Assembly: GCA_024516035.1 (NCBI GenBank)
Contig: CM044964.1
Location: 831,667 to 895,666, forward strand
Source: Bactericera cockerelli
Taxonomy: Eukaryota; Arthropoda; Insecta; Hemiptera; Triozidae
Length of the DNA: 64,000 nucleotides
Reading direction: 5' to 3'
Made by a program: the position numbers and the translations under genes. The notes under the pieces were generated by a model. It was not told where the DNA came from. It worked only from the letters and a program-made list of their open reading frames with translations, and did not search any database. Below, one piece after another: positions 1-64,000 of this stretch (position 1 is the first letter of the stretch; every line of letters starts with the position of its first letter).

Positions 1-566
1 AGGTGAGATGACGTTCTAAAAGTCTAGATCCCTAAAGTACAAAAGATTGTGAACGAGGTTTTCTGGCATCTCACACAAGTGAAAATCCGAGATCTCCCTC
101 ATTAACAGACTCATGAGAATTATCTGAGACTTTATAATAGATCTTTTTCTGTAAAGGTTGGGCACCCCTGCTTTAGTGGAAGGTAACCACCAGGGGAGCT
201 TAATACTCAAAGCATCTGAACGCCCCACCAAAAATATACAAAAGAAGAAAAATCAGTTATCCAAATATATTTTTTGCACTTACTCTTCATTTAATATCTT
301 TTCATTTTCTCTGAGGTACATACCTACCCACTTTATTTAGCCATGAATATTTAGGGCGACATTAAAAGATAATAATAATAACACTCTTTAGTGGAAGGTA
401 ACCCCCAGGTGAAGTTAATACTCAAAGCATTTTGCTGCTTTCATGTAGGCAGCGACCAGTGGAGGAATTATAGGCAAAAATAAAATATTAGGATATTAAA
501 AGATATGGAAAAGTCCTGTAATTCTGTGCTACCACTAAAATTGTGATATAATAATACAAAGAAACA
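1..566. other. Intergenic, SINE fragments
   Basis: No gene is seen. Fragments of the family E SINE tail (a 'ggaaggtaaccaccaggg' type motif) lie near 176-200 and 390-420. 448-566 matches the body of the family A SINE in the orientation of the 27508 copy (gaccagtgg, then gaattatagg, then ctaaaattgtgatataat). All are decayed. Confidence 0.5.
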
Positions 567-604
567 GATTTATTTATTTATTTATTACTAAATATCTTAT
601 TTCA

Positions 605-782
605 GCCGACCTCCCGGCTCAGTGGTTAAGAGCATTGGTTACTGACCCGGAGGTTGCGGGTTCGAATCCCGGCCGGAGCGGAAATTTCTGACCGAAATTT
701 TCCGTTTCCGGAATGGCATGGATGTAAAGGTAAAGTGTCCTGAAGTAATGCGAAAACGGTTCCGGGGCACAATTACCTTTTT
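605..782 (+). repeat. tRNA-derived SINE, family K
   Basis: The head has a tRNA-like box A (ctcagtggttaagagc) and box B (ggttcgaatcccg) at about 612-680. A unique body and a T/A-rich tail ending near 790 follow. A complete tRNA cloverleaf is not expected because the element continues past the acceptor position. I see only this one copy in the window. Confidence 0.7.
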
Positions 783-848
783 TAAAAAAAAAATATCTTA
801 TTTCTAATCCATATTACAATGCTAATCCATATTTGTGCGTTTACAGTT

Positions 849-1115
849 GGACAAAGACTTCCCGATGAGATGTGGTACCGCCTTTGTGACACACAGCTGC
901 TTAACAATGTCGGAAACGCCTCTCTCCTCTGTGCTGGTGGCGCGGACGTTAACGAAGGGTGCAAAAAAGTGTGCGTCTATCTCTTGACGAACTACAATCT
1001 GTGCGTTCCTGTCCAGCCGTCGTGTAAAAATAAAACCGACCGATGGTACAACACTTGTGGTTGCACAACAGTACACAGGATTACAGGACAGCCAAGAGCG
1101 AGTGGTACTTTGTGA
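849..1115 (+). CDS. Possible Cys-rich terminal exon or pseudogene, unknown
   Basis: A plausible acceptor (gtgcgtttacag, ending at 848) precedes an open frame that ends in TGA at 1113-1115. The predicted residues are Cys-rich, including GNASLLCAGG, GCKKVC, NLCVPVQPSC and WYNTCGC. A different frame stays open across 1040-1207 and ends ...YVNLNNC, so the segment may be a frameshifted pseudogene with the real stop near 1210. Codon-like GC content is higher than in the flanks. I do not recognise the family, and no upstream exon is visible. It could be a chance opening in an old repeat. Confidence 0.27.
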   Translation, partial: GQRLPDEMWYRLCDTQLLNNVGNASLLCAGGADVNEGCKKVCVYLLTNYNLCVPVQPSCKNKTDRWYNTCGCTTVHRITGQPRASGTL

Positions 1116-1367
1116 CCGGGGAATATCTGCCGGAAGATAGTTTGGTCAACCGGTCCCAAGTCACCGCTACGGGCTTCGCAGGATTTTATGTGAACCTGAA
1201 CAACTGTTGACGGCACTATTTAACTCAATCTTTTACTTGTGAGATGTTGTTGTTTGGTTATTAAACATTGTTAAACAATTTCACTAATTAACATAAAAAT
1301 TATTAACTAATTAAAAAAAAACATAACAAAGGAAAATCATACTTATTTGAGAGCTAAGAGATAGTTA

Positions 1368-1672
1368 TTTGTGTTATTATGTCACAATTTCTAGTGGGTA
1401 GCATCGTCATTACGAGAACTAATGCTTATCCATCATATCTCCAACCAACCGTCATATTCCAATATCAGTCTCGAAATGCCGCCACTGGTCGTCGCCCACT
1501 CTACAACTAGCCCAATTGTCCTCACGAGGCTAGGGCCCCAACATCCAAAGGCGAAAAAATCCGACCCCGCCGGGATTCGAACCCGGGTCACCTGGAGTGC
1601 AAGTGTTTCTGGAGTGCTACCGCTAAGTGTTTCTGGCTAGACGTACCCAGAAACATATCCATTGGGCTACTC
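1368..1672 (-). repeat. tRNA-derived SINE, family A, decayed
   Basis: It shares the family A body (ttattatgtcacaattt, ctagtgggtagc, gccgccactggtcg, cctcacgaggct). Read on the minus strand, it also shares the tRNA-like box B (gggttcgaatcccgg). The head differs from other A copies, so this is an older or related subfamily. Confidence 0.6.
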
Positions 1673-1806
1673 ATCAATTCGTTTTTTTTATAATGAACAT
1701 TTTTTAAGGAGAAGTCTATACCTAACTATCGAAGTCTTTGCCCCTCGTTTTTTTTAATGAATAGTTGTATACATCTTCAAGCTCTACCACAAAACTCGTG
1801 TCATAG

Positions 1807-2193
1807 AGAAAGAGAGAGAGAGAGAGAGAGAGGAAAAGAGAAAGAGAGAGGGGAAGAAAGAGAGAGAGAGAGAGGAAGAGAGAGAAAAGAAAAGAGGAAG
1901 CAGGAAAAGCAAGAAGCCATAGGAAAACCTTCAAACCAAACATATATATACTCGTACATATAGGTATATTATACAACTACATGATATAAGTATCCGGTAT
2001 TCTATAATAATATATACAACTACTAGAAATGTACAATATTTAAGGAAAATACGATGATGAGAAGAGAGTGAGAGAGAGAAGAAGAAAGAGAGAAGAAGAG
2101 ATAGAGAAGGAGAGAGAGAAGAAGAAAAAGGGAAGGAGAGAGAGAGAAGGAAGAAGAGAGTGAGAGAGAGAAGAAGAGAGAGAGAGAAGGAAG
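1807..2193. repeat. (GA)n low-complexity tracts
   Basis: Two purine-rich tracts, 1807-1893 and 2057-2193, are built from GA/GAA/GGAA. They are separated by AT-rich DNA. Apparent proteins of Arg/Glu or Ser/Leu here are artefacts. Confidence 0.9.
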
Positions 2194-2699
2194 AAAAGCA
2201 CCCCAAGGCGGTTTGAAAAAAGTAAAACGGAGAAGAAATAGAATCGAAGAAGTCACCCAAGAGAAGGCACTCGCAATAAAAATTCAATAATAAAAAGGAA
2301 AGAAAAACAGAGATGTATAGTTGAATTTTATTATAAAATTTAACTGGAACACCAGGGACATATTTACATGTTTGGGGCATTTGATTGGTTGAAGATAAAT
2401 AAAACATAACAAAGTCATTTCAGAGATCAACAGAAGTGAAATTTCTGTAATCAGCTGTATTTGTGTAGGTCTTCTCTGATTGGTTCTTAGCTCATCTCAT
2501 TAAAAAAAAAATTAAAATTCAGATTCAAAATTTGGCGCTCTCATTTAATATTTCATTATCAAAAGGACGCAGAATGAGAACCAATCAGAAGCTAGAACCA
2601 TCCGTTTCTTTGTTCGTTTACATTTTGAGATAAACAGTGCATTTTATGACTGTTCGCTCTGTTGCGTTTCAAAATGAATAATAAAATTTGATTTATGTT

Positions 2700-2952
2700 T
2701 CACAGCTTCTATATTTCGTAGCCATGAAACAGGAGCTACAGTAGACGCTTGTGGTCTGTGTTGTAGCCTGCCCATCCCGTAGTATGCCTCCCCTCTGGTG
2801 GGCGAGAAGTGACACAATACTTTCCATTTGCGTGCTGGGTCAACACGAGCGCTCCGGAAGTTTGTATCCCTCACCAAATTTTAAATACAATTTTTTTATC
2901 GGCTCTGTGATTCGAACCCGTGATCTTCCGCATGGCAAACGAATACCATAAA
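2700..2952 (-). repeat. SINE-like repeat, family L
   Basis: Related sequence occurs at 19380-19560 and 62690-62815 (tttcatagccatgaaacaggagct, tgtggtctgtgtt, agcctgcccatc). The minus strand carries a box-B-like ggttcgaatcac at about 2905-2920. It is probably a tRNA-derived SINE with a degenerate head. Confidence 0.5.
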
Positions 2953-3031
2953 AGTACCTTAATGTAGATATTTTCCGATAATTTCTTTTTCTTTAAATCG
3001 TATAACGAGTAGCTGGTTATAAAGAAGTCAA

Positions 3032-3395
3032 AGCCAGAGTCAATGGCACGTTCAATGCACCGATTTTCGTAGGATCTCCGAAGTTAAGCAACGTCCAGCG
3101 AGGTGAAGACTTCGTGATACTGACATTTAGTCAACATCCCCCTCAGTCAGCACAAGTTTTAGACCAGGTGTTTAAAACTTTCAAGGGGTATGTATGTTAA
3201 TTTGTTGCGTTAAGTTTATATTGTACAAAATAGTTTATATTGTACAAAGTATAAAACATATTGAAAACAAAAGAGTTCCGGCCCAACCCAGGCTGGGTGA
3301 GGTTAATGTGGGTAACAGGTTTGTGAATTTCCTACGAGTGGAGGGTAACATGATGCAGATGATTGAAAGCGACGTTAAACCTAAATTAAAAAAAA
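3032..3395 (+). repeat. 5S-rRNA-derived SINE, family D, interrupted
   Basis: 3032-3118 aligns by eye with the 5S rRNA 5' region (gccagagtcaatggcacgtt, ccgaagttaagcaacg, ccagcgaggt). The family body (caggctgggtgaggttaatg, gagggtaac, gaaagcgacgttaaa) resumes at about 3280 and ends in an A tail. About 140 bp of unrelated AT-rich DNA separates head and body, so the copy is interrupted. Confidence 0.7.
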
Positions 3396-3773
3396 AGTCA
3401 TACTGGAATGCTCATTTTAATGGCCCAGTCGTTCCGACAAACGGCCCAAGAATTAATATAACTCAGTGAATTAACTGTCGAGAAAATGGCCAATAGTCCG
3501 GAAAATCTGAAATTTGCGTCCATCTTTTATCTCAAAAGCTTTCTGTTATATCAAGTCGACGCTCCTAAACTGACAGAGTTATAAGATTCGATAATGCATT
3601 GGAATTATCATTTTTTTTTTTTTTTTCCTAAAAATTAAAATAATGATCTCTAAAGTTCAATTGTCAGTATTTGAAAAAATAGATCTATCCAGCTAGTAAA
3701 GAAGGTTTACCCCGTTGTCGCGTTGTGTTGGTGAGCCTCTTTTGGAATCAATTTTTTAAATACAATAAACAAA

Positions 3774-4484
3774 ATGGCCACCAAAACTCCTGAAGAGAAA
3801 TCGCCTCCAGAAGCGTCCTCGTCACAAACAACAGATCCCACAGCAACGGATCTGTGCGTCTGGAATCTGGTGAACGCAAACCAAATCCAACTCCTCGCCC
3901 GCCTGACTGGGGACCGACAGCACTTGTTGGAGCACTTCACGTCCTTTGCCGTGGATTTGGATAATTGTTCGAGGACAACCAGAGTCGGCCATGCAAGTGA
4001 CGTCAACAGACAGCGAGACACTTCCCAGCTAAAAGATCTCGAAGATCATTTCGAAAAAGAGAACTTGAAACAAGTAGACGCATGCAAGAAAGTTAGAAAA
4101 ATCTTTACCGAAAAGAACGACAGTTACGCTATCGAATTCATCGCGCACTACTTGCTCGACTGGTACCAGTACGCTGTCGCGCGTTCCTTCAACGCGGCGC
4201 AGACGTCGGCCATCTTGGAAATCGCTTACAAAAGCCACGCCCACTTTGTGGAGTCTCCAGTTTCCACGCCCCAAGACACGGTCGAGTTTTTCAAGCGGTT
4301 GATGATCATTCACAGTGTTGACGATTTGCCGAGATCGATGCGGGTTTTTTCACCCGTCCAGTGTTGTGACGCGGTCGAATATTTCGTGCGGGACTATGTG
4401 AATGCGATGCCGCTCGTGCGGTTTTTGCATTTCCCGCAAAATCCTCTTGTGGACTGTCCGGTACAAACGCTGGCTGAGGATTAG
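3774..4484 (+). CDS. Flagellar C1a-32 / CFAP119 (CCDC189)-like protein
   Basis: Intronless ORF of 236 residues starting at ATG in context aaaATGg and ending TAG. Residues about 120-225 resemble the C1a-32 'CLAMP' domain (Pfam PF14769). The recognisable run is YAIEFIAHYLLDWYQYA, then FNAAQTSAILEIAYKSHAHF, then TVEFFKRLMIIHSVDDLPRS, then VFSPVQ...AVEYFVRDY. In Chlamydomonas, C1a-32 belongs to the C1a projection of the axonemal central pair; the vertebrate relative is CFAP119. The first 35 residues are Pro/Ser/Thr-rich and look disordered; about 85-115 is charged and possibly coiled-coil. A male germline/sperm-tail role is inferred. Base composition is more GC-rich than the flanks. An AATAAA near 4617 could serve polyadenylation. 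There are no frameshifts, so it appears functional. Confidence 0.68.
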   Translation: MATKTPEEKSPPEASSSQTTDPTATDLCVWNLVNANQIQLLARLTGDRQHLLEHFTSFAVDLDNCSRTTRVGHASDVNRQRDTSQLKDLEDHFEKENLKQVDACKKVRKIFTEKNDSYAIEFIAHYLLDWYQYAVARSFNAAQTSAILEIAYKSHAHFVESPVSTPQDTVEFFKRLMIIHSVDDLPRSMRVFSPVQCCDAVEYFVRDYVNAMPLVRFLHFPQNPLVDCPVQTLAED

Positions 4485-4636
4485 GATAGGGTGTTTTTTT
4501 TATGTTGAAAATCGAACTTTTATTCATTTATTTCAATAGTAATTTTGGCATTTGAGATTTTTCAACCATAATTTACTATTAATGACGTACATAGGTAGTG
4601 AACAATTTTTTCTCAAAATAAATTAAGTACTTCATT

Positions 4637-4818
4637 GAAGTCTTTTCTCTCTCTTTCTATCTTTGTCTTTCTCTTTCTGTCCCTCTCCCTTTCTCTCTCC
4701 CCTCTCTTTTTCTATTCTCTCTCTCTCTTTCTATCTCTCTCTCTTTCTCTCTCTCTCTTCTTCTTTCTCCATCTCTCCCTCTCTCTATATCTCTATCTCT
4801 CTCTCTCTCTCTCTCTCC

Positions 4819-4851
<33 letters not shown>

Positions 4852-4872
4852 CTTTCTCTCGCCCTCTCTCTG
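4637..4872. repeat. (CT)n low-complexity tract
   Basis: Pyrimidine-rich array of CT with TTTCT and CCCT variants, about 150 bp downstream of the C1a-32-like gene. Confidence 0.9.
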
Positions 4873-5065
4873 CAACACTTCTTGTCCAGGAAATTCTCAA
4901 CCGTTGCAATACCGCGAGAACGGTTACATTGACGAGAGGTCAGTAAGAACTTTAGAGAAGGGTTAGGCGGGCGCATACCACGGGTATTGAGAATTTCAGG
5001 AGTAACCCGATACGATAGTTCCTGCTGGGGGTGGGGGACGTCCATTCTTCAGTGATCTCTGAGGA

Positions 5066-5464
5066 AGAGTGAGTGAGTGAGAGAGAGAGAGAGAGGTAGA
5101 ACAAGAGAGAGAGATTAGAGTGAGAGAGAGAGAGATGAGAGTGAGAGAGAGAGAGATGAGAGTGAGAGAGAGAGAGATTAGAGTGAGAGAGAGACAGAAA
5201 GAGAGGAAAAGAGGCGGAAAGAGAGGAAAAGCGATAGAAAGAGGGAGATAGAAAGAGAGGAAAAGAGACTGAAGGAGATAGAGATTGTTTGGTTGATTTG
5301 GTTTATTTTTATTTATAAAAAAATTAAATTTACAAACATAACATCTCCTAAGCTAATATAAAATAACTTATGAGGAAGACAGAGAGACAGAAAGAGAGAG
5401 AGAGAGAGATAAAGAGAGAGAGAGATAGATAGAGAGAGATAAAGAGAGAGAGAGAGAGAGAGAG
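5066..5464. repeat. (GA)n tracts with a 28-bp higher-order unit
   Basis: Purine-rich. A unit of the type 'gatgagagtgagagagagaga' repeats around 5104-5195. 5290-5360 is a T/A-rich non-repeat insert within the tract. Confidence 0.88.
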
Positions 5465-5656
5465 AAGTGGGGGTGGGGAAGGTGTCATACTTTGGACAGG
5501 GGTCATGTGTGTGTGAACCAAGCGCGAGGGTGTCACCCGATACCCGCAGTCCGGTACTCATCCGGTAGTCAAGGGGTCCTGGGTTCTCATCCTGTCTGCG
5601 TCGCTTCCCCTGGGTCGAACACCTAGAGGGGAGAAGGGGGGGGGGTCCCACGAGGA

Positions 5657-5873
5657 GGAATAATAATAATAATAATATCGCCTTATTTATACTGCCCGAT
5701 TAAGACTATTAAAGTCCCATTACTCCAGCAGTAAGCCCAAGACATATATTATTATGTGGTAAAAATCCCAAATGGGAGGATAACTTGTCTTGTCCCGGCT
5801 GGGTTTCGAACCCACGACCTCTGGAATCTCTAGATTCACAGATTGCCGCCTTTACCACTGAGCTACCGGGACA
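5657..5873 (-). repeat. tRNA-derived SINE, family C
   Basis: On the minus strand: box A region ggtagctcagtggtaaaggc, box B gggttcgaaacccagccggg, then a body with tgggattttt..accacataataat and gggcagtataaataaggcgat, ending in an ATT/AAT microsatellite tail. Five close copies and one fragment occur in the window. Confidence 0.85.
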
Positions 5874-5939
5874 GACAGGATTAGGAACTGTAGGATTCGT
5901 CTCAAATTTCCATAGCCTTATTCGTCTCAAAGAAAAAAA

Positions 5940-6620
5940 CATGCACGATTCATCTTGTAACACAATTCATTCATGTCACAACAATATTCATCCTATGACA
6001 CTGTTCGTCCCATAACTCGATTCATGTTACAACGCTATTCGTCTCATAACCGGATTCGTCTCGTTTCTTGTGCTTCATTGCATCCTCAGTTACCTTCCGG
6101 TTATAAGATGAATAGTTGAATAGTGTTTTAAGATGAATAGTTGAATAGTGTTATAAGATGAATAGTTGAATAGTGTTATAAGATGAATCTTGTTAGAAGA
6201 CGAATCGGGTTATGCAATGAATTGTGTAGCCAGCGTCGATGGCATGTTGAATACACCGGTTCCCTTCAGAACACCGAAGTTAAGCAACATCCAGCGAGGT
6301 TAAGACTTGGATGGGTGACCATTCAAATTCTAATTCTCGTGACGCTGGCTTTTCCCGGCCCCACTCAGGCTGGGTGAGGTCAATGTGAGTAGCAGGTTTG
6401 TGAGTTTCCTGCGAATGGAGGGTAAAACCCCCGTCGTGATATGACCATGGCAGTTGAAAGCGACGTTAAACCCCACTTAAAAAAAAAAAATGAATTGTGT
6501 TATGAGATCAATCCCGGCTGGGTGGAAGAGCTGACAGTGTGAAAATTCTGACGTCGTAGCCTCAAAGAAAATGAATCTTGGTATGAGACGAATAGTGTTG
6601 TAGCTTTATTACAAATAATT
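5940..6620. repeat. Degenerate minisatellite with a nested 5S SINE
   Basis: Short units of the type 'gttataagatgaatagttgaata' and inverted-sense 'attcgtctcataac' recur from about 5940 to 6228 and again at 6491-6600. The 5S-derived SINE at 6229-6488 interrupts the array. Confidence 0.65.
6229..6488 (+). repeat. 5S-rRNA-derived SINE, near full length, with TSD
   Basis: The head 6229-6320 matches 5S rRNA internal-promoter regions (gttcccttcagaacaccgaa, gttaagcaacatccagcg, gacttggatgggtgacc). The family body and A tail follow. It is flanked by the 12-bp direct repeat aatgaattgtgt at 6216-6227 and 6489-6500, so it arrived by target-primed insertion. The internal control region is intact enough that pol III transcription is plausible. 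Confidence 0.85.
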
Positions 6621-6739
6621 ACACAGAATATTGTTCAGAAGAAAAAAAATCAAAGTAGGTACCTATGTAAGTAGGTATTAAGTTAACAAAAATACAAGAA
6701 GATTTCAGGAGAGTATATATTTGTACATAATGAAGTTTT

Positions 6740-6905
6740 TCATCTAAGGGTGGCGTCGTCGTGCACGATGGTAGCCAGACAGTGGAGGAATGGGCGAATG
6801 GCTCAGTCCTTCTACCACTGTCTTTACAGGGAGGCTAATAATTGACAAGGGTCCCCAGAACCAAACCAATGCGGGTCTACTCCCTGTTTATAGTCCCCGA
6901 GCGAG
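6740..6905 (-). repeat. Interspersed repeat, family F
   Basis: Reverse-complement match to 37300-37505, 42280-42445 and 45020-45140. Shared motifs are ctccactgtctggctaccat, ttcacgatgacgcca, cttgtcaattattagcctcc and gactataaacagggagtaga. There is no coding potential; type unassigned. Confidence 0.75.
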
Positions 6906-6944
6906 ACTTTTTTTTTTCTTCTTATAAATAATAATAATAATATT

Positions 6945-7213
6945 GTGTTTCTTTGTGTTGTTATATCACAAATTTAGTGGGTAGCGCAGAATTCTAGGAC
7001 TTTTCCGTATCTTTAATAACCCACTATCTTAATTTTGTCTATAATTCCGCCACTGGTCGCTGCTCACATTAATAGAGCAGCTACTCGTTTTTCCTCACGA
7101 GGTATGAGTGGACCCTGAACACCCAAGAACATGAGAGCAGAAAAAATCCTGATCGAACCCAGGTTACCGTACGTGCAATGCCTAGCGCGCTAACTCACTC
7201 GGCCACGGTGACT
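6945..7213 (-). repeat. tRNA-derived SINE, family A
   Basis: Body tgtgtttctttgtgttgtta, gtgggtagcgcagaatt, cctcacgaggtatgagtgga. The tRNA-like head on the minus strand (caccgtggccgagtgagtta) has box B damaged by a short deletion. Confidence 0.85.
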
Positions 7214-7242
7214 TTTTTTTGGCATTGGCATTGGGGCAAAAA

Positions 7243-7915
7243 TATCCCCATACAGCCACTTTATTACTTTCCTTATCCTATAATAAGGAAAGTATTGTAT
7301 TCGTCGAAAATTTGACCTACCCAGTTCTTCACATTTCTGGACGAATCATAGCCTCAGGATACTAAAAAAGTTGTTTTCAGCCATTGGTCCGTGCGTCTGT
7401 CTGTCTGTCTGTCTGTCTGTGTGTGTGTGAACAGGATATCTCAAGAACAGTAAGAGCTAGAGACTTGAAATTTGGTATGAAAATTAATTTCATACACCAA
7501 ACGAACCACGAAACTTATGGTTGCAATCCGCCGCAGAATGCGGCCGCAGGGCCGCAAATATTGGCCGCAAGCGCCGTTTCTATGAATTGGTTAAAGATAC
7601 AAAAAAAGTTAGAGAACAACATTTTCTTAGATTAAAAAAATAATAGGGGTCTATTCTCATCATTTTTTTGATATCTTGAACTTTTTGGAACTCGGCCCCA
7701 ATTTACCGGTATTTTGGGGTGGACCCGCTTGTACTAACTTTTTTATTATTCATCCTAGATGGGGGTTGTGACATATCAAATCCAATGATTTTAAGGTGCT
7801 GATTACGAATTTGATGTTTATTTTTAGCTAACTGTTACCTTTGAGTCACCAGTGGCTTTTGGTCCCGTTTCCATTCCTAATATGATAAGGAAAGTCGTGT
7901 GATGTTTACACCAGA
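7243..7915 (+). repeat. Interspersed repeat, family H, about 670 bp
   Basis: Matches 51518-52235 in inverted orientation almost end to end. Both ends carry a ctttccttat/ataaggaaag motif, and the left end is itself a small hairpin around 7270-7301. A (GTCT)n/(GT)n run lies at 7393-7427, followed by gatatctcaagaac. No protein is supported. It is possibly a non-autonomous DNA element. Confidence 0.75.
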
Positions 7916-8221
7916 TTTTTTATTTTTAATTACACATTAAATATTACATTACAGAATAGAGATTGCATTTTATTTTAGGCGGAAATGTTGTTTTAAGCTT
8001 TCTTTTTTCTTATAAAGTAAAAAAGGATTTTAGAGGTAGCCCCTGGAGATGAAGCTCAGAAATGTCTCCCAATCATTCCACCTGGGTGCGCTACAAACCG
8101 GTAAGTTACACTTAGGTTGGACACAGTGTGGGACCCGCGGGCATCCGGAGGTGTTTGGTTACCTCTGTGGTCATCCAGGCTGGTTCCTTCCTGTTTCTAA
8201 TCGCTGGGTTCGGAGCTATGC

Positions 8222-8262
8222 CATTATAGTTATAGGATACATTATAGTGATACAAAAGAAAT
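8222..8262 (+). repeat. 'attatagttataggac' repeat, left of RLE-like ORF
   Basis: Two to three units similar to the array at 9645-9812, so the 8518-9579 coding segment is bracketed on both sides by the same short repeat. Confidence 0.55.
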
Positions 8263-8517
8263 TTTTATACCACCAAGGCACAAAACAAATCCTTGGAATC
8301 ATACTATCTTTACTCTAGGAAATGTATTGCTCTCACAGGATAATGATTTTTTCAACCCAAGAACATTTAGAAAATGCTTAGATGACTTGAATCAAACCTG
8401 AATCTTCTTCTTGACTTGTCGTAAGAATTCTTATATTGTATTATTTCATTATAAATTTTTTTTTTATGTATTAACTTTATTTAAAAACGTTCAATTGAAA
8501 TATTTTCTTCGCTGTCA

Positions 8518-9579
8518 CTACTCTCTTCTCCAATGATCAATCCCATCTTCATACCCCAACAACGACTCTCCACTCCTCCATCTTCTCCTAGCTCTTCTTA
8601 TGCACATACTGGCTGCACGCTGCGCAGCAATTGAAATTTTGGCTCTTACCCATCCTAAGAGGATTGCATAACTTTTCTTCCATTTATCAGCTAGTCTTTC
8701 AGTCAGCGTTGTGATAAATGCTTGAAATTGAGGGGCAAGCACTCCATCTACTGAGCACACTAGGGGCGTAAACGTGGCTCGACGCAGTTCACACGCTGGT
8801 AGATATTTCTTCTTTTTTTCTTCTTCGGCGCTTCTTAATACAGACAACACGGACCGAGAGACATAAGAAGGAGCGTCTGTGTCAACGACACGAATATCTA
8901 GCAACGCCTCCCTCTGTGCCTCCCAGACACCACGCACTGCAATATCTCCCCGTAATCCCTCGCCTTCTTCTGAAATGATGGGCTCCTTGACAGCATTTCC
9001 CCAAGCACTTTCACACAATTCGCCCATCAAGTCACGCATCTCATTATGCCGCCTTGTCACTAGACCACCAGATTTGCAACAGAGAGCATGATTCAACGTG
9101 AACTCTCTATCGCCACATCCATCACAGGAGGTTGGCATCTTAGGAGGTTGTCTATGATACCTTATTGCTAGGGCATCACGGAACTCCCCGGGTGATAGAT
9201 TAAAATGGTCTCTTTCTATTGGTAAAACTGAGAGCCAACTTGATGTTTTGGATTTGGTAATCTTCGCAATAGATCTCTCAATTGCTCTTCTCTTAGCTGG
9301 TTCAAACTTCAGTACTGTATTTGATAAGAGCTCGCTGTCTATTTCTTCTTTCTTTTGTCTTCCGGTTTTCTTAATATCTTTCATGTTTTTTAAATGGTCA
9401 TGTAAATTGAAATCTTTATTGTGCGATATTGCCTCTGATAAAACTTTTGAGCATTCTTTTGATGTTTCATAATTCAATTTCGCGTGAGTAGAAGGATCTG
9501 GTATTTCAATTTCATTATAATATCTATATTTTTTAAGATTTTGTACAATAAGGTGTAATTTGTAATAGTGTACCAACAA
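8518..9579 (-). CDS. C-terminal part of a retroelement-type protein, Zn-knuckle plus nuclease-like region
   Basis: 353-residue frame. Residues about 140-160 contain the Cys/His cluster CDGCG...LNHALCCKSGG. Next comes RHNEMRDLMGEL, and then a region about 205-235 (LRGDIAVRGVW...EALLDIRV) resembling a PD-(D/E)xK-type nuclease core with D, D and K/E-type positions. This arrangement recurs in proteins of invertebrate mobile elements downstream of reverse transcriptase. I recognise the domain style but cannot name the clade. No reverse transcriptase is present here, so the copy is 5'-truncated or a domain fragment. The N-terminal 60 residues are Lys/Asn/Ile-rich and may be non-native. The frame is intact, which suggests recent arrival or domestication. 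Confidence 0.6.
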   Translation of the reverse strand: MLVHYYKLHLIVQNLKKYRYYNEIEIPDPSTHAKLNYETSKECSKVLSEAISHNKDFNLHDHLKNMKDIKKTGRQKKEEIDSELLSNTVLKFEPAKRRAIERSIAKITKSKTSSWLSVLPIERDHFNLSPGEFRDALAIRYHRQPPKMPTSCDGCGDREFTLNHALCCKSGGLVTRRHNEMRDLMGELCESAWGNAVKEPIISEEGEGLRGDIAVRGVWEAQREALLDIRVVDTDAPSYVSRSVLSVLRSAEEEKKKKYLPACELRRATFTPLVCSVDGVLAPQFQAFITTLTERLADKWKKSYAILLGWVRAKISIAAQRAASMCIRRARRRWRSGESLLGYEDGIDHWRRE

Positions 9580-9644
9580 GTTAATTATACAATTTCAAAT
9601 AAATAAATAAAAAATTCAAAATATTCAATATTTAAAATAGTGAC

Positions 9645-9812
9645 AGGATACATTATAGTTATAAGACACATTATAGTTATAGGACACATTATAGTTATAA
9701 GACACATTATAGTTATAGGATACATTATAGTTATAGGACCCATTATAGTTATAGGTTATAGGACACATTATAGTTATAAGACACATTATAGTTATGGGAC
9801 ACATTATAGTAG
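9645..9812 (+). repeat. 18-bp minisatellite 'cattatagttataggaca'
   Basis: About nine tandem units with 'ataagacacattatagtt' variants; a single related unit occurs at 10040-10060. They lie just upstream, in coding sense, of the minus-strand retroelement-like ORF. Confidence 0.85.
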
Positions 9813-9949
9813 TTATAAGACTTTGACCGTCCATAAATTCAAAACCACAAAAATAATTTTCAAAATTTTAATTAAATTTAAGAAATATAGGTCTAAAGAA
9901 TGATGTGAGGTTGTCAGTAAAAATTTAAATAAATATTTGCGCGTTTCAG

Positions 9950-9950
<1 letters not shown>

Positions 9951-9982
<32 letters not shown>
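9951..9982. repeat. Poly-T run
   Basis: About 30 consecutive T, read on the minus strand as an A tail. It may mark the 3' end of an old minus-strand retroposon. Confidence 0.8.
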
Positions 9983-10525
9983 GATTTCCCAAAAAAGTGC
10001 TTCTTGGATTTGTTCCCTTCTTCAAACTGCCAATTCTGTTAAAAGACACATTATAGGTATAATGAGTTAGCGGGAAGGGGGCGAAAACAATAAAACAAAA
10101 TACATATAAACTCTGTTTCGTGCTAATGTAGGCTGGTTGGCTAACGCTACTTGACGATCAGGCTCGCCGGGAGGCGAGCGCTCTGTTGTCTAATAAATAA
10201 TTTAATAATAATAATACTATAACACTATGGATTTATATTTATATGAATCATCAATGGACAAAGTGCAGTCATGAAAAGTAGATATTTATACGGTGTTGAT
10301 TTCACCTACAGGGTTGTATTGATTTCGTGTGCTCTGTATACGGGGTGAACGAATTGCAAAGAAACTAAAGTATAAAGATAACATCTCAAAATGAGGGTCT
10401 CGAGAAAAAAAAGCAAGTACACTGCCAGTATGAACATATCCTATGGTGGTATAAAATTTTGGACGTTACAGTATCGAAAATTCTGAAATGTATTTACAAA
10501 AGGAATATAAGAGAGTAAAAGAGAG

Positions 10526-10630
10526 AAAGTTTGTGAGTTTCCTGCGAATGGAGGGTAACACCCCCGTCGTGATATGACCATGAAGTTGAAAGCGACGTTA
10601 AAAACCAAAAAAAAAAAAAAAAAAAAAAAA
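10526..10630 (+). repeat. 5S SINE, 5'-truncated, with poly-A tail
   Basis: Only the last part of the family D body (gtttgtgagtttcctgcgaa, cccccgtcgtgatatgacca, gaaagcgacgttaaa) is present, followed by about 28 A. Truncation at the 5' end fits LINE-mediated retroposition. Confidence 0.82.
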
Positions 10631-10774
10631 GAGAAAGAGAGAGGGCAGCAGACGAAGTGTGATTAATGGGAAAGATATTGTGAAATAATGGTAGAGATGG
10701 CGTGTAAAATGAGGGAAAGGAAGAGAGATAGAAAGCAAAATAGGTAAGAGATAGAGGAAGAGAGGGAAAAAATA

Positions 10775-10880
10775 TACCTTAGTAGCTTGATCGATAAGGC
10801 GGCGGACTTGTATCCTGGAGGCTGGTGGTTCAAGTCCCGTTTTCAGCGTAGATTTAGTAAAGCGAGTTGACTTTACAATA
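10775..10880 (+). repeat. tRNA-derived SINE, family B, 3'-shortened
   Basis: Box A tagcttgatcgataaggcgg and box B ggttcaagtcccg are both present. The tail 'agatttagtaaagcgagtt' is cut short before the usual 'gtgatatcacgaaagtg'. Confidence 0.85.
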
Positions 10881-10906
10881 TGATGATGATAACTTTACTA
10901 GTCTAT

Positions 10907-11391
10907 ATCGAGAGAGAGAAAGAAAAAGAGGGAGAGAGAAAACAAAAATGTACTGGAAAAATAGTGTAAAGAGAGAAAAAGATAAAATTGAAGGAAAGAT
11001 ATATATAAAAGGAGACCGAATATTTAAAAAATCCCTGATTAAAATATATAATTATATAAAAGAAATCGCTGATCATCGTCGGTCCTGAAATTCTTAGTCT
11101 AAATAGAGAGAGAGAATGAGAGGCAGAAAGACAGAGAGAGAAGAAGAAAATGTATTGTACAAAAATTCGATATGAAAAAAGAAAGAAAAAATTCCTGATT
11201 ATCATCGGCCCTGAAATTCTTACATCCTCGGATATCCAATACTGGACTATGAAAGAGAGAGAGAGAGAGAGAGATGGTCATATTATTATATCATAATACT
11301 GGTAAGAGAGAGAGAAAAAAAATGATCATATATCATCAAATTGGTAAGAGAAAGATAGAGCGAGAGAAATGATCATATACATCAAATTGGT

Positions 11392-11425
<34 letters not shown>

Positions 11426-11705
11426 TGATCATATAGCATCAAATTGGTGAGATAGAGAGAGATATAGGAGAATAGGATACGTGCTCTACCACCCAACCGC
11501 AAGGAGGATAGAGCACACGTAGGAGACTAATGAGGCAGGACAGGCGAACAAACCACAGAGTGAGCACGAGAGGGAAAGAGAGATAAAGACAAAGAGAGAG
11601 AGAGAGAAGGATTGGGGGATAAAGTCAGAGAGAGAGAGAAGGATTGGGAGATAAAGTCAGAGAGAGAGAGAAGGAGCGACAGATAAAGAGAGAGAGGGTG
11701 AGAGG
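10907..11705. repeat. Compound (GA)n region with 'aaattggtaagagag' units
   Basis: (GA)n runs at 10907-10945, 11103-11145, 11250-11275 and 11567-11700. Between 11270 and 11460 a unit of the type 'aatgatcatatacatcaaat'+'tggtaagagaga' repeats four times. A 'cctgattatcatcggccctg' segment occurs twice (about 11060 and 11195). No coding. Confidence 0.75.
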
Positions 11706-11884
11706 AAACCCAATATTGGTAAAAAGAAAGATACCAACTTGATAAAATAAACAGAAAGATATAATAATGCACTGGATTCGGCCCGTAAAAGGTGTGAAAA
11801 ATAATAATGAATAATAATAGAAAATCTTATAAGGGCAAAGATTTATAAGTAAAGCTATTAAGCCCAGAACTAAAAGTTTTCATA

Positions 11885-12017
11885 TTTGTGTTAATCACTT
11901 TCGTGATATTCACGACTACTCAAACTCGCTTTACTAAATCTACGCTGACACCGGGACTTGAACCACCGAACTCCAGGTTACAAGTCCCCTGCCTTATCGA
12001 TCAAGCTACTGAGGTCG
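11885..12017 (-). repeat. tRNA-derived SINE, family B
   Basis: Full-length minus copy: body gtgttaatcactttcgtgat, tactcaaactcgctttacta, box B gggacttgaaccaccg, box A cttatcgatcaagctac. Confidence 0.85.
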
Positions 12018-12499
12018 GTTTAGTTAAATTTAGGATTTAATTATTGTTTTTTAGAATAACAGAACATACCTAGTTCAAAATTGGTCATAACGTCTGAACG
12101 GTTAGACCGATTTTAAACATTTAAAATTTCGATTTTAACTTCTCCCCAGAAGTTAGACTTAGCTCATATGAGATGTATTGTTTATAAGATCTTTCTTGTA
12201 CAAATAAATAAAAGTTTTCAATTCAATTCAAATACTGCAGACTGCGATGTCGAAAATTGTTTTTCTCTGTTATTGACAGTAAAATGCGATCTGGCCAAGT
12301 TTTACTGAAAGAGCTCGCCATTATTCTAGGTCATAGACCGTCATAGTCATAACTCTTGAATTGTTTGATTGATTTGGTATATCAATCAAACAAGTTCAAA
12401 ACACTGAAAATTGTAATGTCTTAAAAGGTAAGTGTTAATTTTTTTTTTTTTTTAATAAATGCTATGTCTAAGGATAATGAAGCTTGGTTTTGTGGAACG

Positions 12500-12785
12500 T
12501 GCCCGAGTGTATGGTTCGATGGTTCGATTCCCTAGCGGGTAGAAAGTTTTCTAATTTGTACTTTGGTTGTCCAGAAACCATTCGTGCCACGTGAGGAAAA
12601 ATGAGTAGATACTTGTATGAGAAATAACCAATGGCGGTATTAACAGACTAAAAAGAAAATAATGTAAAATGATTTAGAAAGGATCTTTGTAAGGATCTTT
12701 AGTGCAAAGGGTCTTTGAGATCAAAAGGATAAAAATAATGCTGCGCTAGCCACAAAAGTTGTGAAGAGGTATTTGCTTCAATTAA
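12500..12785 (+). repeat. tRNA-derived SINE, family A, degenerate
   Basis: Box B ggttcgattccctagcgg survives. The body gtgaggaaaaatgagtag, aatggcggtatta, atgctgcgctagccacaaaa, gaagaggtatttgcttca matches other A copies. The head is eroded. Confidence 0.75.
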
Positions 12786-12898
12786 TTCATGTATACATTG
12801 TATACAAGTATACATATGTATAGTATTGTATAGGTACAGTTCCTATATTTAGTATGACAGACATTGCCAATATGGAAGAAATGTACATATAAGAAGAA

Positions 12899-13042
12899 AA
12901 AAAATGTCATATTTGTGTTGATCACAGTAGATATCACAACTACTCAAACTCGCTTTACTAAATTTATGCCTAACTTGGGACTTGAACCACCGAACTCCAG
13001 ATTACAAATCCACCGCCTTTTCGATCAAGCTACTGTATGTCG
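12899..13042 (-). repeat. tRNA-derived SINE, family B
   Basis: Minus copy with actactcaaactcgctttac and gggacttgaaccaccgaact. Several substitutions mark it as older than the 35835 copy. Confidence 0.82.
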
Positions 13043-13118
13043 GTATTGAAATGTACAAAAATAAAGAAGAGAGCTATTTAAACAATGACCACCTATACTC
13101 ACATTACTCACACCACCA

Positions 13119-13340
13119 TTTCTTGCTCAGTCACTAAAGTTAAGCTACGTCCAGCGAAGATAGAACTTGGATGGGTGCGACCGGTCAGATTAAAATCCTC
13201 GTGATGCTGATGGCTATTCCTTGGTACAACTTAGGTGGATGAGCGTAACGTGTGTCGATGGTTTGTGAGTTTACAGCGAATAGAGGATAAAACCCCTGCT
13301 CTAATACAACATGAGCAGTTAAAAAGGACATGAAAAAACA
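13119..13340 (+). repeat. 5S SINE, 5'-truncated
   Basis: Begins within the 5S-like head (cactaaagttaagctacgtc, cagcgaagatagaacttgga) and runs through a diverged body (tttgtgagtttacagcgaat) to an A-rich end. Confidence 0.75.
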
Positions 13341-13588
13341 GCAACAATTAGTTCATTTTATTTTACAACAAATAGGAAACAAAGACAGCTTATTGGTTGG
13401 TTAAATACATCGTATATATTTATTTATATACTTAAATATATAATGTATGTACAAGATATTGCCCATGAAACAAATGTACAGGGTTATACTTTACAAATGG
13501 AGCAGAGATGAATCAGGCGGAGCAAGAGCGTTTTCTAGACGTCCATTGGGAAAAAACCATCCAATGTTTCCATTACCAATTGACCTAA

Positions 13589-13722
13589 CCGACCTCAATA
13601 GCTTGATCGATAAGGCGGCAGACTTGTAATTGGAGGTCGGTGGTTCAAGTCCCAAGTTAAGGAAATATTTCGTAAAGCGAGATTGAGTAGTTTTGATATG
13701 ACATTTGTGATTAAAACAAATT
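13589..13722 (+). repeat. tRNA-derived SINE, family B
   Basis: gacctcaatagcttgatcga, ggcggcagacttgtaat, ggtggttcaagtcccaag, then the diverged 'gtaaagcgagattgagtag' tail. Confidence 0.85.
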
Positions 13723-13977
13723 AATGTGATAACATACTGATGAACCTAATGGTGAGCCTTGAAATATACCTAATACAGTATTATGTTTGTAATTCATAAT
13801 ACTACATTGTACAGTACCACCTAAAGCAGTAATGCACCTGAAGTATTGTTATCAGTTCCGGGTGCACTATCTTCCCCAGAGAGGCCTAGATTATTTAGTG
13901 GGTGGAAATCCCATGTTTTCCAGGTGTCTATAAAAGATCTCTCTCCTAAATCACTCAAATAATGATAATAATGAAGA

Positions 13978-14050
13978 TGACCGCAGTAGCTTGATAGATA
14001 CAGCGGCGGACTTGCAATTTGGAGGTTAGATCCAGAATCCAAGTCAATTC
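13978..14050 (+). repeat. SINE family B, truncated head
   Basis: Box A region gcagtagcttgatagataca and a damaged box B. It stops before the tail. Confidence 0.7.
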
Positions 14051-14388
14051 GATTAATTTTAAGTAGTTATTATTATAATTAATTATGTTATTGTTATTAG
14101 AAAAATTGCAATGAAATGATGTACAAATAAAAAACAAAATATGTTGTTTAAAAAATAAGTAAAATAACAGAAATTTCGGTCCATTTTTTTTCAGATTACC
14201 ATCTTTGCTAGGTTTGTAGAAAAAACTTCAAAATCTCGTCAACCAGAAGAAACACCCATCAATCTTGCAAGATGGCGGCCTACAGATGTGAGACGTACTA
14301 TCCAAAGAAGAAGAAGAAGTTAAAACCTTGTGAGTATGAATGACGGGTGTTTTATAAATCGCCGGATGTTCAAGATGTTCAATTGTTC

Positions 14389-14493
14389 ATGCTAGCTAGT
14401 AGCTCAGAGTGGGCAAGAACGTTCCACCAATCACAGAGCTCCATATGCAGTGCTGTGATTGGTGGATATTTATTGGTAACTTTGAGCTAGTAG
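14389..14493. repeat. Inverted-repeat (MITE-like) hairpin
   Basis: gctagctagtagctcagag / ctttgagctagtagcc and ccaccaatcacag / ctgtgattggtgg form nested arms around a short centre. It is a small foldback element of unknown family. Confidence 0.65.
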
Positions 14494-14593
14494 CCAGTAT
14501 GAGTATTTCGATCCGGTCCTTAAGGGACAAATTATAAAAAATCAGAAGCAAATTTATTTCAAACTTCATAATACTGATTAAATAAGTTTATAA

Positions 14594-14766
14594 CAATTAT
14601 AATGTGTTTCTTTGTGTTATTATATCACAATTTTTAGTGGGTAGCGCAGAATTATAGGACTTTTTCCGTATCTAATAATTAATATCCTAATATCTTATTT
14701 TTGCCTATAATTTTGCCACTAGTCGCTGCTCACATTAAAGCAGCTACTCATTATTTTCCTCACGAG
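14594..14766 (-). repeat. SINE family A, left half, split by LINE
   Basis: The tail and body half of a family A SINE (aatgtgtttctttgtgttat, gtgggtagcgcagaattata). It breaks exactly at the LINE target-site duplication; the rest continues at 19235. Confidence 0.88.
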
Positions 14767-14807
14767 AATTTGAAAATTCCTCACGAGAATTTTCCATTAT
14801 TTTTGAA

Positions 14808-15545
14808 AAGGAGAAAAGAAAAAGAAATTTGATCATATTTGGAATAGAACAGGATCAAGGAGAGAACTACGCAACTTTGGAGGAAAAAATTAGAAATATG
14901 ATTAGGGAGAAAATGGACATATCAATCCTTAGCACCGAGGTTGATTCGATCAAAAGATTTGGTAAAAGCCAAGATAACAAGAAACCGATCATCATGGCGC
15001 TGACAACATGGAAAAGAAAGATGGAGGTGATTTCTAATGGAAGGAAACTTAAAGGTACGGGAATTTCTATCAGGGAAGATTTCCCGCCAGAAGTTCAAAC
15101 GATCAGAAAGAATCTCTATGACGAAATGAAGGAACACAGAAAAAACGGAAGAAAAGCGTACATAAGATATGATAGACTGATTGTGGAGGGAAACGAGAAT
15201 AATGAAAACAGCGATGGACAGGAGGAAATGCTCCCCGAAGCAATGGAGACTCAGACAACTGATGAAGATGGTTGCAATGGAAATGAGAAGGGCAAAAGAA
15301 AAGCTGAAATGGAACTTCAAATGCTGGATAATAAATCCAACACAATGCTCAAGAAGACAGTAACTCATCAAAGATCACACAGTGCAAGTCGTATTATTTT
15401 AAACCAAAGTAAACTCGATGGTTTTGTTAATAATCCTCACACTAGCTCTTTTGGTTCCCTCGTTTCACAACAACAGGGCTCTCAAACTATTTCCCTTGCT
15501 GGCTCACAAGCAAATCAGACCCAGCCGGAGCCAGGAGAAAAGTAG
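14808..15545 (+). CDS. LINE ORF1 protein, 5'-truncated
   Basis: Frame open from the element boundary to TAG at 15543-15545. It contains KRNLIIFGIEQ followed by a basic region with IKRFGK, the start typical of the RRM-like part of many insect LINE ORF1s. GISIREDFPPEVQTIRKNLY and MKEHRKNGRKAYIRYDRLIV fit the nucleic-acid-binding C-terminal domain of such proteins. The last 80 residues are Gln/Ser-rich and low-complexity. ORF1 is in the same frame as the endonuclease ORF, separated by a single TAG and two codons. Confidence 0.7.
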   Translation, partial: KEKRKRNLIIFGIEQDQGENYATLEEKIRNMIREKMDISILSTEVDSIKRFGKSQDNKKPIIMALTTWKRKMEVISNGRKLKGTGISIREDFPPEVQTIRKNLYDEMKEHRKNGRKAYIRYDRLIVEGNENNENSDGQEEMLPEAMETQTTDEDGCNGNEKGKRKAEMELQMLDNKSNTMLKKTVTHQRSHSASRIILNQSKLDGFVNNPHTSSFGSLVSQQQGSQTISLAGSQANQTQPEPGEK

Positions 15546-15551
15546 CAAAGA

Positions 15552-16313
15552 ATGTTATTCTGGAATTGTAATGGAATTTCTAACTGGAAAAACATGGACG
15601 ACCGAACATTTGGACAGGCAGATATCATTGCAATAACGGAAACATGGGTGATGGGAGATATTAAACTAACCTATGAGGAAGAAAACAAGTATCACTTCTA
15701 CCAGGTCGAGGCAGAAAAAGTGATTGTAGGCAGCAGAGGAAGGGCAAGTGGAGGCTTGGTAATGCTCATAAAGAAGTGCTTTCAGGTGGAATTATTGGGA
15801 AAAAATAATAATTGGATTTTAATTAGACTCGTAAACACTTCACCTGAGACAGTTATTGCTATGTTTTATTTCAAGCCAACATTGAAACCGGAAAAGTGTG
15901 CTGAAATTTTGGAAGATGTTCTTGACCTGGTCAAATGTAATTACATGCGTAGTAACATATTTATAGGAGGAGATATGAATGCAAGACTCGGGCCCTATCA
16001 GGTAGATGATGAAGAAATATTTGAACAAACGTTGGTATCAAATGAAAGAAAATCAATGGATCAAACTTTGAACCCCAGGGGAAGACTATTAATGGATATT
16101 ATGGAAAGTCAAGGAATGTATGTGTTGAATGGGAGGATGACTGGAGACAAGCCAGCAAATTTTACCTTTGTAAACTCAAATGGTAAAAGTTCAGTGGATC
16201 AAATATGGACAAATGTTATAAACTTACCTAATATTATAGACTTTACCGTTCATACTACTGATTGGTGCTCTCCTTCTGACCATTTCCCGGTTGAAGCAAA
16301 AGTAATAGGCTGA
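15552..16313 (+). CDS. LINE ORF2 part 1: AP-endonuclease domain
   Basis: It starts MLFWNCNGI, the usual APE start. Catalytic-site motifs visible: ITETWV (Glu), GGDMNARLG (Asp/Asn), VDQIWTN and SDHFPVEA (Asp/His). It makes the first-strand nick at the target. The frame ends TGA at 16311-16313, just after the domain; the downstream linker continues in another frame, so this stop is a decay frameshift rather than a real end. Confidence 0.85.
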   Translation: MLFWNCNGISNWKNMDDRTFGQADIIAITETWVMGDIKLTYEEENKYHFYQVEAEKVIVGSRGRASGGLVMLIKKCFQVELLGKNNNWILIRLVNTSPETVIAMFYFKPTLKPEKCAEILEDVLDLVKCNYMRSNIFIGGDMNARLGPYQVDDEEIFEQTLVSNERKSMDQTLNPRGRLLMDIMESQGMYVLNGRMTGDKPANFTFVNSNGKSSVDQIWTNVINLPNIIDFTVHTTDWCSPSDHFPVEAKVIG

Positions 16314-16315
16314 AC

Positions 16316-17029
16316 GGTGGCAGTACAGAAGAAATAAGCGAGGAACAAAATACTGAAATTGAGGTACTTAGATGGAATGAAGATAAAAAACAAATTTTCA
16401 GAGAAGAAATTAATAACGAACTTGCGACTCTCTATGCTAACAACGAAGAAATACCAGCAGTGAATGAGCAATATGAAAACTTGAAGGGAATAATATATTC
16501 TGTGGGGGAAAAAATTCAAATTATGAAGTCTTTTAAAAAGAAAAATAAAACAAAAAGAAATCATTGGTTTAACAAAGAATGTGCCATCAAGAAGAGAAAA
16601 CTGAGGAAAAGTATGAGATTGTGTAAAACCAAGAAGTATGAAGAATCCACAATTAGACAACTTGTTTATGACAGAAAAGCTTACAAAGAAGAAATAAAAA
16701 AGGCAAAACAAGAATCGAATTTAAGCATCAGGGAAAAAATTAGGAATGTAAGGAACAGAACACAGTTGTGGGAGACGATAAATCGATTTAAAATTAAGAA
16801 ACCGAAAATGAATAAGATAAGCAAAGAAATGTGGGAACGTTTTTTAAAAGACATACATCCAGTAGTATACAATAACGCGGAATTATTAATCATGACGGAT
16901 GCAAGGCATCCTGCATTGGACTCGGAAATAAAATTGGAAGAAATAATGACAGTCATAAAAAGTTCAAAACCAAAAAAATCTCCTGGTAGTGATAAAATAA
17001 CCTATGAGTTCTACAAGAATTCTACCTGA
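16316..17029 (+). CDS. LINE ORF2 part 2: linker and start of RT
   Basis: Open in a frame different from both neighbours. It contains HWFNKECAIKKRKLRKSMRL, a basic linker typical between APE and RT, and KKSPGSDKITYEFYKN (RT motif 0/1, PG.D). One extra T near 17018 (aagaattctacct) shifts it out of frame; removal would give a smooth junction into the next part. Confidence 0.75.
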   Translation, partial: GGSTEEISEEQNTEIEVLRWNEDKKQIFREEINNELATLYANNEEIPAVNEQYENLKGIIYSVGEKIQIMKSFKKKNKTKRNHWFNKECAIKKRKLRKSMRLCKTKKYEESTIRQLVYDRKAYKEEIKKAKQESNLSIREKIRNVRNRTQLWETINRFKIKKPKMNKISKEMWERFLKDIHPVVYNNAELLIMTDARHPALDSEIKLEEIMTVIKSSKPKKSPGSDKITYEFYKNST

Positions 17030-18905
17030 GGGGGGGTATCAGTACCTACATGGTATGTTTAACAATATTATGGAAGACGAAATGGTCCCCAACCATTGGA
17101 CAAAAGTCATTAACCTCATGATTTTCAAAAAAGGCGATCCCGAAGATCCGTTAAACTTTCGAGGAATTTCACTCATAAATACGGTGACAAAGATATTTAC
17201 TAGCGTATTAGAAAAACGAATTTCAACATGGGCAGAAAAGTCGGGAATATTAGATGAAGGACAAGCTGGATTCAGGAAGCAAAGAGGCTGTAGAGATAAT
17301 ATATTTAACCTGTACGCAGCAATCAGTATCAACATACGGGATCCCAAGTCTAAAGTATATGCTTGCTTTGTGGACTACAGACGTTGTTTCGATTCCATTG
17401 ACCATCAATTACTCTGGAGAAAACTATTCTCACTTGGAGTGTCAGGAAAATGTATCCGTGTCATAAAACAGCTATATGAGAAATCAATGGTCAGCGTGAA
17501 GACAGAAAACGGAGAAACAGACGAGGTTAAAATAACTAAGGGCGTTTTGACTGGTGACTCCCTCTCACCCCTACTTTTCATCCTATTTATATCCGATCTG
17601 GCAGACTTTATGAGAAGTAGAGATATCCACGGACTACCTATCAATCAAACTCATAATATAAAAGCGTTACTGTATGCGGATGATTTGGTACTGCTGACCA
17701 ATCAGGAGGAGGAACTGCAGAGAATGTTAGATACCTTGGATGAATATTGTACAGTTAACAAGCTAGAAGTTAATGTCCAGAAAACCAAGATTGTGGTGTT
17801 TCGAAGAAAGGGAAAACTACGTAATGGCTTAAATTTCACTTACCAAGGGAGCCCGGTGGAAATCGTCTCGAGCTACATATATCTAGGAATTAATTTTACG
17901 TCCGGCATGTGCTTCGCGGAAAACGCTAAAAACTTTATCGGTAAGACCATGGGAGCAATCAGTACCGTCAACTCACTATGGGCCAGGACTAGAAGCTACA
18001 ACTGGGAAGCAAACATGGTTGTGTACAATGCTGTGGTTAAATCTACACTCCTGTATGGGGCGGAAGTTTGGGGGTTACGCTATTTGGAAGAAATGGAAAA
18101 ACCACAAGTAAAATACATCAAGTCGTTATTGTACCTACCGCGAAACACCCCAAATTACATAATTAGAAAGGAAACCGGGCTAGATAAAATAGGACTAGAA
18201 ATCATAAAAAGGGCAATAAATTGGCTCATAACAATAAAGCAAATGGATAATAGTAGACTACCCAAATTATGCTTCTTGAAACTGGAAGAAAGAGCCATTG
18301 CTAATCCAACAGATACAACTTATAATTGGGTAGCGCAGCTGAGGAAAATATTCACTGAAACAGATTTTTTGCATCTATTTTCTGCAGAACCAAAAGACAT
18401 AAGGAGCCAAATTGATTTGATAATAGATAAGATTAAACGTTCGAATAGATACGAGGATAAAAGAAGGATAGAGCAGTCCAGCTATAGTACCTTGTACAAA
18501 TTTATAACAGATCAAGACGATCAAGAAGTGGAAAAATATCTCCTGATGGACGCTCCTTTATATAAGATTCGTACGATCAGTCAATTAAGAACTTCAGCGC
18601 AAAAAATAGCAAGAATCACCATTCATAAAGACGTACATTTGATTGAAACTGAACAAATCTGTTCCCTTTGCAATTTATCAATGGAAGAGTCCCTCGAACA
18701 CTTTATCTTGGAATGTCCAATTTACCAGGCCACCAGAGAACGGTACTTACAAAAGTACATCATGTTATCTTTTAACAATACTAATAATACGACACCGTTA
18801 AGAAATTTGCTACGTATTACATCCCTAGAAAAACTGAATGATTTATATAACTTTGTCCAAATTTCATTGAAGTTTCGAAATAACATTTTGAATGAATATG
18901 CCTAA
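17018..18905 (+). CDS. LINE ORF2 part 3: reverse transcriptase and CCHC knuckle
   Basis: RT motifs in order: NHWTKVINLMIFKKGDPEDP, FRGISLINTVTKIF, GQAGFRKQRGC, ACFVDYRRCFDSIDH, GVLTGDSLSPLLF and LLYADDLVLL (catalytic YADD). The thumb region LLYGAEVWGLRYLEEM follows. A C-x2-C-x10-H-x4-C motif (CSLC...EHFILEC) lies near the end. There is no RNase H domain. The stop is TAA at 18903-18905. Confidence 0.9.
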
Positions 18906-19234
18906 AAGTATACAAGAGTTACATAATTATAATTATATTATTTAACAGTAGATATAAGACATATTTTAATATCTTAATGCTTAAGGAATATACCTACAAA
19001 CTATGTTTAGCTTTTAATTTTTTATACCTGTTTTCATAGGTACAACATATTAGCTACATTAAATATGTAGTAGAGAAAAAAAAAAATAATAATTATAATA
19101 ATAATGTTCTGAACCTTTTTTTAATTATTATTCTACCAACATGCATTATTGTACTATGCTTATTATTGCCAACCTTTGTAAAACATTTTATGTAAATACA
19201 AATAAATAAAAATTAAAAAAAAAATTAAAAAAAA

Positions 19235-19372
19235 ATTATTTTCCTCACGAGGTATGAGGGGACCCCGAACACCCAAGACCAGAGCAGAAAAAATCCTGCC
19301 CCGCTGGGGATCGAACCCAGGTCACCGTGCGTGCAATACCTAGCGCGCTAACTCACTCGGCCACGGTGACTT
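19235..19372 (-). repeat. SINE family A, right half (tRNA head)
   Basis: Continues the SINE broken at 14766: cctcacgaggtatgagggga, then on the minus strand box B gggttcgatccccagcgg and box A gtggccgagtgagttagc. Confidence 0.88.
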
Positions 19373-19379
19373 CTTAATA

Positions 19380-19560
19380 ATTATAAAATAGGAGTACAGC
19401 CAGGAATATCGTTCCTTTTACGGCAGGAGGAACAACCCGTGGTCTTGTTCTCAGCCAAGAGCCACACGCGACATAGCGCGCGATTGGCTCAGTGATTAGC
19501 GCACGATTAGCTCCTGTTTCATAGCTACGAAATAAAAACGGCTGTGAAACACTCATCTTT
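19380..19560 (-). repeat. SINE-like repeat, family L
   Basis: Related to 2700-2952 and 62690-62815 (cctgtttcatagctacgaaa, ggctgtgaaac). It holds a gattggctcagtgattagcg motif resembling box A. A shorter relative occurs at 29975-30065. Confidence 0.5.
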
Positions 19561-20039
19561 AAAAAAAAACTTCACCCGTGGTCTTAACCTAGTGATGGTA
19601 TTCTGTGATTGGTTGAAAGTCCGACTTGAAGGATAGTCTTCTCTTATCTTTGTATGGTAATCATGTTTAATAATTTGGTCTTTCTGCTGTAATCTAGACA
19701 TGTATATTTTTAACTTGGCTCTTTAAACAAACACAGAGATAATCAAACCCTGTATTAGCTTTAGGAGAGCGGGAAATTCGATACCTCTTCTACATAGGGA
19801 TATGTGAGGGACTATCGAGAGGGTTACATGATCTTTGTATATATTTATGTGTCTTTTATGTATGTGATCTGTATCTATATGTACGATATATGTCTTTTAT
19901 GTACATATATTATATCCATGTGATCTAAATCTATATGCATGATCCGTATGTGTCTGAACTTTGAGTATTTCATTATCTAGTTTGTTTTTTTTTTAAAAAA
20001 CAAGTCCATCCTTTTTTACTGTCCCCTTTCTACAATGTT
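19561..20039. other. AT-rich intergenic, nothing recognised
   Basis: No coding or repeat family assigned. A 'gtgattggttgaaagtccga' motif at about 19605 recurs at 58355, suggesting an old element remnant. Confidence 0.5.
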
Positions 20040-20259
20040 CTCTCTCTCTCTCTCTCTGTCTTATACTAAGTTTGTTTCACTGTTATTTATTTTTCTCTTA
20101 GTCTCTCATGTTCTTCTTATGGGTGTTTTTTTATCTATTTTTCTTCATCTTTTTCTAATTTTTCTTTCTGCTCTTTTTCTATCACTATCTTTCTCTTTTT
20201 GTTTGTAGATTTTGTTTTTAATGTTTTCTCTCATATTCTTTTTCTTGTTTCTTTTCATT

Positions 20260-20319
<60 letters not shown>

Positions 20320-20335
20320 CTCGCGCTCTCTCTCT
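20040..20335. repeat. (CT)n tracts
   Basis: Short (CT)n at 20040-20058 and a long one at 20262-20335, with T-rich spacer. Confidence 0.88.
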
Positions 20336-20339
20336 CAAC

Positions 20340-21380
20340 AAAGTTTCTATTATTATTTTTTCGAGATGCCCCTTTACTTTAAGTTGTATATCAATATGTT
20401 TCCTCATTAGTCTTGCATTTGTGCCTAATCATAGGTGACGAGTTTTATCGATTAGGTACCTATGATAAGTATAATTAGCGAGCAAAAATTATAAAGTCCT
20501 TTTTATTTTTATTTATTAATTGGGTCAAAACTTCTTTGTCACGTACACTGATATTGTTTTTTTTTAGACCTGGCTACCAATATTAAAAATACTTATTTAT
20601 TATTTTAAAGTTTTTTTTTTTATTCAGGTTTTTATTTAAACTTTAGTGTTTTACTGGAATGTTTGTTAATTGATAACAATGTGTACCCATGTTATTTTGT
20701 TTTAATTTTAGTAGCGGTATTTTGGTCCTGAAGTTTTTGTAGTTTGTATTCTTTCCCCTGTTTAAATAAGTTTGCTGACACTTGGATAGCTAATGTGTCG
20801 TTTTTAATTTATTAATTAAAATCAAATATATTTTTTAAATATATTTGATGTGTCGTTTTAAAATGAACTTTATTTATTATATAATTTACTTCTGTGTGCC
20901 AATTTTTTTAAATATCAAACTAAACCAGCATTTCTTATGTTAAAGAGGTGTTCATCTAATTCAAGGGATTTTATTAATTTTAATAATGTAAAAAAAGTAG
21001 TCCGTACATTTACCTTTTAAAATATCAAGGAAAGTGAAGTTGAGTGGTTAAACCAACAAATTAACGGTTAAAGTTCAACCGTTAAATAATTGCGCATCCT
21101 AAACATTTTTTTCAACTAATTGCAGCAATATTTTTTGGGAACTTTTTTAAACTAAAATTAACTGGTACGATTGATGAAGCTTTTTTACGCATTTTTTGGA
21201 CTTTCAAGGATAGTATCAAGACTTTTTGCTGAAAGGATATTGATTGCTTGATTTCGGTAGGTATTCAAGGCTTGGTTTAATTCCGAGAATTTTTTAATAT
21301 TAGAATTCGGAAGTATTGTGTTTGTTTTCGCTCCGATTTCAATTTTTTTTCTTCATATATCAGGACGTTTCATAACCTCC
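20340..21380. other. AT-rich intergenic, nothing recognised
   Basis: About 70% A/T with T-runs. A local inverted repeat 'tcaaatatattttttaaatatatttga' lies at 20822-20848. No gene supported. Confidence 0.55.
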
Positions 21381-21391
21381 TGAGCAACTTT

Positions 21392-21661
21392 TTTTTTTTT
21401 TTTTTTTTTGAAGTGGGGTTTAACGTCGCTTTCAACTGCCATGGTCATATCACGACGGGGGTTTTACCCTCCATTCGCAGGAAACTCACAAACCTGCTAC
21501 TCACATTGACCTCACCCAGCCTGAGTGGGGCCGGGAAAAGCCAGCGTCACGAGAATTAGAATTTGAATGGTCACCCATCCAAGTCTTAACCTCGCTGGAT
21601 GTCGCTTAACTTCGGTGTTCTGAAGGGAACCGGTGTATTCAACATGCCATCGACGCTGGCT
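21392..21661 (-). repeat. 5S-rRNA-derived SINE, full length, with TSD
   Basis: Minus-strand copy with poly-T (its A tail) on the left and the 5S-like head at about 21570-21660 (cttaacttcggtgttctgaa, caccggtgtattc). It is flanked by the direct repeat tgagcaacttt at 21381-21391 and 21662-21672. It splits an older repeat related to family H. Confidence 0.9.
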
Positions 21662-21671
21662 TGAGCAACTT

Positions 21672-22180
21672 TGGTTTTGTGTCTGTCTGTCCGTCTGTTG
21701 TTCTGTTAAATACATTCCTTGTAACGCGCAAATCTCAGAACGTATTTTGACAAAATTTTGTACACATATCGGAGACATTCTGTAAATGGTCCAATTTTAA
21801 ATTCATAAACTTCGCACTAGCGGTTCTTGATGATACAGACCATGCGTGTGACCACTAACTTTATACTTAAACGCTTTTATCTCTTATACATATAAATTTT
21901 GTAAGTATGTGCGTAAATTTTGTAAGTGTGTGCAATTATTTTTCATAAAATATGATTTAACTCTGATATTAAAGAAAATCTAAAATTTTGGACAAAAACG
22001 TGTAAAAATAAGGTCTCTGACTTGGCGATATATATTTTTCTGTAGAATCGAGAATGTAGAAAAAATTACATTCTACCATATAATTTTTTTTAAGATAGTC
22101 GGTTTATTAGTTTTGGAGATACAATTGATTTAGTATAAAATTTTAATACAATGAGAACAAAACACGAGGAAGTATTGTGT
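21672..22180 (+). repeat. Family-H-related repeat, right part
   Basis: Contains tgtctgtctgtccgtctg and aatctcagaacgtattttga, similar in layout to 7393-7500. The left part lies at about 21340-21380, before the 5S SINE. It is too diverged to bound precisely. Confidence 0.45.
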
Positions 22181-22351
22181 CCTTAATATTGGAAGTGTAT
22201 TTTATTTCTTTATTCTTCAAAAATTGCATTTACTTCAGCAGCTCAATGCTGAATATTTAAGAGAGCGGGGTCGATGACCTCCAGGTTCTTAGTTCGACTA
22301 CCAGGCATGGCAATTTTTTAAGGTGGTTTCGAGTTATTGGTACCTTAATTC

Positions 22352-22552
22352 TGTCCTGGTAGCTCAGTGGTAAAGGCGGCACTCTGTGAATCCAGAGATT
22401 CCAGAGGTCGCGGTTCGAAACCCATCCGGGACATGACAAGTTATTCTCCCATTTGGGATTTGTACACATAATAATACGTCTTGGGCTTAGTGCTGGAATA
22501 ATGGGACATAATAGTCCTAATCGGGCAGTATAAATAGGCGATATTATTATTA
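22352..22552 (+). repeat. tRNA-derived SINE, family C
   Basis: Box A tggtagctcagtggtaaagg, box B gcggttcgaaacccatcc, body tgtacacataataatacgtc and cgggcagtataaataggcga, ending in an ATT tail. Confidence 0.87.
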
Positions 22553-23002
22553 ATTCCAAAACACTCGAAACAGCTGTCCAGGTATGTTCTGATACTCATG
22601 AAGGTACATCTAGTACCTACATGAGTAACAACTTCTCACTTTTCTGTTGTGTTTTTTTTTATTCGGGTTTAACGTAGCTTTCAACTTAATGGTCGTATCA
22701 CGACGGGACTTTTCTGATTATACTGCTTCTTTTGATGAACTCAAATATGATATGAACGAAGTGTCACTCAAGAAAATACAATACAAGGATAGTCTGTTTT
22801 GGAAAACTATACATAAAGTAGAAGGTTCTAACCTTACATAAATGCTGTTGGTGGTGGTTAACCACCAAAAAGAGAAAAACTGGCCAAGTTCAGGATAGTT
22901 GGCAGTTGAAACCTACAAAATGTGAAACTCAGAAAACGGGTTTTAATAAAAAGAAATGGTTTAGTACCAAGGTAACTTGGCTACCAACAAGATATCAAAT
23001 TA

Positions 23003-23194
23003 ATGAGGAAAAAAGCATGCACTGGGTGGGATTCGAACCTACGGATTCCTTCACTACATGGATTACCAGACTAGAGCGTTAACCACTTTACTTCAAGAAT
23101 AATGTAAAATAATCTGGAAAGGTAAAGGAGACCCTGAGTAATGCTGCGCTACCCACAAAAAATGTACCGAGGTCTTGTGCTTCTACACAAAGAA
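23003..23194. repeat. Fused SINE pieces: family E (-) and family A (+)
   Basis: 23003-23092 is a minus family E head (ggtgggattcgaacctacgg, gcgttaaccactt). It runs directly into 23092-23194, a plus family A tail (atgctgcgctacccacaaaa, aggtcttgtgcttct). Confidence 0.65.
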
Positions 23195-23255
23195 ATCATA
23201 CCGTTTTTAAACTTTCCTTAAATATCATCAATAAATTGGTATTGCAAAATCATGT

Positions 23256-23699
23256 ACAGTAGAACCCCGATTATCCAGATTAATGTCTGCTAGGGGTATG
23301 CCGGATAATCGAGGTCCCATATAAAAGTCCGGATAATCGAGAGGACTTAAAAAACCAAAAAATAAAGAGGAATTTTGATATTTTCTAGAAACAGGTGTAT
23401 GTATTTTGATATCTTTTATTAAAACAAGAAGATGACTAAAATATAAACATACATATTGATAAGGAAACATAAACAAATTTAATGGAACATAAAAAGTACA
23501 TTTCTAAGATCAGGGTTTACATATATGTATGACAAAGTCAGACTGGCTTGAAATAGTCTACAATCTTAAACTGTTTTGATCGTGCCATTTTTTTTGCTGC
23601 CAAGTCAATACCAGCGTTTTTTAAATGAGGATTCTTTGAATCCGGATAATCGAGTATCCGGATAGTACCTACAGGGCCGGATAATCGAGGTTCTACTGT
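23256..23699. mobile_element. pogo/Tigger-like DNA transposon remnant
   Basis: Terminal inverted repeats cagtagaaccccgattatcc (left) and ggataatcgaggttctactg (right), with internal repeats of ggataatcgag. On the minus strand near 23545-23590 the peptide MARSKQFKIVDYFKPV resembles the extreme C terminus of pogo-type transposases. The rest of the transposase is gone. TA duplication is clear only on the left. Confidence 0.75.
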
Positions 23700-23866
23700 C
23701 CCTACAATTTTTTTTATTTCAGGCATTTATCCTGTACTCGTATATATCAATTATGTTTACATGCACTTATACATAGAATTTATTCTCTTGAGTCTCATTC
23801 TTGCAGGATAAAAAGAGTATTGTATTGTATATTTATTCTTTGTTCATGCAGTTATACATAGAACTT

Positions 23867-24758
23867 ATACAGGGTCTTCATAAAGTCCCACCCAGGCCTA
23901 GGTTTCTCTAAAACGACTCAGAATATCAAAAAACGCAAAAACCCGTATTCCTTTATATTTAGGGGGATTGATTTTCAGACAATTTTTTTTTGCCTACACG
24001 GCCCCAGTCAGGCTGGGCATGGACCAACTTTAAAATCTTAAACAGAATGGTATGTCTTGTGGCATATTGTTTTAAAGGTCTTATTGAGAGAAGTTCATTA
24101 CAATAAATTTCAGTGTGCTACGACTTACCGTTCTTGAGATACAGGGTCGGACGTCCTGCGTAATATCCATATATTTTGACCTATAACTCGATAACCGTAA
24201 ATTATGGAGAAAATTTTTCTTGTTAATAATAACTACTTATGATGAGAATTTTCGAACAAGTTGTAACTCGACATACTCTGTTGATGTTAGTTTCTGGTCG
24301 GTTTCGTCAGCCAGCCGGACGAACAGTCGAAAAAAAATTAAAGAAAAAACAAATCAAATTTTAACTTGTTCGAAAGTTCTTGCTATAAGGAGTTATTATT
24401 ATCAAGAAAAATTTTCTCCATAATTTACGGTTAACGAGTTATAGGTCAAAATATAGGGATTTTACGCAGGACGTCCGACCCTGTATCTCAAAAACGGTAA
24501 GTTGTAGCACACTGAAATTTATTGTAATGAACTTTTCCTAATAAGACCTTTAAAACAATATGCCACAAGACATACCATTCTATTTAAGATTTTAAAGTTG
24601 GTCCATGCCCAGCCTGACTGGGGCCGTGTAGGCAAAATTTTTTTGGCTGAAAATCAATCCCTCTAAATATAAAAGAATACGGGTTTTTGCGTTTTTTGAT
24701 ATTCTGAGTCGTTTTTGAGAAACCTAGGCCTGGGTGAGACTTTATGAAGACCCTGTAT
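23867..24758. mobile_element. Foldback element with ~370-bp inverted arms
   Basis: The left arm 23867-24236 and the right arm 24394-24758 are near-perfect reverse complements, from tacagggtcttcataaagt at one end to its complement actttatgaagaccctgta at the other. The ~155-bp centre has its own small inverted repeat (ttcgaacaagtt / aacttgttcgaa). No ORF. The outer boundary is flanked by TA on both sides. Confidence 0.9.
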
Positions 24759-25424
24759 ACCATTTATCATGTATTTTTATTATGTTTCCATGCAGTTATG
24801 CAATGAATTGATATATACTTGCTTCAGTGTAAAATCGACCGTATAATGGTGGGAAAAGCAGGGCGGAGTCAAAATGAGAAAGAAAATGAGGAAACGGGAA
24901 AAGGGGAGGAGTCTAAAAATTTCTTCCACTTCCTATTGGACCTGCTGAGATGAAAAATATTTTTCCCTCTTATACAATGTATATTATAACGATACATGAG
25001 AATTTCAATGTATTGATTGCTTATGTACCTTTATTACTGTTATATACGATGTACACCTGATTCCTCTAGCTATACCTTTTATGTCAAATCATTTTATTAA
25101 AGGTGAGGAGGGTGAGGGGGGGGGGGGGTATAGGTAGGGGTAGGGGAGGGATGTAAAGAGAGAGAAAGAGAGATAATGAACTAGATATTATACAATATCC
25201 GATAGGGTGGTAAATTGCAAAGTGAGTTTTTTTTTAATAAATATTTATTTAAAGAGACATTCAGAGTCCTTGTCCCTAAAGTTAGTTTGAGTGATTCAAC
25301 GCAATTCAATGTCCATTCATTTTTAGTTTATACACAGTATGAATGATTACATTCTCATTTATACATATATTAAGATTATACAAAGTCAAATGAGTGAGAG
25401 AGATGGATAAAGAAGACAAGATCT

Positions 25425-26430
25425 ATTCAACACTACTATAAGCTATGTGAAGTTTAGTCGTCTCCACCAAATACATAATCTATTCAAAACTACTAAGCTA
25501 TGTTAAGTTTAGTAGTTAAGGTGTCTCCACCAAATGCATAATCTATTCAAAACTACTAAGCTATGTTAAGTTTAGTAGTTAAGGTGTCTCCACCAAATGC
25601 ATAATCTATTCAACACTACTAAGCTATGTTAAGTTTAGTAGTTTAGTCGTCTACACCAAATGCATAATCTATTCAACACTACTAAGCTATGTTAAGTTTA
25701 GTAGTTTAGGCGTCTCCACCAAATGCATAATCTATTCAACACTACTAAACTATGCTAAGTTTAGTAGTTTAGTCGTCTCCACCAAATGCATAATCTATTC
25801 AACACTACTAAGCTATGTTAAGTTTAGTAGTTAAGGCGTCTCCACCAAATGCATAATCTATTCAACACAACTAAGTTATGTTAAGTTTAGTAGTTTAGGC
25901 GTCTCCACCAAATGCATAATCTATTCAACACAACTAAGCTATGTTAATTTTAGTAGTTTAGTCGTCTCCACCAAATGCATAATCTAGTCAACACTACCAA
26001 GCTTTGTTAAGTTTAGTAGTTAAGATGCCTCTACCAAATGCATAATCTATTCAACACTACTAAGCTATGTTAAGTTTAGTAGTTAAGGTATCTCCACTAA
26101 ATGCATAATCTATTCAAAACTGCTAAGCTATGTTAAGTTTAGTAGTTAAGGTGTCTCCAAATGCATAATCTATTCAAAACTACTAAGCTATGTTAAGTTT
26201 AGTAGTTTAGTCGTCTCCACCAAATGCATAATCTATTCAAAACTACTAAGCTATGTTAAGTTTTGTAATTTAGTCGTCTCCACCAAATGCATAATCTATT
26301 TAACACTACTAAGCTATGTTAAGTTTAGTAGTTTAGGCGTCTCCACCAAATGCATAATCTATTCAACACTACTAAGCTATGTAAAGTTTAGTAGTTTAGC
26401 CGTCTCCACCAAATGCATAATCTACTCAAC
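25425..26430. repeat. 63-bp satellite, about 16 copies
   Basis: The unit is built from aatctattcaacactactaa, gctatgttaagtttagtag and ttaggcgtctccaccaaatg, plus cat. Copies differ by point changes; one (about 26155) lacks a few bases. No ORF crosses it. Each unit holds the inverted pair actactaa / ttagtagt, so single strands could form small stem-loops. Confidence 0.93.
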
Positions 26431-26982
26431 ATATATCAAAGGAAGAGATTGCCATGGGCAATAGCCTCGGCCTTTAGTTAGGACATCTGTATACAACTAT
26501 ACATTTTATCTATGTTATCTAATAATACAACTTCTCACTTTTCCGTTTATACTGCTTCTGATATACTCATAAAATTTGTCAAACAATATAAAAAAAAAAT
26601 GGATAAAATCCCAATAGGATAGGTACCATTGGGCTCAAAATAATGGACTTGAAAAATACAAATTCATGTCAAAATATTTGAAAAAAAAGCTGCTTGCTTG
26701 TTCTAACTAAATCTCAATCCATCCGTTTTCAGATACGCCAAACCGGGTCCAATCTTTCGCCAGCCCCCGTCCAGGAAATCATCTGGCCGCATTCTCGTCA
26801 ACCAAATCATTTGGCCGCATTCTCGCGTGCGCGGCATTCCCTGGCCTCGCGATGCGGCCGAAACGTAAAAAACCGGCGGCCACTCCATCATTGATCGATC
26901 TCGTGCGGCCTGAGTCGACTGTTTCCGGCCGCGGGCTAGACAGTGGCCTGATGGACTTTGGCCGCGCTGCTTTCCACTGAAC

Positions 26983-27131
26983 ATGGAAAGCTGCTATGTG
27001 CCCAACAACCCCACGCACTATGGGCTGGACTGGGCCGAGGACATGGGCTCCTTCTCCCTTCCCCCCCTGGACCTGGACCCTCTGCCCAGCCTGTTTCCCT
27101 TCAGCCCTTGCTCCTCCAGCGGGAACCTCAA
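26983..27131 (+). CDS. First coding exon of an unrecognised gene
   Basis: ATG in strong context (gaacATGg) opens 49 codons plus 2 nt. They end at a consensus donor, AA|GTAAGT at 27132. The peptide begins MESCYVPNNPTHYGLDW and has an acidic/hydrophobic, Pro/Leu-rich stretch (SFSLPPLDLDPLPSLFPF), like an activation-domain N terminus. Local GC is far above the flanks. A 9-codon upstream ORF (26951-26980) ends two bases before the start. No further exon is seen before 31668, so the gene would have to extend around or beyond the transferrin gene, or the downstream exons lie in or past the gap. Family not recognised. Confidence 0.5.
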
Positions 27132-27154
27132 GTAAGTGCACTGGTGGTGAAGCG

Positions 27155-27355
27155 GTTAATTTATTTATTTATTTATTTACACTTTATTTATTTTTTACAA
27201 AACAATCATCAAAAAGGATAACAATAATTAAAAAAAAAAAAACTTAGAAATATGTACAAAAAATAATAATAATAATAAAGATCAATGTTAATTTTTAATT
27301 ACAATTGTTTTGTAACCCGGGGCGAAGTTAATGCCTTAGGCATTCTCTGCCACTT
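27155..27355 (-). repeat. Interspersed repeat, family J
   Basis: atttatttatttacacttta, ttttacaaaacaatcatcaa, acaattgttttgtaacccgg and ggcgaagttaatgcctt-aggcattctctg recur at 54020-54206, 54600-54750 and (diverged) 63705-63785. It is probably the 3' end of a retroposon, read on the minus strand. Confidence 0.7.
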
Positions 27356-27357
27356 AA

Positions 27358-27417
27358 CCCCGTCTGGTAATCCAGGCATTGTAGGAATCCGTTGGTTCGA
27401 ATCTCACTCTGTGTATG

Positions 27418-27448
<31 letters not shown>

Positions 27449-27511
27449 TGAGTTTTTTACAGCCTTTATTATTTTCCTCATTAATTTGAGTTTGTGACCA
27501 CATAATAGTGA
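27358..27511 (+). repeat. tRNA-derived SINE, family E, with internal poly-T
   Basis: Box B gttggttcgaatctcactc, then a run of about 26 T at 27417-27443, then tttgagtttgtgaccacata. The sequence before box B is fused to family J. Confidence 0.75.
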
Positions 27512-27808
27512 GACTCAGAAGTCACCGTGGCAGAGTGAGTTAGCGCGCTAGGCATTGCACGCATGGTGACCTGGGTTCAATTCCCCCCAGCGGGGCAGGA
27601 ACTTTTCTGCTCTGTACTTGAATACTCGGAGTCCACTCATACCTCGTGAGGAAAAGTGAGTAGTTACTTGTATGAGTAACGACCAGTGGCGGCATTACCA
27701 GAGTAAAAAGAAAATAAAAGTAATAGAATAATTGGAAATGTGAAGGAGGCTCTTAGTAGCTGCGCTACCCACAAAAATTGTGAAGAGGCCTTGTGCTTCA
27801 CCACAAAT
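27508..27808 (+). repeat. tRNA-derived SINE, family A, full length
   Basis: Box A gtggcagagtgagttagcgc, box B gggttcaattccccc, body ctcatacctcgtgaggaaaa, gaccagtggcggcattacc, gctgcgctacccacaaaa, ending near cttcaccacaaat. It is the best-preserved plus-strand example. Confidence 0.9.
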
Positions 27809-27825
27809 AAAATCATACATATTGG

Positions 27826-28075
27826 TAGTCAAGCGGTTAACGCGCTGGTCTGGTACTCCAGGTATTGTAGGGATCCGTTGGTTCGAATCTCACTCAGTGC
27901 ATGTTTTTTTTTAAAGATGAGTGTTTCACAGCTTTTTTTAGTTTCCTCATTAATTTGAGTTTGTGACCACATAATAATAAGACTTTATCAGTTAGGTGGT
28001 AGTATGTGGTAAAAAATGCTTTAAGCATTAACCAAGCTTGGTGGTTACCTTCTACTTAAGAGAGTTATTATTATA
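27826..28075 (+). repeat. tRNA-derived SINE, family E, full length
   Basis: Box A region tagtcaagcggttaacgcgc, box B gttggttcgaatctcactc, body gagtttgtgaccacataata and ggttaccttctacttaagag, with an ATT-rich end. Confidence 0.87.
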
Positions 28076-28079
28076 AGTA

Positions 28080-29643
28080 AGAAGTAGAAGTTGAACAATG
28101 CCGACTCCAAGTAGGTTTGGTAAAAGGCAAAGAAGAATAACCCCGCCCTTTAGTTAGGACATCTGAATATATTTTATTATTGTTGTTCATTTTTTTTTTT
28201 TTTTTTTTTCTTGTTTAAATTGTTTTCAATTTTGTATTTAAATTTTATCATTACCTGTTTGCACAGTGCACACACATATATGTCCTATTAATAAAGAACA
28301 AGAACTTTTACTTTTCATTTCATCAGACTACCACCACCACTCTGAGAAAAAAGATCGATAGTATGTTTTAAAAAAATGTAAAGGTTATTAATTCATTATC
28401 ATTATTATACTTAAATCAAAGACGCTGTTAAATAAATATTCATCAAAAAATAGAAATAAATGCATCATTTTAAATTCCAATTTCAGACAAAAAAAAATAT
28501 CTTTTCTGGCGAACTAACAGGGCTTTCCTTCCTTTTTTGAGGTAATTTTTTACTCTCAGTTGGCAATTTTTTTCCACTTTCCATTTTTTTACCTTTGAGT
28601 CACCTCCGCAACTTTTCCCACCTTATTGAAAAGCCCTCTCAGGGAGAGAGTTTCAAATTCATCCCTCCCTTTTATGGTTTCACCTTTTTTTCTTTTTTCT
28701 TCAAGTCTCTCATTTTTCATCTTTTTTTTGTTCCTTCAAATGTCGGTATTTATGTAATTTTTTGTTGAAGAATTAATTAAGGTGTAAATTTCAAAAGTTA
28801 ATTTAATATAACCTTAGTTTATTTATTTGATTTTTGTTGATTAAATAATTAAGGTGTAAATTTCAAAAGTTAGTTTAATTTAACATTAATTGCATTGATT
28901 AAATTGATATTTTCCATAATATGTTTGTTTAAAACTGCGAGTTAAGTTTCATAGTGAATACTATTAAAAAATAAAATTTGATTCTCTTACTGGAGTATGT
29001 CGTTTATTTAAAAAGACTAGAAAAAATATTGTTGTTTATAAAATGCTTTGGATATACACAAGACGTTCATTTAAATTAAATAATTGTATCAAAAACTTTC
29101 ATTAAATTTGACGATCAATCAGTTTCTAATTTGGCTCATGTTTCCAAATTTTATCTTTCTTATTAACTGTGCTTTCTCTAATTTACTTACAATTCATGCT
29201 ATTTAATTTCACTTAAAAAAATACAAGTTTTTATCAATGATATCTTGTGATTGAGAATAGGAAGGATTGTTTAACAGTAAAAATGCTTATTAAATTAAAA
29301 TAAAGTACACTTTCTTCATTAAATTAAGAAGGGTTGGAAGAAATTTTTGACTCGTACCACATTTTTTTTATTTTTTATTTTATTTAATGCTACTTTGAAA
29401 AAAATTATTAACATTTTCCCATATTCATTTTGTAACACATATAACAAAATCAAGTGAAATGTGTTTTTATTTATAAAATTAATTAAATACGGGTATAATG
29501 AAGGTCGAAAGGATGAGTCATAGCTATCACTACTGTCACCTACACAATCAATACAGGTAAGAGGAATAGATGATTAGTTTGGGACGCCTGGAATTTTTTT
29601 TTTTTTTTTATTTTTTTTTTATTGTTTTTGGGCGGCCAAAGGG
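28080..29643. other. AT-rich intergenic, nothing recognised
   Basis: About 1.5 kb of A/T-rich DNA with homopolymers. A ~60-bp segment (ttaattaaggtgtaaatttc, aaaagttaatttaat) is duplicated at 28770-28820 and 28845-28885. No coding or splice-bounded exon supported. The stretch ends at the assembly gap. Confidence 0.55.
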
Positions 29644-29743
29644 NNNNNNNNNNNNNNNNNNNNNNNNNNNNNNNNNNNNNNNNNNNNNNNNNNNNNNNNN
29701 NNNNNNNNNNNNNNNNNNNNNNNNNNNNNNNNNNNNNNNNNNN
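29644..29743. other. Assembly gap, 100 N
   Basis: Exactly 100 N, the usual placeholder for a gap of unknown size. It follows a poly-T/GGGCGGCC segment that may have blocked assembly. Confidence 0.99.
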
Positions 29744-30186
29744 TGAAATAAATCCAGGTAAATATGTAGGTAGGTTCTTCTATCATAAACAATACTAATT
29801 AAATAACAAATATTTACCGATAGCCAACTCTTAATAGAAGTCTTGAAAAAAACAAGATAATATTTTGAAAATTAATAAACTTTTGCAGTCTTTATTATGT
29901 TTTATACTATTTTGATATAAACAAAAAGGTATTTAAAAAAACATTTTGTGTTAGTAGTTCAATGAGAAACGATTAGACGCGCACGATTAGCTCAGTGAAA
30001 AGCTAGTCCACCCGGTCCGAACGCCAGAGCCAGCAAAAAATTCATGACTACAAAATAAAAAAGACTGTTGCCATTTTTTATTTAGCCATAGTACACACTA
30101 TGGATTCTCCTCACACAAATTTTTGAAACCAATGGTGACTTTAGTACCTTAGTTCTAACTCAGAACTGTCCCTCTACCTTCTTGCC

Positions 30187-30270
30187 TTTCTCTCTCTCTC
30201 TCTTTCGCTCTCTGCCTCTCTCTCTCTCTCTTTCTCTCTCTCTGTCTCTCTCTCTCTCTCTCTCTCCCTT
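30187..30270. repeat. (CT)n tract
   Basis: Pyrimidine tract immediately beside the 3' end of the transposase remnant on the minus strand. Confidence 0.88.
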
Positions 30271-30280
30271 CTCAATTCCC

Positions 30281-30507
30281 TTAGAGGAACTGTTGGAAGT
30301 GGCGTCCACCTTCCTGAATGCAAAAGTTGAACCTCTTCTTCATGTTCCGTCGAATGTTGCGGAAGATTCCAGATTTTTCTGTCAGATCATCGAATGCCAA
30401 CAGGATTCTTGCTACCAGATTCTGCTACTCTTGTGTCTCCACTGGTATTTCGTAAACTATGTTTTTCACGTGATCCCAAATGTTCCTGTTGGCAGCTCCA
30501 TATGCTA
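30281..30507 (-). pseudogene. Transposase C-terminal fragment, Tc1/mariner-type
   Basis: The minus strand reads IWDHVKNIVYEIPVETQE, stop, QNLVARILLAFDDL, IFRNIRRNMKKRF and CIQEGGRHFQQFL, then a stop. This matches in style the last ~70 residues of transposase-like proteins common in insect genomes (IPV...L..RI..A, CI..GG.HFEQ). One internal TAG and the loss of everything upstream mark it as dead. Confidence 0.7.
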
Positions 30508-30539
30508 AATGCATATCCAAATAATAATAATTATGTAAC

Positions 30540-31667
30540 TTGTACTAAAAAAACTCAAGAAGTTTAAAGATAATATTTCATAGAATGCAGAAAAATATGC
30601 TTGAAAACTATCATCGAGAAACAAACAATCATTCATTTGACTGGCCTTTAATTAATTCCAAGGAAAATAATTATCAGACATAAATAGCTAATTACTCTTT
30701 GAGTACAAGACGACCCTACACGGTCAACACTTTTAAGATTTTGAACATCATTTTTTGAGACTTACCTGGTTTGTTTACCCAGAAGATCACGTGATAAAAA
30801 ATCGTAAAATTATATTTTAGCATCCTTGGGTTGGCCGCCAACTTTTATCAAACTTGCCCATGTCTGTGCCAAAATTTGCTCGGGCAAATCTTGAGTGTTT
30901 CAAAGTGTAAAAAATTTACATGAGAATTTTTTTTCTATTCAGGTGTCAAAAAAGATGCCAAACCAAACCGTAAAAAACAAAGTAGTGTAGCAAGAAACAT
31001 CGAAATTTTGTTGGCTTTCTACAGAAATGTTCAGAATCAACTCATCTTAAACAGGAAAAAAGTTCTGAACTGAAGAATAAGCCAAAGTCGGACTTTTTCA
31101 GAAATTTGCAAAAAATCACTTTGTGCAGTTATAAAGGCGAATCCGAAAAAACGGATTGCAGATCCGTCCTAGAAATGTCGTCAGTAATCTACCATTAACG
31201 GGTGTAAACGTTTTTTTGGTCCACCCTGTATATTTATAGAACCGCATCATTGGCAAGGATTCCGCTAACTTGTGTTCTTAGTCGTTCCACCCCAAAAAGA
31301 GATTAGGACTGCCGGGGTCGGTAACAGTGCCTATCTAAGGGCTAACGATTTATATTCAGTTGCTTAGTCGTTTCGTTTACCCCCTTCATAATGAATTAAA
31401 TCCTTGAGGATTATTTAATTTTTAAATTATTTTCGAGGGATATGGGAAGCCGTTTGATGTTCATCCAATTTGAAATAATCGATTTCTAAAAGCTGAAATT
31501 ATCGATAACCACAACCACCATAAAACAAACATAACATAACGATTTAAGGAAAAGAAATAACTTAACTGAAAACTTGGAAAGTTGATAATTCATTTTTGAT
31601 TTTATATATTAATGTTTTTATTAGCTAATTAATAAATTAGCCATTATTAAATGCTACTTTCTCAGCA
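30540..31667. other. Upstream region of the transferrin gene
   Basis: About 1.1 kb with no repeat family named with confidence. 30700-31235 has the look of an old DNA element (it ends near ggtccaccctgtatatttat). A tttttgatttta-tatattaat stretch at 31592-31612, about 60 bp before the start codon, is TATA-like, but no initiation site can be fixed. The 5' UTR extent is unknown. Confidence 0.4.
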
Positions 31668-31719
31668 ATGAATTCACAAGTAACCCTCCTATGTTTCGCC
31701 CTAGCATACACAATAGAAG
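31668..31719 (+). CDS. Tsf2: Tsf2 exon 1: start and signal peptide
   Basis: [17 protein letters not shown] plus one base; donor GTAAGA. Context gcaATGa. Phase 1 into exon 2 gives ...IEVSAQFY, a hydrophobic leader with a plausible cleavage after VSA. Confidence 0.82.
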
Positions 31720-34700
31720 GTAAGAGAATCCAATCCCTGTGGTGAATCATCCCAAATTCCTGCAACCTGTTAAGAAATCTTTGATTTACATTTCAAAAAA
31801 ATTAGGTCGTGTTTTCTTAAAAAAACACTCCAATAAAACTAGAATGAACCTCCTCAATGAGATTTTAGATGGGGGACCTTAAACAGTGAGAAGACCAGTG
31901 TCTCGCTAGAGGATTATAAACAAATAATCAACTAGTCCACCCTAACAAGCCAGGCTAGCTTGGATTTTCGTAAGGGTTTAATGACATGAAAAGAAATAAT
32001 TTAAGTTATCATGATGGTTGATGGCACATAGAAATACAATAGAAATTGTTTATAATGACACCATTTATATCAAACAATCGGCTACAGCAAACAAAATCTC
32101 TGGTCCTTTGGAGTCTTATGGAAAATTTACATTGGTATCGTTTATAAGAAACATCAGCTATAAGAAATAATATCACCTTTAGCAAACAAATTTTCAAGTC
32201 CCATGGTTACTTCCTATCGGTTATAATGTACAAAATGAATTGTGATGCTGTGTGAGTAAAACAGAAAACATGTTTAGTTTTGTAGAACTTTGTCTATGAG
32301 TAGTTGAGTGACCTGTCTAATTTAGATGCATACTATCTTCCTTAATTTTTTTAATTTATTTATTTTAGTCACTTGGAATGTATGTTTTAACTACATAATA
32401 TTCATGGATGGATTATGTAATTATGTACAATTGTACATACATAAATGTACATTTTTCATATCTTACAAAGTTTTCTTATAACAAACATTGTTCTCTATAA
32501 GCAATACTTATCAGATACAGTGAATTTGTTCCTTACATATCTGATATATTGGTTATAGTGAAAATCGGCTATAAGGAACAAATCTGTCTGGTCCCTTGAA
32601 GTTTGTTGCAATTTCTACTGTATGTGGTTTAGAACAAACCATTTTTTCCACTTAAGTTGGCTGTAGAGTATCACATCCCCCAGCTGTAGCCAAGCTGGTA
32701 AACAACAACATCAAACTCAATGAGTTTTTGATAGATGAAATTTCTAGCTCATGCATATTCTACAAATTAATGTGGAAAACAACATCAAAACAAGAGCAAT
32801 CAGTACATTAGATATAAATGGTACTTGTTATTCACCTGTTCCACACAATGACTTTGTACCTAGTTGAAGGTTTCAAAGAAATTCCCAAGTCAAAATTATG
32901 TACTTATTTATTCAATGAGAGCAAGAGAGTCTTATAAAGTTCATGTTGTAGATTTAGTTATAAATTACCTATGATTTTTTTTGTTTGTCATATTATTATT
33001 TTTACATTTACAACAAAAATACTAATGAAACATATTAGGTGACAATAAACATTTCTAGTCATGAGAAAATGTGATTTTCATTTTGCTTATTTGTTTAGTT
33101 TCAGCTCAATTCTACACATCGACTCCTGTTATAAATCCAGATGACAAGCGTATGATTTGGTGCACCGTAAACCAAGAAGAGCAATGGAAATGTACAAACC
33201 TGACTAGGGCCGTCAATGAGAGCATGCACATCTATGGGAATATCAAGTTTAATTTAGAATGTATAAGTGTGAGTTCTAATTTTTGATGTGAAATACAAAC
33301 CAAGTAATTAATGTATTATTTTTGTGTTTATCACTAATAGGTATTGCTCAAAATCAGCTTACTTTTTGTTTTCCTTGGGACTCAAACCTTCAACCTTGAG
33401 TTTTTTGACATTTTCATGTCTTTGCTCTGGCACATAACCAAAATTATGTGATGAAATTATGTAACAAAATTATATAACGATTTTATGTAACGATATTATG
33501 TAACGATATTATGTATCAATATTATGTAACAAAATTATGTAACGAAATTATGTAACGATATTATGTAACGAAATATTGAATTGTAAAGGGAGAGAAGAGA
33601 GAAGGTATGTGTCATGTACAAAATACGAAATTTGGTCAGTTGGGTTTTGGACCTTGAATAGTAAAGATGAAAATGTCCCAATGGTTGCAGACTCGTATGC
33701 AAGCGTTTTTTTCACCTGATTTTGCACCTAGCCTTGTCCTAAGCATCTCAATCTCAAGCTCTCTCTAATTTAGAATATATTTTCTAAGAAAACAACTGTG
33801 TTGGTAGTGCTCATGGTACAAAAGGTGGGATTTATGAGAATAAAGTTAGTAATTTGTTGTAATCACAAAAGTAATATAACAGTTACTGAAACATTCAAAA
33901 TTTGGTTACAGTTGTTTGTAAGAGATACTACTTAAATGTGACTTATTGTATCACTTCTCACCCATCAGAGAGGAGGCATACTACAGGATGGTACAGACCA
34001 CAAGTATCTACATAATTTGCTTATCATGGCTATGATTTTAAAAATGCAGTGAAATACTTTTTTCAAAATTTATTCCTTATTTATGAAAGTAAATGTATGT
34101 ATCTATAGGGTTTCAACAAAGATGAATGCATGGCAATGTTGGACAAGGAAGAGGCGCACATAACAACTCTGGATGCGGGAGAAGTGTTTGTAGGTGGACG
34201 ATACCACAGTCTGATACCCATAATGCAGGAAGTTCTAAGAGGTAATAACTATTGTGATTGTGAGGACTTGAACTTTTTCTTTATAAGTAAATAAATCCTT
34301 AGGAAACTGGCTTGTCAGTTCTTTGTTTATAGTCCTCTAGCAAGACACTGGTCTTCTCCCTGTTTAATGTGCCCTAGCTAGACAAACCAATCTATAATAA
34401 TAAATGCTGCTGGAATATTGGGACACCACAGGCTGAAATGGTATCTTAACTACCTTTATCTCTTTTCAGATTTTGATTATTATATAAGGGCATTTTTCCC
34501 CTACACAACAACAGTACCTGATGGTTTGTAAATGATTTGTTGCATAGTCATAAAAAATGTAAAAATGAAAATCTTTTCTCAGATGGCTCCAAGCACTACT
34601 ATTCCGTGGCTGTTCTGAAGAAAGGTGCATTGCCCGATGTTACCCATCTTGCACATCTGCGGAACAAGAAAGCATGCTTTGCAGGCGTAGGGACCCAGGC

Positions 34701-37700
34701 AGGCTGGGTGATTCCTGTGGATATGCTCATGAGGAAAGGAGGCATGGAAGTGATTGACTGTAAGTATTAAGTTCAAACCGTCTGTCTCAGTACTTTAGTA
34801 GTCAAGGCGTCGCCGTCGGTCTGAGGTCGTGGTTTCGAAACCCAGCTGGGATATGACAGGTTATCCTAACATTTAAGATTTTGAACACATAATAATGACA
34901 CCAAGTGGTTAACGCGCTAGTCTGGTATTCGAGGTAGCGTAAGGATCTGTTGGTTTGAATCCCACCCAGTGCATGAATTTTTTTGTCATTAATATGAGTT
35001 TGTGACCACATAATAATAAGACTCTGAGGGTTAGGTGCTAGAAAATTCTTTGAAGAGTATTATTAATACCACAATTATTGTTGGAATTCAAGGACATAAA
35101 CGTTCTAATTGGTTAGTGTGATAAGTGTGTTATTTATTTTTCTCTCTACTTTAGATGTTGTGTGGTCCACTGATACCTTGTCAGGAAAAATAAGTAGCTG
35201 TTTTAATTGGAACAGTGACCAGTGGCAGACTATTGGACAAAATAAGAAATTGTATTACATAGTAAAAAGAAATGGAAAAGTCATATGTATGTGCTGCCCA
35301 ATGAAATTTGTGATATATTAAAACAAATAACACTGGTTAGTTAATTTATAACACCTACTCTACTTCATTTTTCAGGCAACAATCATGTCAAGTCTGCCAT
35401 CAACTTTTTTGGTCCATCCTGTGCCGTCAACGCCCTGGTCAACAAATACAACCCCATAGGTGACAATTCGGACCGCCTCTGTGACCTCTGTATTGGCAGG
35501 GTACCTGGAGAGAAATGCACATCTGCGGATCCATATGCTGGGTTTGAAGGAGCCTTCCGCTGTCTCGTGGAGAAGGGGGACATTGCTTTCCTCAAGCATA
35601 GCACAGTAGCTGAGATGATTGATGGGAAGATTGATGCCTGTAAGTGGAAAAATATGTTATTAATCAATTTGGAATTTGTATTTATTAAAAAATATGAGGA
35701 TAGGAGTTATTACCACAATCTAATTTAAATCAAGTTAAACAAAAGCACCTCAAAAATACTTGCATTTGTCATTGATTTTTTATTATGTTAGTCATATTAA
35801 TTTTTAAAGTATGCTGGTTACAACAACAATAAATCCGACCTCAGTAGCTTGATCGATAAGGCGGCGGACTTGTAACCTGGAGGTCGGTGGTTCTAGTCCC
35901 GGTTTCAGCGTAGATTTAGTAAAGCGAGTTTGAGTAGTTGTGATATCACGAAAGTGATTAACACAAATATGATAACTACAACAACAATAAATTATATTCT
36001 AATTTTCCAGATGGCCTGACCAAGGAAAACAAAAATACTTGCATTTTTCATTGATCTTTTATTTTGTTAGTCATTCTGATTTTTAAAGTATGCTGGTTAC
36101 AACAACAATAAATTATATTCCATTTGTCCTTGATTTTTTATTTTGTTAGTCATACTAATTTTTAAAGTATGCTGGTTACAAGAAGAATAAATTATATTCT
36201 AATTTTTCCAGATGGCCTGACCAAGGAAAGCAAAAATATGTAGGTACTTGCATTTGTCACTGATTTTTTATTTTGTTAGTCATTCTGATTTTTTATTTTG
36301 TTTCTCATACTGATTTTTAAAGTATGCTGGTTACAACAACAATAAATTATATTCTATGAATATTCCAGATGGCCTGACCAAGGAAAGCAAAAATACTTGC
36401 ATTTGTCATTGATTTTTTATTTTGTTAGTCATTCTGATTTTTTATTTTGTTTCTCATACTGATTTTTAAAGTATGCTGGTTACAACAGCAATAAATTACA
36501 TTCTAATTGTCCAGATGGCCTCACCAAGGAAAGAAAAAATACTTGCATTTGTCATTGAATTTTTATTTTGTTTCTCATACTGATTTTTAAAGTATGCTGG
36601 TTACAACAGCAATAAATTACATTCTATGAATATTCCAGACGGCCTGACCAAGGAAAGCTTCGAGCTCCTATGTCCGGACGGCACGCGCGCCCCCGTGGAC
36701 AACTACCAGAGCTGCAGCTGGGGCCAGGCGCCCTCCAATGCCGTCATGACCACCTCGGCCAAGTCTGCGCAGACGCGGAAGCACTACCAGCAGTTCCTGA
36801 TGAAGAGCGTGCAGCTGTTCGGGGGCCCCGTGCCGCCCGTGCAGAGACTACAGGGTGAGTGTGTATACAATGAGTCTGGCTGGGGGACTATAAACAGCAA
36901 GCACTACCAGCAGTTCCTGATGAAGAGCGTGCAGCTGTTCGGGGGCCCCGTGCAGAGACTACAGGGTGAGTGTATATACAATGAGTCTGGCTGGGGGACT
37001 ATAAACAGCAAGCACTACCAGCAGTTCCTGATGAAGAGCGTGCAGCTGTTTGGAGGCCCCGTGCCGCCCGTGCAGAGACTACAGGGTGAGGGACTGTTTT
37101 TTCTTCTTTGTATTTTCAGTATGTATATCAATATAATCAGTATAAACAGAAAAGTGAGAAGTTGTACTAGATGTACATGAATATCAGAACATACCTGGAC
37201 AGCTGTTTCGAGCTTATTTGCTCTCATCAGCAGGTAATAGTTCTGAATAATATCCATGTCACCAACTAACCTCTCTATTTTAATCAGTATAAACAGAAAA
37301 TATACAATGAGTCTGGCTGGGGGACTATAAACAGGGAGTCGACCAGCAGTCTAGCCTGGGGACTATAAACAGGGAGTAGACCAGCATTGGCTTGGTTCTG
37401 GGGGCCCTTGTCAATTATTAGCCTCCTTGTAAAGACAGTGGTAGAAGTGCTGAGTCATTCCTCCACTGTCTGGCTACCATCGTTCACGATGACGCCACCC
37501 TATGATGATGATGATATACAATGAGTCTGGCTGGGGGACTAGATAGATAGATAGAAAAAATATTTGTATTTATTGTATAATAGTTACAAAGTGAGGATTG
37601 ACAATAAGATATAGCTAAGTCTGCGCAGACGCGCAAGCACTACCAGCAGTTCCTGATGAAGAGCGTGCAGCTGTTCGGGGGCCCCGTGCCGCCCGTGCAG

Positions 37701-40700
37701 AGACTACAGGGTGAGTGTGTATACAATGAGTCTGGCTGGGGGACTATAAACAGCAAGCACTACCAGCAGTTCCTGATGAAGAGCGTGCAGCTGTTTGGTG
37801 GTCCCGTGCAGAGACTACAGGGTGAGTGTATATACAATGAGTCTGGCTGGGGGACTATAAACAGCAAGCACTACCAGCAGTTCCTGATGAAGAGCGTGCA
37901 GCTGTTCGGGGGCCCCGTGCAGAGACTACAGGTGAGTGTATATACAATGAGTCTGGCTGGGGGACTATAAACAGCAAGCTCTACCAGCAGTTCCTGATGA
38001 AGAGCGTGCAGCTGTTCGGGGGCCCCGTGCAGAGACTACAGGGTGAGTGTATATACAATGAGTCTGGCTGGGGGACTATAAACAGCAAGCTCTACCAGCA
38101 GTTCCTGATGAAGAGCGTGCAGCTGTTCGGGGGCCCCGTGCAGAGACTACAGGGTGAGTGTATATACAATGAGTCTGGCTGGGGGACTATAAACAGCAAG
38201 CTCTACCAGCAGTTCCTGATGAAGAGCGTGCAGCTGTTCGGGGGCCCCGTGCAGAGACTACAGGGTGAGTGTATATACAATGAGTCTGGCTGGGGGACTA
38301 TAAACAGCAAGCACTACCAGCAGTTCCTGATGAAGAGCGTGCAGCTGTTCGGGGGCCCCGTGCCGCCCGTGCAGAGACTACAGGGTGAGTCACTTTTTTC
38401 TTCTTTGTATTTTCAGTATGTATGTATGGTTTTATTTGTGGTGAAGCACAAGGCCTCTTCACAATTTTTGTGGGTAGCTCAGCATTACTAAGAGCCTCCT
38501 GTACTTTTCGAATTATTCTATTACATCAATTTCTTTTTACTCTGGTAATGCCGCCACTGGTCGTTACTCATACAAGTAACTACTCATTTTTCCTCACGAG
38601 GTATGAGTGGACCCCGAACACCCAAGAACAGAGCAGAAAAAATCCTGCTCCGCTGGGGATCGAACCCAGGTCACCGTGCGTGCAATGCCTAGCGCGCTAA
38701 CTCACTCTGCCACGGTGACTTCTTTTTTTCAGTATGTATATACAATGAGTCTGGCTGGGGGACTAGATAGATAGATAGATAGAAAAAATATTGTATTTAT
38801 TGTATAATCCCAGACAGCACGGCAGTTGACTTCCAGTCTGGATTTAAGGTGGAAATATCCAGGTGTATAAAGTCAACTGGACCTCCAACTGTCCCGACAG
38901 CTGGATTTTTCCATCATGGATTAAATCAGTTGACCAGCCACCTGGATATTTCCAACAAAAATCCATCTAGACTCAGTCACCTGGGCAGTCAGCTGGAAAT
39001 ATAACGACTCTCTCCAGCTAGGACATAACTAGAATTTAGTCAGTTGACCAGTCAGCTGGAAATGTTCCATATTTTTCCAGTTTACATAAAACGCGTCCTT
39101 TGTTGAAGACGCCATCTTTGATCTTTCGTAATTTCAGAATCATTGTGATATTGGTGATATGGTGATTGTAAATTGTTTTAAATAATTAATATTTCTTTTA
39201 AATATTAGGTATTTCATTTAGTTTTGAACATTTTTAAATACAAATATCATTTTAATTAGTTTTGATCTTTTTTATAACTACTGGAAGTGTTTAGATAAAA
39301 CTCGTCCTTTAAAGGACGAGTTTTATCAACAATTGTTGAAGGAAATTCAGAAATTGTGATATTTTTGTGACAAATTGTGAATTGTTTTAAATAATTAATA
39401 ATTCTCTTAAATATAATAGGTATTTCATTTATTTGAACATATTTTAAATACAAATAATATTTTAATTAGTTTTGAACATCTTTTTTATAACTATGAAAGT
39501 GTTTACTTTGTCATTTCTGAACTCCAAATTTGCTTTCGAGATGTTTCAAAAAATAGTTCTTAAGTTTGTCTAAATCGTGACAGAAGGAAAGGAGAGGACA
39601 AGAAGCAGTTAATACTGGATCACCTTTTTCATCTGACAATAACCATCCATTTCTAGAGACATCCACTTGGACCCTAATGAACTTTCTGCACTCTGCTGTT
39701 CCTGGACCTTCAGTGGGATTAACACCTTCAGTTCACTTGGAATCATACCAGCTACCCATATTAATCTCACCTAGCCTAGCCAAGCCAAAGCAGGACCATG
39801 AATGCTAGTCTCATGTGTTAAGGGAAACAGAATTTTTTATGCTCAAGATCTCTTGACCATAGGTTGGCTAAAAAAAGGTTCTGGTTCAAGCAAAGGAACA
39901 GCTGAATGCATAGTGCTAGATAGTGAAATTTTTCACTCTGTGGATTTTATTTAGATGTACAATACTTTATAAAATATAAATATTCATTATAAAATGAATA
40001 TTTCACTGATAGGTGGTTCTGCCACACTAAAAAATGATGTTTACTTTGTGACATGCTTCCTGATTACTTGATTTAAAATTAATTGGCCAATTTACTGTGC
40101 ACTGTTCATAATAACAATAATAACTATTGTGCTCTCTCTACCACCTTATTACTATGAAGGCCCTTAAATTTTGAGTTAATTTTATATCTATTTAAAAAAA
40201 GTGTTCCACACTATTGTGTTTTATAATTTCACTAGTCTTAACAAGTCAATTTTGTTTTAATTTAAGTATAACAATGTTTTTTGGTAATAATTCTCAAAGC
40301 AAACAACCCAGCAATTCTAATTAGCCACAGCAGTATATAAATTGTCATGAAGGATTACAAATACATAATAACATTCACTAATCCATGTTCAACCCCGTTA
40401 GACATTGCTTAACTTTTGCAATTTCATGAAAACTGGTGTATTCCATGCCCCATCTTCATTTTCTGCTGGCTATTAGTTTATTTCTTTGTTATTTTTGGTT
40501 TCTCAAAAGAAATATATTTTAATTTACATAGTATTATTATTTTATTGTGATTATGTACATGTTATGAGCATATTTTATAATTGGATATCATTATTTTATT
40601 TCTATACTAGCTAAAACCTGGCATTTTGTCACCATTAAGGTATTTTCTCATGGCCGGTGTCCCAATAAAAATAATAATAACACTTTTAACTGGAAGGTAA

Positions 40701-43700
40701 CCACCAGGTAAGGTTAAAGGTTATGCTCAAAGCATTTTCTACCACCTAACCCTCAGAGTCTTATTATTATGTGGTCACAACCATAATGAGGAAAAAATTG
40801 AAACAACGGAACCCTACGCTAGGTTGATTATCTGACTAGCGCATTAACCACTTGATTACCAGTGCACTTGAAAATTGTATTAGATATTTTAATTTTGATA
40901 ATTTTCTAGTATGTTGAAGGTGGCTTAGGGGGGGTGAACTCTCAGTGAGAGTACCGTTTGGTATTGTAACCCCAAGAGGACATAGTTAGCCAGACATGCA
41001 TAACTTTGAGTTTTATATATAGAGATTATACCTACTTAGAAATACTTGTGATACATTGGTACAAGGTCTTGTGACATGATGGAAATTTGATAGTGCATTT
41101 TACACTTTTGGGACAATTTTTTTAATAATAAACACTCTTATTGTAAAAATATAATAATGTTAAAGAGTCTTATTTGAATTGTGTTGTGTAAAACAGATTA
41201 GTTATTTTCTTTTTCTTTCCAACTTTCTATATAAAAAAAATTATACTCAAAATTGTGTGTGTGTACGTGTTAAAAAAACCTATTTAAAATTTATTACTTT
41301 ATTTTTATACAAAAAAAATATTCTTCATGAGATTTGAATGCATGGCCTCTAAATTAAATAACTGAAATTGAATTTATGCCTAATATACATTTGTTTCTAG
41401 TATTTTTATTACTATTATTATTTGAAAAAAAAAATGCATATAATGGGATTCGAACCCACGACCTCAAAACCAAGAGCGTAGCATTTGATTATTATGTAGT
41501 ATAATGTACAGTATAGGTAAATAGGTATGTCAACATTGTGGTAGTGAGTTACTACCCATCCACTAGAGAGCGCTACAAGTAGCTGGAAATAAGTGGAACA
41601 AATCCAGTTGACTTTGGGCAACTGACTTCCAGTTAAAAGTTGGGTTACTTTCCAGTTCATTTCCAGTTGATTTCCAGGTGGAGGTCAGGTGGAAGGTGGA
41701 AATCTCCAGCTGATTTCCAGGTGGGCAAGTAGACTTTTTCCACCTAACAGTATGGTATACATCCAGTTGACTGTGCTGTCTGGGATAGTTACAAAGTGAG
41801 GATTGACAATAAGATATAGCTATTGTGATACAATTAAATTTTCAAACATAAATAACACCTTGAAAATAAAAAACAAATTACCAACGATAGAAAATATTTC
41901 CGTACCTAAATATTATGATAAAAAATTTCCGACTAAATTTCTAATATAAAGGAAAGTGGCTGGGGGACTCTAAACAGGGAGTAGACCAGCAGTCTGGCTG
42001 GGGGACTGTAAACAGGGAGTAGACCAGCAGTCTGGCTGGGGGACTGTAAACAGGGAGTAGACCAGCAGTCTGGCTGGGGGACTATAAACAGGGCGTAGAC
42101 CAGCAGTCTGGCTGGGGGACTATAAACAGGGAGTAGACCAGCAGTCTGGCTGGGGGACTATAAACATGAAGTAGACCAGCAGTCGGGCTAGGGACTATAA
42201 ACAGGGCGTAGACCAGCAGTCTGGCTGGGGGACTATAAACAGGGAGTAGACCAGCAGTCTGGCTGGGGGACTATAAACAGGGAGTATATCAGCAGTCTGG
42301 CTGGGTCATAAATAGGGAGAAGACCAGCATTGGCTTGGTTCTGGAGGCCCTTGTCAATTATTAGCCTCCTTGTGAAGACAGTGGTAGAATTGGTGAGTCA
42401 TTCCTCCACTGTCTGGCTACCATCGTTCACGATGACGCCACAATATGATGATGATATACAATGTACATGTACATATACATATACTTATGCATGAAATGTT
42501 TCATTTAGTTTTATTAAATATAAAAAAAACTTGTCCCAGGGACCATCGTTCCGGAAGGGAACCAATTATGCAAGAAGCATTTCCTCTTTGAATGGCTAGA
42601 CCAATTTTTTGGTAAAGAAAAGAAAAGTAAAGAAATTTCCAATCAATTTCTTTCCCAAATGGTCTAACCATTTCTTAGATTCAAATGTCGATGAAAAAAA
42701 TTACAGGATGGATATTCAAGAAAAAATATAATCTGCTCATTGAGCACTTAGGTCTGACCTCCCTTCAGGATAGGACGAAAGAAGTGCAGTTAAAATTCCT
42801 GCAAAACATGTTAATCATGTCTATGTAAATGAGAGGGTGGGTTTTAGAGAACCATACCACAGGCTTAGATCTATAGGTGCAAAGAAACTACAAATGCCTA
42901 ATAGGAGGGAAACCTACATGTTCAAATCGCCTATTATACACGCAATATCACTGTACAATGAGCTAGAGATCCATTCTGATGATGCTTGCTAATGCCATGA
43001 ATAGATTTTCTCCTTTCTCTATTAATTTTGTTTTTTTTTTTAAAATATTCTTATTATTTTTTTTTCTCTATTTTCTTTTGTACCAAATTATTGTCAGAAT
43101 TATTGCTGGATATTATGGTTGTCGGTAGTAATACTTGCAACCTCATCTCCAGTGTAGACATATGTGTGTAAAAAAGAAGAAAAAAACATTTGTTTCGATG
43201 ATAATTAGTAAAAAATTGATTTTCACTGTCTGAAATCACAAATAAGGTGTGGTTCTGTAAGGAATATATTATGTAAAAGTTTTCTACAAAAAAAAAAACT
43301 TTTTAAGCAGGAAACCTCTACAAGTAGGAACATATAGCTGATCCCTTGTGTTCATGGAGTTGGACATTATACCATAGCTAATTGTTATTCCAATGAATTT
43401 CAATGTGCCGATAGCTCAGTGGGAAAGGCGGCACTGTGTGAATCCAGAGATTCCAGAGGTCGCGGGTTCGAAATCCAGCCGGGACAAGACAAGTTATCCT
43501 CCTATTTGGGATTTTCACCACATAATAATACGTCTTGGGCTTACTGCTGGAGTAATGGGACTATATAGTTCTAATCGGGCAGTATAAATAAGGCGATATT
43601 ATTATTATACATTCCATTTATATCTAGCTTCTAAGTTAGTAAAGAGGATACATTTATGTTTATCTCATTACAACTATATCTCTTATTTTAAACAATTCAC

Positions 43701-46700
43701 ACAGGATCACACTATTCTGGATATAATAAAAAGATAAATGTGTTTCTTTGTGTTATTGTATCACAATTTTAGTGGGTAGCGCAGAATTATAGGACTTTTC
43801 CATATCATTAATATCCCAATATCTTATTTTTGCCTATAATTTCGCCACTGGTCGCGCACACTAAATGAGCACACTAAAGCAGCTACTCATTTTTCCTCAC
43901 GAGGTATGAGTGGACCCCGAACACCCAAGAACAGAGCAGAAAAAATCCTGTCGCTGGGGATCGATCCCAGGTCACCGTACGTGCAATGTGCCCAGCGCGC
44001 TAACTCACTCTGCCACGGTGACTTCTAATTCTGGATGTATTATTATTTATTTATTTCGCAGACCCCAACCTGTTGCCTCAGAAGGACAAGCCGTCGTTCT
44101 ACTACACGGACGAAACCAACTTCTCGCCTCTGAACAACAACATCGACGGAAGCAGGCCGGTGTACAACGGGGTGGATGATCCCGACATTCAGTTCCGCAA
44201 CCCCTACGAGAATCTGCCGTTCAAGCTGTTCGAGTCTGCTCCACGGTTCGGAAAACGGCGCAATCTTATCTTCCAGGCGAGTGATATAGTGATACTGTTA
44301 GTAGGGAGGAATAAATAAATAAAAATAATAAATCACTGTGATCTATTGCAGCTGTAAATTTGTCTACTTGATTTTACCTTGTCTTTCATTCTATTATTTG
44401 ATTTAGCCATTATCTTTACATTTATTTTTAACTACATTTTATTGACACTGTGATTAATATATATTTAATTTTATTGACATATTTTTTTACCTTTATTGTT
44501 GTGTTTATAATTATATTGACATTTGTAAATAGGACTAGCACCTTTAATAAACACCCGTTTACCGGGCTTATTATTAATATTATTAAATCTGTGCATTAGT
44601 AGTCAAGTGTTTAAGGTGCTAGTCTGTTTATCCATTTAAGGATCCGATGGTTTGTATCTCACCCTATGCATAGTTTTTTCCTCATTTATTTGAGTAGGTA
44701 CCTATATGACCACATAATAATAATAATGTGTTATTATACATTATATAACATCTCATTCTCTTGTGTTCCTCTTTGAGTACAATTGGGGTTATTATTATAA
44801 AGACCATAACTATGACGTATAAACAGGTAATAATGTAAAAAATTAAAATACAAAATTTAAAACAATATTTAAACAAGAAAAAAAAAGAGGATAAAAAACA
44901 TAGATAACATGATGTCCTAACCAAAGGGCGGGGTTATTGCCTAATGCTAATTTGGGATTTGTCCTAATTGGCACTTATCCGTCCTAATTGGGACTCATAC
45001 ATTCTTAATAGGATGATATTATTTTTATTCTGGGGGCCTTTGTCAATTATTAGCCTCCTTGTAAAGACAGTCATAGAAGTGCTGAGTCATTCCTCCACTG
45101 TCTGGCTACCATACTTCACGATGACGCCATCCTATGACGATTATTTTTATTACTAACCAGTAGTCAGTATGACTTTATTTGTGGTGAAGCACAAGGCCTC
45201 TTCACAATTTTTGTGGGTAGCGCAGCATTACTAAGAGCCTCCTGTACTTTTCGAATTCTTTTAAATCGGGAGTGTCTGTGGAAAGGACACAACTGAACAT
45301 TGATCGCTCTATCCTTTTTATTACTAACCATCTCTAACCAAATACCCCCACCCTTTCCACCTAACCATCTCTAACCAAATACCCCCACCCTTTCCACCTA
45401 ACCATCTCTAACCAAATACCCCCACCCTTTCCACCTAACCATCTCTAACCAAATACCCCCACCCTTTCCACCTAACCATCTCTAACCAAATACCCCCACC
45501 CTTTCCACCTAACCATCTCTAACCAAATACCCCCCCCCCCCCCCCCCCCCTCTCCACAGGACACAGCGGATGGTCTCTTCCCCCTGGACGAAAGCAAGCA
45601 GACCTACTCGGGCTACCTCGGCTCCGCTCTCGACCAGATCCTCAACGTTCGGCAATGTCCGGTCGAGCGCATGACGCTCTGCGTGACGTCACACATGGAA
45701 ATGGAGAAGTGCATCAAGATGCGCACGGCTCTGCGCGCGCAGCTACTGAAACCCGAGATGAGCTGTCACAAGGCACACAGTCACATCAACTGTATGCAGG
45801 TAAGGCTATGAGCTGTCACAAGGCACACAGTCACATCAACTGTATGCAGGTAAGAGGCTATGAGCTGTCACAAGGCACACAGTCACATCAACTGTATGCA
45901 GGTAAGGCTATGAGCTGTCACAAGGCACACAGTCACATCAACTGTATGCAGTAAAGATGAGCTGTCACAAGGCCACAGTCACATCAACTGTATGCAGGTA
46001 AGAGAGATGAGCTGTCACAAGGCACACAGTCACATCAACTGTATGCAGGTAAGAGAGATGAGCTGTCACAAGGCACACAGTCACATCAACTGTATGCAGG
46101 TAAGGAGATGAGCTGTCACAAGGCACACAGTCACATCAACTGTATGCAGGTAAGGCTATGAGCTGTCACAAGGCACACAGTCACATCAACTGTATGCAGG
46201 TAAGAGATGAGCTGTCACAAGGCACACAGTCACATCAACTGTATGCAGGTAAGAGAGATGAGCTGTCACAAGGCGCACAGTCACATCAACTGTATGCAGG
46301 TAAGGCTATGAGCTGTCACAAGGCACACAGTCACATCAACTGTATGCAGGTAAGGGCTATGAGCTGTCACAAGGCACACAGTCACATCAACTGTATGCAG
46401 GTAAGGCTATGAGCTGTCACAAGGCGCACAGTCACATCAACTGTATGCAGGTAAGGGAGATGAGCTGTCACAAGGCACACAGTCACATCAACTGTATGCA
46501 GGTAAGGGAGATGAGCTGTCACAAGGCACACAGTCACATCAACTGTATGCAGGTAAGGCTATGAGCTGTCACAAGGCACACAGTCACATCAACTGTATGC
46601 AGGTAAGAGAGATGAGCTGTCACAAGGCACACAGTCACATCAACTGTATGCAGGTAAGGCTATGAGCTGTCACAAGGCACACAGTCACATCAACTGTATG

Positions 46701-49700
46701 CAGGTAAGACTATGAGCTGTCACAAGGCACACAGTCACATCAACTGTATGCAGGTAAGGCTATGAGCTGTCACAAGGCACACAGTCACATCAACTGTATG
46801 CAGGTAAGAGAGATGAGCTGTCACAAGGCACACAGTCACATCAACTGTATGCAGGTAAGGCTATGAGCTGTCACAAGGCGCACAGTCACATCAACTGTAT
46901 GCAGGTAAGGGAGATGAGCTGTCACAAGGCGCACAGTCACATCAACTGTATGCAGGTAAGACTATGAGCTGTCACAAGGCACACAGTCACATCAACTGTA
47001 TGCAGGTAAGGCTATGAGCTGTCACAAGGCACACAGTCACATCAACTGTATGCAGGTAAGAGAGATGAGCTGTCACAAGGCACACAGTCACATCAACTGT
47101 ATGCAGGTAAGAGAGATGAGCTGTCACAAGGCACACAGTCACATCAACTGTATGCAGGTAAGGCTATGAGCTGTCACAAGGCACACAGTCACATCAACTG
47201 TATGCAGGTAAGAGAGATGAGCTGTCACAAGGCACACAGTCACATCAACTGTATGCAGGTGAGGCTATGAGCTGTCACAAGGCACACAGTCACATCAACT
47301 GTATGCAGGTGAGGCTATGAGCTGTCACAAGGCACACAGTCACATCAACTGTATGCAGGTGAGGCTATGAGCCGTCACAAGGCACACAGTCACATCAACT
47401 GTATGCAGGTAAGAGAGATGAGCTGTCACAAGGCACACAGTCACATCAACTGTATGCAGGTGAGGCTATGAGCTGTCACAAGGCACACAGTCACATCAAC
47501 TGTATGCAGGTAAGAGAGATGAGCTGTCACAAGGCACACAGTCACATCAACTGTATGCAGGTAAGAGAGATGAGCTGTCACAAGGCGCACAGTCACATCA
47601 ACTGTATGCAGGTAAGGCTTAGAAGCTCTTCAAAGCTTAGGAGAAGTACCTTTGTATAAATGTTTCTTTATAAAGAAAATAAATAAATAAACTATTTAAA
47701 AAAAAGGCGTCGCTGTTGTAATCCAGTGGCCCTTTCCAGAGACACTTTCTACTCTCCGAATCCCCGTTTCAGCCGTCACACAACGCACTCTGATTGGTTT
47801 ATTACGTTCAAAGTAACCAATCAGAGTGCGTTGTGAGACAGTTGATAGAGAGATTCAAGGATTTGGAGAATGGAAAGTGTCTTGAATGAGGTACAGGTAG
47901 CGTAGAAATCGATGGGTTCGAATCCCAGCTACCCACATTAAACTCACCCAGCCTGAGTTGGGACGGAAACGCCCCAGCCGGAACGGAATTTTTTGTAAGA
48001 AAATTCTTCCCAACGCGGAAATCAAACTCAGAATCTCTCGACCACAGACAGTAATCACAACCCTTACACCACGGAGGCTGGCTTTAGTGTTGATTGGACA
48101 GAATTACTAATTGAATACGTGTCTCGAAAACATGATACAAATTTTGGAAATGAGTTTTACTTAAAAATAATTATCTGAGGGACTGTATAATTCATAGCTT
48201 CAAAATTTTATTTAAAAAATGTTTTTTTTTTTAAGTTTCCATGTATTTAATTTTACAAATAAACATCTTCAACAAATAATAAGGGTATACCCACCTTCAA
48301 AAGATAAAAATCTTGTGCTGAAGTTTACAAGTTTACTGTCTTGAAGTGGGTAGCTGGTACGATTCCCAGCGAATGGAGGGTAAAACCCCCGTCCTGACTA
48401 TCTCGAATCAGGTCGTTAAAATCGAATAGAATCAACTGGTCACAATAGATCGCAGTGTTAATTGTAAGGGTTTCACTAAAACCCTGCAACCAGGCCAGAT
48501 AATAATAATAATACTGTTTTGAAAACAACCTCCCCGCCCCCAAAAAACAAAAAATTGAAGCTATGTATTTTTTACACCACTCAGATTATTATTTTCAAGT
48601 AAACCCCATTTCCAAAATATAATCAATTGTATTTTACTGGTACGATTCCCAGCAAATGGTTGGGTAAAACCTCCGTCCTAATCCAGGACGTTGAATCAAA
48701 TAGAATCGTTGGCGTTAGGAAGGGCATCCAGCTGTAAAAATGTGCCAAAACCAACCAACCTCAACCATAATAACATTGAACATCGTCGACCCTGCTTAAG
48801 CGGGATAAGACGGAGTAAAAGAAGAAGACTGTCTATATCTCCCTTGCCTTTATGCCATGTTAGCTTATGTTGCTTTTGGGTCGGCATTGTTCAACCTCAT
48901 GGTTGAGGTTGGTAGGGTGGAGCACGTTTTTTGTGGCTGGATGCCCTTCCTAACGCCGACGATTCTATTTGGTTTTAACGTCCTGGATCAGGACGGGGGT
49001 TTTACCCTCCATTCGCTGGGAATCGTACCATCTACCCACATTAACCTCACCCAGCCTGGGTAGGGCCGGAAGTGCCAGCCTCACGTGTTTGGAGGGAACA
49101 GAATTTTCTTCGAAAAGTCTGCTCCAACCGGGATCAAGCTCGGGATCTCTGGACTACGGCAGTAGTCACAACCATTACGCCACGGAGACTGTCTATTTTT
49201 TGTATTTTTGTCTCTACTTCTGCAGGCCATTCAAAGCGGTCTGGCAGACGTCACAGTGCTGGATGCCGGAGATGTGTACACGGCCGGGCTCCAGTACAGT
49301 CTCATCCCATTCATATCTGAGGTCTACAACCTGGGGGTCCCTGAGTACTATGTCATAGCTGTGGCCAAGGAAGAAGACCCCTCTACGGAACTGACGTATC
49401 TCAAGGGTAAGTAGATTAATGTGTAGTGCATTCAGCCCTAATGTTTCATTTGGTGTTCATTCAACATAAAAGTTGAAGTAACAAGTCAAGGTACAAGCAG
49501 AAGTAATACAAATAAAACATAAAATACAAAAAATACAATACGGGAAGAGACACAATATGTATATCAGAGACAGTGAAAAGTGGGTATGCTAATAATACTT
49601 ACTTTACTTTATTGTGACGACGGCCTTAATGACCATATTATGTCTGTTCTATAGCAGCCCTCCAAATGCTAAATAATAGTATCAGTATATCAGTATAAAC

Positions 49701-52700
49701 AGAAAATAGTCATCGTAAATCTAACAGGGCACGTTTGCATCAAAATCCATCGAGAGGTACTCATTAATAGAGTAAAAAGTTTTTGTTTTTAGGACATTTT
49801 CAATATACATATAATTTGAATGCAGGAAAATGTAGGTCGCGTACAGATGGTTGTAATTTATTAAAAAAATAATACCCCATAATGATTCATAGCGTTTTTG
49901 ACCTTAGTCACCCGATGACGAATAGGTAGGTACCAAATTTTTTAATCAAGGTAATAATAATAATATCGCCTTATTTATACTGCCCGATTAAGACTACTTA
50001 AGTCTCATTATTCCAGAAGTAAGCCCAAGACGTATTATTATGTGGTAAAAATCCCAATGTGGTAAAAATCATGTCCCGGCTGGGTTTCGAACCCGCGACA
50101 TCTAGAATCTCTGGATTCACAGAGTGCCGCCTTTACCACTGAACGACCGTGACATTGAAATACATTAGAATAAAAATAAGCTATGGTATACTGTCCATTG
50201 TCCAACTCCATGAACAGGAACTGTTGGAATCCGTCCGTTCGAATCCCACCCAGTGCATAAATTTTTATTATCATGCATGTATAGAATAACAATAAGCTAT
50301 GGTACACTGTCCAAGTGTCCATTGTCCAACTCCATGGACAGGAACTGTTGGAATCCGTCCGTTCGAATCCCACCCAGTGTTCGAATCCCATATAGTACGT
50401 GTAATTTTTATTATTATTATTATAACTATACCCTCAGGCAAGAACACCTGCCACACGGGCCTGTACACCGCGCCGCTGGATTTTCCCCATGGCGTTTCTC
50501 CTCTCCAACGGCTGGATGCGGCCCTACGGCTGCGACAGTATCCGGGCGGCGGCTGAGTACTTCTCCAAGTCCTGCGTGCCGGGGGCCCTCAGCGCGGAGT
50601 ACAACCCCGGCCTCCCCTATGACAACCTGTGTGACCTGTGCCACGGGGCCAGCTATAGGTACTGTCGGCGAGACGCGAGTGAAGACTACTATGGCTACAC
50701 AGGTGAGATACTGTTACTGTGAATATTATACTGTGTGACCTGTGTCATGGGGCCAGCTATCGGTACTGTCGGCGAGACGCGAGTGAGGACTACTATGGCT
50801 ACACAGGTGAGATACTGTTACTGTGAATATTATACTGTGTGACCTGTGTCATGGGGCCAGGTATCGGTACTGTCGGCGAGACGCGAGTGAAGACTACTAT
50901 GGCTACACAGGTGAGATACTGTTGCTGCTACTACTGTGAATATTATACTGTGTGACCTGTGTCACGGGGCCAGCTATCGGTACTGTCGTCGAGACGCGAG
51001 TGAAGACTACTATGGCTACACAGGTGAGATACTGTTACTGTGAATATTATACTGTGTGACCTGTGTCATGGGGCCAGCTATCGGTACTGTCGTCGAGACG
51101 CGAGTGAAGACTACTATGGCTACACAGGTGAGATACTGTTACTGTGAATAGTATACTGTGTGACCTGTGTCATGGGGCCAGCTATAGGTACTGTCGGCGA
51201 GACGCGAGTGAAGACTACTATGGCTACACAGGTGAGACATCTATGTTGGAACCGGGACTTGAACCACCGACCTCCAGGTTACAAGTCCGTTACAAGCCTT
51301 CCCGATTACAGGTTTCAAGCCCTATCGATAAAGCTACTGAGGTCGGATCCTTTTAATTTATTTTGGTTGAAAAATATATTAATTTATTTAGATCAAATTA
51401 AACCCTCTTTCCATTTATTATTATTATTATAGTAAGCTTTATTAGGTAGAACAAAAAATATATTCAGCAAAATACAATGAAATTATAGAGAAAAACAAAA
51501 AGATTGAATAAAGATACAAGAAAAAAAAATCTGGTGTAAACATCACACGACTTTCCTTATCTCCCAAAAAGGAGTCGAATTCCGCCACTGGTGACTGAAC
51601 GGTAACAGATAACTAAAAATCAATGCCAAATTCGTGATCAGCACTTCAAAATCATTTAATTTGATATGTCACAACCCCCATCTTGGATGAATAATAAAAA
51701 AGTTAGTCCAATCGGGTCCCCCTACAATACCGGTAAATTGGGGCCGGTTTCCAAAAAGTTAAAGATATCAAAAAAATGATCAGAGTGAACCCCTATTATT
51801 TTTTTAATCTGAGAAAATGTTGTTCTCGAACTTTTTTTGTATCTTTAACCAATTCAAAGAAGCGGTGCTTGCGGCCAATTGAATTGAATATTTGCGAATA
51901 AAATTGAATTGAATTGAATATTTGCGGCCCTGCGGCCGCAGAATGCGGCCGATTTCAACCAAAAGTTTCATGGTTCGTCTGGTGTATAAAATTAATTACC
52001 ATATCAAATTTCAAGTCTCTAGCTCTTACCGTTCTTGAGATATCCTGTTCACACACACACAGACACACAGACAGACACACAGACAGACACACAGACAGAC
52101 GCACGGACCAATGGCTGAAAACCACTTTTTTGGTATCCTGAGGCTATGATTCGTCCAGAAATGTGAATAGCTGGGTAGGTCAAATTTTCGACGAATACAA
52201 TACTTTCCTTATTATAGGATAAGGAAAGTAAAAAGAGAATGAAGTAAATGTACTACCTAAAGGGCGGGGCTATTGACTGTGGCAATCTCTTCCACCCAAC
52301 CCTTTGGGTGGAAGAAATTACCGGTAAGGTGCCCAATACACTTGTCGCATTTCCTTTTGAATTGCTGTGGAAATTCGTTCGTTGAGATCATAATAATAAT
52401 AATTACCTCTCGCTTGGTTTGCAGGAGCTTTCCGCTGTCTGATAGAAGGCGGAGGTCACGTCGCCTTTGTGAAGCACACCACAGTTCTGGAGAATACAGA
52501 CGGCAAGAGGAAAGACTGGTGGGCTCGCAATGCTCTGAAGGAGGACTTTGAGCTGCTGTGTCCTGACGGTAAGTTAGAGGAAGGAGTGGTGGAAGACTTT
52601 GAGCTACTGTGTCCTGATGGTAAGTTAGAGGAAGGAGTGGTGGAAGACTTTGAGCTGCTGTGTCCTGATGGTAAGTTAGAGGAAGGAGTGGTGGAAGACT

Positions 52701-53996
52701 TTGAGCTGCTGTGTCCTGATGGTAAGTTAGAGGAAGGAGTGGTGGAAGACTTTGAGCTGCTGTGTCCTGATGGTAAGTTAGAGGAAGGAGTGGTGGAAGA
52801 CTTTGAGCTGCTGTGTCCTGATGGTAAGTTAGAGGAAGGAGTGGTGGGCTCTGAAGGAAGACTTTGAGCTGCTGTGTCCTGATGGTAAGTTAGAGGAAGG
52901 AGTGGTGGAAGACTTTGAGCTGCTGTGTCCTGATGGTAAGTTAGAGGAAGGAGTGGTGGTCTCTGAAGGAAGACTTTGAGCTGCTGTGTCCTGATGGTAA
53001 GTTAGAGGAAGGAGTGGTGGGCTTTGAAGGAGGACTTTGAGCTGCTGTGTCCTGATGGTAAGTTAGAGGAAGGAGTGGTGAGCTCGGAAGAAGACTTTGA
53101 GCTGCTGTGTCCTGATGGTAAGTTAGAGGAAGGAGTGGTGGTCTCTGAAGGAAGACTTTGAGCTGCTGTGTCCTGATGGTAAGTTAGAGGAAGGAGTGGT
53201 GGGCTTTGAAGGAAAACTTTGAGCTGCTGTGTCCTGATGGTAAGTTAGAGGAAGGAGTGGTGGAAGACTTTGAGCTGCTGTGTCCTGATGGTAAGTTAGA
53301 GGAAGGAGTGGTGGGCTCTGAAGGGGGACTTTGAGCTGCTGTGTCCTGATGGTAAGTTAGAGGAAGGAGTGGTGAAAGACTTTGTGCTGCTGTGTCCTGA
53401 TGGTAAGTTAGAGGAAGGAGTGGTGGGCTCTGAAGGAGGACTTTGAGCTGCTGTGTCCTGATGGTAAGTTAGAGGAAGGAGTGGTGGGCTCTGAAGGAAG
53501 ATTTTGAGCTGCTGTGTCCTGATGGTAAGTTAGAGGAAGGAGTGGTGGGCTCTGAAGGAAGATTTTGAGCTGCTGTGTCCTGATGGTAAGTAGTTGGACC
53601 AACTAAGAACAGCAAGAGCTATAGGAATAAGAGAAAGTGCTAAGCAAGTACATAAACAAAACCGGGTTTATCATTGAAAACGGGATCCACTGTTGTGGGA
53701 TTACAGTACATCCTGAGAAAAAATGCAGGATTATGAAATAAAGCGCATATAATGTGTAACAAATTTGTAAATATTGATCATTACCTTCAGGAAAAATCAC
53801 CGCTGATGAAATATTTAAAAAAGAACGCTTTTTGACGCCGCCATTTTGTTTTCGTGTATTTTTAGTAAGGACCTCTCGAAGGAACATGCCAAATTTGTTG
53901 CTTTCCTCATGAAGTGCATTATTTCGGTATCTTAGTGACGTCTGACCAACGAGACTATATTATCTCCCTTGCCTGAATCCCATATTAGCTTATTAT

Positions 53997-54031
<35 letters not shown>

Positions 54032-57000
54032 TTTATTTTTTTTACAAAACAATCAATCATCAAGAACAACAAAATATATAACAATAAATTAAAAAAACAA
54101 TAAACTTAGAAATATGTACAAAAAGAAATATTATTTTTTATTACAATTGTTTTGTAATCCGGGGCGAAGTTAATGCCTTAGGCATTCTCTGCCACTTAAC
54201 CCCGGCTTTTGTTCAACCTCATGGTTGAGGTTTGTAGGGTGGAGCACGTTTTTTATGGCTGGATGCCCTTCCTAACGCCAACGATTCTATTTTGGTTTTA
54301 ACGTCCTGATCTGGACGGGGTGTTACCCTCAATTCGCTGGGAATCGTACCAGCTACCCACATTAACCTCACCTAGCCTGGGTAGGGCCGGAAATGCCAGC
54401 CTCACGTGTTTGGGGGGAACAGAATTTTCTTCGAAAAGTCTGCTCAAACCGGAGATCGAACTCGGGATCTCTGGACTACGGGCAGTAGTCACAACCATTA
54501 CGCCACGGAGACTGGGTGCCTATTTTTATTTTTTCTTATTAATTTTTTTAATCTTATCAATTTTATTAATGAATCTTATCAATTTTAATAATAGATTTTT
54601 TTCTTTACAATCAACAGAGATTAAAAAAAATATCAGTATTATTTACAAAATAAAATATAGAAAAAAAATATTTAAATTTAAATGTACAATTGTCTTGTAA
54701 TCCGGGACGAAGTTAATGCCTTAGGCATTCTCTGCCACTTAACCCCGGAGTTAGATTAACCAACTCCGGTCGAGAACTGAAGCACCCCTTCCGCATAGAA
54801 AAACCATACACTGCCTCAAAAGAAAATGGCGGACACCATGGTAATAGCATATGATGTCCGCCATTTTCTTTTGATGAAGTGCTTCACAGAAGATGCCTAG
54901 TGAATATATATATATATATATATATTATTCACTAGGCATCTTCTGCCAAGATGCCTAGTGCCCAGAGAGCATTGGGAGTTCTTTATTCATTCATTGTTTT
55001 TAAAATCTTAGATTATTATCATAGGCGATGATGTTGATGGAAATAATGATTATTATATACAAAAAGAAATAGAAATGTAAAGGCTAGTGTAATAATAATT
55101 AACACAGAAACTAGAACAAGTCTGCATCCCACGACACAAGGACCATACTTCATAGGTATGGCCCTTATAGTGTGGGATGACGACAGCCAAAAGAAACTAG
55201 CATAAGTTCAGTAAATATATTAAAATATATATTTTTAAATATATATATCTTAATTTAGTTCGTTAAAAAAAAAAGAAAAAAAAAGCATAAGTTCAGTTAA
55301 AAATATTATGAATTATGTAAACTGTCATTGTTATATAATTAAATATTTGAACCATTTACTTGATATGTATTTAAAAAAAATGTATTATTTTGACTCGTAT
55401 TTCCCAGGCACCCGCGCTCATCTACCGGACTACGCCCGATGCAACCTCGGCCGTGTGAAAGCCAATGCTATCGTGGCAAGAGGTGGCGACCAGTACAACC
55501 TGACGCAACTCAATGCCTACATCAACCTATTTGTGTATGCCCAGCAGTTCTACGCTCGCAAGGATGTTGACGAGTTCAGGTAAGTGCATGCTCAGTTCAT
55601 GTTCATGTATTTCAGTGCATGTAAAGTCCATGTTCATGTAGTTAAGTTCATGCTTATGTCACAAGCATGAGGTTAGTACAAACTCAATGCCTACATCAAC
55701 CTGTTTGTGTATGCCCAGCAGTTCTACGCTCGCAAGGACGTTGACGAGTTCAGGTAAGTGCATGCTAAGTTCATGTTCATGTATTTGAGTGCATGTAAAG
55801 TCCATGTTCATGTAGTTAAGTTCATGCTTATGTCACAAGCATGAGGTTAGTACAAACTCAATGCCTACATGAACCTGTTTGTGTATGCCCAGCAGTTCTA
55901 CGCTCGCAAAGATGTTGACGAGTTCAGGTAAGTGCATGCTCAGTTCATGTTCATGTATTTCAGTGCATGTAAAGTTCATGTTCATGTAGTTAAGTCCATG
56001 TACCTAAGAGCGTGTAATTTTCATGTTCATGTAGTTAAGTTCATGCTCATGTCACAAGCATGAAGTTAGTACAAACTCAGCCAACTCAATGCCTACATGA
56101 ACCTGTTTGTGTATGCCCAGCAGTTCTACGCTCGCAAGGATGTTGACGAGTTCAGGTAAGTGCATGCTCAGTTCATGTTCGTGTATTTCAGTGCATGTAA
56201 AGTCCATGTTCATGTAGTTAAGTTCATGCTTATGTCACAAGCATGAGGTTAGTACAAACTCAATGCCTACATCAACCTGTTTGTGTATGCCCAGCAGTTC
56301 TACGCTCGCAAGGATGTTGACGAGTTCAGGTAAGTGCATGCTTAGTTCATGTTCATGTATTTGAGTGCATGTAAAGTCCATGTTCATCTAGTTGAAGTCA
56401 TGTTAAGCCCATGTAGTTAAGTGCGTGTAATGTTCATGTTCATGTAGTTAAGTTCATGCTTATGTCAGTATGTCACAAGCATGAGATTAGTACATAATCA
56501 CCCATCTCAATGCCTGTATCAATCTGTTTGTGAATGATAATTTTCTAGTCATGGTAGCTCAGTAGTCACGGTCTAGCAATCCAGAGGTAGCGGGTTCGAA
56601 TCCCAGCCGGGACATGAATCCCAACAAAATGGGAGGATAACTTCCTCCCAATTGGAATTTTACATCATAATACATAATTATTGAGATTAGCGCTGGAATA
56701 CTGTGAGTCTTTTAAAAATATGTGCTCATCGGGCAGTACAAATAAGGCGATATTATTTTTATATTATTTTTTCAAAATAAATAAGTAGTCCTTACTTGTT
56801 TAATAATACATTATAATCGATTTTTTTTTTTTACAATTGATTTTCCAAATTCTTAGACAAAACAGTCACTGACTGAAACCTATTTTTGTTGTTTGGCATG
56901 CTAATATTTTAAAAAGGCTCTCTCATCTCACACTTTTTTTCTTGCACTCTCTCTCTCTCTCTTTCGCCATCTCTCTCGCGCCCAACACCAATTTTTATTT

Positions 57001-57430
57001 TGTAGTACAAAGTGACCGGTGGCCTCGCCCGAGGACAAACATTTTATGCTACTTGGTAGTATAAATTTTTAGCTTGGGCACTCAGGACTATAAAATGAAT
57101 GTCCTCTTACGAGGACATTGGGCGCGAAGAGGCTATTATAACTTGTAATAATAATAGCTTCTATGATACGATCTATTATCTCTCTCTGGTTTCAGCTTCA
57201 GCATGTTCTCCTCCCCGGGCCCCTACTCGGATCTGATCTTCCAGGACGCCACCCGTCAGCTTCGGGTGATTCCGCCCGAGGCTCGGTGGTACTCGGACTA
57301 CCTCGGCGAGGACTTCATGCGGGCTCGGCGCCTCGTAGACTGCCACTCCAGCGCTGTGACGTCATCGCTCTCGCTGGTTGCCTTGGTAACCAGTTTGTGC
57401 GTTGCGCTGTTGTTTATTACGCGTCCCTAG
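31668..57430 (+). CDS. Tsf2: Transferrin 2 / melanotransferrin-like, 14 exons
   Basis: Bilobal transferrin of about 839 residues. Exons: 31668-31719, 33099-33268, 34109-34241, 34470-34523, 34583-34759, 35376-35639, 36639-36854, 44062-44276, 45560-45799, 49226-49406, 50438-50702, 52425-52568, 55408-55579, 57196-57430. Phases agree throughout except in exon 11. N-lobe: exons 2-8; C-lobe: exons 9-14. A signal peptide (exons 1-2) and a hydrophobic C terminus suggest an extracellular, GPI-anchored protein. Several stretches ([48 protein letters not shown]) are of the Tsf2 type. In Drosophila, Tsf2 is needed for septate-junction assembly. Canonical iron ligands are incomplete in both lobes. Introns 7, 9, 11, 12 and 13 begin with tandem copies of the preceding exon end. 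Because of the exon 11 frameshift, this assembly does not encode an intact protein unless it is an error. Confidence 0.9.
32029..32628. mobile_element. pogo/Tigger-like remnant in intron 1
   Basis: The ends acaatagaaattg (left) and caatttctactgt (right) are near-inverse. Inner motifs (tttataatgacacca, ggctataaggaacaaat, gtcccttgaagtttgttgc) resemble non-autonomous pogo/Tigger ends. No coding; boundaries approximate. Confidence 0.6.
33099..33268 (+). CDS. Tsf2: Tsf2 exon 2: start of N-lobe
   Basis: Acceptor ttgtttag; donor GTGAGT. Contains [18 protein letters not shown], the classic lobe start with its first two cysteines, and potential N-glycosylation sites NLT and NES. Phase 1 in, 0 out. 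Confidence 0.92.
33445..33575. repeat. 13-bp minisatellite in intron 2
   Basis: Ten or so units of 'aattatgtaacga' and 'tattatgtaacga'. Confidence 0.85.
34109..34241 (+). CDS. Tsf2: Tsf2 exon 3: N-lobe Asp ligand region
   Basis: [11 protein letters not shown], then [20 protein letters not shown]. The Asp in LDAG aligns with iron ligand Asp63 of human serum transferrin. Phase 0 in, 1 out; donor GTAATA. Confidence 0.93.
34470..34523 (+). CDS. Tsf2: Tsf2 exon 4: 54-nt micro-like exon
   Basis: Short exon encoding [17 protein letters not shown] between a TTTTCAG acceptor and a GTTTGT donor (weak). Phase 1 in and out, so skipping it would keep frame. Confidence 0.8.
34583..34759 (+). CDS. Tsf2: Tsf2 exon 5: N-lobe Tyr and anion region
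   Basis: [12 protein letters not shown] supplies the Tyr95-equivalent. [18 protein letters not shown] aligns with the CHTG-x-GRSAGW anion site but has Ala and Thr where the carbonate-binding Thr and Arg are expected. Donor GTAAGT. Confidence 0.93.
34789..35075 (+). repeat. SINE C fragment then SINE E, intron 5
   Basis: 34789-34890 has box B gtggtttcgaaacccagc and a family C body. 34899-35075 is a family E copy (gtggttaacgcgctagtctg, gttggtttgaatcccaccc, gagtttgtgaccacataata). Confidence 0.75.
35159..35290 (+). repeat. SINE family A remnant, intron 5
   Basis: Decayed body: ggtccactgataccttgtca, ggaaaaataagtagct, gaccagtggcagactatt, gaaatggaaaagtcat. It mimics an exon because an acceptor-like ctactttag precedes it. 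Confidence 0.7.
35376..35639 (+). CDS. Tsf2: Tsf2 exon 6: N-lobe second domain
   Basis: [31 protein letters not shown], then [18 protein letters not shown] and IAFLKHSTV. The Tyr188-equivalent position (GY.GAF in iron-binding lobes) is Phe here. Phase 1 in and out; donor GTAAGT. Confidence 0.94.
35835..35976 (+). repeat. tRNA-derived SINE, family B, with 16-bp TSD
   Basis: Full-length, well-preserved copy (gacctcagtagcttgatcga, ggtggttctagtcccgg, gatatcacgaaagtgattaa). It is flanked by the perfect repeat tacaacaacaataaat at 35819-35834 and 35977-35992. It sits inside the first copy of the exon 7 acceptor array, so that array is older than this insertion. Confidence 0.92.
35998..36660 (+). 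repeat. Exon 7 acceptor array, five 3' splice-site copies
   Basis: The intron 6 end plus the first codons of exon 7 are repeated. 'ccagatggcctgaccaagga' or a close variant occurs with the exon-like part starting at 36011, 36212, 36369 and 36515; the real exon is at 36639 (ccagacggcctgaccaagg). Units (about 120-200 bp) carry gcatttgtcattgatttttt, attttgttagtcattctgat and gctggttacaacaacaataa. Only the last copy continues into full exon sequence. Confidence 0.92.
36639..36854 (+). CDS. Tsf2: Tsf2 exon 7: end of N-lobe core
   Basis: [20 protein letters not shown], then [10 protein letters not shown], where Asn replaces the usual His249-type ligand, then [15 protein letters not shown]. The acceptor (tattccag) is the last of five similar ones. 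The donor CAGG|GTGAGT is the first of ten. Phase 1 in and out. Confidence 0.88.
36778..37090 (+). repeat. Exon 7 donor array, block 1 (3 copies)
   Basis: The unit is exon-derived (agcactaccagcagttcctg ... cagagactacag), followed by GTGAGTGT and a spacer (tatacaatgagtctggctgg, gggactataaacagca). The first copy is the true exon end. Donors fall near 36855, 36965 and 37086. Some copies lack the 'ccgcccgtg' hexamer region. Confidence 0.93.
37300..37512 (+). repeat. Interspersed repeat, family F, intron 7
   Basis: Contains gtctggctgggggactataa, gttctgggggcccttgtcaa, ttattagcctccttgtaaag and ctccactgtctggctaccat. Its first part is the same 'ctggctgggggactataaac' found as spacer in the exon 7 arrays. 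Confidence 0.8.
37620..38395 (+). repeat. Exon 7 donor array, block 2 (7 copies)
   Basis: Begins mid-exon (aagtctgcgcagacgcgcaa) and repeats the same 110-119-bp unit seven times; one copy has lost a G at the donor. The sequence after the last copy (acttttttcttctttgtatt, ttcagtatgtat) matches what follows block 1, so the block is also a larger duplication. Confidence 0.93.
38430..38721 (-). repeat. tRNA-derived SINE, family A, intron 7
   Basis: Full-length minus copy: tttgtggtgaagcacaaggc, gccgccactggtcgttact, cctcacgaggtatgagtgga, box B gggttcgatccccagcgg on the minus strand. Confidence 0.9.
39294..39327. repeat. 34-bp perfect palindrome
   Basis: gataaaactcgtccttt followed by its exact complement. 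It lies between two ~150-bp direct repeats (39165-39293 and 39345-39500), inside the DNA transposon. Confidence 0.93.
40610..41030. repeat. Repeat ending in 'tatatatagagat', with nested SINE E
   Basis: Starts actagctaaaacctggcatt and ends gttttatatatagagatta, the same start/end style as 60752-61016. A minus family E SINE lies at 40670-40855. Confidence 0.5.
41957..42305 (+). repeat. 40-bp minisatellite in intron 7, about 9 copies
   Basis: Unit: gtctggctgggggactataa + acagggagtagaccagca. It is an expansion of the first part of repeat F, which continues intact at 42280-42445. Confidence 0.92.
42280..42445 (+). repeat. Interspersed repeat, family F
   Basis: cattggcttggttctggagg, cccttgtcaattattagcct, ctccactgtctggctaccat, ttcacgatgacgccac. 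Confidence 0.8.
42446..43402. other. Intron 7 stretch, retroelement 3'-end-like fragment
   Basis: 42600-43000 has out-of-frame coding-like traces (gcagttaaaattcctgcaaa, gcgcaatatcactgtacaatg) reminiscent of the C-terminal tail of LINE proteins. No intact frame. 43010-43080 is T-rich. Confidence 0.35.
43403..43610 (+). repeat. tRNA-derived SINE, family C, intron 7
   Basis: Box A gatagctcagtgggaaaggc, box B cgggttcgaaatccagccgg, body ttaccgctggagtaat-type and gggcagtataaataaggcga. Confidence 0.88.
43738..44027 (-). repeat. tRNA-derived SINE, family A, intron 7
   Basis: Ends 35 bp before exon 8. Full-length minus copy with box B and box A intact on the minus strand. Confidence 0.9.
44062..44276 (+). 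CDS. Tsf2: Tsf2 exon 8: inter-lobe region, GC donor
   Basis: [20 protein letters not shown], then [18 protein letters not shown]. Phase arithmetic puts the exon end at CAG (44274-44276), followed by GCGAGT: a GC-AG intron with otherwise strong donor bases. A GT alternative in the right phase is not visible nearby. Acceptor tttcgcag. Confidence 0.85.
44585..44790 (+). repeat. SINE family E, decayed, intron 8
   Basis: tagtagtcaagtgtttaagg, ggatccgatggtttgtatct, tatgaccacataataataat. Box B is weakened. Confidence 0.65.
45020..45262. repeat. Family F (+) then family A fragment (-), intron 8
   Basis: 45020-45140 is the right part of repeat F. 45170-45262 is the tail of a family A SINE (ttgtggtgaagcacaaggcc, tgggtagcgcagcattac). 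Confidence 0.75.
45318..45551 (+). repeat. 39-bp minisatellite and C22 at exon 9 acceptor
   Basis: Six units of taaccatctctaaccaaata + ccccaccctttccacc. The last unit runs into about 20 C, then tctccacag and exon 9. The array supplies the polypyrimidine tract and candidate branchpoints (ctaac) many times over. Confidence 0.93.
45560..45799 (+). CDS. Tsf2: Tsf2 exon 9: start of C-lobe
   Basis: [20 protein letters not shown], then [20 protein letters not shown] and [14 protein letters not shown]. 80 codons, phase 0 both ends. Acceptor tctccacag follows a long C run. Donor CAG|GTAAGG is the first of 37 tandem copies. Confidence 0.92.
45758..47619 (+). repeat. Exon 9 donor array, 37 copies
   Basis: The unit is 49-52 bp: the last 42 nt of exon 9 (atgagctgtcacaaggcaca ... 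ctgtatgcag) plus 7-10 nt of intron (gtaaggct, gtaagagag, gtaagggag, gtgaggct). The first copy is the true exon end. Copies start about every 51 bp from 45757 to 47570. Nearly all donors are CAG|GTAAG; a few are GTGAG and one is GTAAAG. Variation between units shows it is not a simple copy artefact. Confidence 0.96.
47740..47882. mobile_element. MITE-like hairpin, intron 9
   Basis: 143 bp. Outer arms agacactttctactctccga / ggagaatggaaagtgtct; inner arms cacaacgcactctgattggt / its exact complement. No coding. Confidence 0.85.
47925..48083 (-). repeat. tRNA-headed SINE, family G, intron 9
   Basis: Body cacccagcctgagttgggac. On the minus strand a tRNA-like head with box A ctccgtggtgtaagggttgt and a weak box B. 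Confidence 0.75.
48330..48835 (+). repeat. Family G SINE tails, two copies, intron 9
   Basis: 48345-48500 and 48638-48800: tggtacgattcccagc, aatggagggtaaaaccccc, gttaggaagggcatccagct and accaaccaacctcaaccata. Both lack the tRNA head. Confidence 0.7.
48870..49190 (-). repeat. tRNA-headed SINE, family G, full length
   Basis: Ends 36 bp before exon 10. From the tail (ttcaacctcatggttgaggt) through the shared central domain (cattaacctcacccagcctg) to the head (minus strand: gtctccgtggcgtaatggtt, box A). Confidence 0.88.
49226..49406 (+). CDS. Tsf2: Tsf2 exon 10: C-lobe Asp and Tyr ligands
   Basis: [20 protein letters not shown] keeps the Asp; [20 protein letters not shown] keeps the first Tyr. 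Acceptor acttctgcag, donor GTAAGT. Phase 0 in, 1 out. No donor array follows. Confidence 0.94.
49948..50155 (-). repeat. tRNA-derived SINE, family C, intron 10
   Basis: gcccgattaagactacttaa, cggctgggtttcgaacccgc, gtgccgcctttaccactgaa; minus orientation. Confidence 0.87.
50160..50400 (+). repeat. ~115-bp direct duplication of a SINE E head
   Basis: ataagctatggtatactgtc, ctccatgaacaggaactgtt and cgttcgaatcccacccagtg occur twice (about 50165-50258 and 50285-50380). Confidence 0.75.
50438..50702 (+). CDS. Tsf2: Tsf2 exon 11: frameshifted in this assembly
   Basis: [11 protein letters not shown] in one frame, then [38 protein letters not shown] and [14 protein letters not shown] in another. The exon is 265 nt; an intact version should be a multiple of three. 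The break falls at about 50465-50492 where an AGW-type motif is expected. Short runs of G and C there look like several one-base losses and one gain (net -2). Either homopolymer consensus errors or a real lesion. Confidence 0.88.
50628..51236 (+). repeat. Exon 11 donor array, 6 copies
   Basis: The ~105-bp unit is the last ~75 nt of exon 11 (ctgtgtgacctgtgtcatgg, cggtactgtcggcgagacgc, actactatggctacacag) plus GTGAGATACTGTTACTGTGA and aatattat. Six GTGAGA/GTGAGAC donors lie between 50703 and 51231. Confidence 0.94.
51243..51349 (-). repeat. SINE family B, head only with internal duplication
   Basis: Minus copy: gggacttgaaccaccgacct, atcgataaagctactgaggt. A partial second box-B-like segment (ttacaagccttcccgattac) shows an internal duplication. 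Confidence 0.75.
51518..52235 (-). repeat. Interspersed repeat, family H, intron 11
   Basis: Near end-to-end inverted match to 7243-7915, from tggtgtaaacatcacacgac to ttattataggataaggaaag. An internal (CA)/(CAGA)n lies at 52050-52103. Confidence 0.78.
52425..52568 (+). CDS. Tsf2: Tsf2 exon 12: C-lobe second Tyr context
   Basis: [20 protein letters not shown], then [20 protein letters not shown] and LLCPD. Together with exon 11 it forms YYGYTGAFRC, keeping the second Tyr ligand. Phase 1 in and out. Donor GTAAGT is the first of 19. Confidence 0.93.
52535..53592 (+). repeat. Exon 12 donor array, 19 copies
   Basis: The unit of 51 bp (gactttgagctgctgtgtcc, tgatg, then gtaagttagaggaaggagtg, gtggaa) or ~61 bp (with ggctctgaagga added). 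It holds the last ~25 nt of exon 12 and the donor. The first six 51-bp units stay open in the exon reading frame, giving a 17-residue repeat [17 protein letters not shown]. Donors are all GTAAGT. Confidence 0.95.
53593..53995. other. Intron 12 stretch, nothing recognised
   Basis: No repeat family or coding supported. A 'gccgccattttgttttcg' segment at 53837 loosely resembles the hairpin at 54816-54874. Confidence 0.5.
54000..54512 (-). repeat. Family J piece fused to family G SINE, intron 12
   Basis: A T-run (54000-54027), then repeat J to 54206. A minus-strand family G SINE then runs from its tail (ttcaacctcatggttgaggt) to its tRNA head (cattacgccacggagact). Confidence 0.82.
54600..54755 (-). 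repeat. Interspersed repeat, family J
   Basis: ctttacaatcaacagagatt, acaattgtcttgtaatccgg, gacgaagttaatgccttagg. Confidence 0.7.
54816..54874. repeat. Hairpin with perfect 20-bp arms
   Basis: tcaaaagaaaatggcggaca and its exact complement, with a 19-bp loop. MITE-like. Confidence 0.88.
54888..54944. repeat. Hairpin with 19-bp arms and (AT)n loop
   Basis: agaagatgcctagtgaata / tattcactaggcatcttct around a (TA)n loop. It lies 14 bp from the previous hairpin, so a cruciform or secondary-structure cluster is possible. A third, weaker inverted pair (catcccac / gtgggatg) spans about 55125-55172. Confidence 0.85.
55408..55579 (+). CDS. Tsf2: Tsf2 exon 13: C-lobe
   Basis: [20 protein letters not shown], where Asn sits at the usual His-ligand position, then [20 protein letters not shown] and VDEF. 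Phase 1 in, 2 out. Acceptor tttcccag; donor GTAAGT, the first of five. Confidence 0.93.
55490..56345 (+). repeat. Exon 13 donor array, 5 copies
   Basis: The unit of about 173-229 bp contains the last ~75 nt of exon 13 (actcaatgcctacatcaacc, tatgcccagcagttctacgc, gttgacgagttcag). GTAAGTGCATG and a spacer of repeated ttcatgttcatgta / catgtaaagtccatg units follow. Donors lie near 55580, 55755, 55928, 56157 and 56330. The spacer is itself a small minisatellite of 'catgtt'. Confidence 0.94.
56539..56765 (+). repeat. tRNA-derived SINE, family C, intron 13
   Basis: ggtagctcagtagtcacggt (box A), gcgggttcgaatcccagccg (box B), gggcagtacaaataaggcga. Confidence 0.86.
57196..57430 (+). CDS. Tsf2: Tsf2 exon 14: C terminus with GPI-type tail
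   Basis: [30 protein letters not shown] closes the last disulphide, then small residues (HSSAVTSS) and a hydrophobic end ([17 protein letters not shown]) before TAG. Small residues followed by a terminal hydrophobic stretch fit a GPI-attachment signal, as in vertebrate melanotransferrin. The end of this exon is tandemly repeated downstream. Confidence 0.9.
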
Positions 57431-58260
57431 ATTGTAAACAACGGTTGCTATGGAAACAAGCTCACTGGTACTCCATGTGAACTCGCCGCCTCACGACTGC
57501 CACTCCGGCGCTGTGACGTCATCGCTCTCGCTGGTTGCCTTGGTAACCAGTTTGTGCGTTGCGCTGTTGTTTATTACGCGTCCCTAGAATGTAAACAACG
57601 GTTGCTATGCAAACAAGCTCGCTGGTAATCCATGCGAGCTTGGCGCCTCGTAGACTGCCACTCCGGCGCTGTGACGTCATCGCACTCGCTGGTTGCCTTG
57701 GTAACCAGTTTGTGCGTTGCGCTGCTGTTGAATGCGCGTCACTAGAGCTAATTGTAAACAACAGTTGCTATGGAAACAAGCTCACTGGTACTCCATGTGA
57801 ACTCGCCGCCTCACGACTGCCACTCCGGCGCTGTGACGTCATCGCTCTCGCTGGTTGCCTTGGTAACCAGTTTGTGCGTTGCGCTTTTGTTAAATACGCG
57901 TCCCTAGAATGTAAACAACGGTTGCTATGGAAACAAGCTCACTGGTACTCCATGTGAACTCGCCGCCTCACGACTGCCACTCCGGCGCTGTGACGTCATC
58001 GCTCTCGCTGGTTGCCTTGGTAACCAGTTTGTGCGATGTGCTGTTGTTTATTACGCGTCCCTAGAATGTAAACAACGGTTGCTATGGAAACAAGCTCGCT
58101 GGTAATCCATGCGAGCTTGGCGCCTCCTAGACTGCCATTTTCGGCGCTGTGACGTCATCACACTCGCTGGTTGCCTTGGTTACCATCTTGTGCGTTGTGC
58201 TGCAGTTGAATGCGCGTCACTAGAGCTAATTGTAAACAATGGTTGTCATGGAATCGAGTA
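57336..58260 (+). repeat. Exon 14 3'-end array, 6 clear copies
   Basis: A unit of about 158 bp: cgctgtgacgtcatcgctct, gctggttgccttggtaacca, gtttgtgcgttgcgctgttg, ttacgcgtccctag (stop), then aatgtaaacaacggttgcta and caagctcactggtactccat. The first copy is the coding C terminus. Copies begin near 57352, 57509, 57667, 57828, 57987 and 58146. Each holds the palindrome tgacgtca. More decayed relatives continue to about 58700 (aatgtaaacaatggttgtca, ttgacgtcatgaatctcgct). Confidence 0.93.
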
Positions 58261-58709
58261 CTGGTTGCTATGCAACGCCTTCTACCTTGTACTATTGTTA
58301 AACTAGGGCTGAATTATAAGTAAAGGGACAATATCCTTTTACTCGGGCTATAGTGCGCTGTGATTGGTTGAAAATCCAAGTCAAGGGATAGTGTCTACCC
58401 ATATTAAATCTAATGCTATTTTATAATTTGGCCCTTAGTGTCACTAGATCTGAATGTAAACAATGGTTGTCATAGAAACAAGCTCATTTATCCAACAAGA
58501 ACTGCAAAGACTTCATAAGATTTGCTTGTTGCCATAGTAGCAATTTTGTTTACTTTATTTTTGTTAAATTTGGGTCACTAAAACATTGTTGACGTCATGA
58601 ATCTCGCTTGTTGCTTGAGCAACCATTTTTCGTCTTATATTGTCCTTTAATTTGATTAAGGGGTCTTATGTTTTGTCTGTTGTCATGACAACGAGCCTTC
58701 TGATGTTTT

Positions 58710-59135
58710 TGCCAGAAATACTGTACATATATATTATATACATATGTTAGCTAAATGCTTATGAAATGGACGCCTACAATGATCTAATTCATAAACACTA
58801 TAAATAGGCTCTTAAAAACCAACCATTGTTTGAAAAAATATCAGAAAAGGTTTTTCAATATCTTGTTAAAAAAGAAAACACCTTTTGTTGAGATAAAGAA
58901 AATTTCTTTCCTCAATTTTAGTGATTTCTTTTTTGTAATTTTTATCTCTCATTTTTTTACATTCCGTCAAAAATCTTTGTTTTTTTCTCTCTATAGTTAA
59001 TTATCTTTACACTTTTGTATTATAAATTATGGTTATTTTTAAAGTGTTATTTTTATATTATATTTTAGTGCCTTTTTAGATTTAGGTCTCGAAAATTCCA
59101 AATGGATTAGTGGCTCTGATTTTTTTTATATACTA
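58710..59135. other. AT-rich 3' flank of Tsf2, nothing recognised
   Basis: No gene; the polyadenylation site of Tsf2 cannot be fixed from the sequence. Confidence 0.45.
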
Positions 59136-59139
59136 AAAA

Positions 59140-59277
59140 ACCGACTTCAGTAGCTTGATCGATAAGGCAGCGGACTTGTAACCTGGAGGTCGGTGGTTCA
59201 AGTCCCAGTTTCAGTGTAGATATAAAGTGAGTTTGAGTAGTTGTGATATCACGAAAGTGATTAACACAAATATGATA
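59140..59277 (+). repeat. tRNA-derived SINE, family B
   Basis: gacttcagtagcttgatcga, ggtggttcaagtcccagttt, gatatcacgaaagtgattaa. Flanked on both sides by 'atatactaaaaa' (59129-59140 and 59276-59288), a likely target-site duplication. Confidence 0.88.
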
Positions 59278-59289
59278 TATACTAAAAAG

Positions 59290-60180
59290 TTATAGTATTC
59301 ATAAACAAAAATTGTTTTCTATAAGCTCAATATTACTAAGTATTTGTAACAAAACAAAAATTTCTATTCATAAATTAACAGATTATTTGTAGTTAATTTT
59401 ATTTATTAACCCATGATTTTTGTAATTAATACAGATTTTTTGTTTGTAAGACAATTTTTTTATAACTAAGACAATTTTTTTAGTTTATGAACATCTGGTT
59501 TTACATTTACAGCCATTAATCTATTTGGAATATCACTGTCCAAAGCACCATATCCATTTAATATTAATATCTGCAACACTTGTAATCTAATATTTTTACT
59601 TTTGATTATTGATTTTTCTCGTAGAATTATTGATCCGTCCATGTTTTTTTATTCATATTATATTTAGCTTAGTTAGTAAGATTTTTGCAATGCCTTGAGA
59701 ATTCTATAGTATTATATTTTGATTCGGTTAGTAATTTAATGTTATAGGCGTCCAAATTAAATAAAATATTAATAATTTTATAATATAGTATTATTAGGAT
59801 TCTTTAATGTTTTGTTCATTCCTTTTTCATCCGGACAACATACATATGGTCTTCTCCCTAGTTATGTTATGTTTGGCTTTCAATGAGAAACTTGATTGAA
59901 TCTGTTTTAATAAAAAACCATTTTAAGTGCCTTGGGTGTTGAGAAAATAATCTCTACAAAAAATGTATTTTGTTTTATTTTTGAAAATACTCCGTCCTTT
60001 TTCAAATAAATCTAAAGATCTGTTTTTTATCTCATGAAATTAATTGTAAATTTTATATTTACTTATAAGAAAATTGACTGTCGTTCAATGAAATAAATTA
60101 CTTTTATAATATTCAACCAGAGCATTTTTTTCTTATCAAACTATCACTAGCTATATCTATGTAATTAAAAGTACCTATAT
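59290..60180. other. AT-rich intergenic, nothing recognised
   Basis: No coding, splice-bounded exon or known repeat supported. Confidence 0.5.
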
Positions 60181-60188
60181 TGAATAAT

Positions 60189-60373
60189 TTCCCGGTAGCT
60201 CAGAGGTCAAGGCGCCGCGCGTCGGTCTGGTATTCCGGTGGTCGTGAGTTCGAATCCCAAATATTACATGACAATTTTTCCCCCACTGGGGAATACGTCC
60301 TAAGCTTACTGCTGGAATAATGGGACTCGGAGTTCTAATCGGGACGTATGAATAAGGCGGTATTATATTATTA
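60189..60373 (+). repeat. tRNA-derived SINE, family C
   Basis: ccggtagctcagaggtcaag, gtgagttcgaatcccaaata, tactgctggaataatgggac, tgaataaggcggtattatat. Confidence 0.85.
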
Positions 60374-60401
60374 TTCAACAATTGGAACAAGAATTGGGAT
60401 C

Positions 60402-60546
60402 TCAGTGGATTGATGAGCTGGATCGATAAGGCGGCAGACTTGTAACCTGGAGGTTTGTGGTTCAAGTCCCAAGTTCAGAAAAAAAAAAAAAATACTAAAG
60501 CGAGTTTGAGTAGTTGTGATATCACGAAAGTGATTAACACACAAAT
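60402..60546 (+). repeat. tRNA-derived SINE, family B
   Basis: gagctggatcgataaggcgg, gtggttcaagtcccaagttc, a run of A in mid-body (60480-60492), then aaagcgagtttgagtagttg. Confidence 0.86.
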
Positions 60547-60751
60547 TATTATTATTTTTTAAACTCGTTCAATCTTTGGGTTTCTAAATAGTCGTCTACA
60601 AAAATCAAACAAGTTGAACTCATCTTGACCCCAATTAAATCGGAACCTCCCATGGGGGATCGAACTTTTTGATAACTACCTATCGAATGATCTTGACCTG
60701 ATAGACAAATTTGCTTTCAATAAAACTTTTTTGTTTATTTTATATTACACT

Positions 60752-61016
60752 AGCCGTTTGCCCGTGCTTTGCAACGGGACTAAATTTCAAATTTACTAAG
60801 GCATGGCCGTACTCCTGGACAGCAATGCCTTTTTGAACTTTTTATAATTTTTCTGGACAAAGCGATAATGGTTCTGGGGGGGTCAATTCTGAGACATTTT
60901 TCGCTATCTCTTACCGTTTTGGCTAAACAACTCCGGACAAACAAACAAACATAGGTAGGTAGGTAGGTAGGTAGGTAGGTAGGTAGGTAGTCCTTTTTTC
61001 TGTTTTATATATAGAG
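60752..61016. repeat. Repeat 'actagccgtttgcccgtgct ... tatatatagagat'
   Basis: Starts cactagccgtttgcccgtgc and ends ttttatatatagagat, with (TAGG)n at 60953-60989. Start and end resemble 40610-41030. Type not assigned. Confidence 0.55.
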
Positions 61017-61655
61017 ATACATACAGCCTATGTATAATTTTTATCTATAAGCTGTTGAAACATGACTTAAGTATAGGTGATCAATCGAAAACTCAATATC
61101 ATTTCCTGATAGCGTTAGAACTGATAAACAAAAACAATTTTAGAGGTGTGAAATGTCTACATGATAATTTCGATAACCTTTATGTTATTTTGAAGGGCCA
61201 AGCAAGGACCTGTGATTGGTGGAAAGGCCGATTTGAGGGACGGTCTCACCTTAGCTCGTTGTAATCTTACTAGCTTGGCCCTTGGAAATAAGATAAAAGT
61301 TATGAAAATTAATTTGTGGACTTTGTAAACATTTAACACGTCTGGCCAAGCAAGGGCCAAAAAATAGTAAAGCGAGTTTGAGTAATTGTGATATCTTGAC
61401 TGTCATCAATTTTTTAAATTAAATAATTATTAAAGTCGAACCAGGATATAAAATAAACTCAAGGTACCGGAAACTGATTATTCTTTTATATCCAGGTTTC
61501 TCCTATGAAGAGTACTTTTTTTCAATAACGAGAGGTAAATTGTACCTGGAAATTGATCTCTTATTTCTAGGTTTTGATTTGATTTTATTATTTATTTAAT
61601 ACAATTTTGATTTACAATATATGACACCTCCAATATAATTATACCTTATTGTTTC
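61017..61655. other. Intergenic, SINE B tail fragment
   Basis: A family B tail (agtaaagcgagtttgagtaa) at 61367-61395. A single 'tatatccaggtttctcctat' at about 61487 resembles the unit of the array that follows. Confidence 0.5.
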
Positions 61656-61672
61656 TCTATTTCTCTTATATC

Positions 61673-62325
61673 AGGTTTCTGTCATATCCAGGTTTCTGTC
61701 ATATCCAGGTTGCTGTCATATCCAGGTTTCTGTCATATCCAGGTTTCTGTCATATCCAGGTTTCTATCATATCCAGGTTTCTGTCATATCCAGGTTTCTG
61801 TCATATCCAGGTTTCTGTCATATCCAGGTTTCTGTCATATCCAGGTTTCTATCATATCCAGGTTTCTGTCATATCTAGGTTTCTGTCATATCCAGGTTTC
61901 TGTCATATCCAGGTTTCTGTCATATCCAGGTTTCTGTCATATCCAGGTTTCTGTCATATCCAGGTTTCTGTCATATCCAGGTTTCTGTCATATCCAGGTT
62001 TCTATCATATCCAGGTTTCTGTCACATCCAGGTTTCTGTCATATCCAGGTTTCTGTCATATCCAGGTTTCTCTTATATCCAGGTTTCTCTTATATCCAGG
62101 TTTCTCTTATATCCAGGTTTCTGTCATATCCAGGTTTCTGTCATATCCAGGTTTCTCTTATATCCAGGTTTCTGTCATATCCAGGTTTCTGTCATATCCA
62201 CGTTTCTGTCATATCCAGGTTTCTGTCATATCCAGGTTTCTATCGAATCCAGGTTTCTGTCATATCCAGGTTTCTGTCATATCCAGGTTTCTGTCATATC
62301 CAGGTTTCTTTCATATCCAGGTTTG
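61673..62325 (+). repeat. 17-bp satellite 'ggtttctgtcatatcca', about 38 copies
   Basis: Very regular 17-bp unit with variants (tctatcatatcca, tctcttatatcca, tctgtcacatcca). 17 is not a multiple of 3, so the array opens two overlapping repetitive frames; these are not genes. Confidence 0.96.
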
Positions 62326-62689
62326 ACTGTATGTATTTAATATTTTTGTTAATCAGAGGAGTGACTTCACAGTTATACTCTACTCCGCCTCACTAAAACT
62401 CTACACGTCAGGGACCCGAACCCTCGACCTCCAGGTTACGAGTCCGCTGCTAACTCTCCGTATCTGTTTCCTTCAACACGTTTACTGTGTTAAGTAAACG
62501 CTGCACGTGAGTGTCACTTTCACTCCAACTTCGAAAAAAAATATCGTCATTTTTTTGCTATAACGCATGTTTTTTGCAGTCGGTCGTGGCGATGTAAATC
62601 TTTTCAAATACATAGTATAACGCGTATTTTGACTGTGCTTGCTATCGGAAATGAGAAGTTTAGATATGTGCAAAGTGGGGTAGATTTTT

Positions 62690-62815
62690 TTTCACAGCCT
62701 TTTTTATTTCATAGCCATAAAACAGCAGCTATTGTAGACGTTTGTGGTCTGTGTTTTAGCTTACCCATCTCGTAGCATGGATCATTAACCTCGCCTGGTA
62801 ATTGGTTACCTTCCA
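62690..62815 (-). repeat. Repeat family L
   Basis: ttttcacagccttttttatt, tcatagccataaaacagcag, tgtggtctgtgttttagctt; fused to a family E tail. Confidence 0.55.
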
Positions 62816-62878
62816 ATAAAGATAATTATTAATTTTATCATTTTTGTGCATTTTTGTGCAATGCCAAATCGTACACTT

Positions 62879-63008
62879 ATGATATTTGAGTTAATCACTT
62901 TCGTAATATCACAACTACTCAAACTCGTTTTACTAAATCTAAAACGGACTTGAACCACCGATCCCCAGGTTACTAGTCCACTGCCTTATCGATCAAGCTA
63001 CGATTTCA
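62879..63008 (-). repeat. tRNA-derived SINE, family B
   Basis: gagttaatcactttcgtaat, aactactcaaactcgtttta, cggacttgaaccaccgatcc, cttatcgatcaagctacg. Confidence 0.85.
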
Positions 63009-63245
63009 TACAGTCAATTATTATCAAAACTACATAGTTCATAACTTTATTAAATAGTTATTTATAGATATGTACCTAAGTATTTATGTACATTTTTAAA
63101 TTTAGTGAGGAATTCTAATTTTTATGATCTTGTTATACAGTAGGTAGTAATAATTGATTGAAAAATGATATGGCACGAAAAATTAAATTTTCAAGTGCAT
63201 CTTGGTACCTATAATAATATGTTCAAGTACATTAAACTAAACTGT

Positions 63246-63335
63246 AGCCAGCGTGGATATGACAAGTTCAATACACCAGTTCTCGTTCTGGTCACAAAAG
63301 TTAAGCAACGTTTAGCGAGGCTTATAAATTCTGGA
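63246..63335 (+). repeat. 5S-like SINE head fragment
   Basis: gccagcgtggatatgacaag, ttcaatacaccagttctcgt, caaaagttaagcaacgttta. No family D body follows. Confidence 0.7.
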
Positions 63336-63436
63336 ACCTTAGTATTAGATGAGCACACATTAACTAAGTAGTTACTAAGCCTAAATCTATGTTTCATTTT
63401 AACTTTCCTAATTTTAATTTAGGTATCTACCTATCC

Positions 63437-63605
63437 AGGTAGGGATCCGTTGGTTTGAGTCCCACCCAGTGCATTAATTTTTTCTCAATAATTTGAGTTT
63501 GTGACCACATAATAATAAGACTCTGAGGGTTAGGTGGTAGAAAATGCTTTGAGCATTAACCTCACCTGGTGGTTACCTTCCATTAAAGAGTTTCATTATT
63601 ATGGT
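63437..63605 (+). repeat. tRNA-derived SINE, family E
   Basis: ccgttggtttgagtcccacc, gagtttgtgaccacataata, ggttaggtggtagaaaatgc, ggttaccttccattaaagag. Confidence 0.85.
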
Positions 63606-64000
63606 ATGATATGCAGGAATATGCAGTATTAACCTCGCCTTGTGGTTACCTTCCACTAAATAGTGTTGTGAATTTATTATTACCTATAATACATTTATTC
63701 CTAATATTTTTTGTAGGAACATTCCTAAATTGTTTTGTAATCTGGTGCGAATTTAAAGTACTCCCTGACATCTAACCCCGAATTAGAAGTGAAAAAAAAT
63801 TGACCCCGCTGGAGTTAAAGGACCCCGCCTGAAGTACATCTGCTCTCTATCTCTTCGTATTCAAATAAATACTCGCCGTAAACTAGCAAAACTTGAGCAA
63901 ATAAATAAAAAAACTACTTGAAAAATGTGATTGATATGTTGGAATATTCATTAGTCAGGTTATCTCATTGACTTATCAGATAGAGAGGTGTTAGCTGTTT
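63606..64000. other. Intergenic with a family J fragment
   Basis: 63705-63785 is a diverged family J end (ttgttttgtaatctggtgcg). Nothing else recognised. Confidence 0.5.

Follow-up and report, generated by a model that had tools for sequence, protein, structure and literature searches.

Variable internal tandem repeats at exon–intron boundaries are described for human duplicated genes in the accessible part of PMC2812944. Intron gain from tandem exon segments containing AGGT is also on record, for ATP2A1 and, with multiple 24-bp copies, for two fission yeast genes (cited in the available portion of PMC4974935), as well as for cases in Drosophila (PMC2891723, available portion). Here we analyse a 64-kb window of the Bactericera cockerelli genome that contains, on the + strand, the gene for the iron-binding protein Tsf2/melanotransferrin. 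Units built on splice junctions are repeated 2 to 37 times in Tsf2, kinesin and myosin genes, and in the reading that we consider reasonably probable, splicing removes the extra copies by way of the sites attached to the exons.

Exons were called by tblastn with psyllid Tsf2 proteins and arrays by TRF and pattern counts (Table 1). This protocol covers coding exons only and gives 12 of them, whereas a first-pass annotation of the same DNA had listed 14 exons; its exon n corresponds to our c(n-2). In the window, c1 and c9 contain frame errors in homopolymer-like runs that a second copy of the gene lacks, among them a net 2-base deletion in c9 near 50460-50475.

Table 1. Coding exons (c) and tandem arrays (A) of the Tsf2 gene; positions refer to the 64-kb window.
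Feature	Position	Strand	Copies, window/second gene copy	Evidence and remarks
c1-c4	33065-33268, 34109-34240, about 34576-34764, 35376-35638	+		tblastn, TRF; edges without junction array
A1, acceptor array before c5	35979..36658	+	5/3	sequence, TRF, 5 pattern copies of intron end + exon start
c5 (earlier exon 7)	36639..36854	+		tblastn
A2, donor array of c5	36779..38387	+	10/2	TRF, unit list
A9, 38-bp unit x 9.9	41957..42329	+		TRF, sequence; deep in intron after c5, away from junctions
c6	44062..44276	+		tblastn; GC donor CAG/GCGAGT; without array
A3, intron-end array before c7	45324..45538	+	6/1	TRF, sequence; 37-bp unit x 5.8
c7 (earlier exon 9)	45560..45799	+		tblastn
A4, donor array of c7	45758..47619	+	37/27	TRF, unit list
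c8	49226..49407	+		tblastn; without array
c9 (earlier exon 11)	50438..50702	+		tblastn
A5, donor array of c9	50627..51237	+	6/3	TRF, unit list; ~104 bp
c10 (earlier exon 12)	52425..52568	+		tblastn
A6, donor array of c10	52540..53591	+	19/20	TRF, unit list; 51 and 61 bp units
c11 (earlier exon 13)	55408..55579	+		tblastn
A7, donor array of c11	55507..56500	+	5/4	TRF, unit list; 174-228 bp, plus degenerate sixth start
c12, last coding exon	57196..57433	+		tblastn; exon end = first unit of A8
A8, last coding exon end + stop codon + 3' flank	57316..58253	+		TRF, units compared; 6 units, ~157 bp

The earlier counts of 10, 37, 6, 19 and 5 units at five Tsf2 donors were reproduced with the exon copy included, and pattern counts also returned the five units of intron end plus exon start before c5 and the six units at the last coding end. 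The claim that intron 8 is free of arrays had to be dropped, since A3 sits there just upstream of the c7 acceptor. Its unit holds two CTAAC motifs and a C/T-rich tract, and the array stops ~20 bp before that acceptor. The A1 unit, which joins the acceptor to ~25 bp of exon, reads ...TTCCAG/AYGGCCTGACCAAGGAAA (the slash marks the splice site), and the real acceptor of c5 is the last of the copies. The ~111-bp unit of A2 consists of exon end, GGTGAG and intron start; this array is itself duplicated as two blocks, and one piece of its unit recurs in the unit of A9. Copies in A4-A7 comprise only 24-75 bp of exon end with the donor. For A4 these are 42 bp of exon end, GTAAG and a variable joint of 2-5 bp. 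GTAAG or GTGAG is intact in 36 of the 37 A4 copies and the exon-derived part is identical in 30; the joint is much more variable than the remainder of the unit. By inspection, the units of separate arrays in Tsf2, kinesin and myosin genes are unrelated in sequence.

The unit borders are AG/GT in A4, A5 and A7, CAGG/GT in A2, and ACG/GT or ATG/GT in A6. The AG/GT borders would suit the Rogers model, in which an intron is gained when exon DNA with an AGGT is duplicated in tandem. However, the array units carry intron sequence past the splice site and the host introns run on for kilobases, from which we conclude that the introns predate the arrays; the purely exonic duplicated segment and the new intron of that model are not what the arrays present. 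Nor do the copies look like duplicated alternative exons, since each contains a single splice site with an exon fragment instead of the whole exon with acceptor and donor that characterizes tandemly duplicated (mutually exclusive) exons. A2 is the only ambiguous case, as an AG precedes its exon piece. We regard both origins, even taken together, as extremely unlikely.

A second Tsf2 copy lies at C10:1197151-1218000, 330 kb from the copy in the window, and may be either a paralogue or the other haplotype. Over ten exon pieces the two differ by 21 synonymous changes versus 1 non-synonymous change, which suggests that both were under selection, or that they are alleles. Arrays are present in this copy too, with different copy numbers for A1-A7 (Table 1) and about equal ones for A8 (6 in the window versus 5 pattern matches; TRF 5.6 versus 5.7). 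A3 is an array in the window's gene only, with a single unit in the second copy. This difference, and the fact that units differ in length and sequence, bear out the earlier proposal of independent origin at several junctions.

The frame errors in c1 and c9, and the near-identical gene pairs that we frequently met in searches of this genome, could point to an artefact of an error-prone, haplotype-duplicated assembly. Since the second assembled copy contains the same arrays at other copy numbers, since the unit order of A6 is nearly the same over its 19 and 20 units, since the units hold ordered, distinct variants, and since the same anatomy occurs in unrelated genes, we consider this explanation barely conceivable.

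Comparison of the two gene copies also reveals that exon ends and arrays trade sequence. The exon-ending A8 unit of the second copy differs by 1.3% from the third A8 unit in the window but by 6.2% from the window's exon-ending unit. Hence, the last exon of the second copy ends in a unit that lies inside the array of the window, which shows one exchange between exon end and array. Similarly, in A4 and A5 the second-copy exon has a site in common with its own array unit and not with the exon in the window. In A6, the exon has lost a residue that is still present in each of the 18 copies (K-E-W-W, matching Cacopsylla and Diaphorina). This retention, together with the conserved unit order, indicates that exon exchange is not constant.

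Of the 70 extra Tsf2 donors, 63 would cause a frameshift or introduce a stop when used, which means that the copies as such are mostly non-coding. For A4, A5 and A7 a protein-coding role was ruled out by stops or frameshifts after the first donor. Readable longer forms are possible, judging from the reading frames, via two extra donors of A2 and five of A6. Differences between array copies and exon are nevertheless synonymous more often than expected, 20 to 11 overall and 13 to 4 without A6 (P between 7.6e-8 and 0.0026, depending on the mutation model). Coding constraint on mostly non-coding copies is what exchange with the exon predicts.

The same data bear on selection for redundant splice signals, by which many 5' splice sites would aid fidelity or block premature polyadenylation. 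Although the retained GTAAG or GTGAG of A4 would fit this idea, the donor is kept no better than the exon-derived part of the unit, and amplified acceptors (A1 and those at the sampled loci L070, L080, L084 and L086) would add harmful competing sites. Furthermore, copy number is only 1-3 at several junctions of the second Tsf2 copy. These low numbers and the predominance of frame-breaking or stop-adding donors told against the first-pass suggestion of selection for many U1 sites, and we judge this explanation very unlikely.

Junction arrays are also found outside Tsf2. Repeats occur at the junctions of 11 of 48 exons at the sampled loci (3/24 in kinesin, 8/20 in myosin and 0/4 in TCP1 genes), and the initial description of these arrays as a feature of one gene therefore had to be widened to kinesin and myosin genes with the same anatomy. 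In one myosin exon both the acceptor (4.6 copies) and the donor (about 21 copies) are repeated, so that its mRNA would stay intact only if the innermost sites are chosen. Kinesin and myosin arrays also vary between near-identical gene copies (7/1, 16/21, 5/1 and 3/1). A row-level screen of 68 TCP1 and 12 scored aldehyde dehydrogenase matches, blind to units below ~25 residues, returned no repeated exon pieces, nor did P450 among the 93 matches listed. Myosin rows at C11:3.716-3.727 Mb do contain repeated exon pieces; these resemble the alternative exons of muscle myosin and were left out of the junction-array count.

With respect to placement, 6 of the 9 listed Tsf2 arrays with a period of 30 or more have a unit that straddles a junction, while 200,000 uniform placements of these arrays gave a mean of 0.76 straddling and reached 6 in two; this test is descriptive only, since it was the pattern that led to the choice of this gene. 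At the sampled loci, 9 of 30 arrays with at least 2.8 copies touch exon edges versus 3.0 expected (P 0.0013), in a small sample that includes two weak rows (both from L083) and some arrays counted from two loci. Flags in this test at L072 (judged by reading the sequence) and L082 (by repeat size and spacing) were dropped as junction arrays, as they look like dispersed intronic repeats. Both excesses at edges argue for a junction-specific mutational hotspot, where tandem duplications would be far commoner at exon–intron borders than in introns, with the contrast between a GC-rich exon and its AT-rich intron, R-loops, polymerase pausing or nucleosome edges as candidate causes. They also argue against the absence of any junction link, in which a minisatellite-rich genome would produce chance overlaps with exons that selection tolerates.

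The density of local direct repeats per base leads in the opposite direction. It is no higher at edges than in flanking introns, neither in kinesin (0.040 versus 0.038-0.042) nor in myosin genes (0.187 versus 0.212-0.230), which speaks against the hotspot and for chance overlap. Arrays are indeed common in introns: many lie in the window, and 18 of the 30 rows in the edge test are kinesin arrays away from edges, kinesin alone showing a small excess with 2 of 20 arrays touching an edge. The check proposed with the first-pass annotation, whether repeats overlap junctions beyond chance, gave in this small sample an excess for multi-copy arrays and none per base. The hotspot gains from arrays present in one of two near-identical gene copies, which lie at or next to junctions: A3, a kinesin acceptor array (L070 versus L069), myosin acceptor copies (L088 versus L087) and a myosin donor array (L087 versus L088). 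These four young arrays, however, came to attention at junctions and are not a random draw.

A link to GC-rich exon ends, as initially proposed, fits in Tsf2 by a hair-thin gap. Arrays accompany exactly the six exons of highest GC content, the lowest with an array at 0.5497 and the highest without at 0.5495 (one-sided p 0.001). Among 48 exons from other genes the link is a mere trend (GC 0.557 with repeats versus 0.517 without, p 0.077), and both GC tests are post hoc. On this evidence a junction-specific hotspot is rather unlikely, and chance overlap clearly more so.

We instead favour the following sequence of events. Genes would acquire short tandem duplications at a high rate, somewhat more readily at GC-rich exon edges. 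Selection would remove those inside exons and tolerate junction-spanning ones, because exon definition, by selecting the shortest exon (last acceptor, first donor), would leave the mRNA as before. Slippage or unequal exchange would then make the array expand, contract and trade units with the exon. In effect there would be a living minisatellite with the exon as its first unit, the one under selection, and the extra copies would need no function. Protein conservation suggests that the exon-attached splice sites are likely the ones used. Classic experiments in which two equal donors compete often favour the intron-proximal one, which would be wrong for these arrays; they are a point against use of the exon-attached site. 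The excess variation of the A4 joint, which slippage alone does not explain, counts against the proposed mode of array growth. Further points against the scheme are the inconstant exchange in A6 and the TCP1 sample with its lack of arrays. More tentatively, a running process may amplify junctions. In some gene families roughly one exon in four or five would bear a minisatellite with the exon end itself as first or last unit, coding exon ends, stop codons and splice sites would be continually swapped with spare copies, and definition by the innermost sites would spare most mRNAs.

Exon ends in Bactericera cockerelli appear to be fast-changing DNA. Splice junctions are usually seen as fixed and conserved points, but in several genes here they form the repeat units of unstable tandem arrays. 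If splicing stays precise when it faces 37 identical donors, or an exon whose two borders are both multiplied, these genes are a natural experiment on exon definition, and the arrays make the choice of the spliceosome among many equal sites directly testable. Exchange between exon end and array would be a concrete way for exon ends, stop codons and protein tails to originate. If the amplifying process is real, few parts of the genes would evolve faster than the exon borders, which would be a natural source of novel exon ends, introns and protein tails. Junction arrays can also mislead gene prediction in genomes of this kind.

In the open-access literature we found no description of genome-wide junction-anchored minisatellites or of junction arrays in Tsf2. 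The human repeats, as far as the accessible part of PMC2812944 describes them, also overlap boundaries, differ in number from one gene copy to another and can alter exon–intron structure. They belong, however, to paralogues from segmental duplications and in many cases remain within the exon, whereas the Bactericera arrays have the splice site in the unit, with seven junction-linked arrays in the single gene Tsf2, and can affect both sides of an exon. AGGT-mediated intron gain, according to the available portion of PMC4974935, shares the tandem exon-end copies with splice motifs, in fission yeast with more than two copies. The Bactericera arrays differ in their pre-existing introns, the intron sequence in their units and copy numbers of up to 37, and in that many junctions and genes are hit, at acceptors besides donors. 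Introner-like elements form one family dispersed over many introns, which by inspection is not the case here. Minisatellites (VNTR) come closer: TRF and the unit lists show many units, roughly 10-100 bp or longer, arranged head to tail, and copy number differs between close copies for A1-A7. Both have units 20-230 bp long, in numbers that are high and variable, and both show higher-order patterns and unit exchange. Unlike minisatellites, the Bactericera arrays have as their first or last unit a part of a conserved coding exon with its splice site.

The window carries a Tsf2/melanotransferrin gene. Among the best 120 of 1156 matches to the protein encoded by its 3′ half, the closest come from Cacopsylla melanoneura (81% identity; next match 80%) and Diaphorina citri (77%), which makes a psyllid the likely source of the genome. 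By tblastn the gene has 12 coding exons (c1-c12; exon n of the first-pass annotation is c(n-2)). The unit counts that this annotation had given for the arrays at Tsf2 junctions were borne out by Tandem Repeats Finder (TRF) and by unit lists. It had overlooked A3, seen by TRF, an array of intron-end sequence that includes a C/T-rich tract as well as two CTAAC motifs but does not reach the AG.

Tsf2 copies, tandem arrays and other features (donor, exon end plus 5′ splice site; acceptor, intron end plus exon start; copy 2, second Tsf2; P0001, psyllid Tsf2 protein)
Feature	Position	Description	Units, window/copy 2
Copy 2, full Tsf2	C10:1197151-1218000	genome search with P0001
Third Tsf2 copy, partial (L042)	C10:293704-299127	c1-c4 and acceptor-type, A1-like repeats; search with P0001
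A1	before c5	acceptor	5/3
A2	after c5	donor	10/2
A3	end of intron before c7	37 bp x 5.8 (TRF)	6/1
A4	45799-47619, after c7	donor	37/27
A5	after c9	donor	6/3
A6	after c10	donor	19/20
A7	after c11	donor	5/4
A8	end of last coding exon	6 units in window	about equal
A9	deep in an intron	38 bp x 9.9
Array outside Tsf2 coding exons	25451-26431	63 bp x 15.6
Array outside Tsf2 coding exons	61660-62324	17 bp x 39
Frame error, signal-peptide exon	33065-33110	one extra T; copy 2 reads through
Frame error, c9	50460-50475	net 2 bases missing; copy 2 reads through
Flagellar C1a-32 CLAMP family	3735-4481	frame matching PF14769
5S-rRNA-like elements (RF00001)	6229-6350 (+), 21539-21660 (-)	probably 5S-derived short interspersed elements
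Retroelement	14739-18902	second frame matches reverse transcriptase PF00078
Three transferrin-like genes	C2:7621159-7665568	uninterrupted 714-codon frames, apparently intronless
L052, kinesin		donor, 2 copies
L055, kinesin		49 bp x 16, begins at donor, no exon sequence within
L070, kinesin		acceptor + exon start, 52 bp x 7
L080, myosin		acceptor, at least 3 copies
L081, myosin		donor, 20 bp x 21
L084, myosin		acceptor x 4.6; donor, 22 bp x 21
L085, myosin		donor, 2 copies
L086, myosin		acceptor x 3
L087, myosin		donor, about 5 copies
L093, myosin		donor, 30 bp x 10
L094, myosin		donor, 36 bp x 7.6
L088, partner of L087	C8:7839701-7841750	~1.2 kb ATTCT-type repeat between myosin acceptor copies, absent at L087

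Nine units placed uniformly along Tsf2 gave six that straddle a junction in 2 of 200,000 trials (mean 0.76), a descriptive figure because the gene had been picked for its pattern. The six array-bearing exons are the six highest in GC among the twelve, by a hair-thin gap (0.5497 vs 0.5495); beyond Tsf2 the link with GC is a trend (p = 0.077). The exon-derived parts of A4 are identical in 30 of 37 units. Its joints, the 2-5 bases from GTAAG to the next unit, take nine forms, one GT-less unit aside, and vary far more than other parts of the unit, which would fit joints that formed repeatedly and imprecisely.

The genome searched consists of 1032 contigs totalling 565.0 Mb. Over most of its length, copy 2 matches the window gene at 92-97% identity, with 21 synonymous codon differences and one non-synonymous difference in ten exon pieces (leaving aside c1, c9 and the terminal part of c12). 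At the third copy, none of the later exons is among the P0001 matches listed. All three copies lie near one scaffold end (C10, 0.29-1.2 Mb of 30.7 Mb). A subtelomeric position could favour minisatellites, yet the kinesin and myosin arrays are located elsewhere. The protein searches returned many near-identical gene pairs, 0.03-1.4 Mb apart on one chromosome and often inverted; these are likely to be retained haplotypes or the outcome of many local duplications. Copy 2 may therefore represent the second haplotype, incorporated into the scaffold, or else a paralogue. False tandem duplications of this kind are reported for the Diaphorina citri v3 assembly (PMC11659978).

Comparison of the two copies indicates that the exon ends themselves belong to the arrays. 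The A8 unit that closes the exon in copy 2 differs by 1.3% from the third unit of the window array and by 6.2% from the exon-ending unit there, and the predicted protein tails differ to match. A base in the copy-2 exon at A4 recurs in the fourth unit of that copy and in none of the window units, and the first two units of A5 in copy 2 have an identical exon part. Unit order is near-identical between the copies for A6 but not for the other arrays. Differences between exon and array copies are synonymous in 20 cases and non-synonymous in 11 (13 vs 4 without A6), some A2 and A6 entries hinging on gap placing; the synonymous excess has P values from 7.6e-8 to 0.0026 across mutation models ranging from flat to strongly biased. 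Of the 70 extra donors, 63 would cause a frameshift or introduce a stop if used, while two in A2 and five in A6 would leave the frame open. Array copies that are mostly unreadable as such thus look filtered by protein selection, a signature that exchange with the exon would explain. Exchange does not account for everything: the copies in A6 retain E at a position where the exon reads D. Both other psyllids also have E there, so A6 preserves an earlier state of the exon.

Junction arrays also occur in other genes. Among 24 kinesin exons (the 30 best-scoring domain loci minus six near-identical second copies) three carry them. Myosin head exons, sampled in batches of 13 and then 7 (of 16 chosen), have arrays in 8 of 20, at 9 of 40 edges; L087 was chosen out of strict order, its second copy being suspect beforehand from the search rows, and without it the count is 7/19. 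None was found in four TCP1 exons, giving 11 of 48 exons overall (10/47 without L087). In L074, a kinesin exon outside the sample found via repeated rows, acceptor and donor sides are both repeated.

Enrichment at exon edges (within 25 bp of a match end) was assessed for arrays of at least 2.8 copies in an initial set of 37 kinesin and myosin loci, exclusive of TCP1 and the second myosin batch. Nine of 30 array rows touch an edge vs 3.0 expected (P = 0.0013), two of the nine being weak (both L083) and some arrays entering twice, from adjacent loci. When arrays of any copy number are included the figure is 12/35 vs 4.0; these twelve include L072 and L082, which were rejected as true junction arrays. 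Kinesin by itself has little edge excess (2/20 rows). Across kinesin and myosin, local direct repeats cover no larger a fraction of bases at edges than in introns, and are scarce only in exon interiors. In this small sample, multi-copy arrays overlap junctions more often than expected by chance; repeats counted per base do not.

We favour a general duplication process over a junction-specific hotspot. Short tandem duplications would be frequent in the genes of this genome; those within exons would be removed, and those spanning a junction would be tolerated, since the spliceosome likely selects the innermost acceptor and donor, which are attached to the complete exon. The strongest hint of such a rule is L084, where a single exon is preceded by several acceptor copies and followed by about 21 donors. 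A hotspot that generates arrays at junctions is the main rival, and four arrays confined to a single gene copy (A3; L070 vs L069; L087 and L088 mutually) do lie at or beside junctions; these four, however, were noticed at junctions rather than sampled. Under the general duplication process, an array would thereafter change length and swap units with its exon.

In the open-access literature we found no case of such arrays recurring across many junctions and genes within a single genome, no arrays on both sides of one exon and no exchange of units between exon end and array. Related phenomena are known: in humans, internal tandem repeats that lie at exon-intron boundaries can reportedly give rise to new introns (PMC2812944), and AGGT-containing tandem duplication is a known route of intron gain, as in two genes of fission yeast that carry multiple copies of a 24-bp segment (cited in PMC4974935) and in Drosophila examples (PMC2891723).
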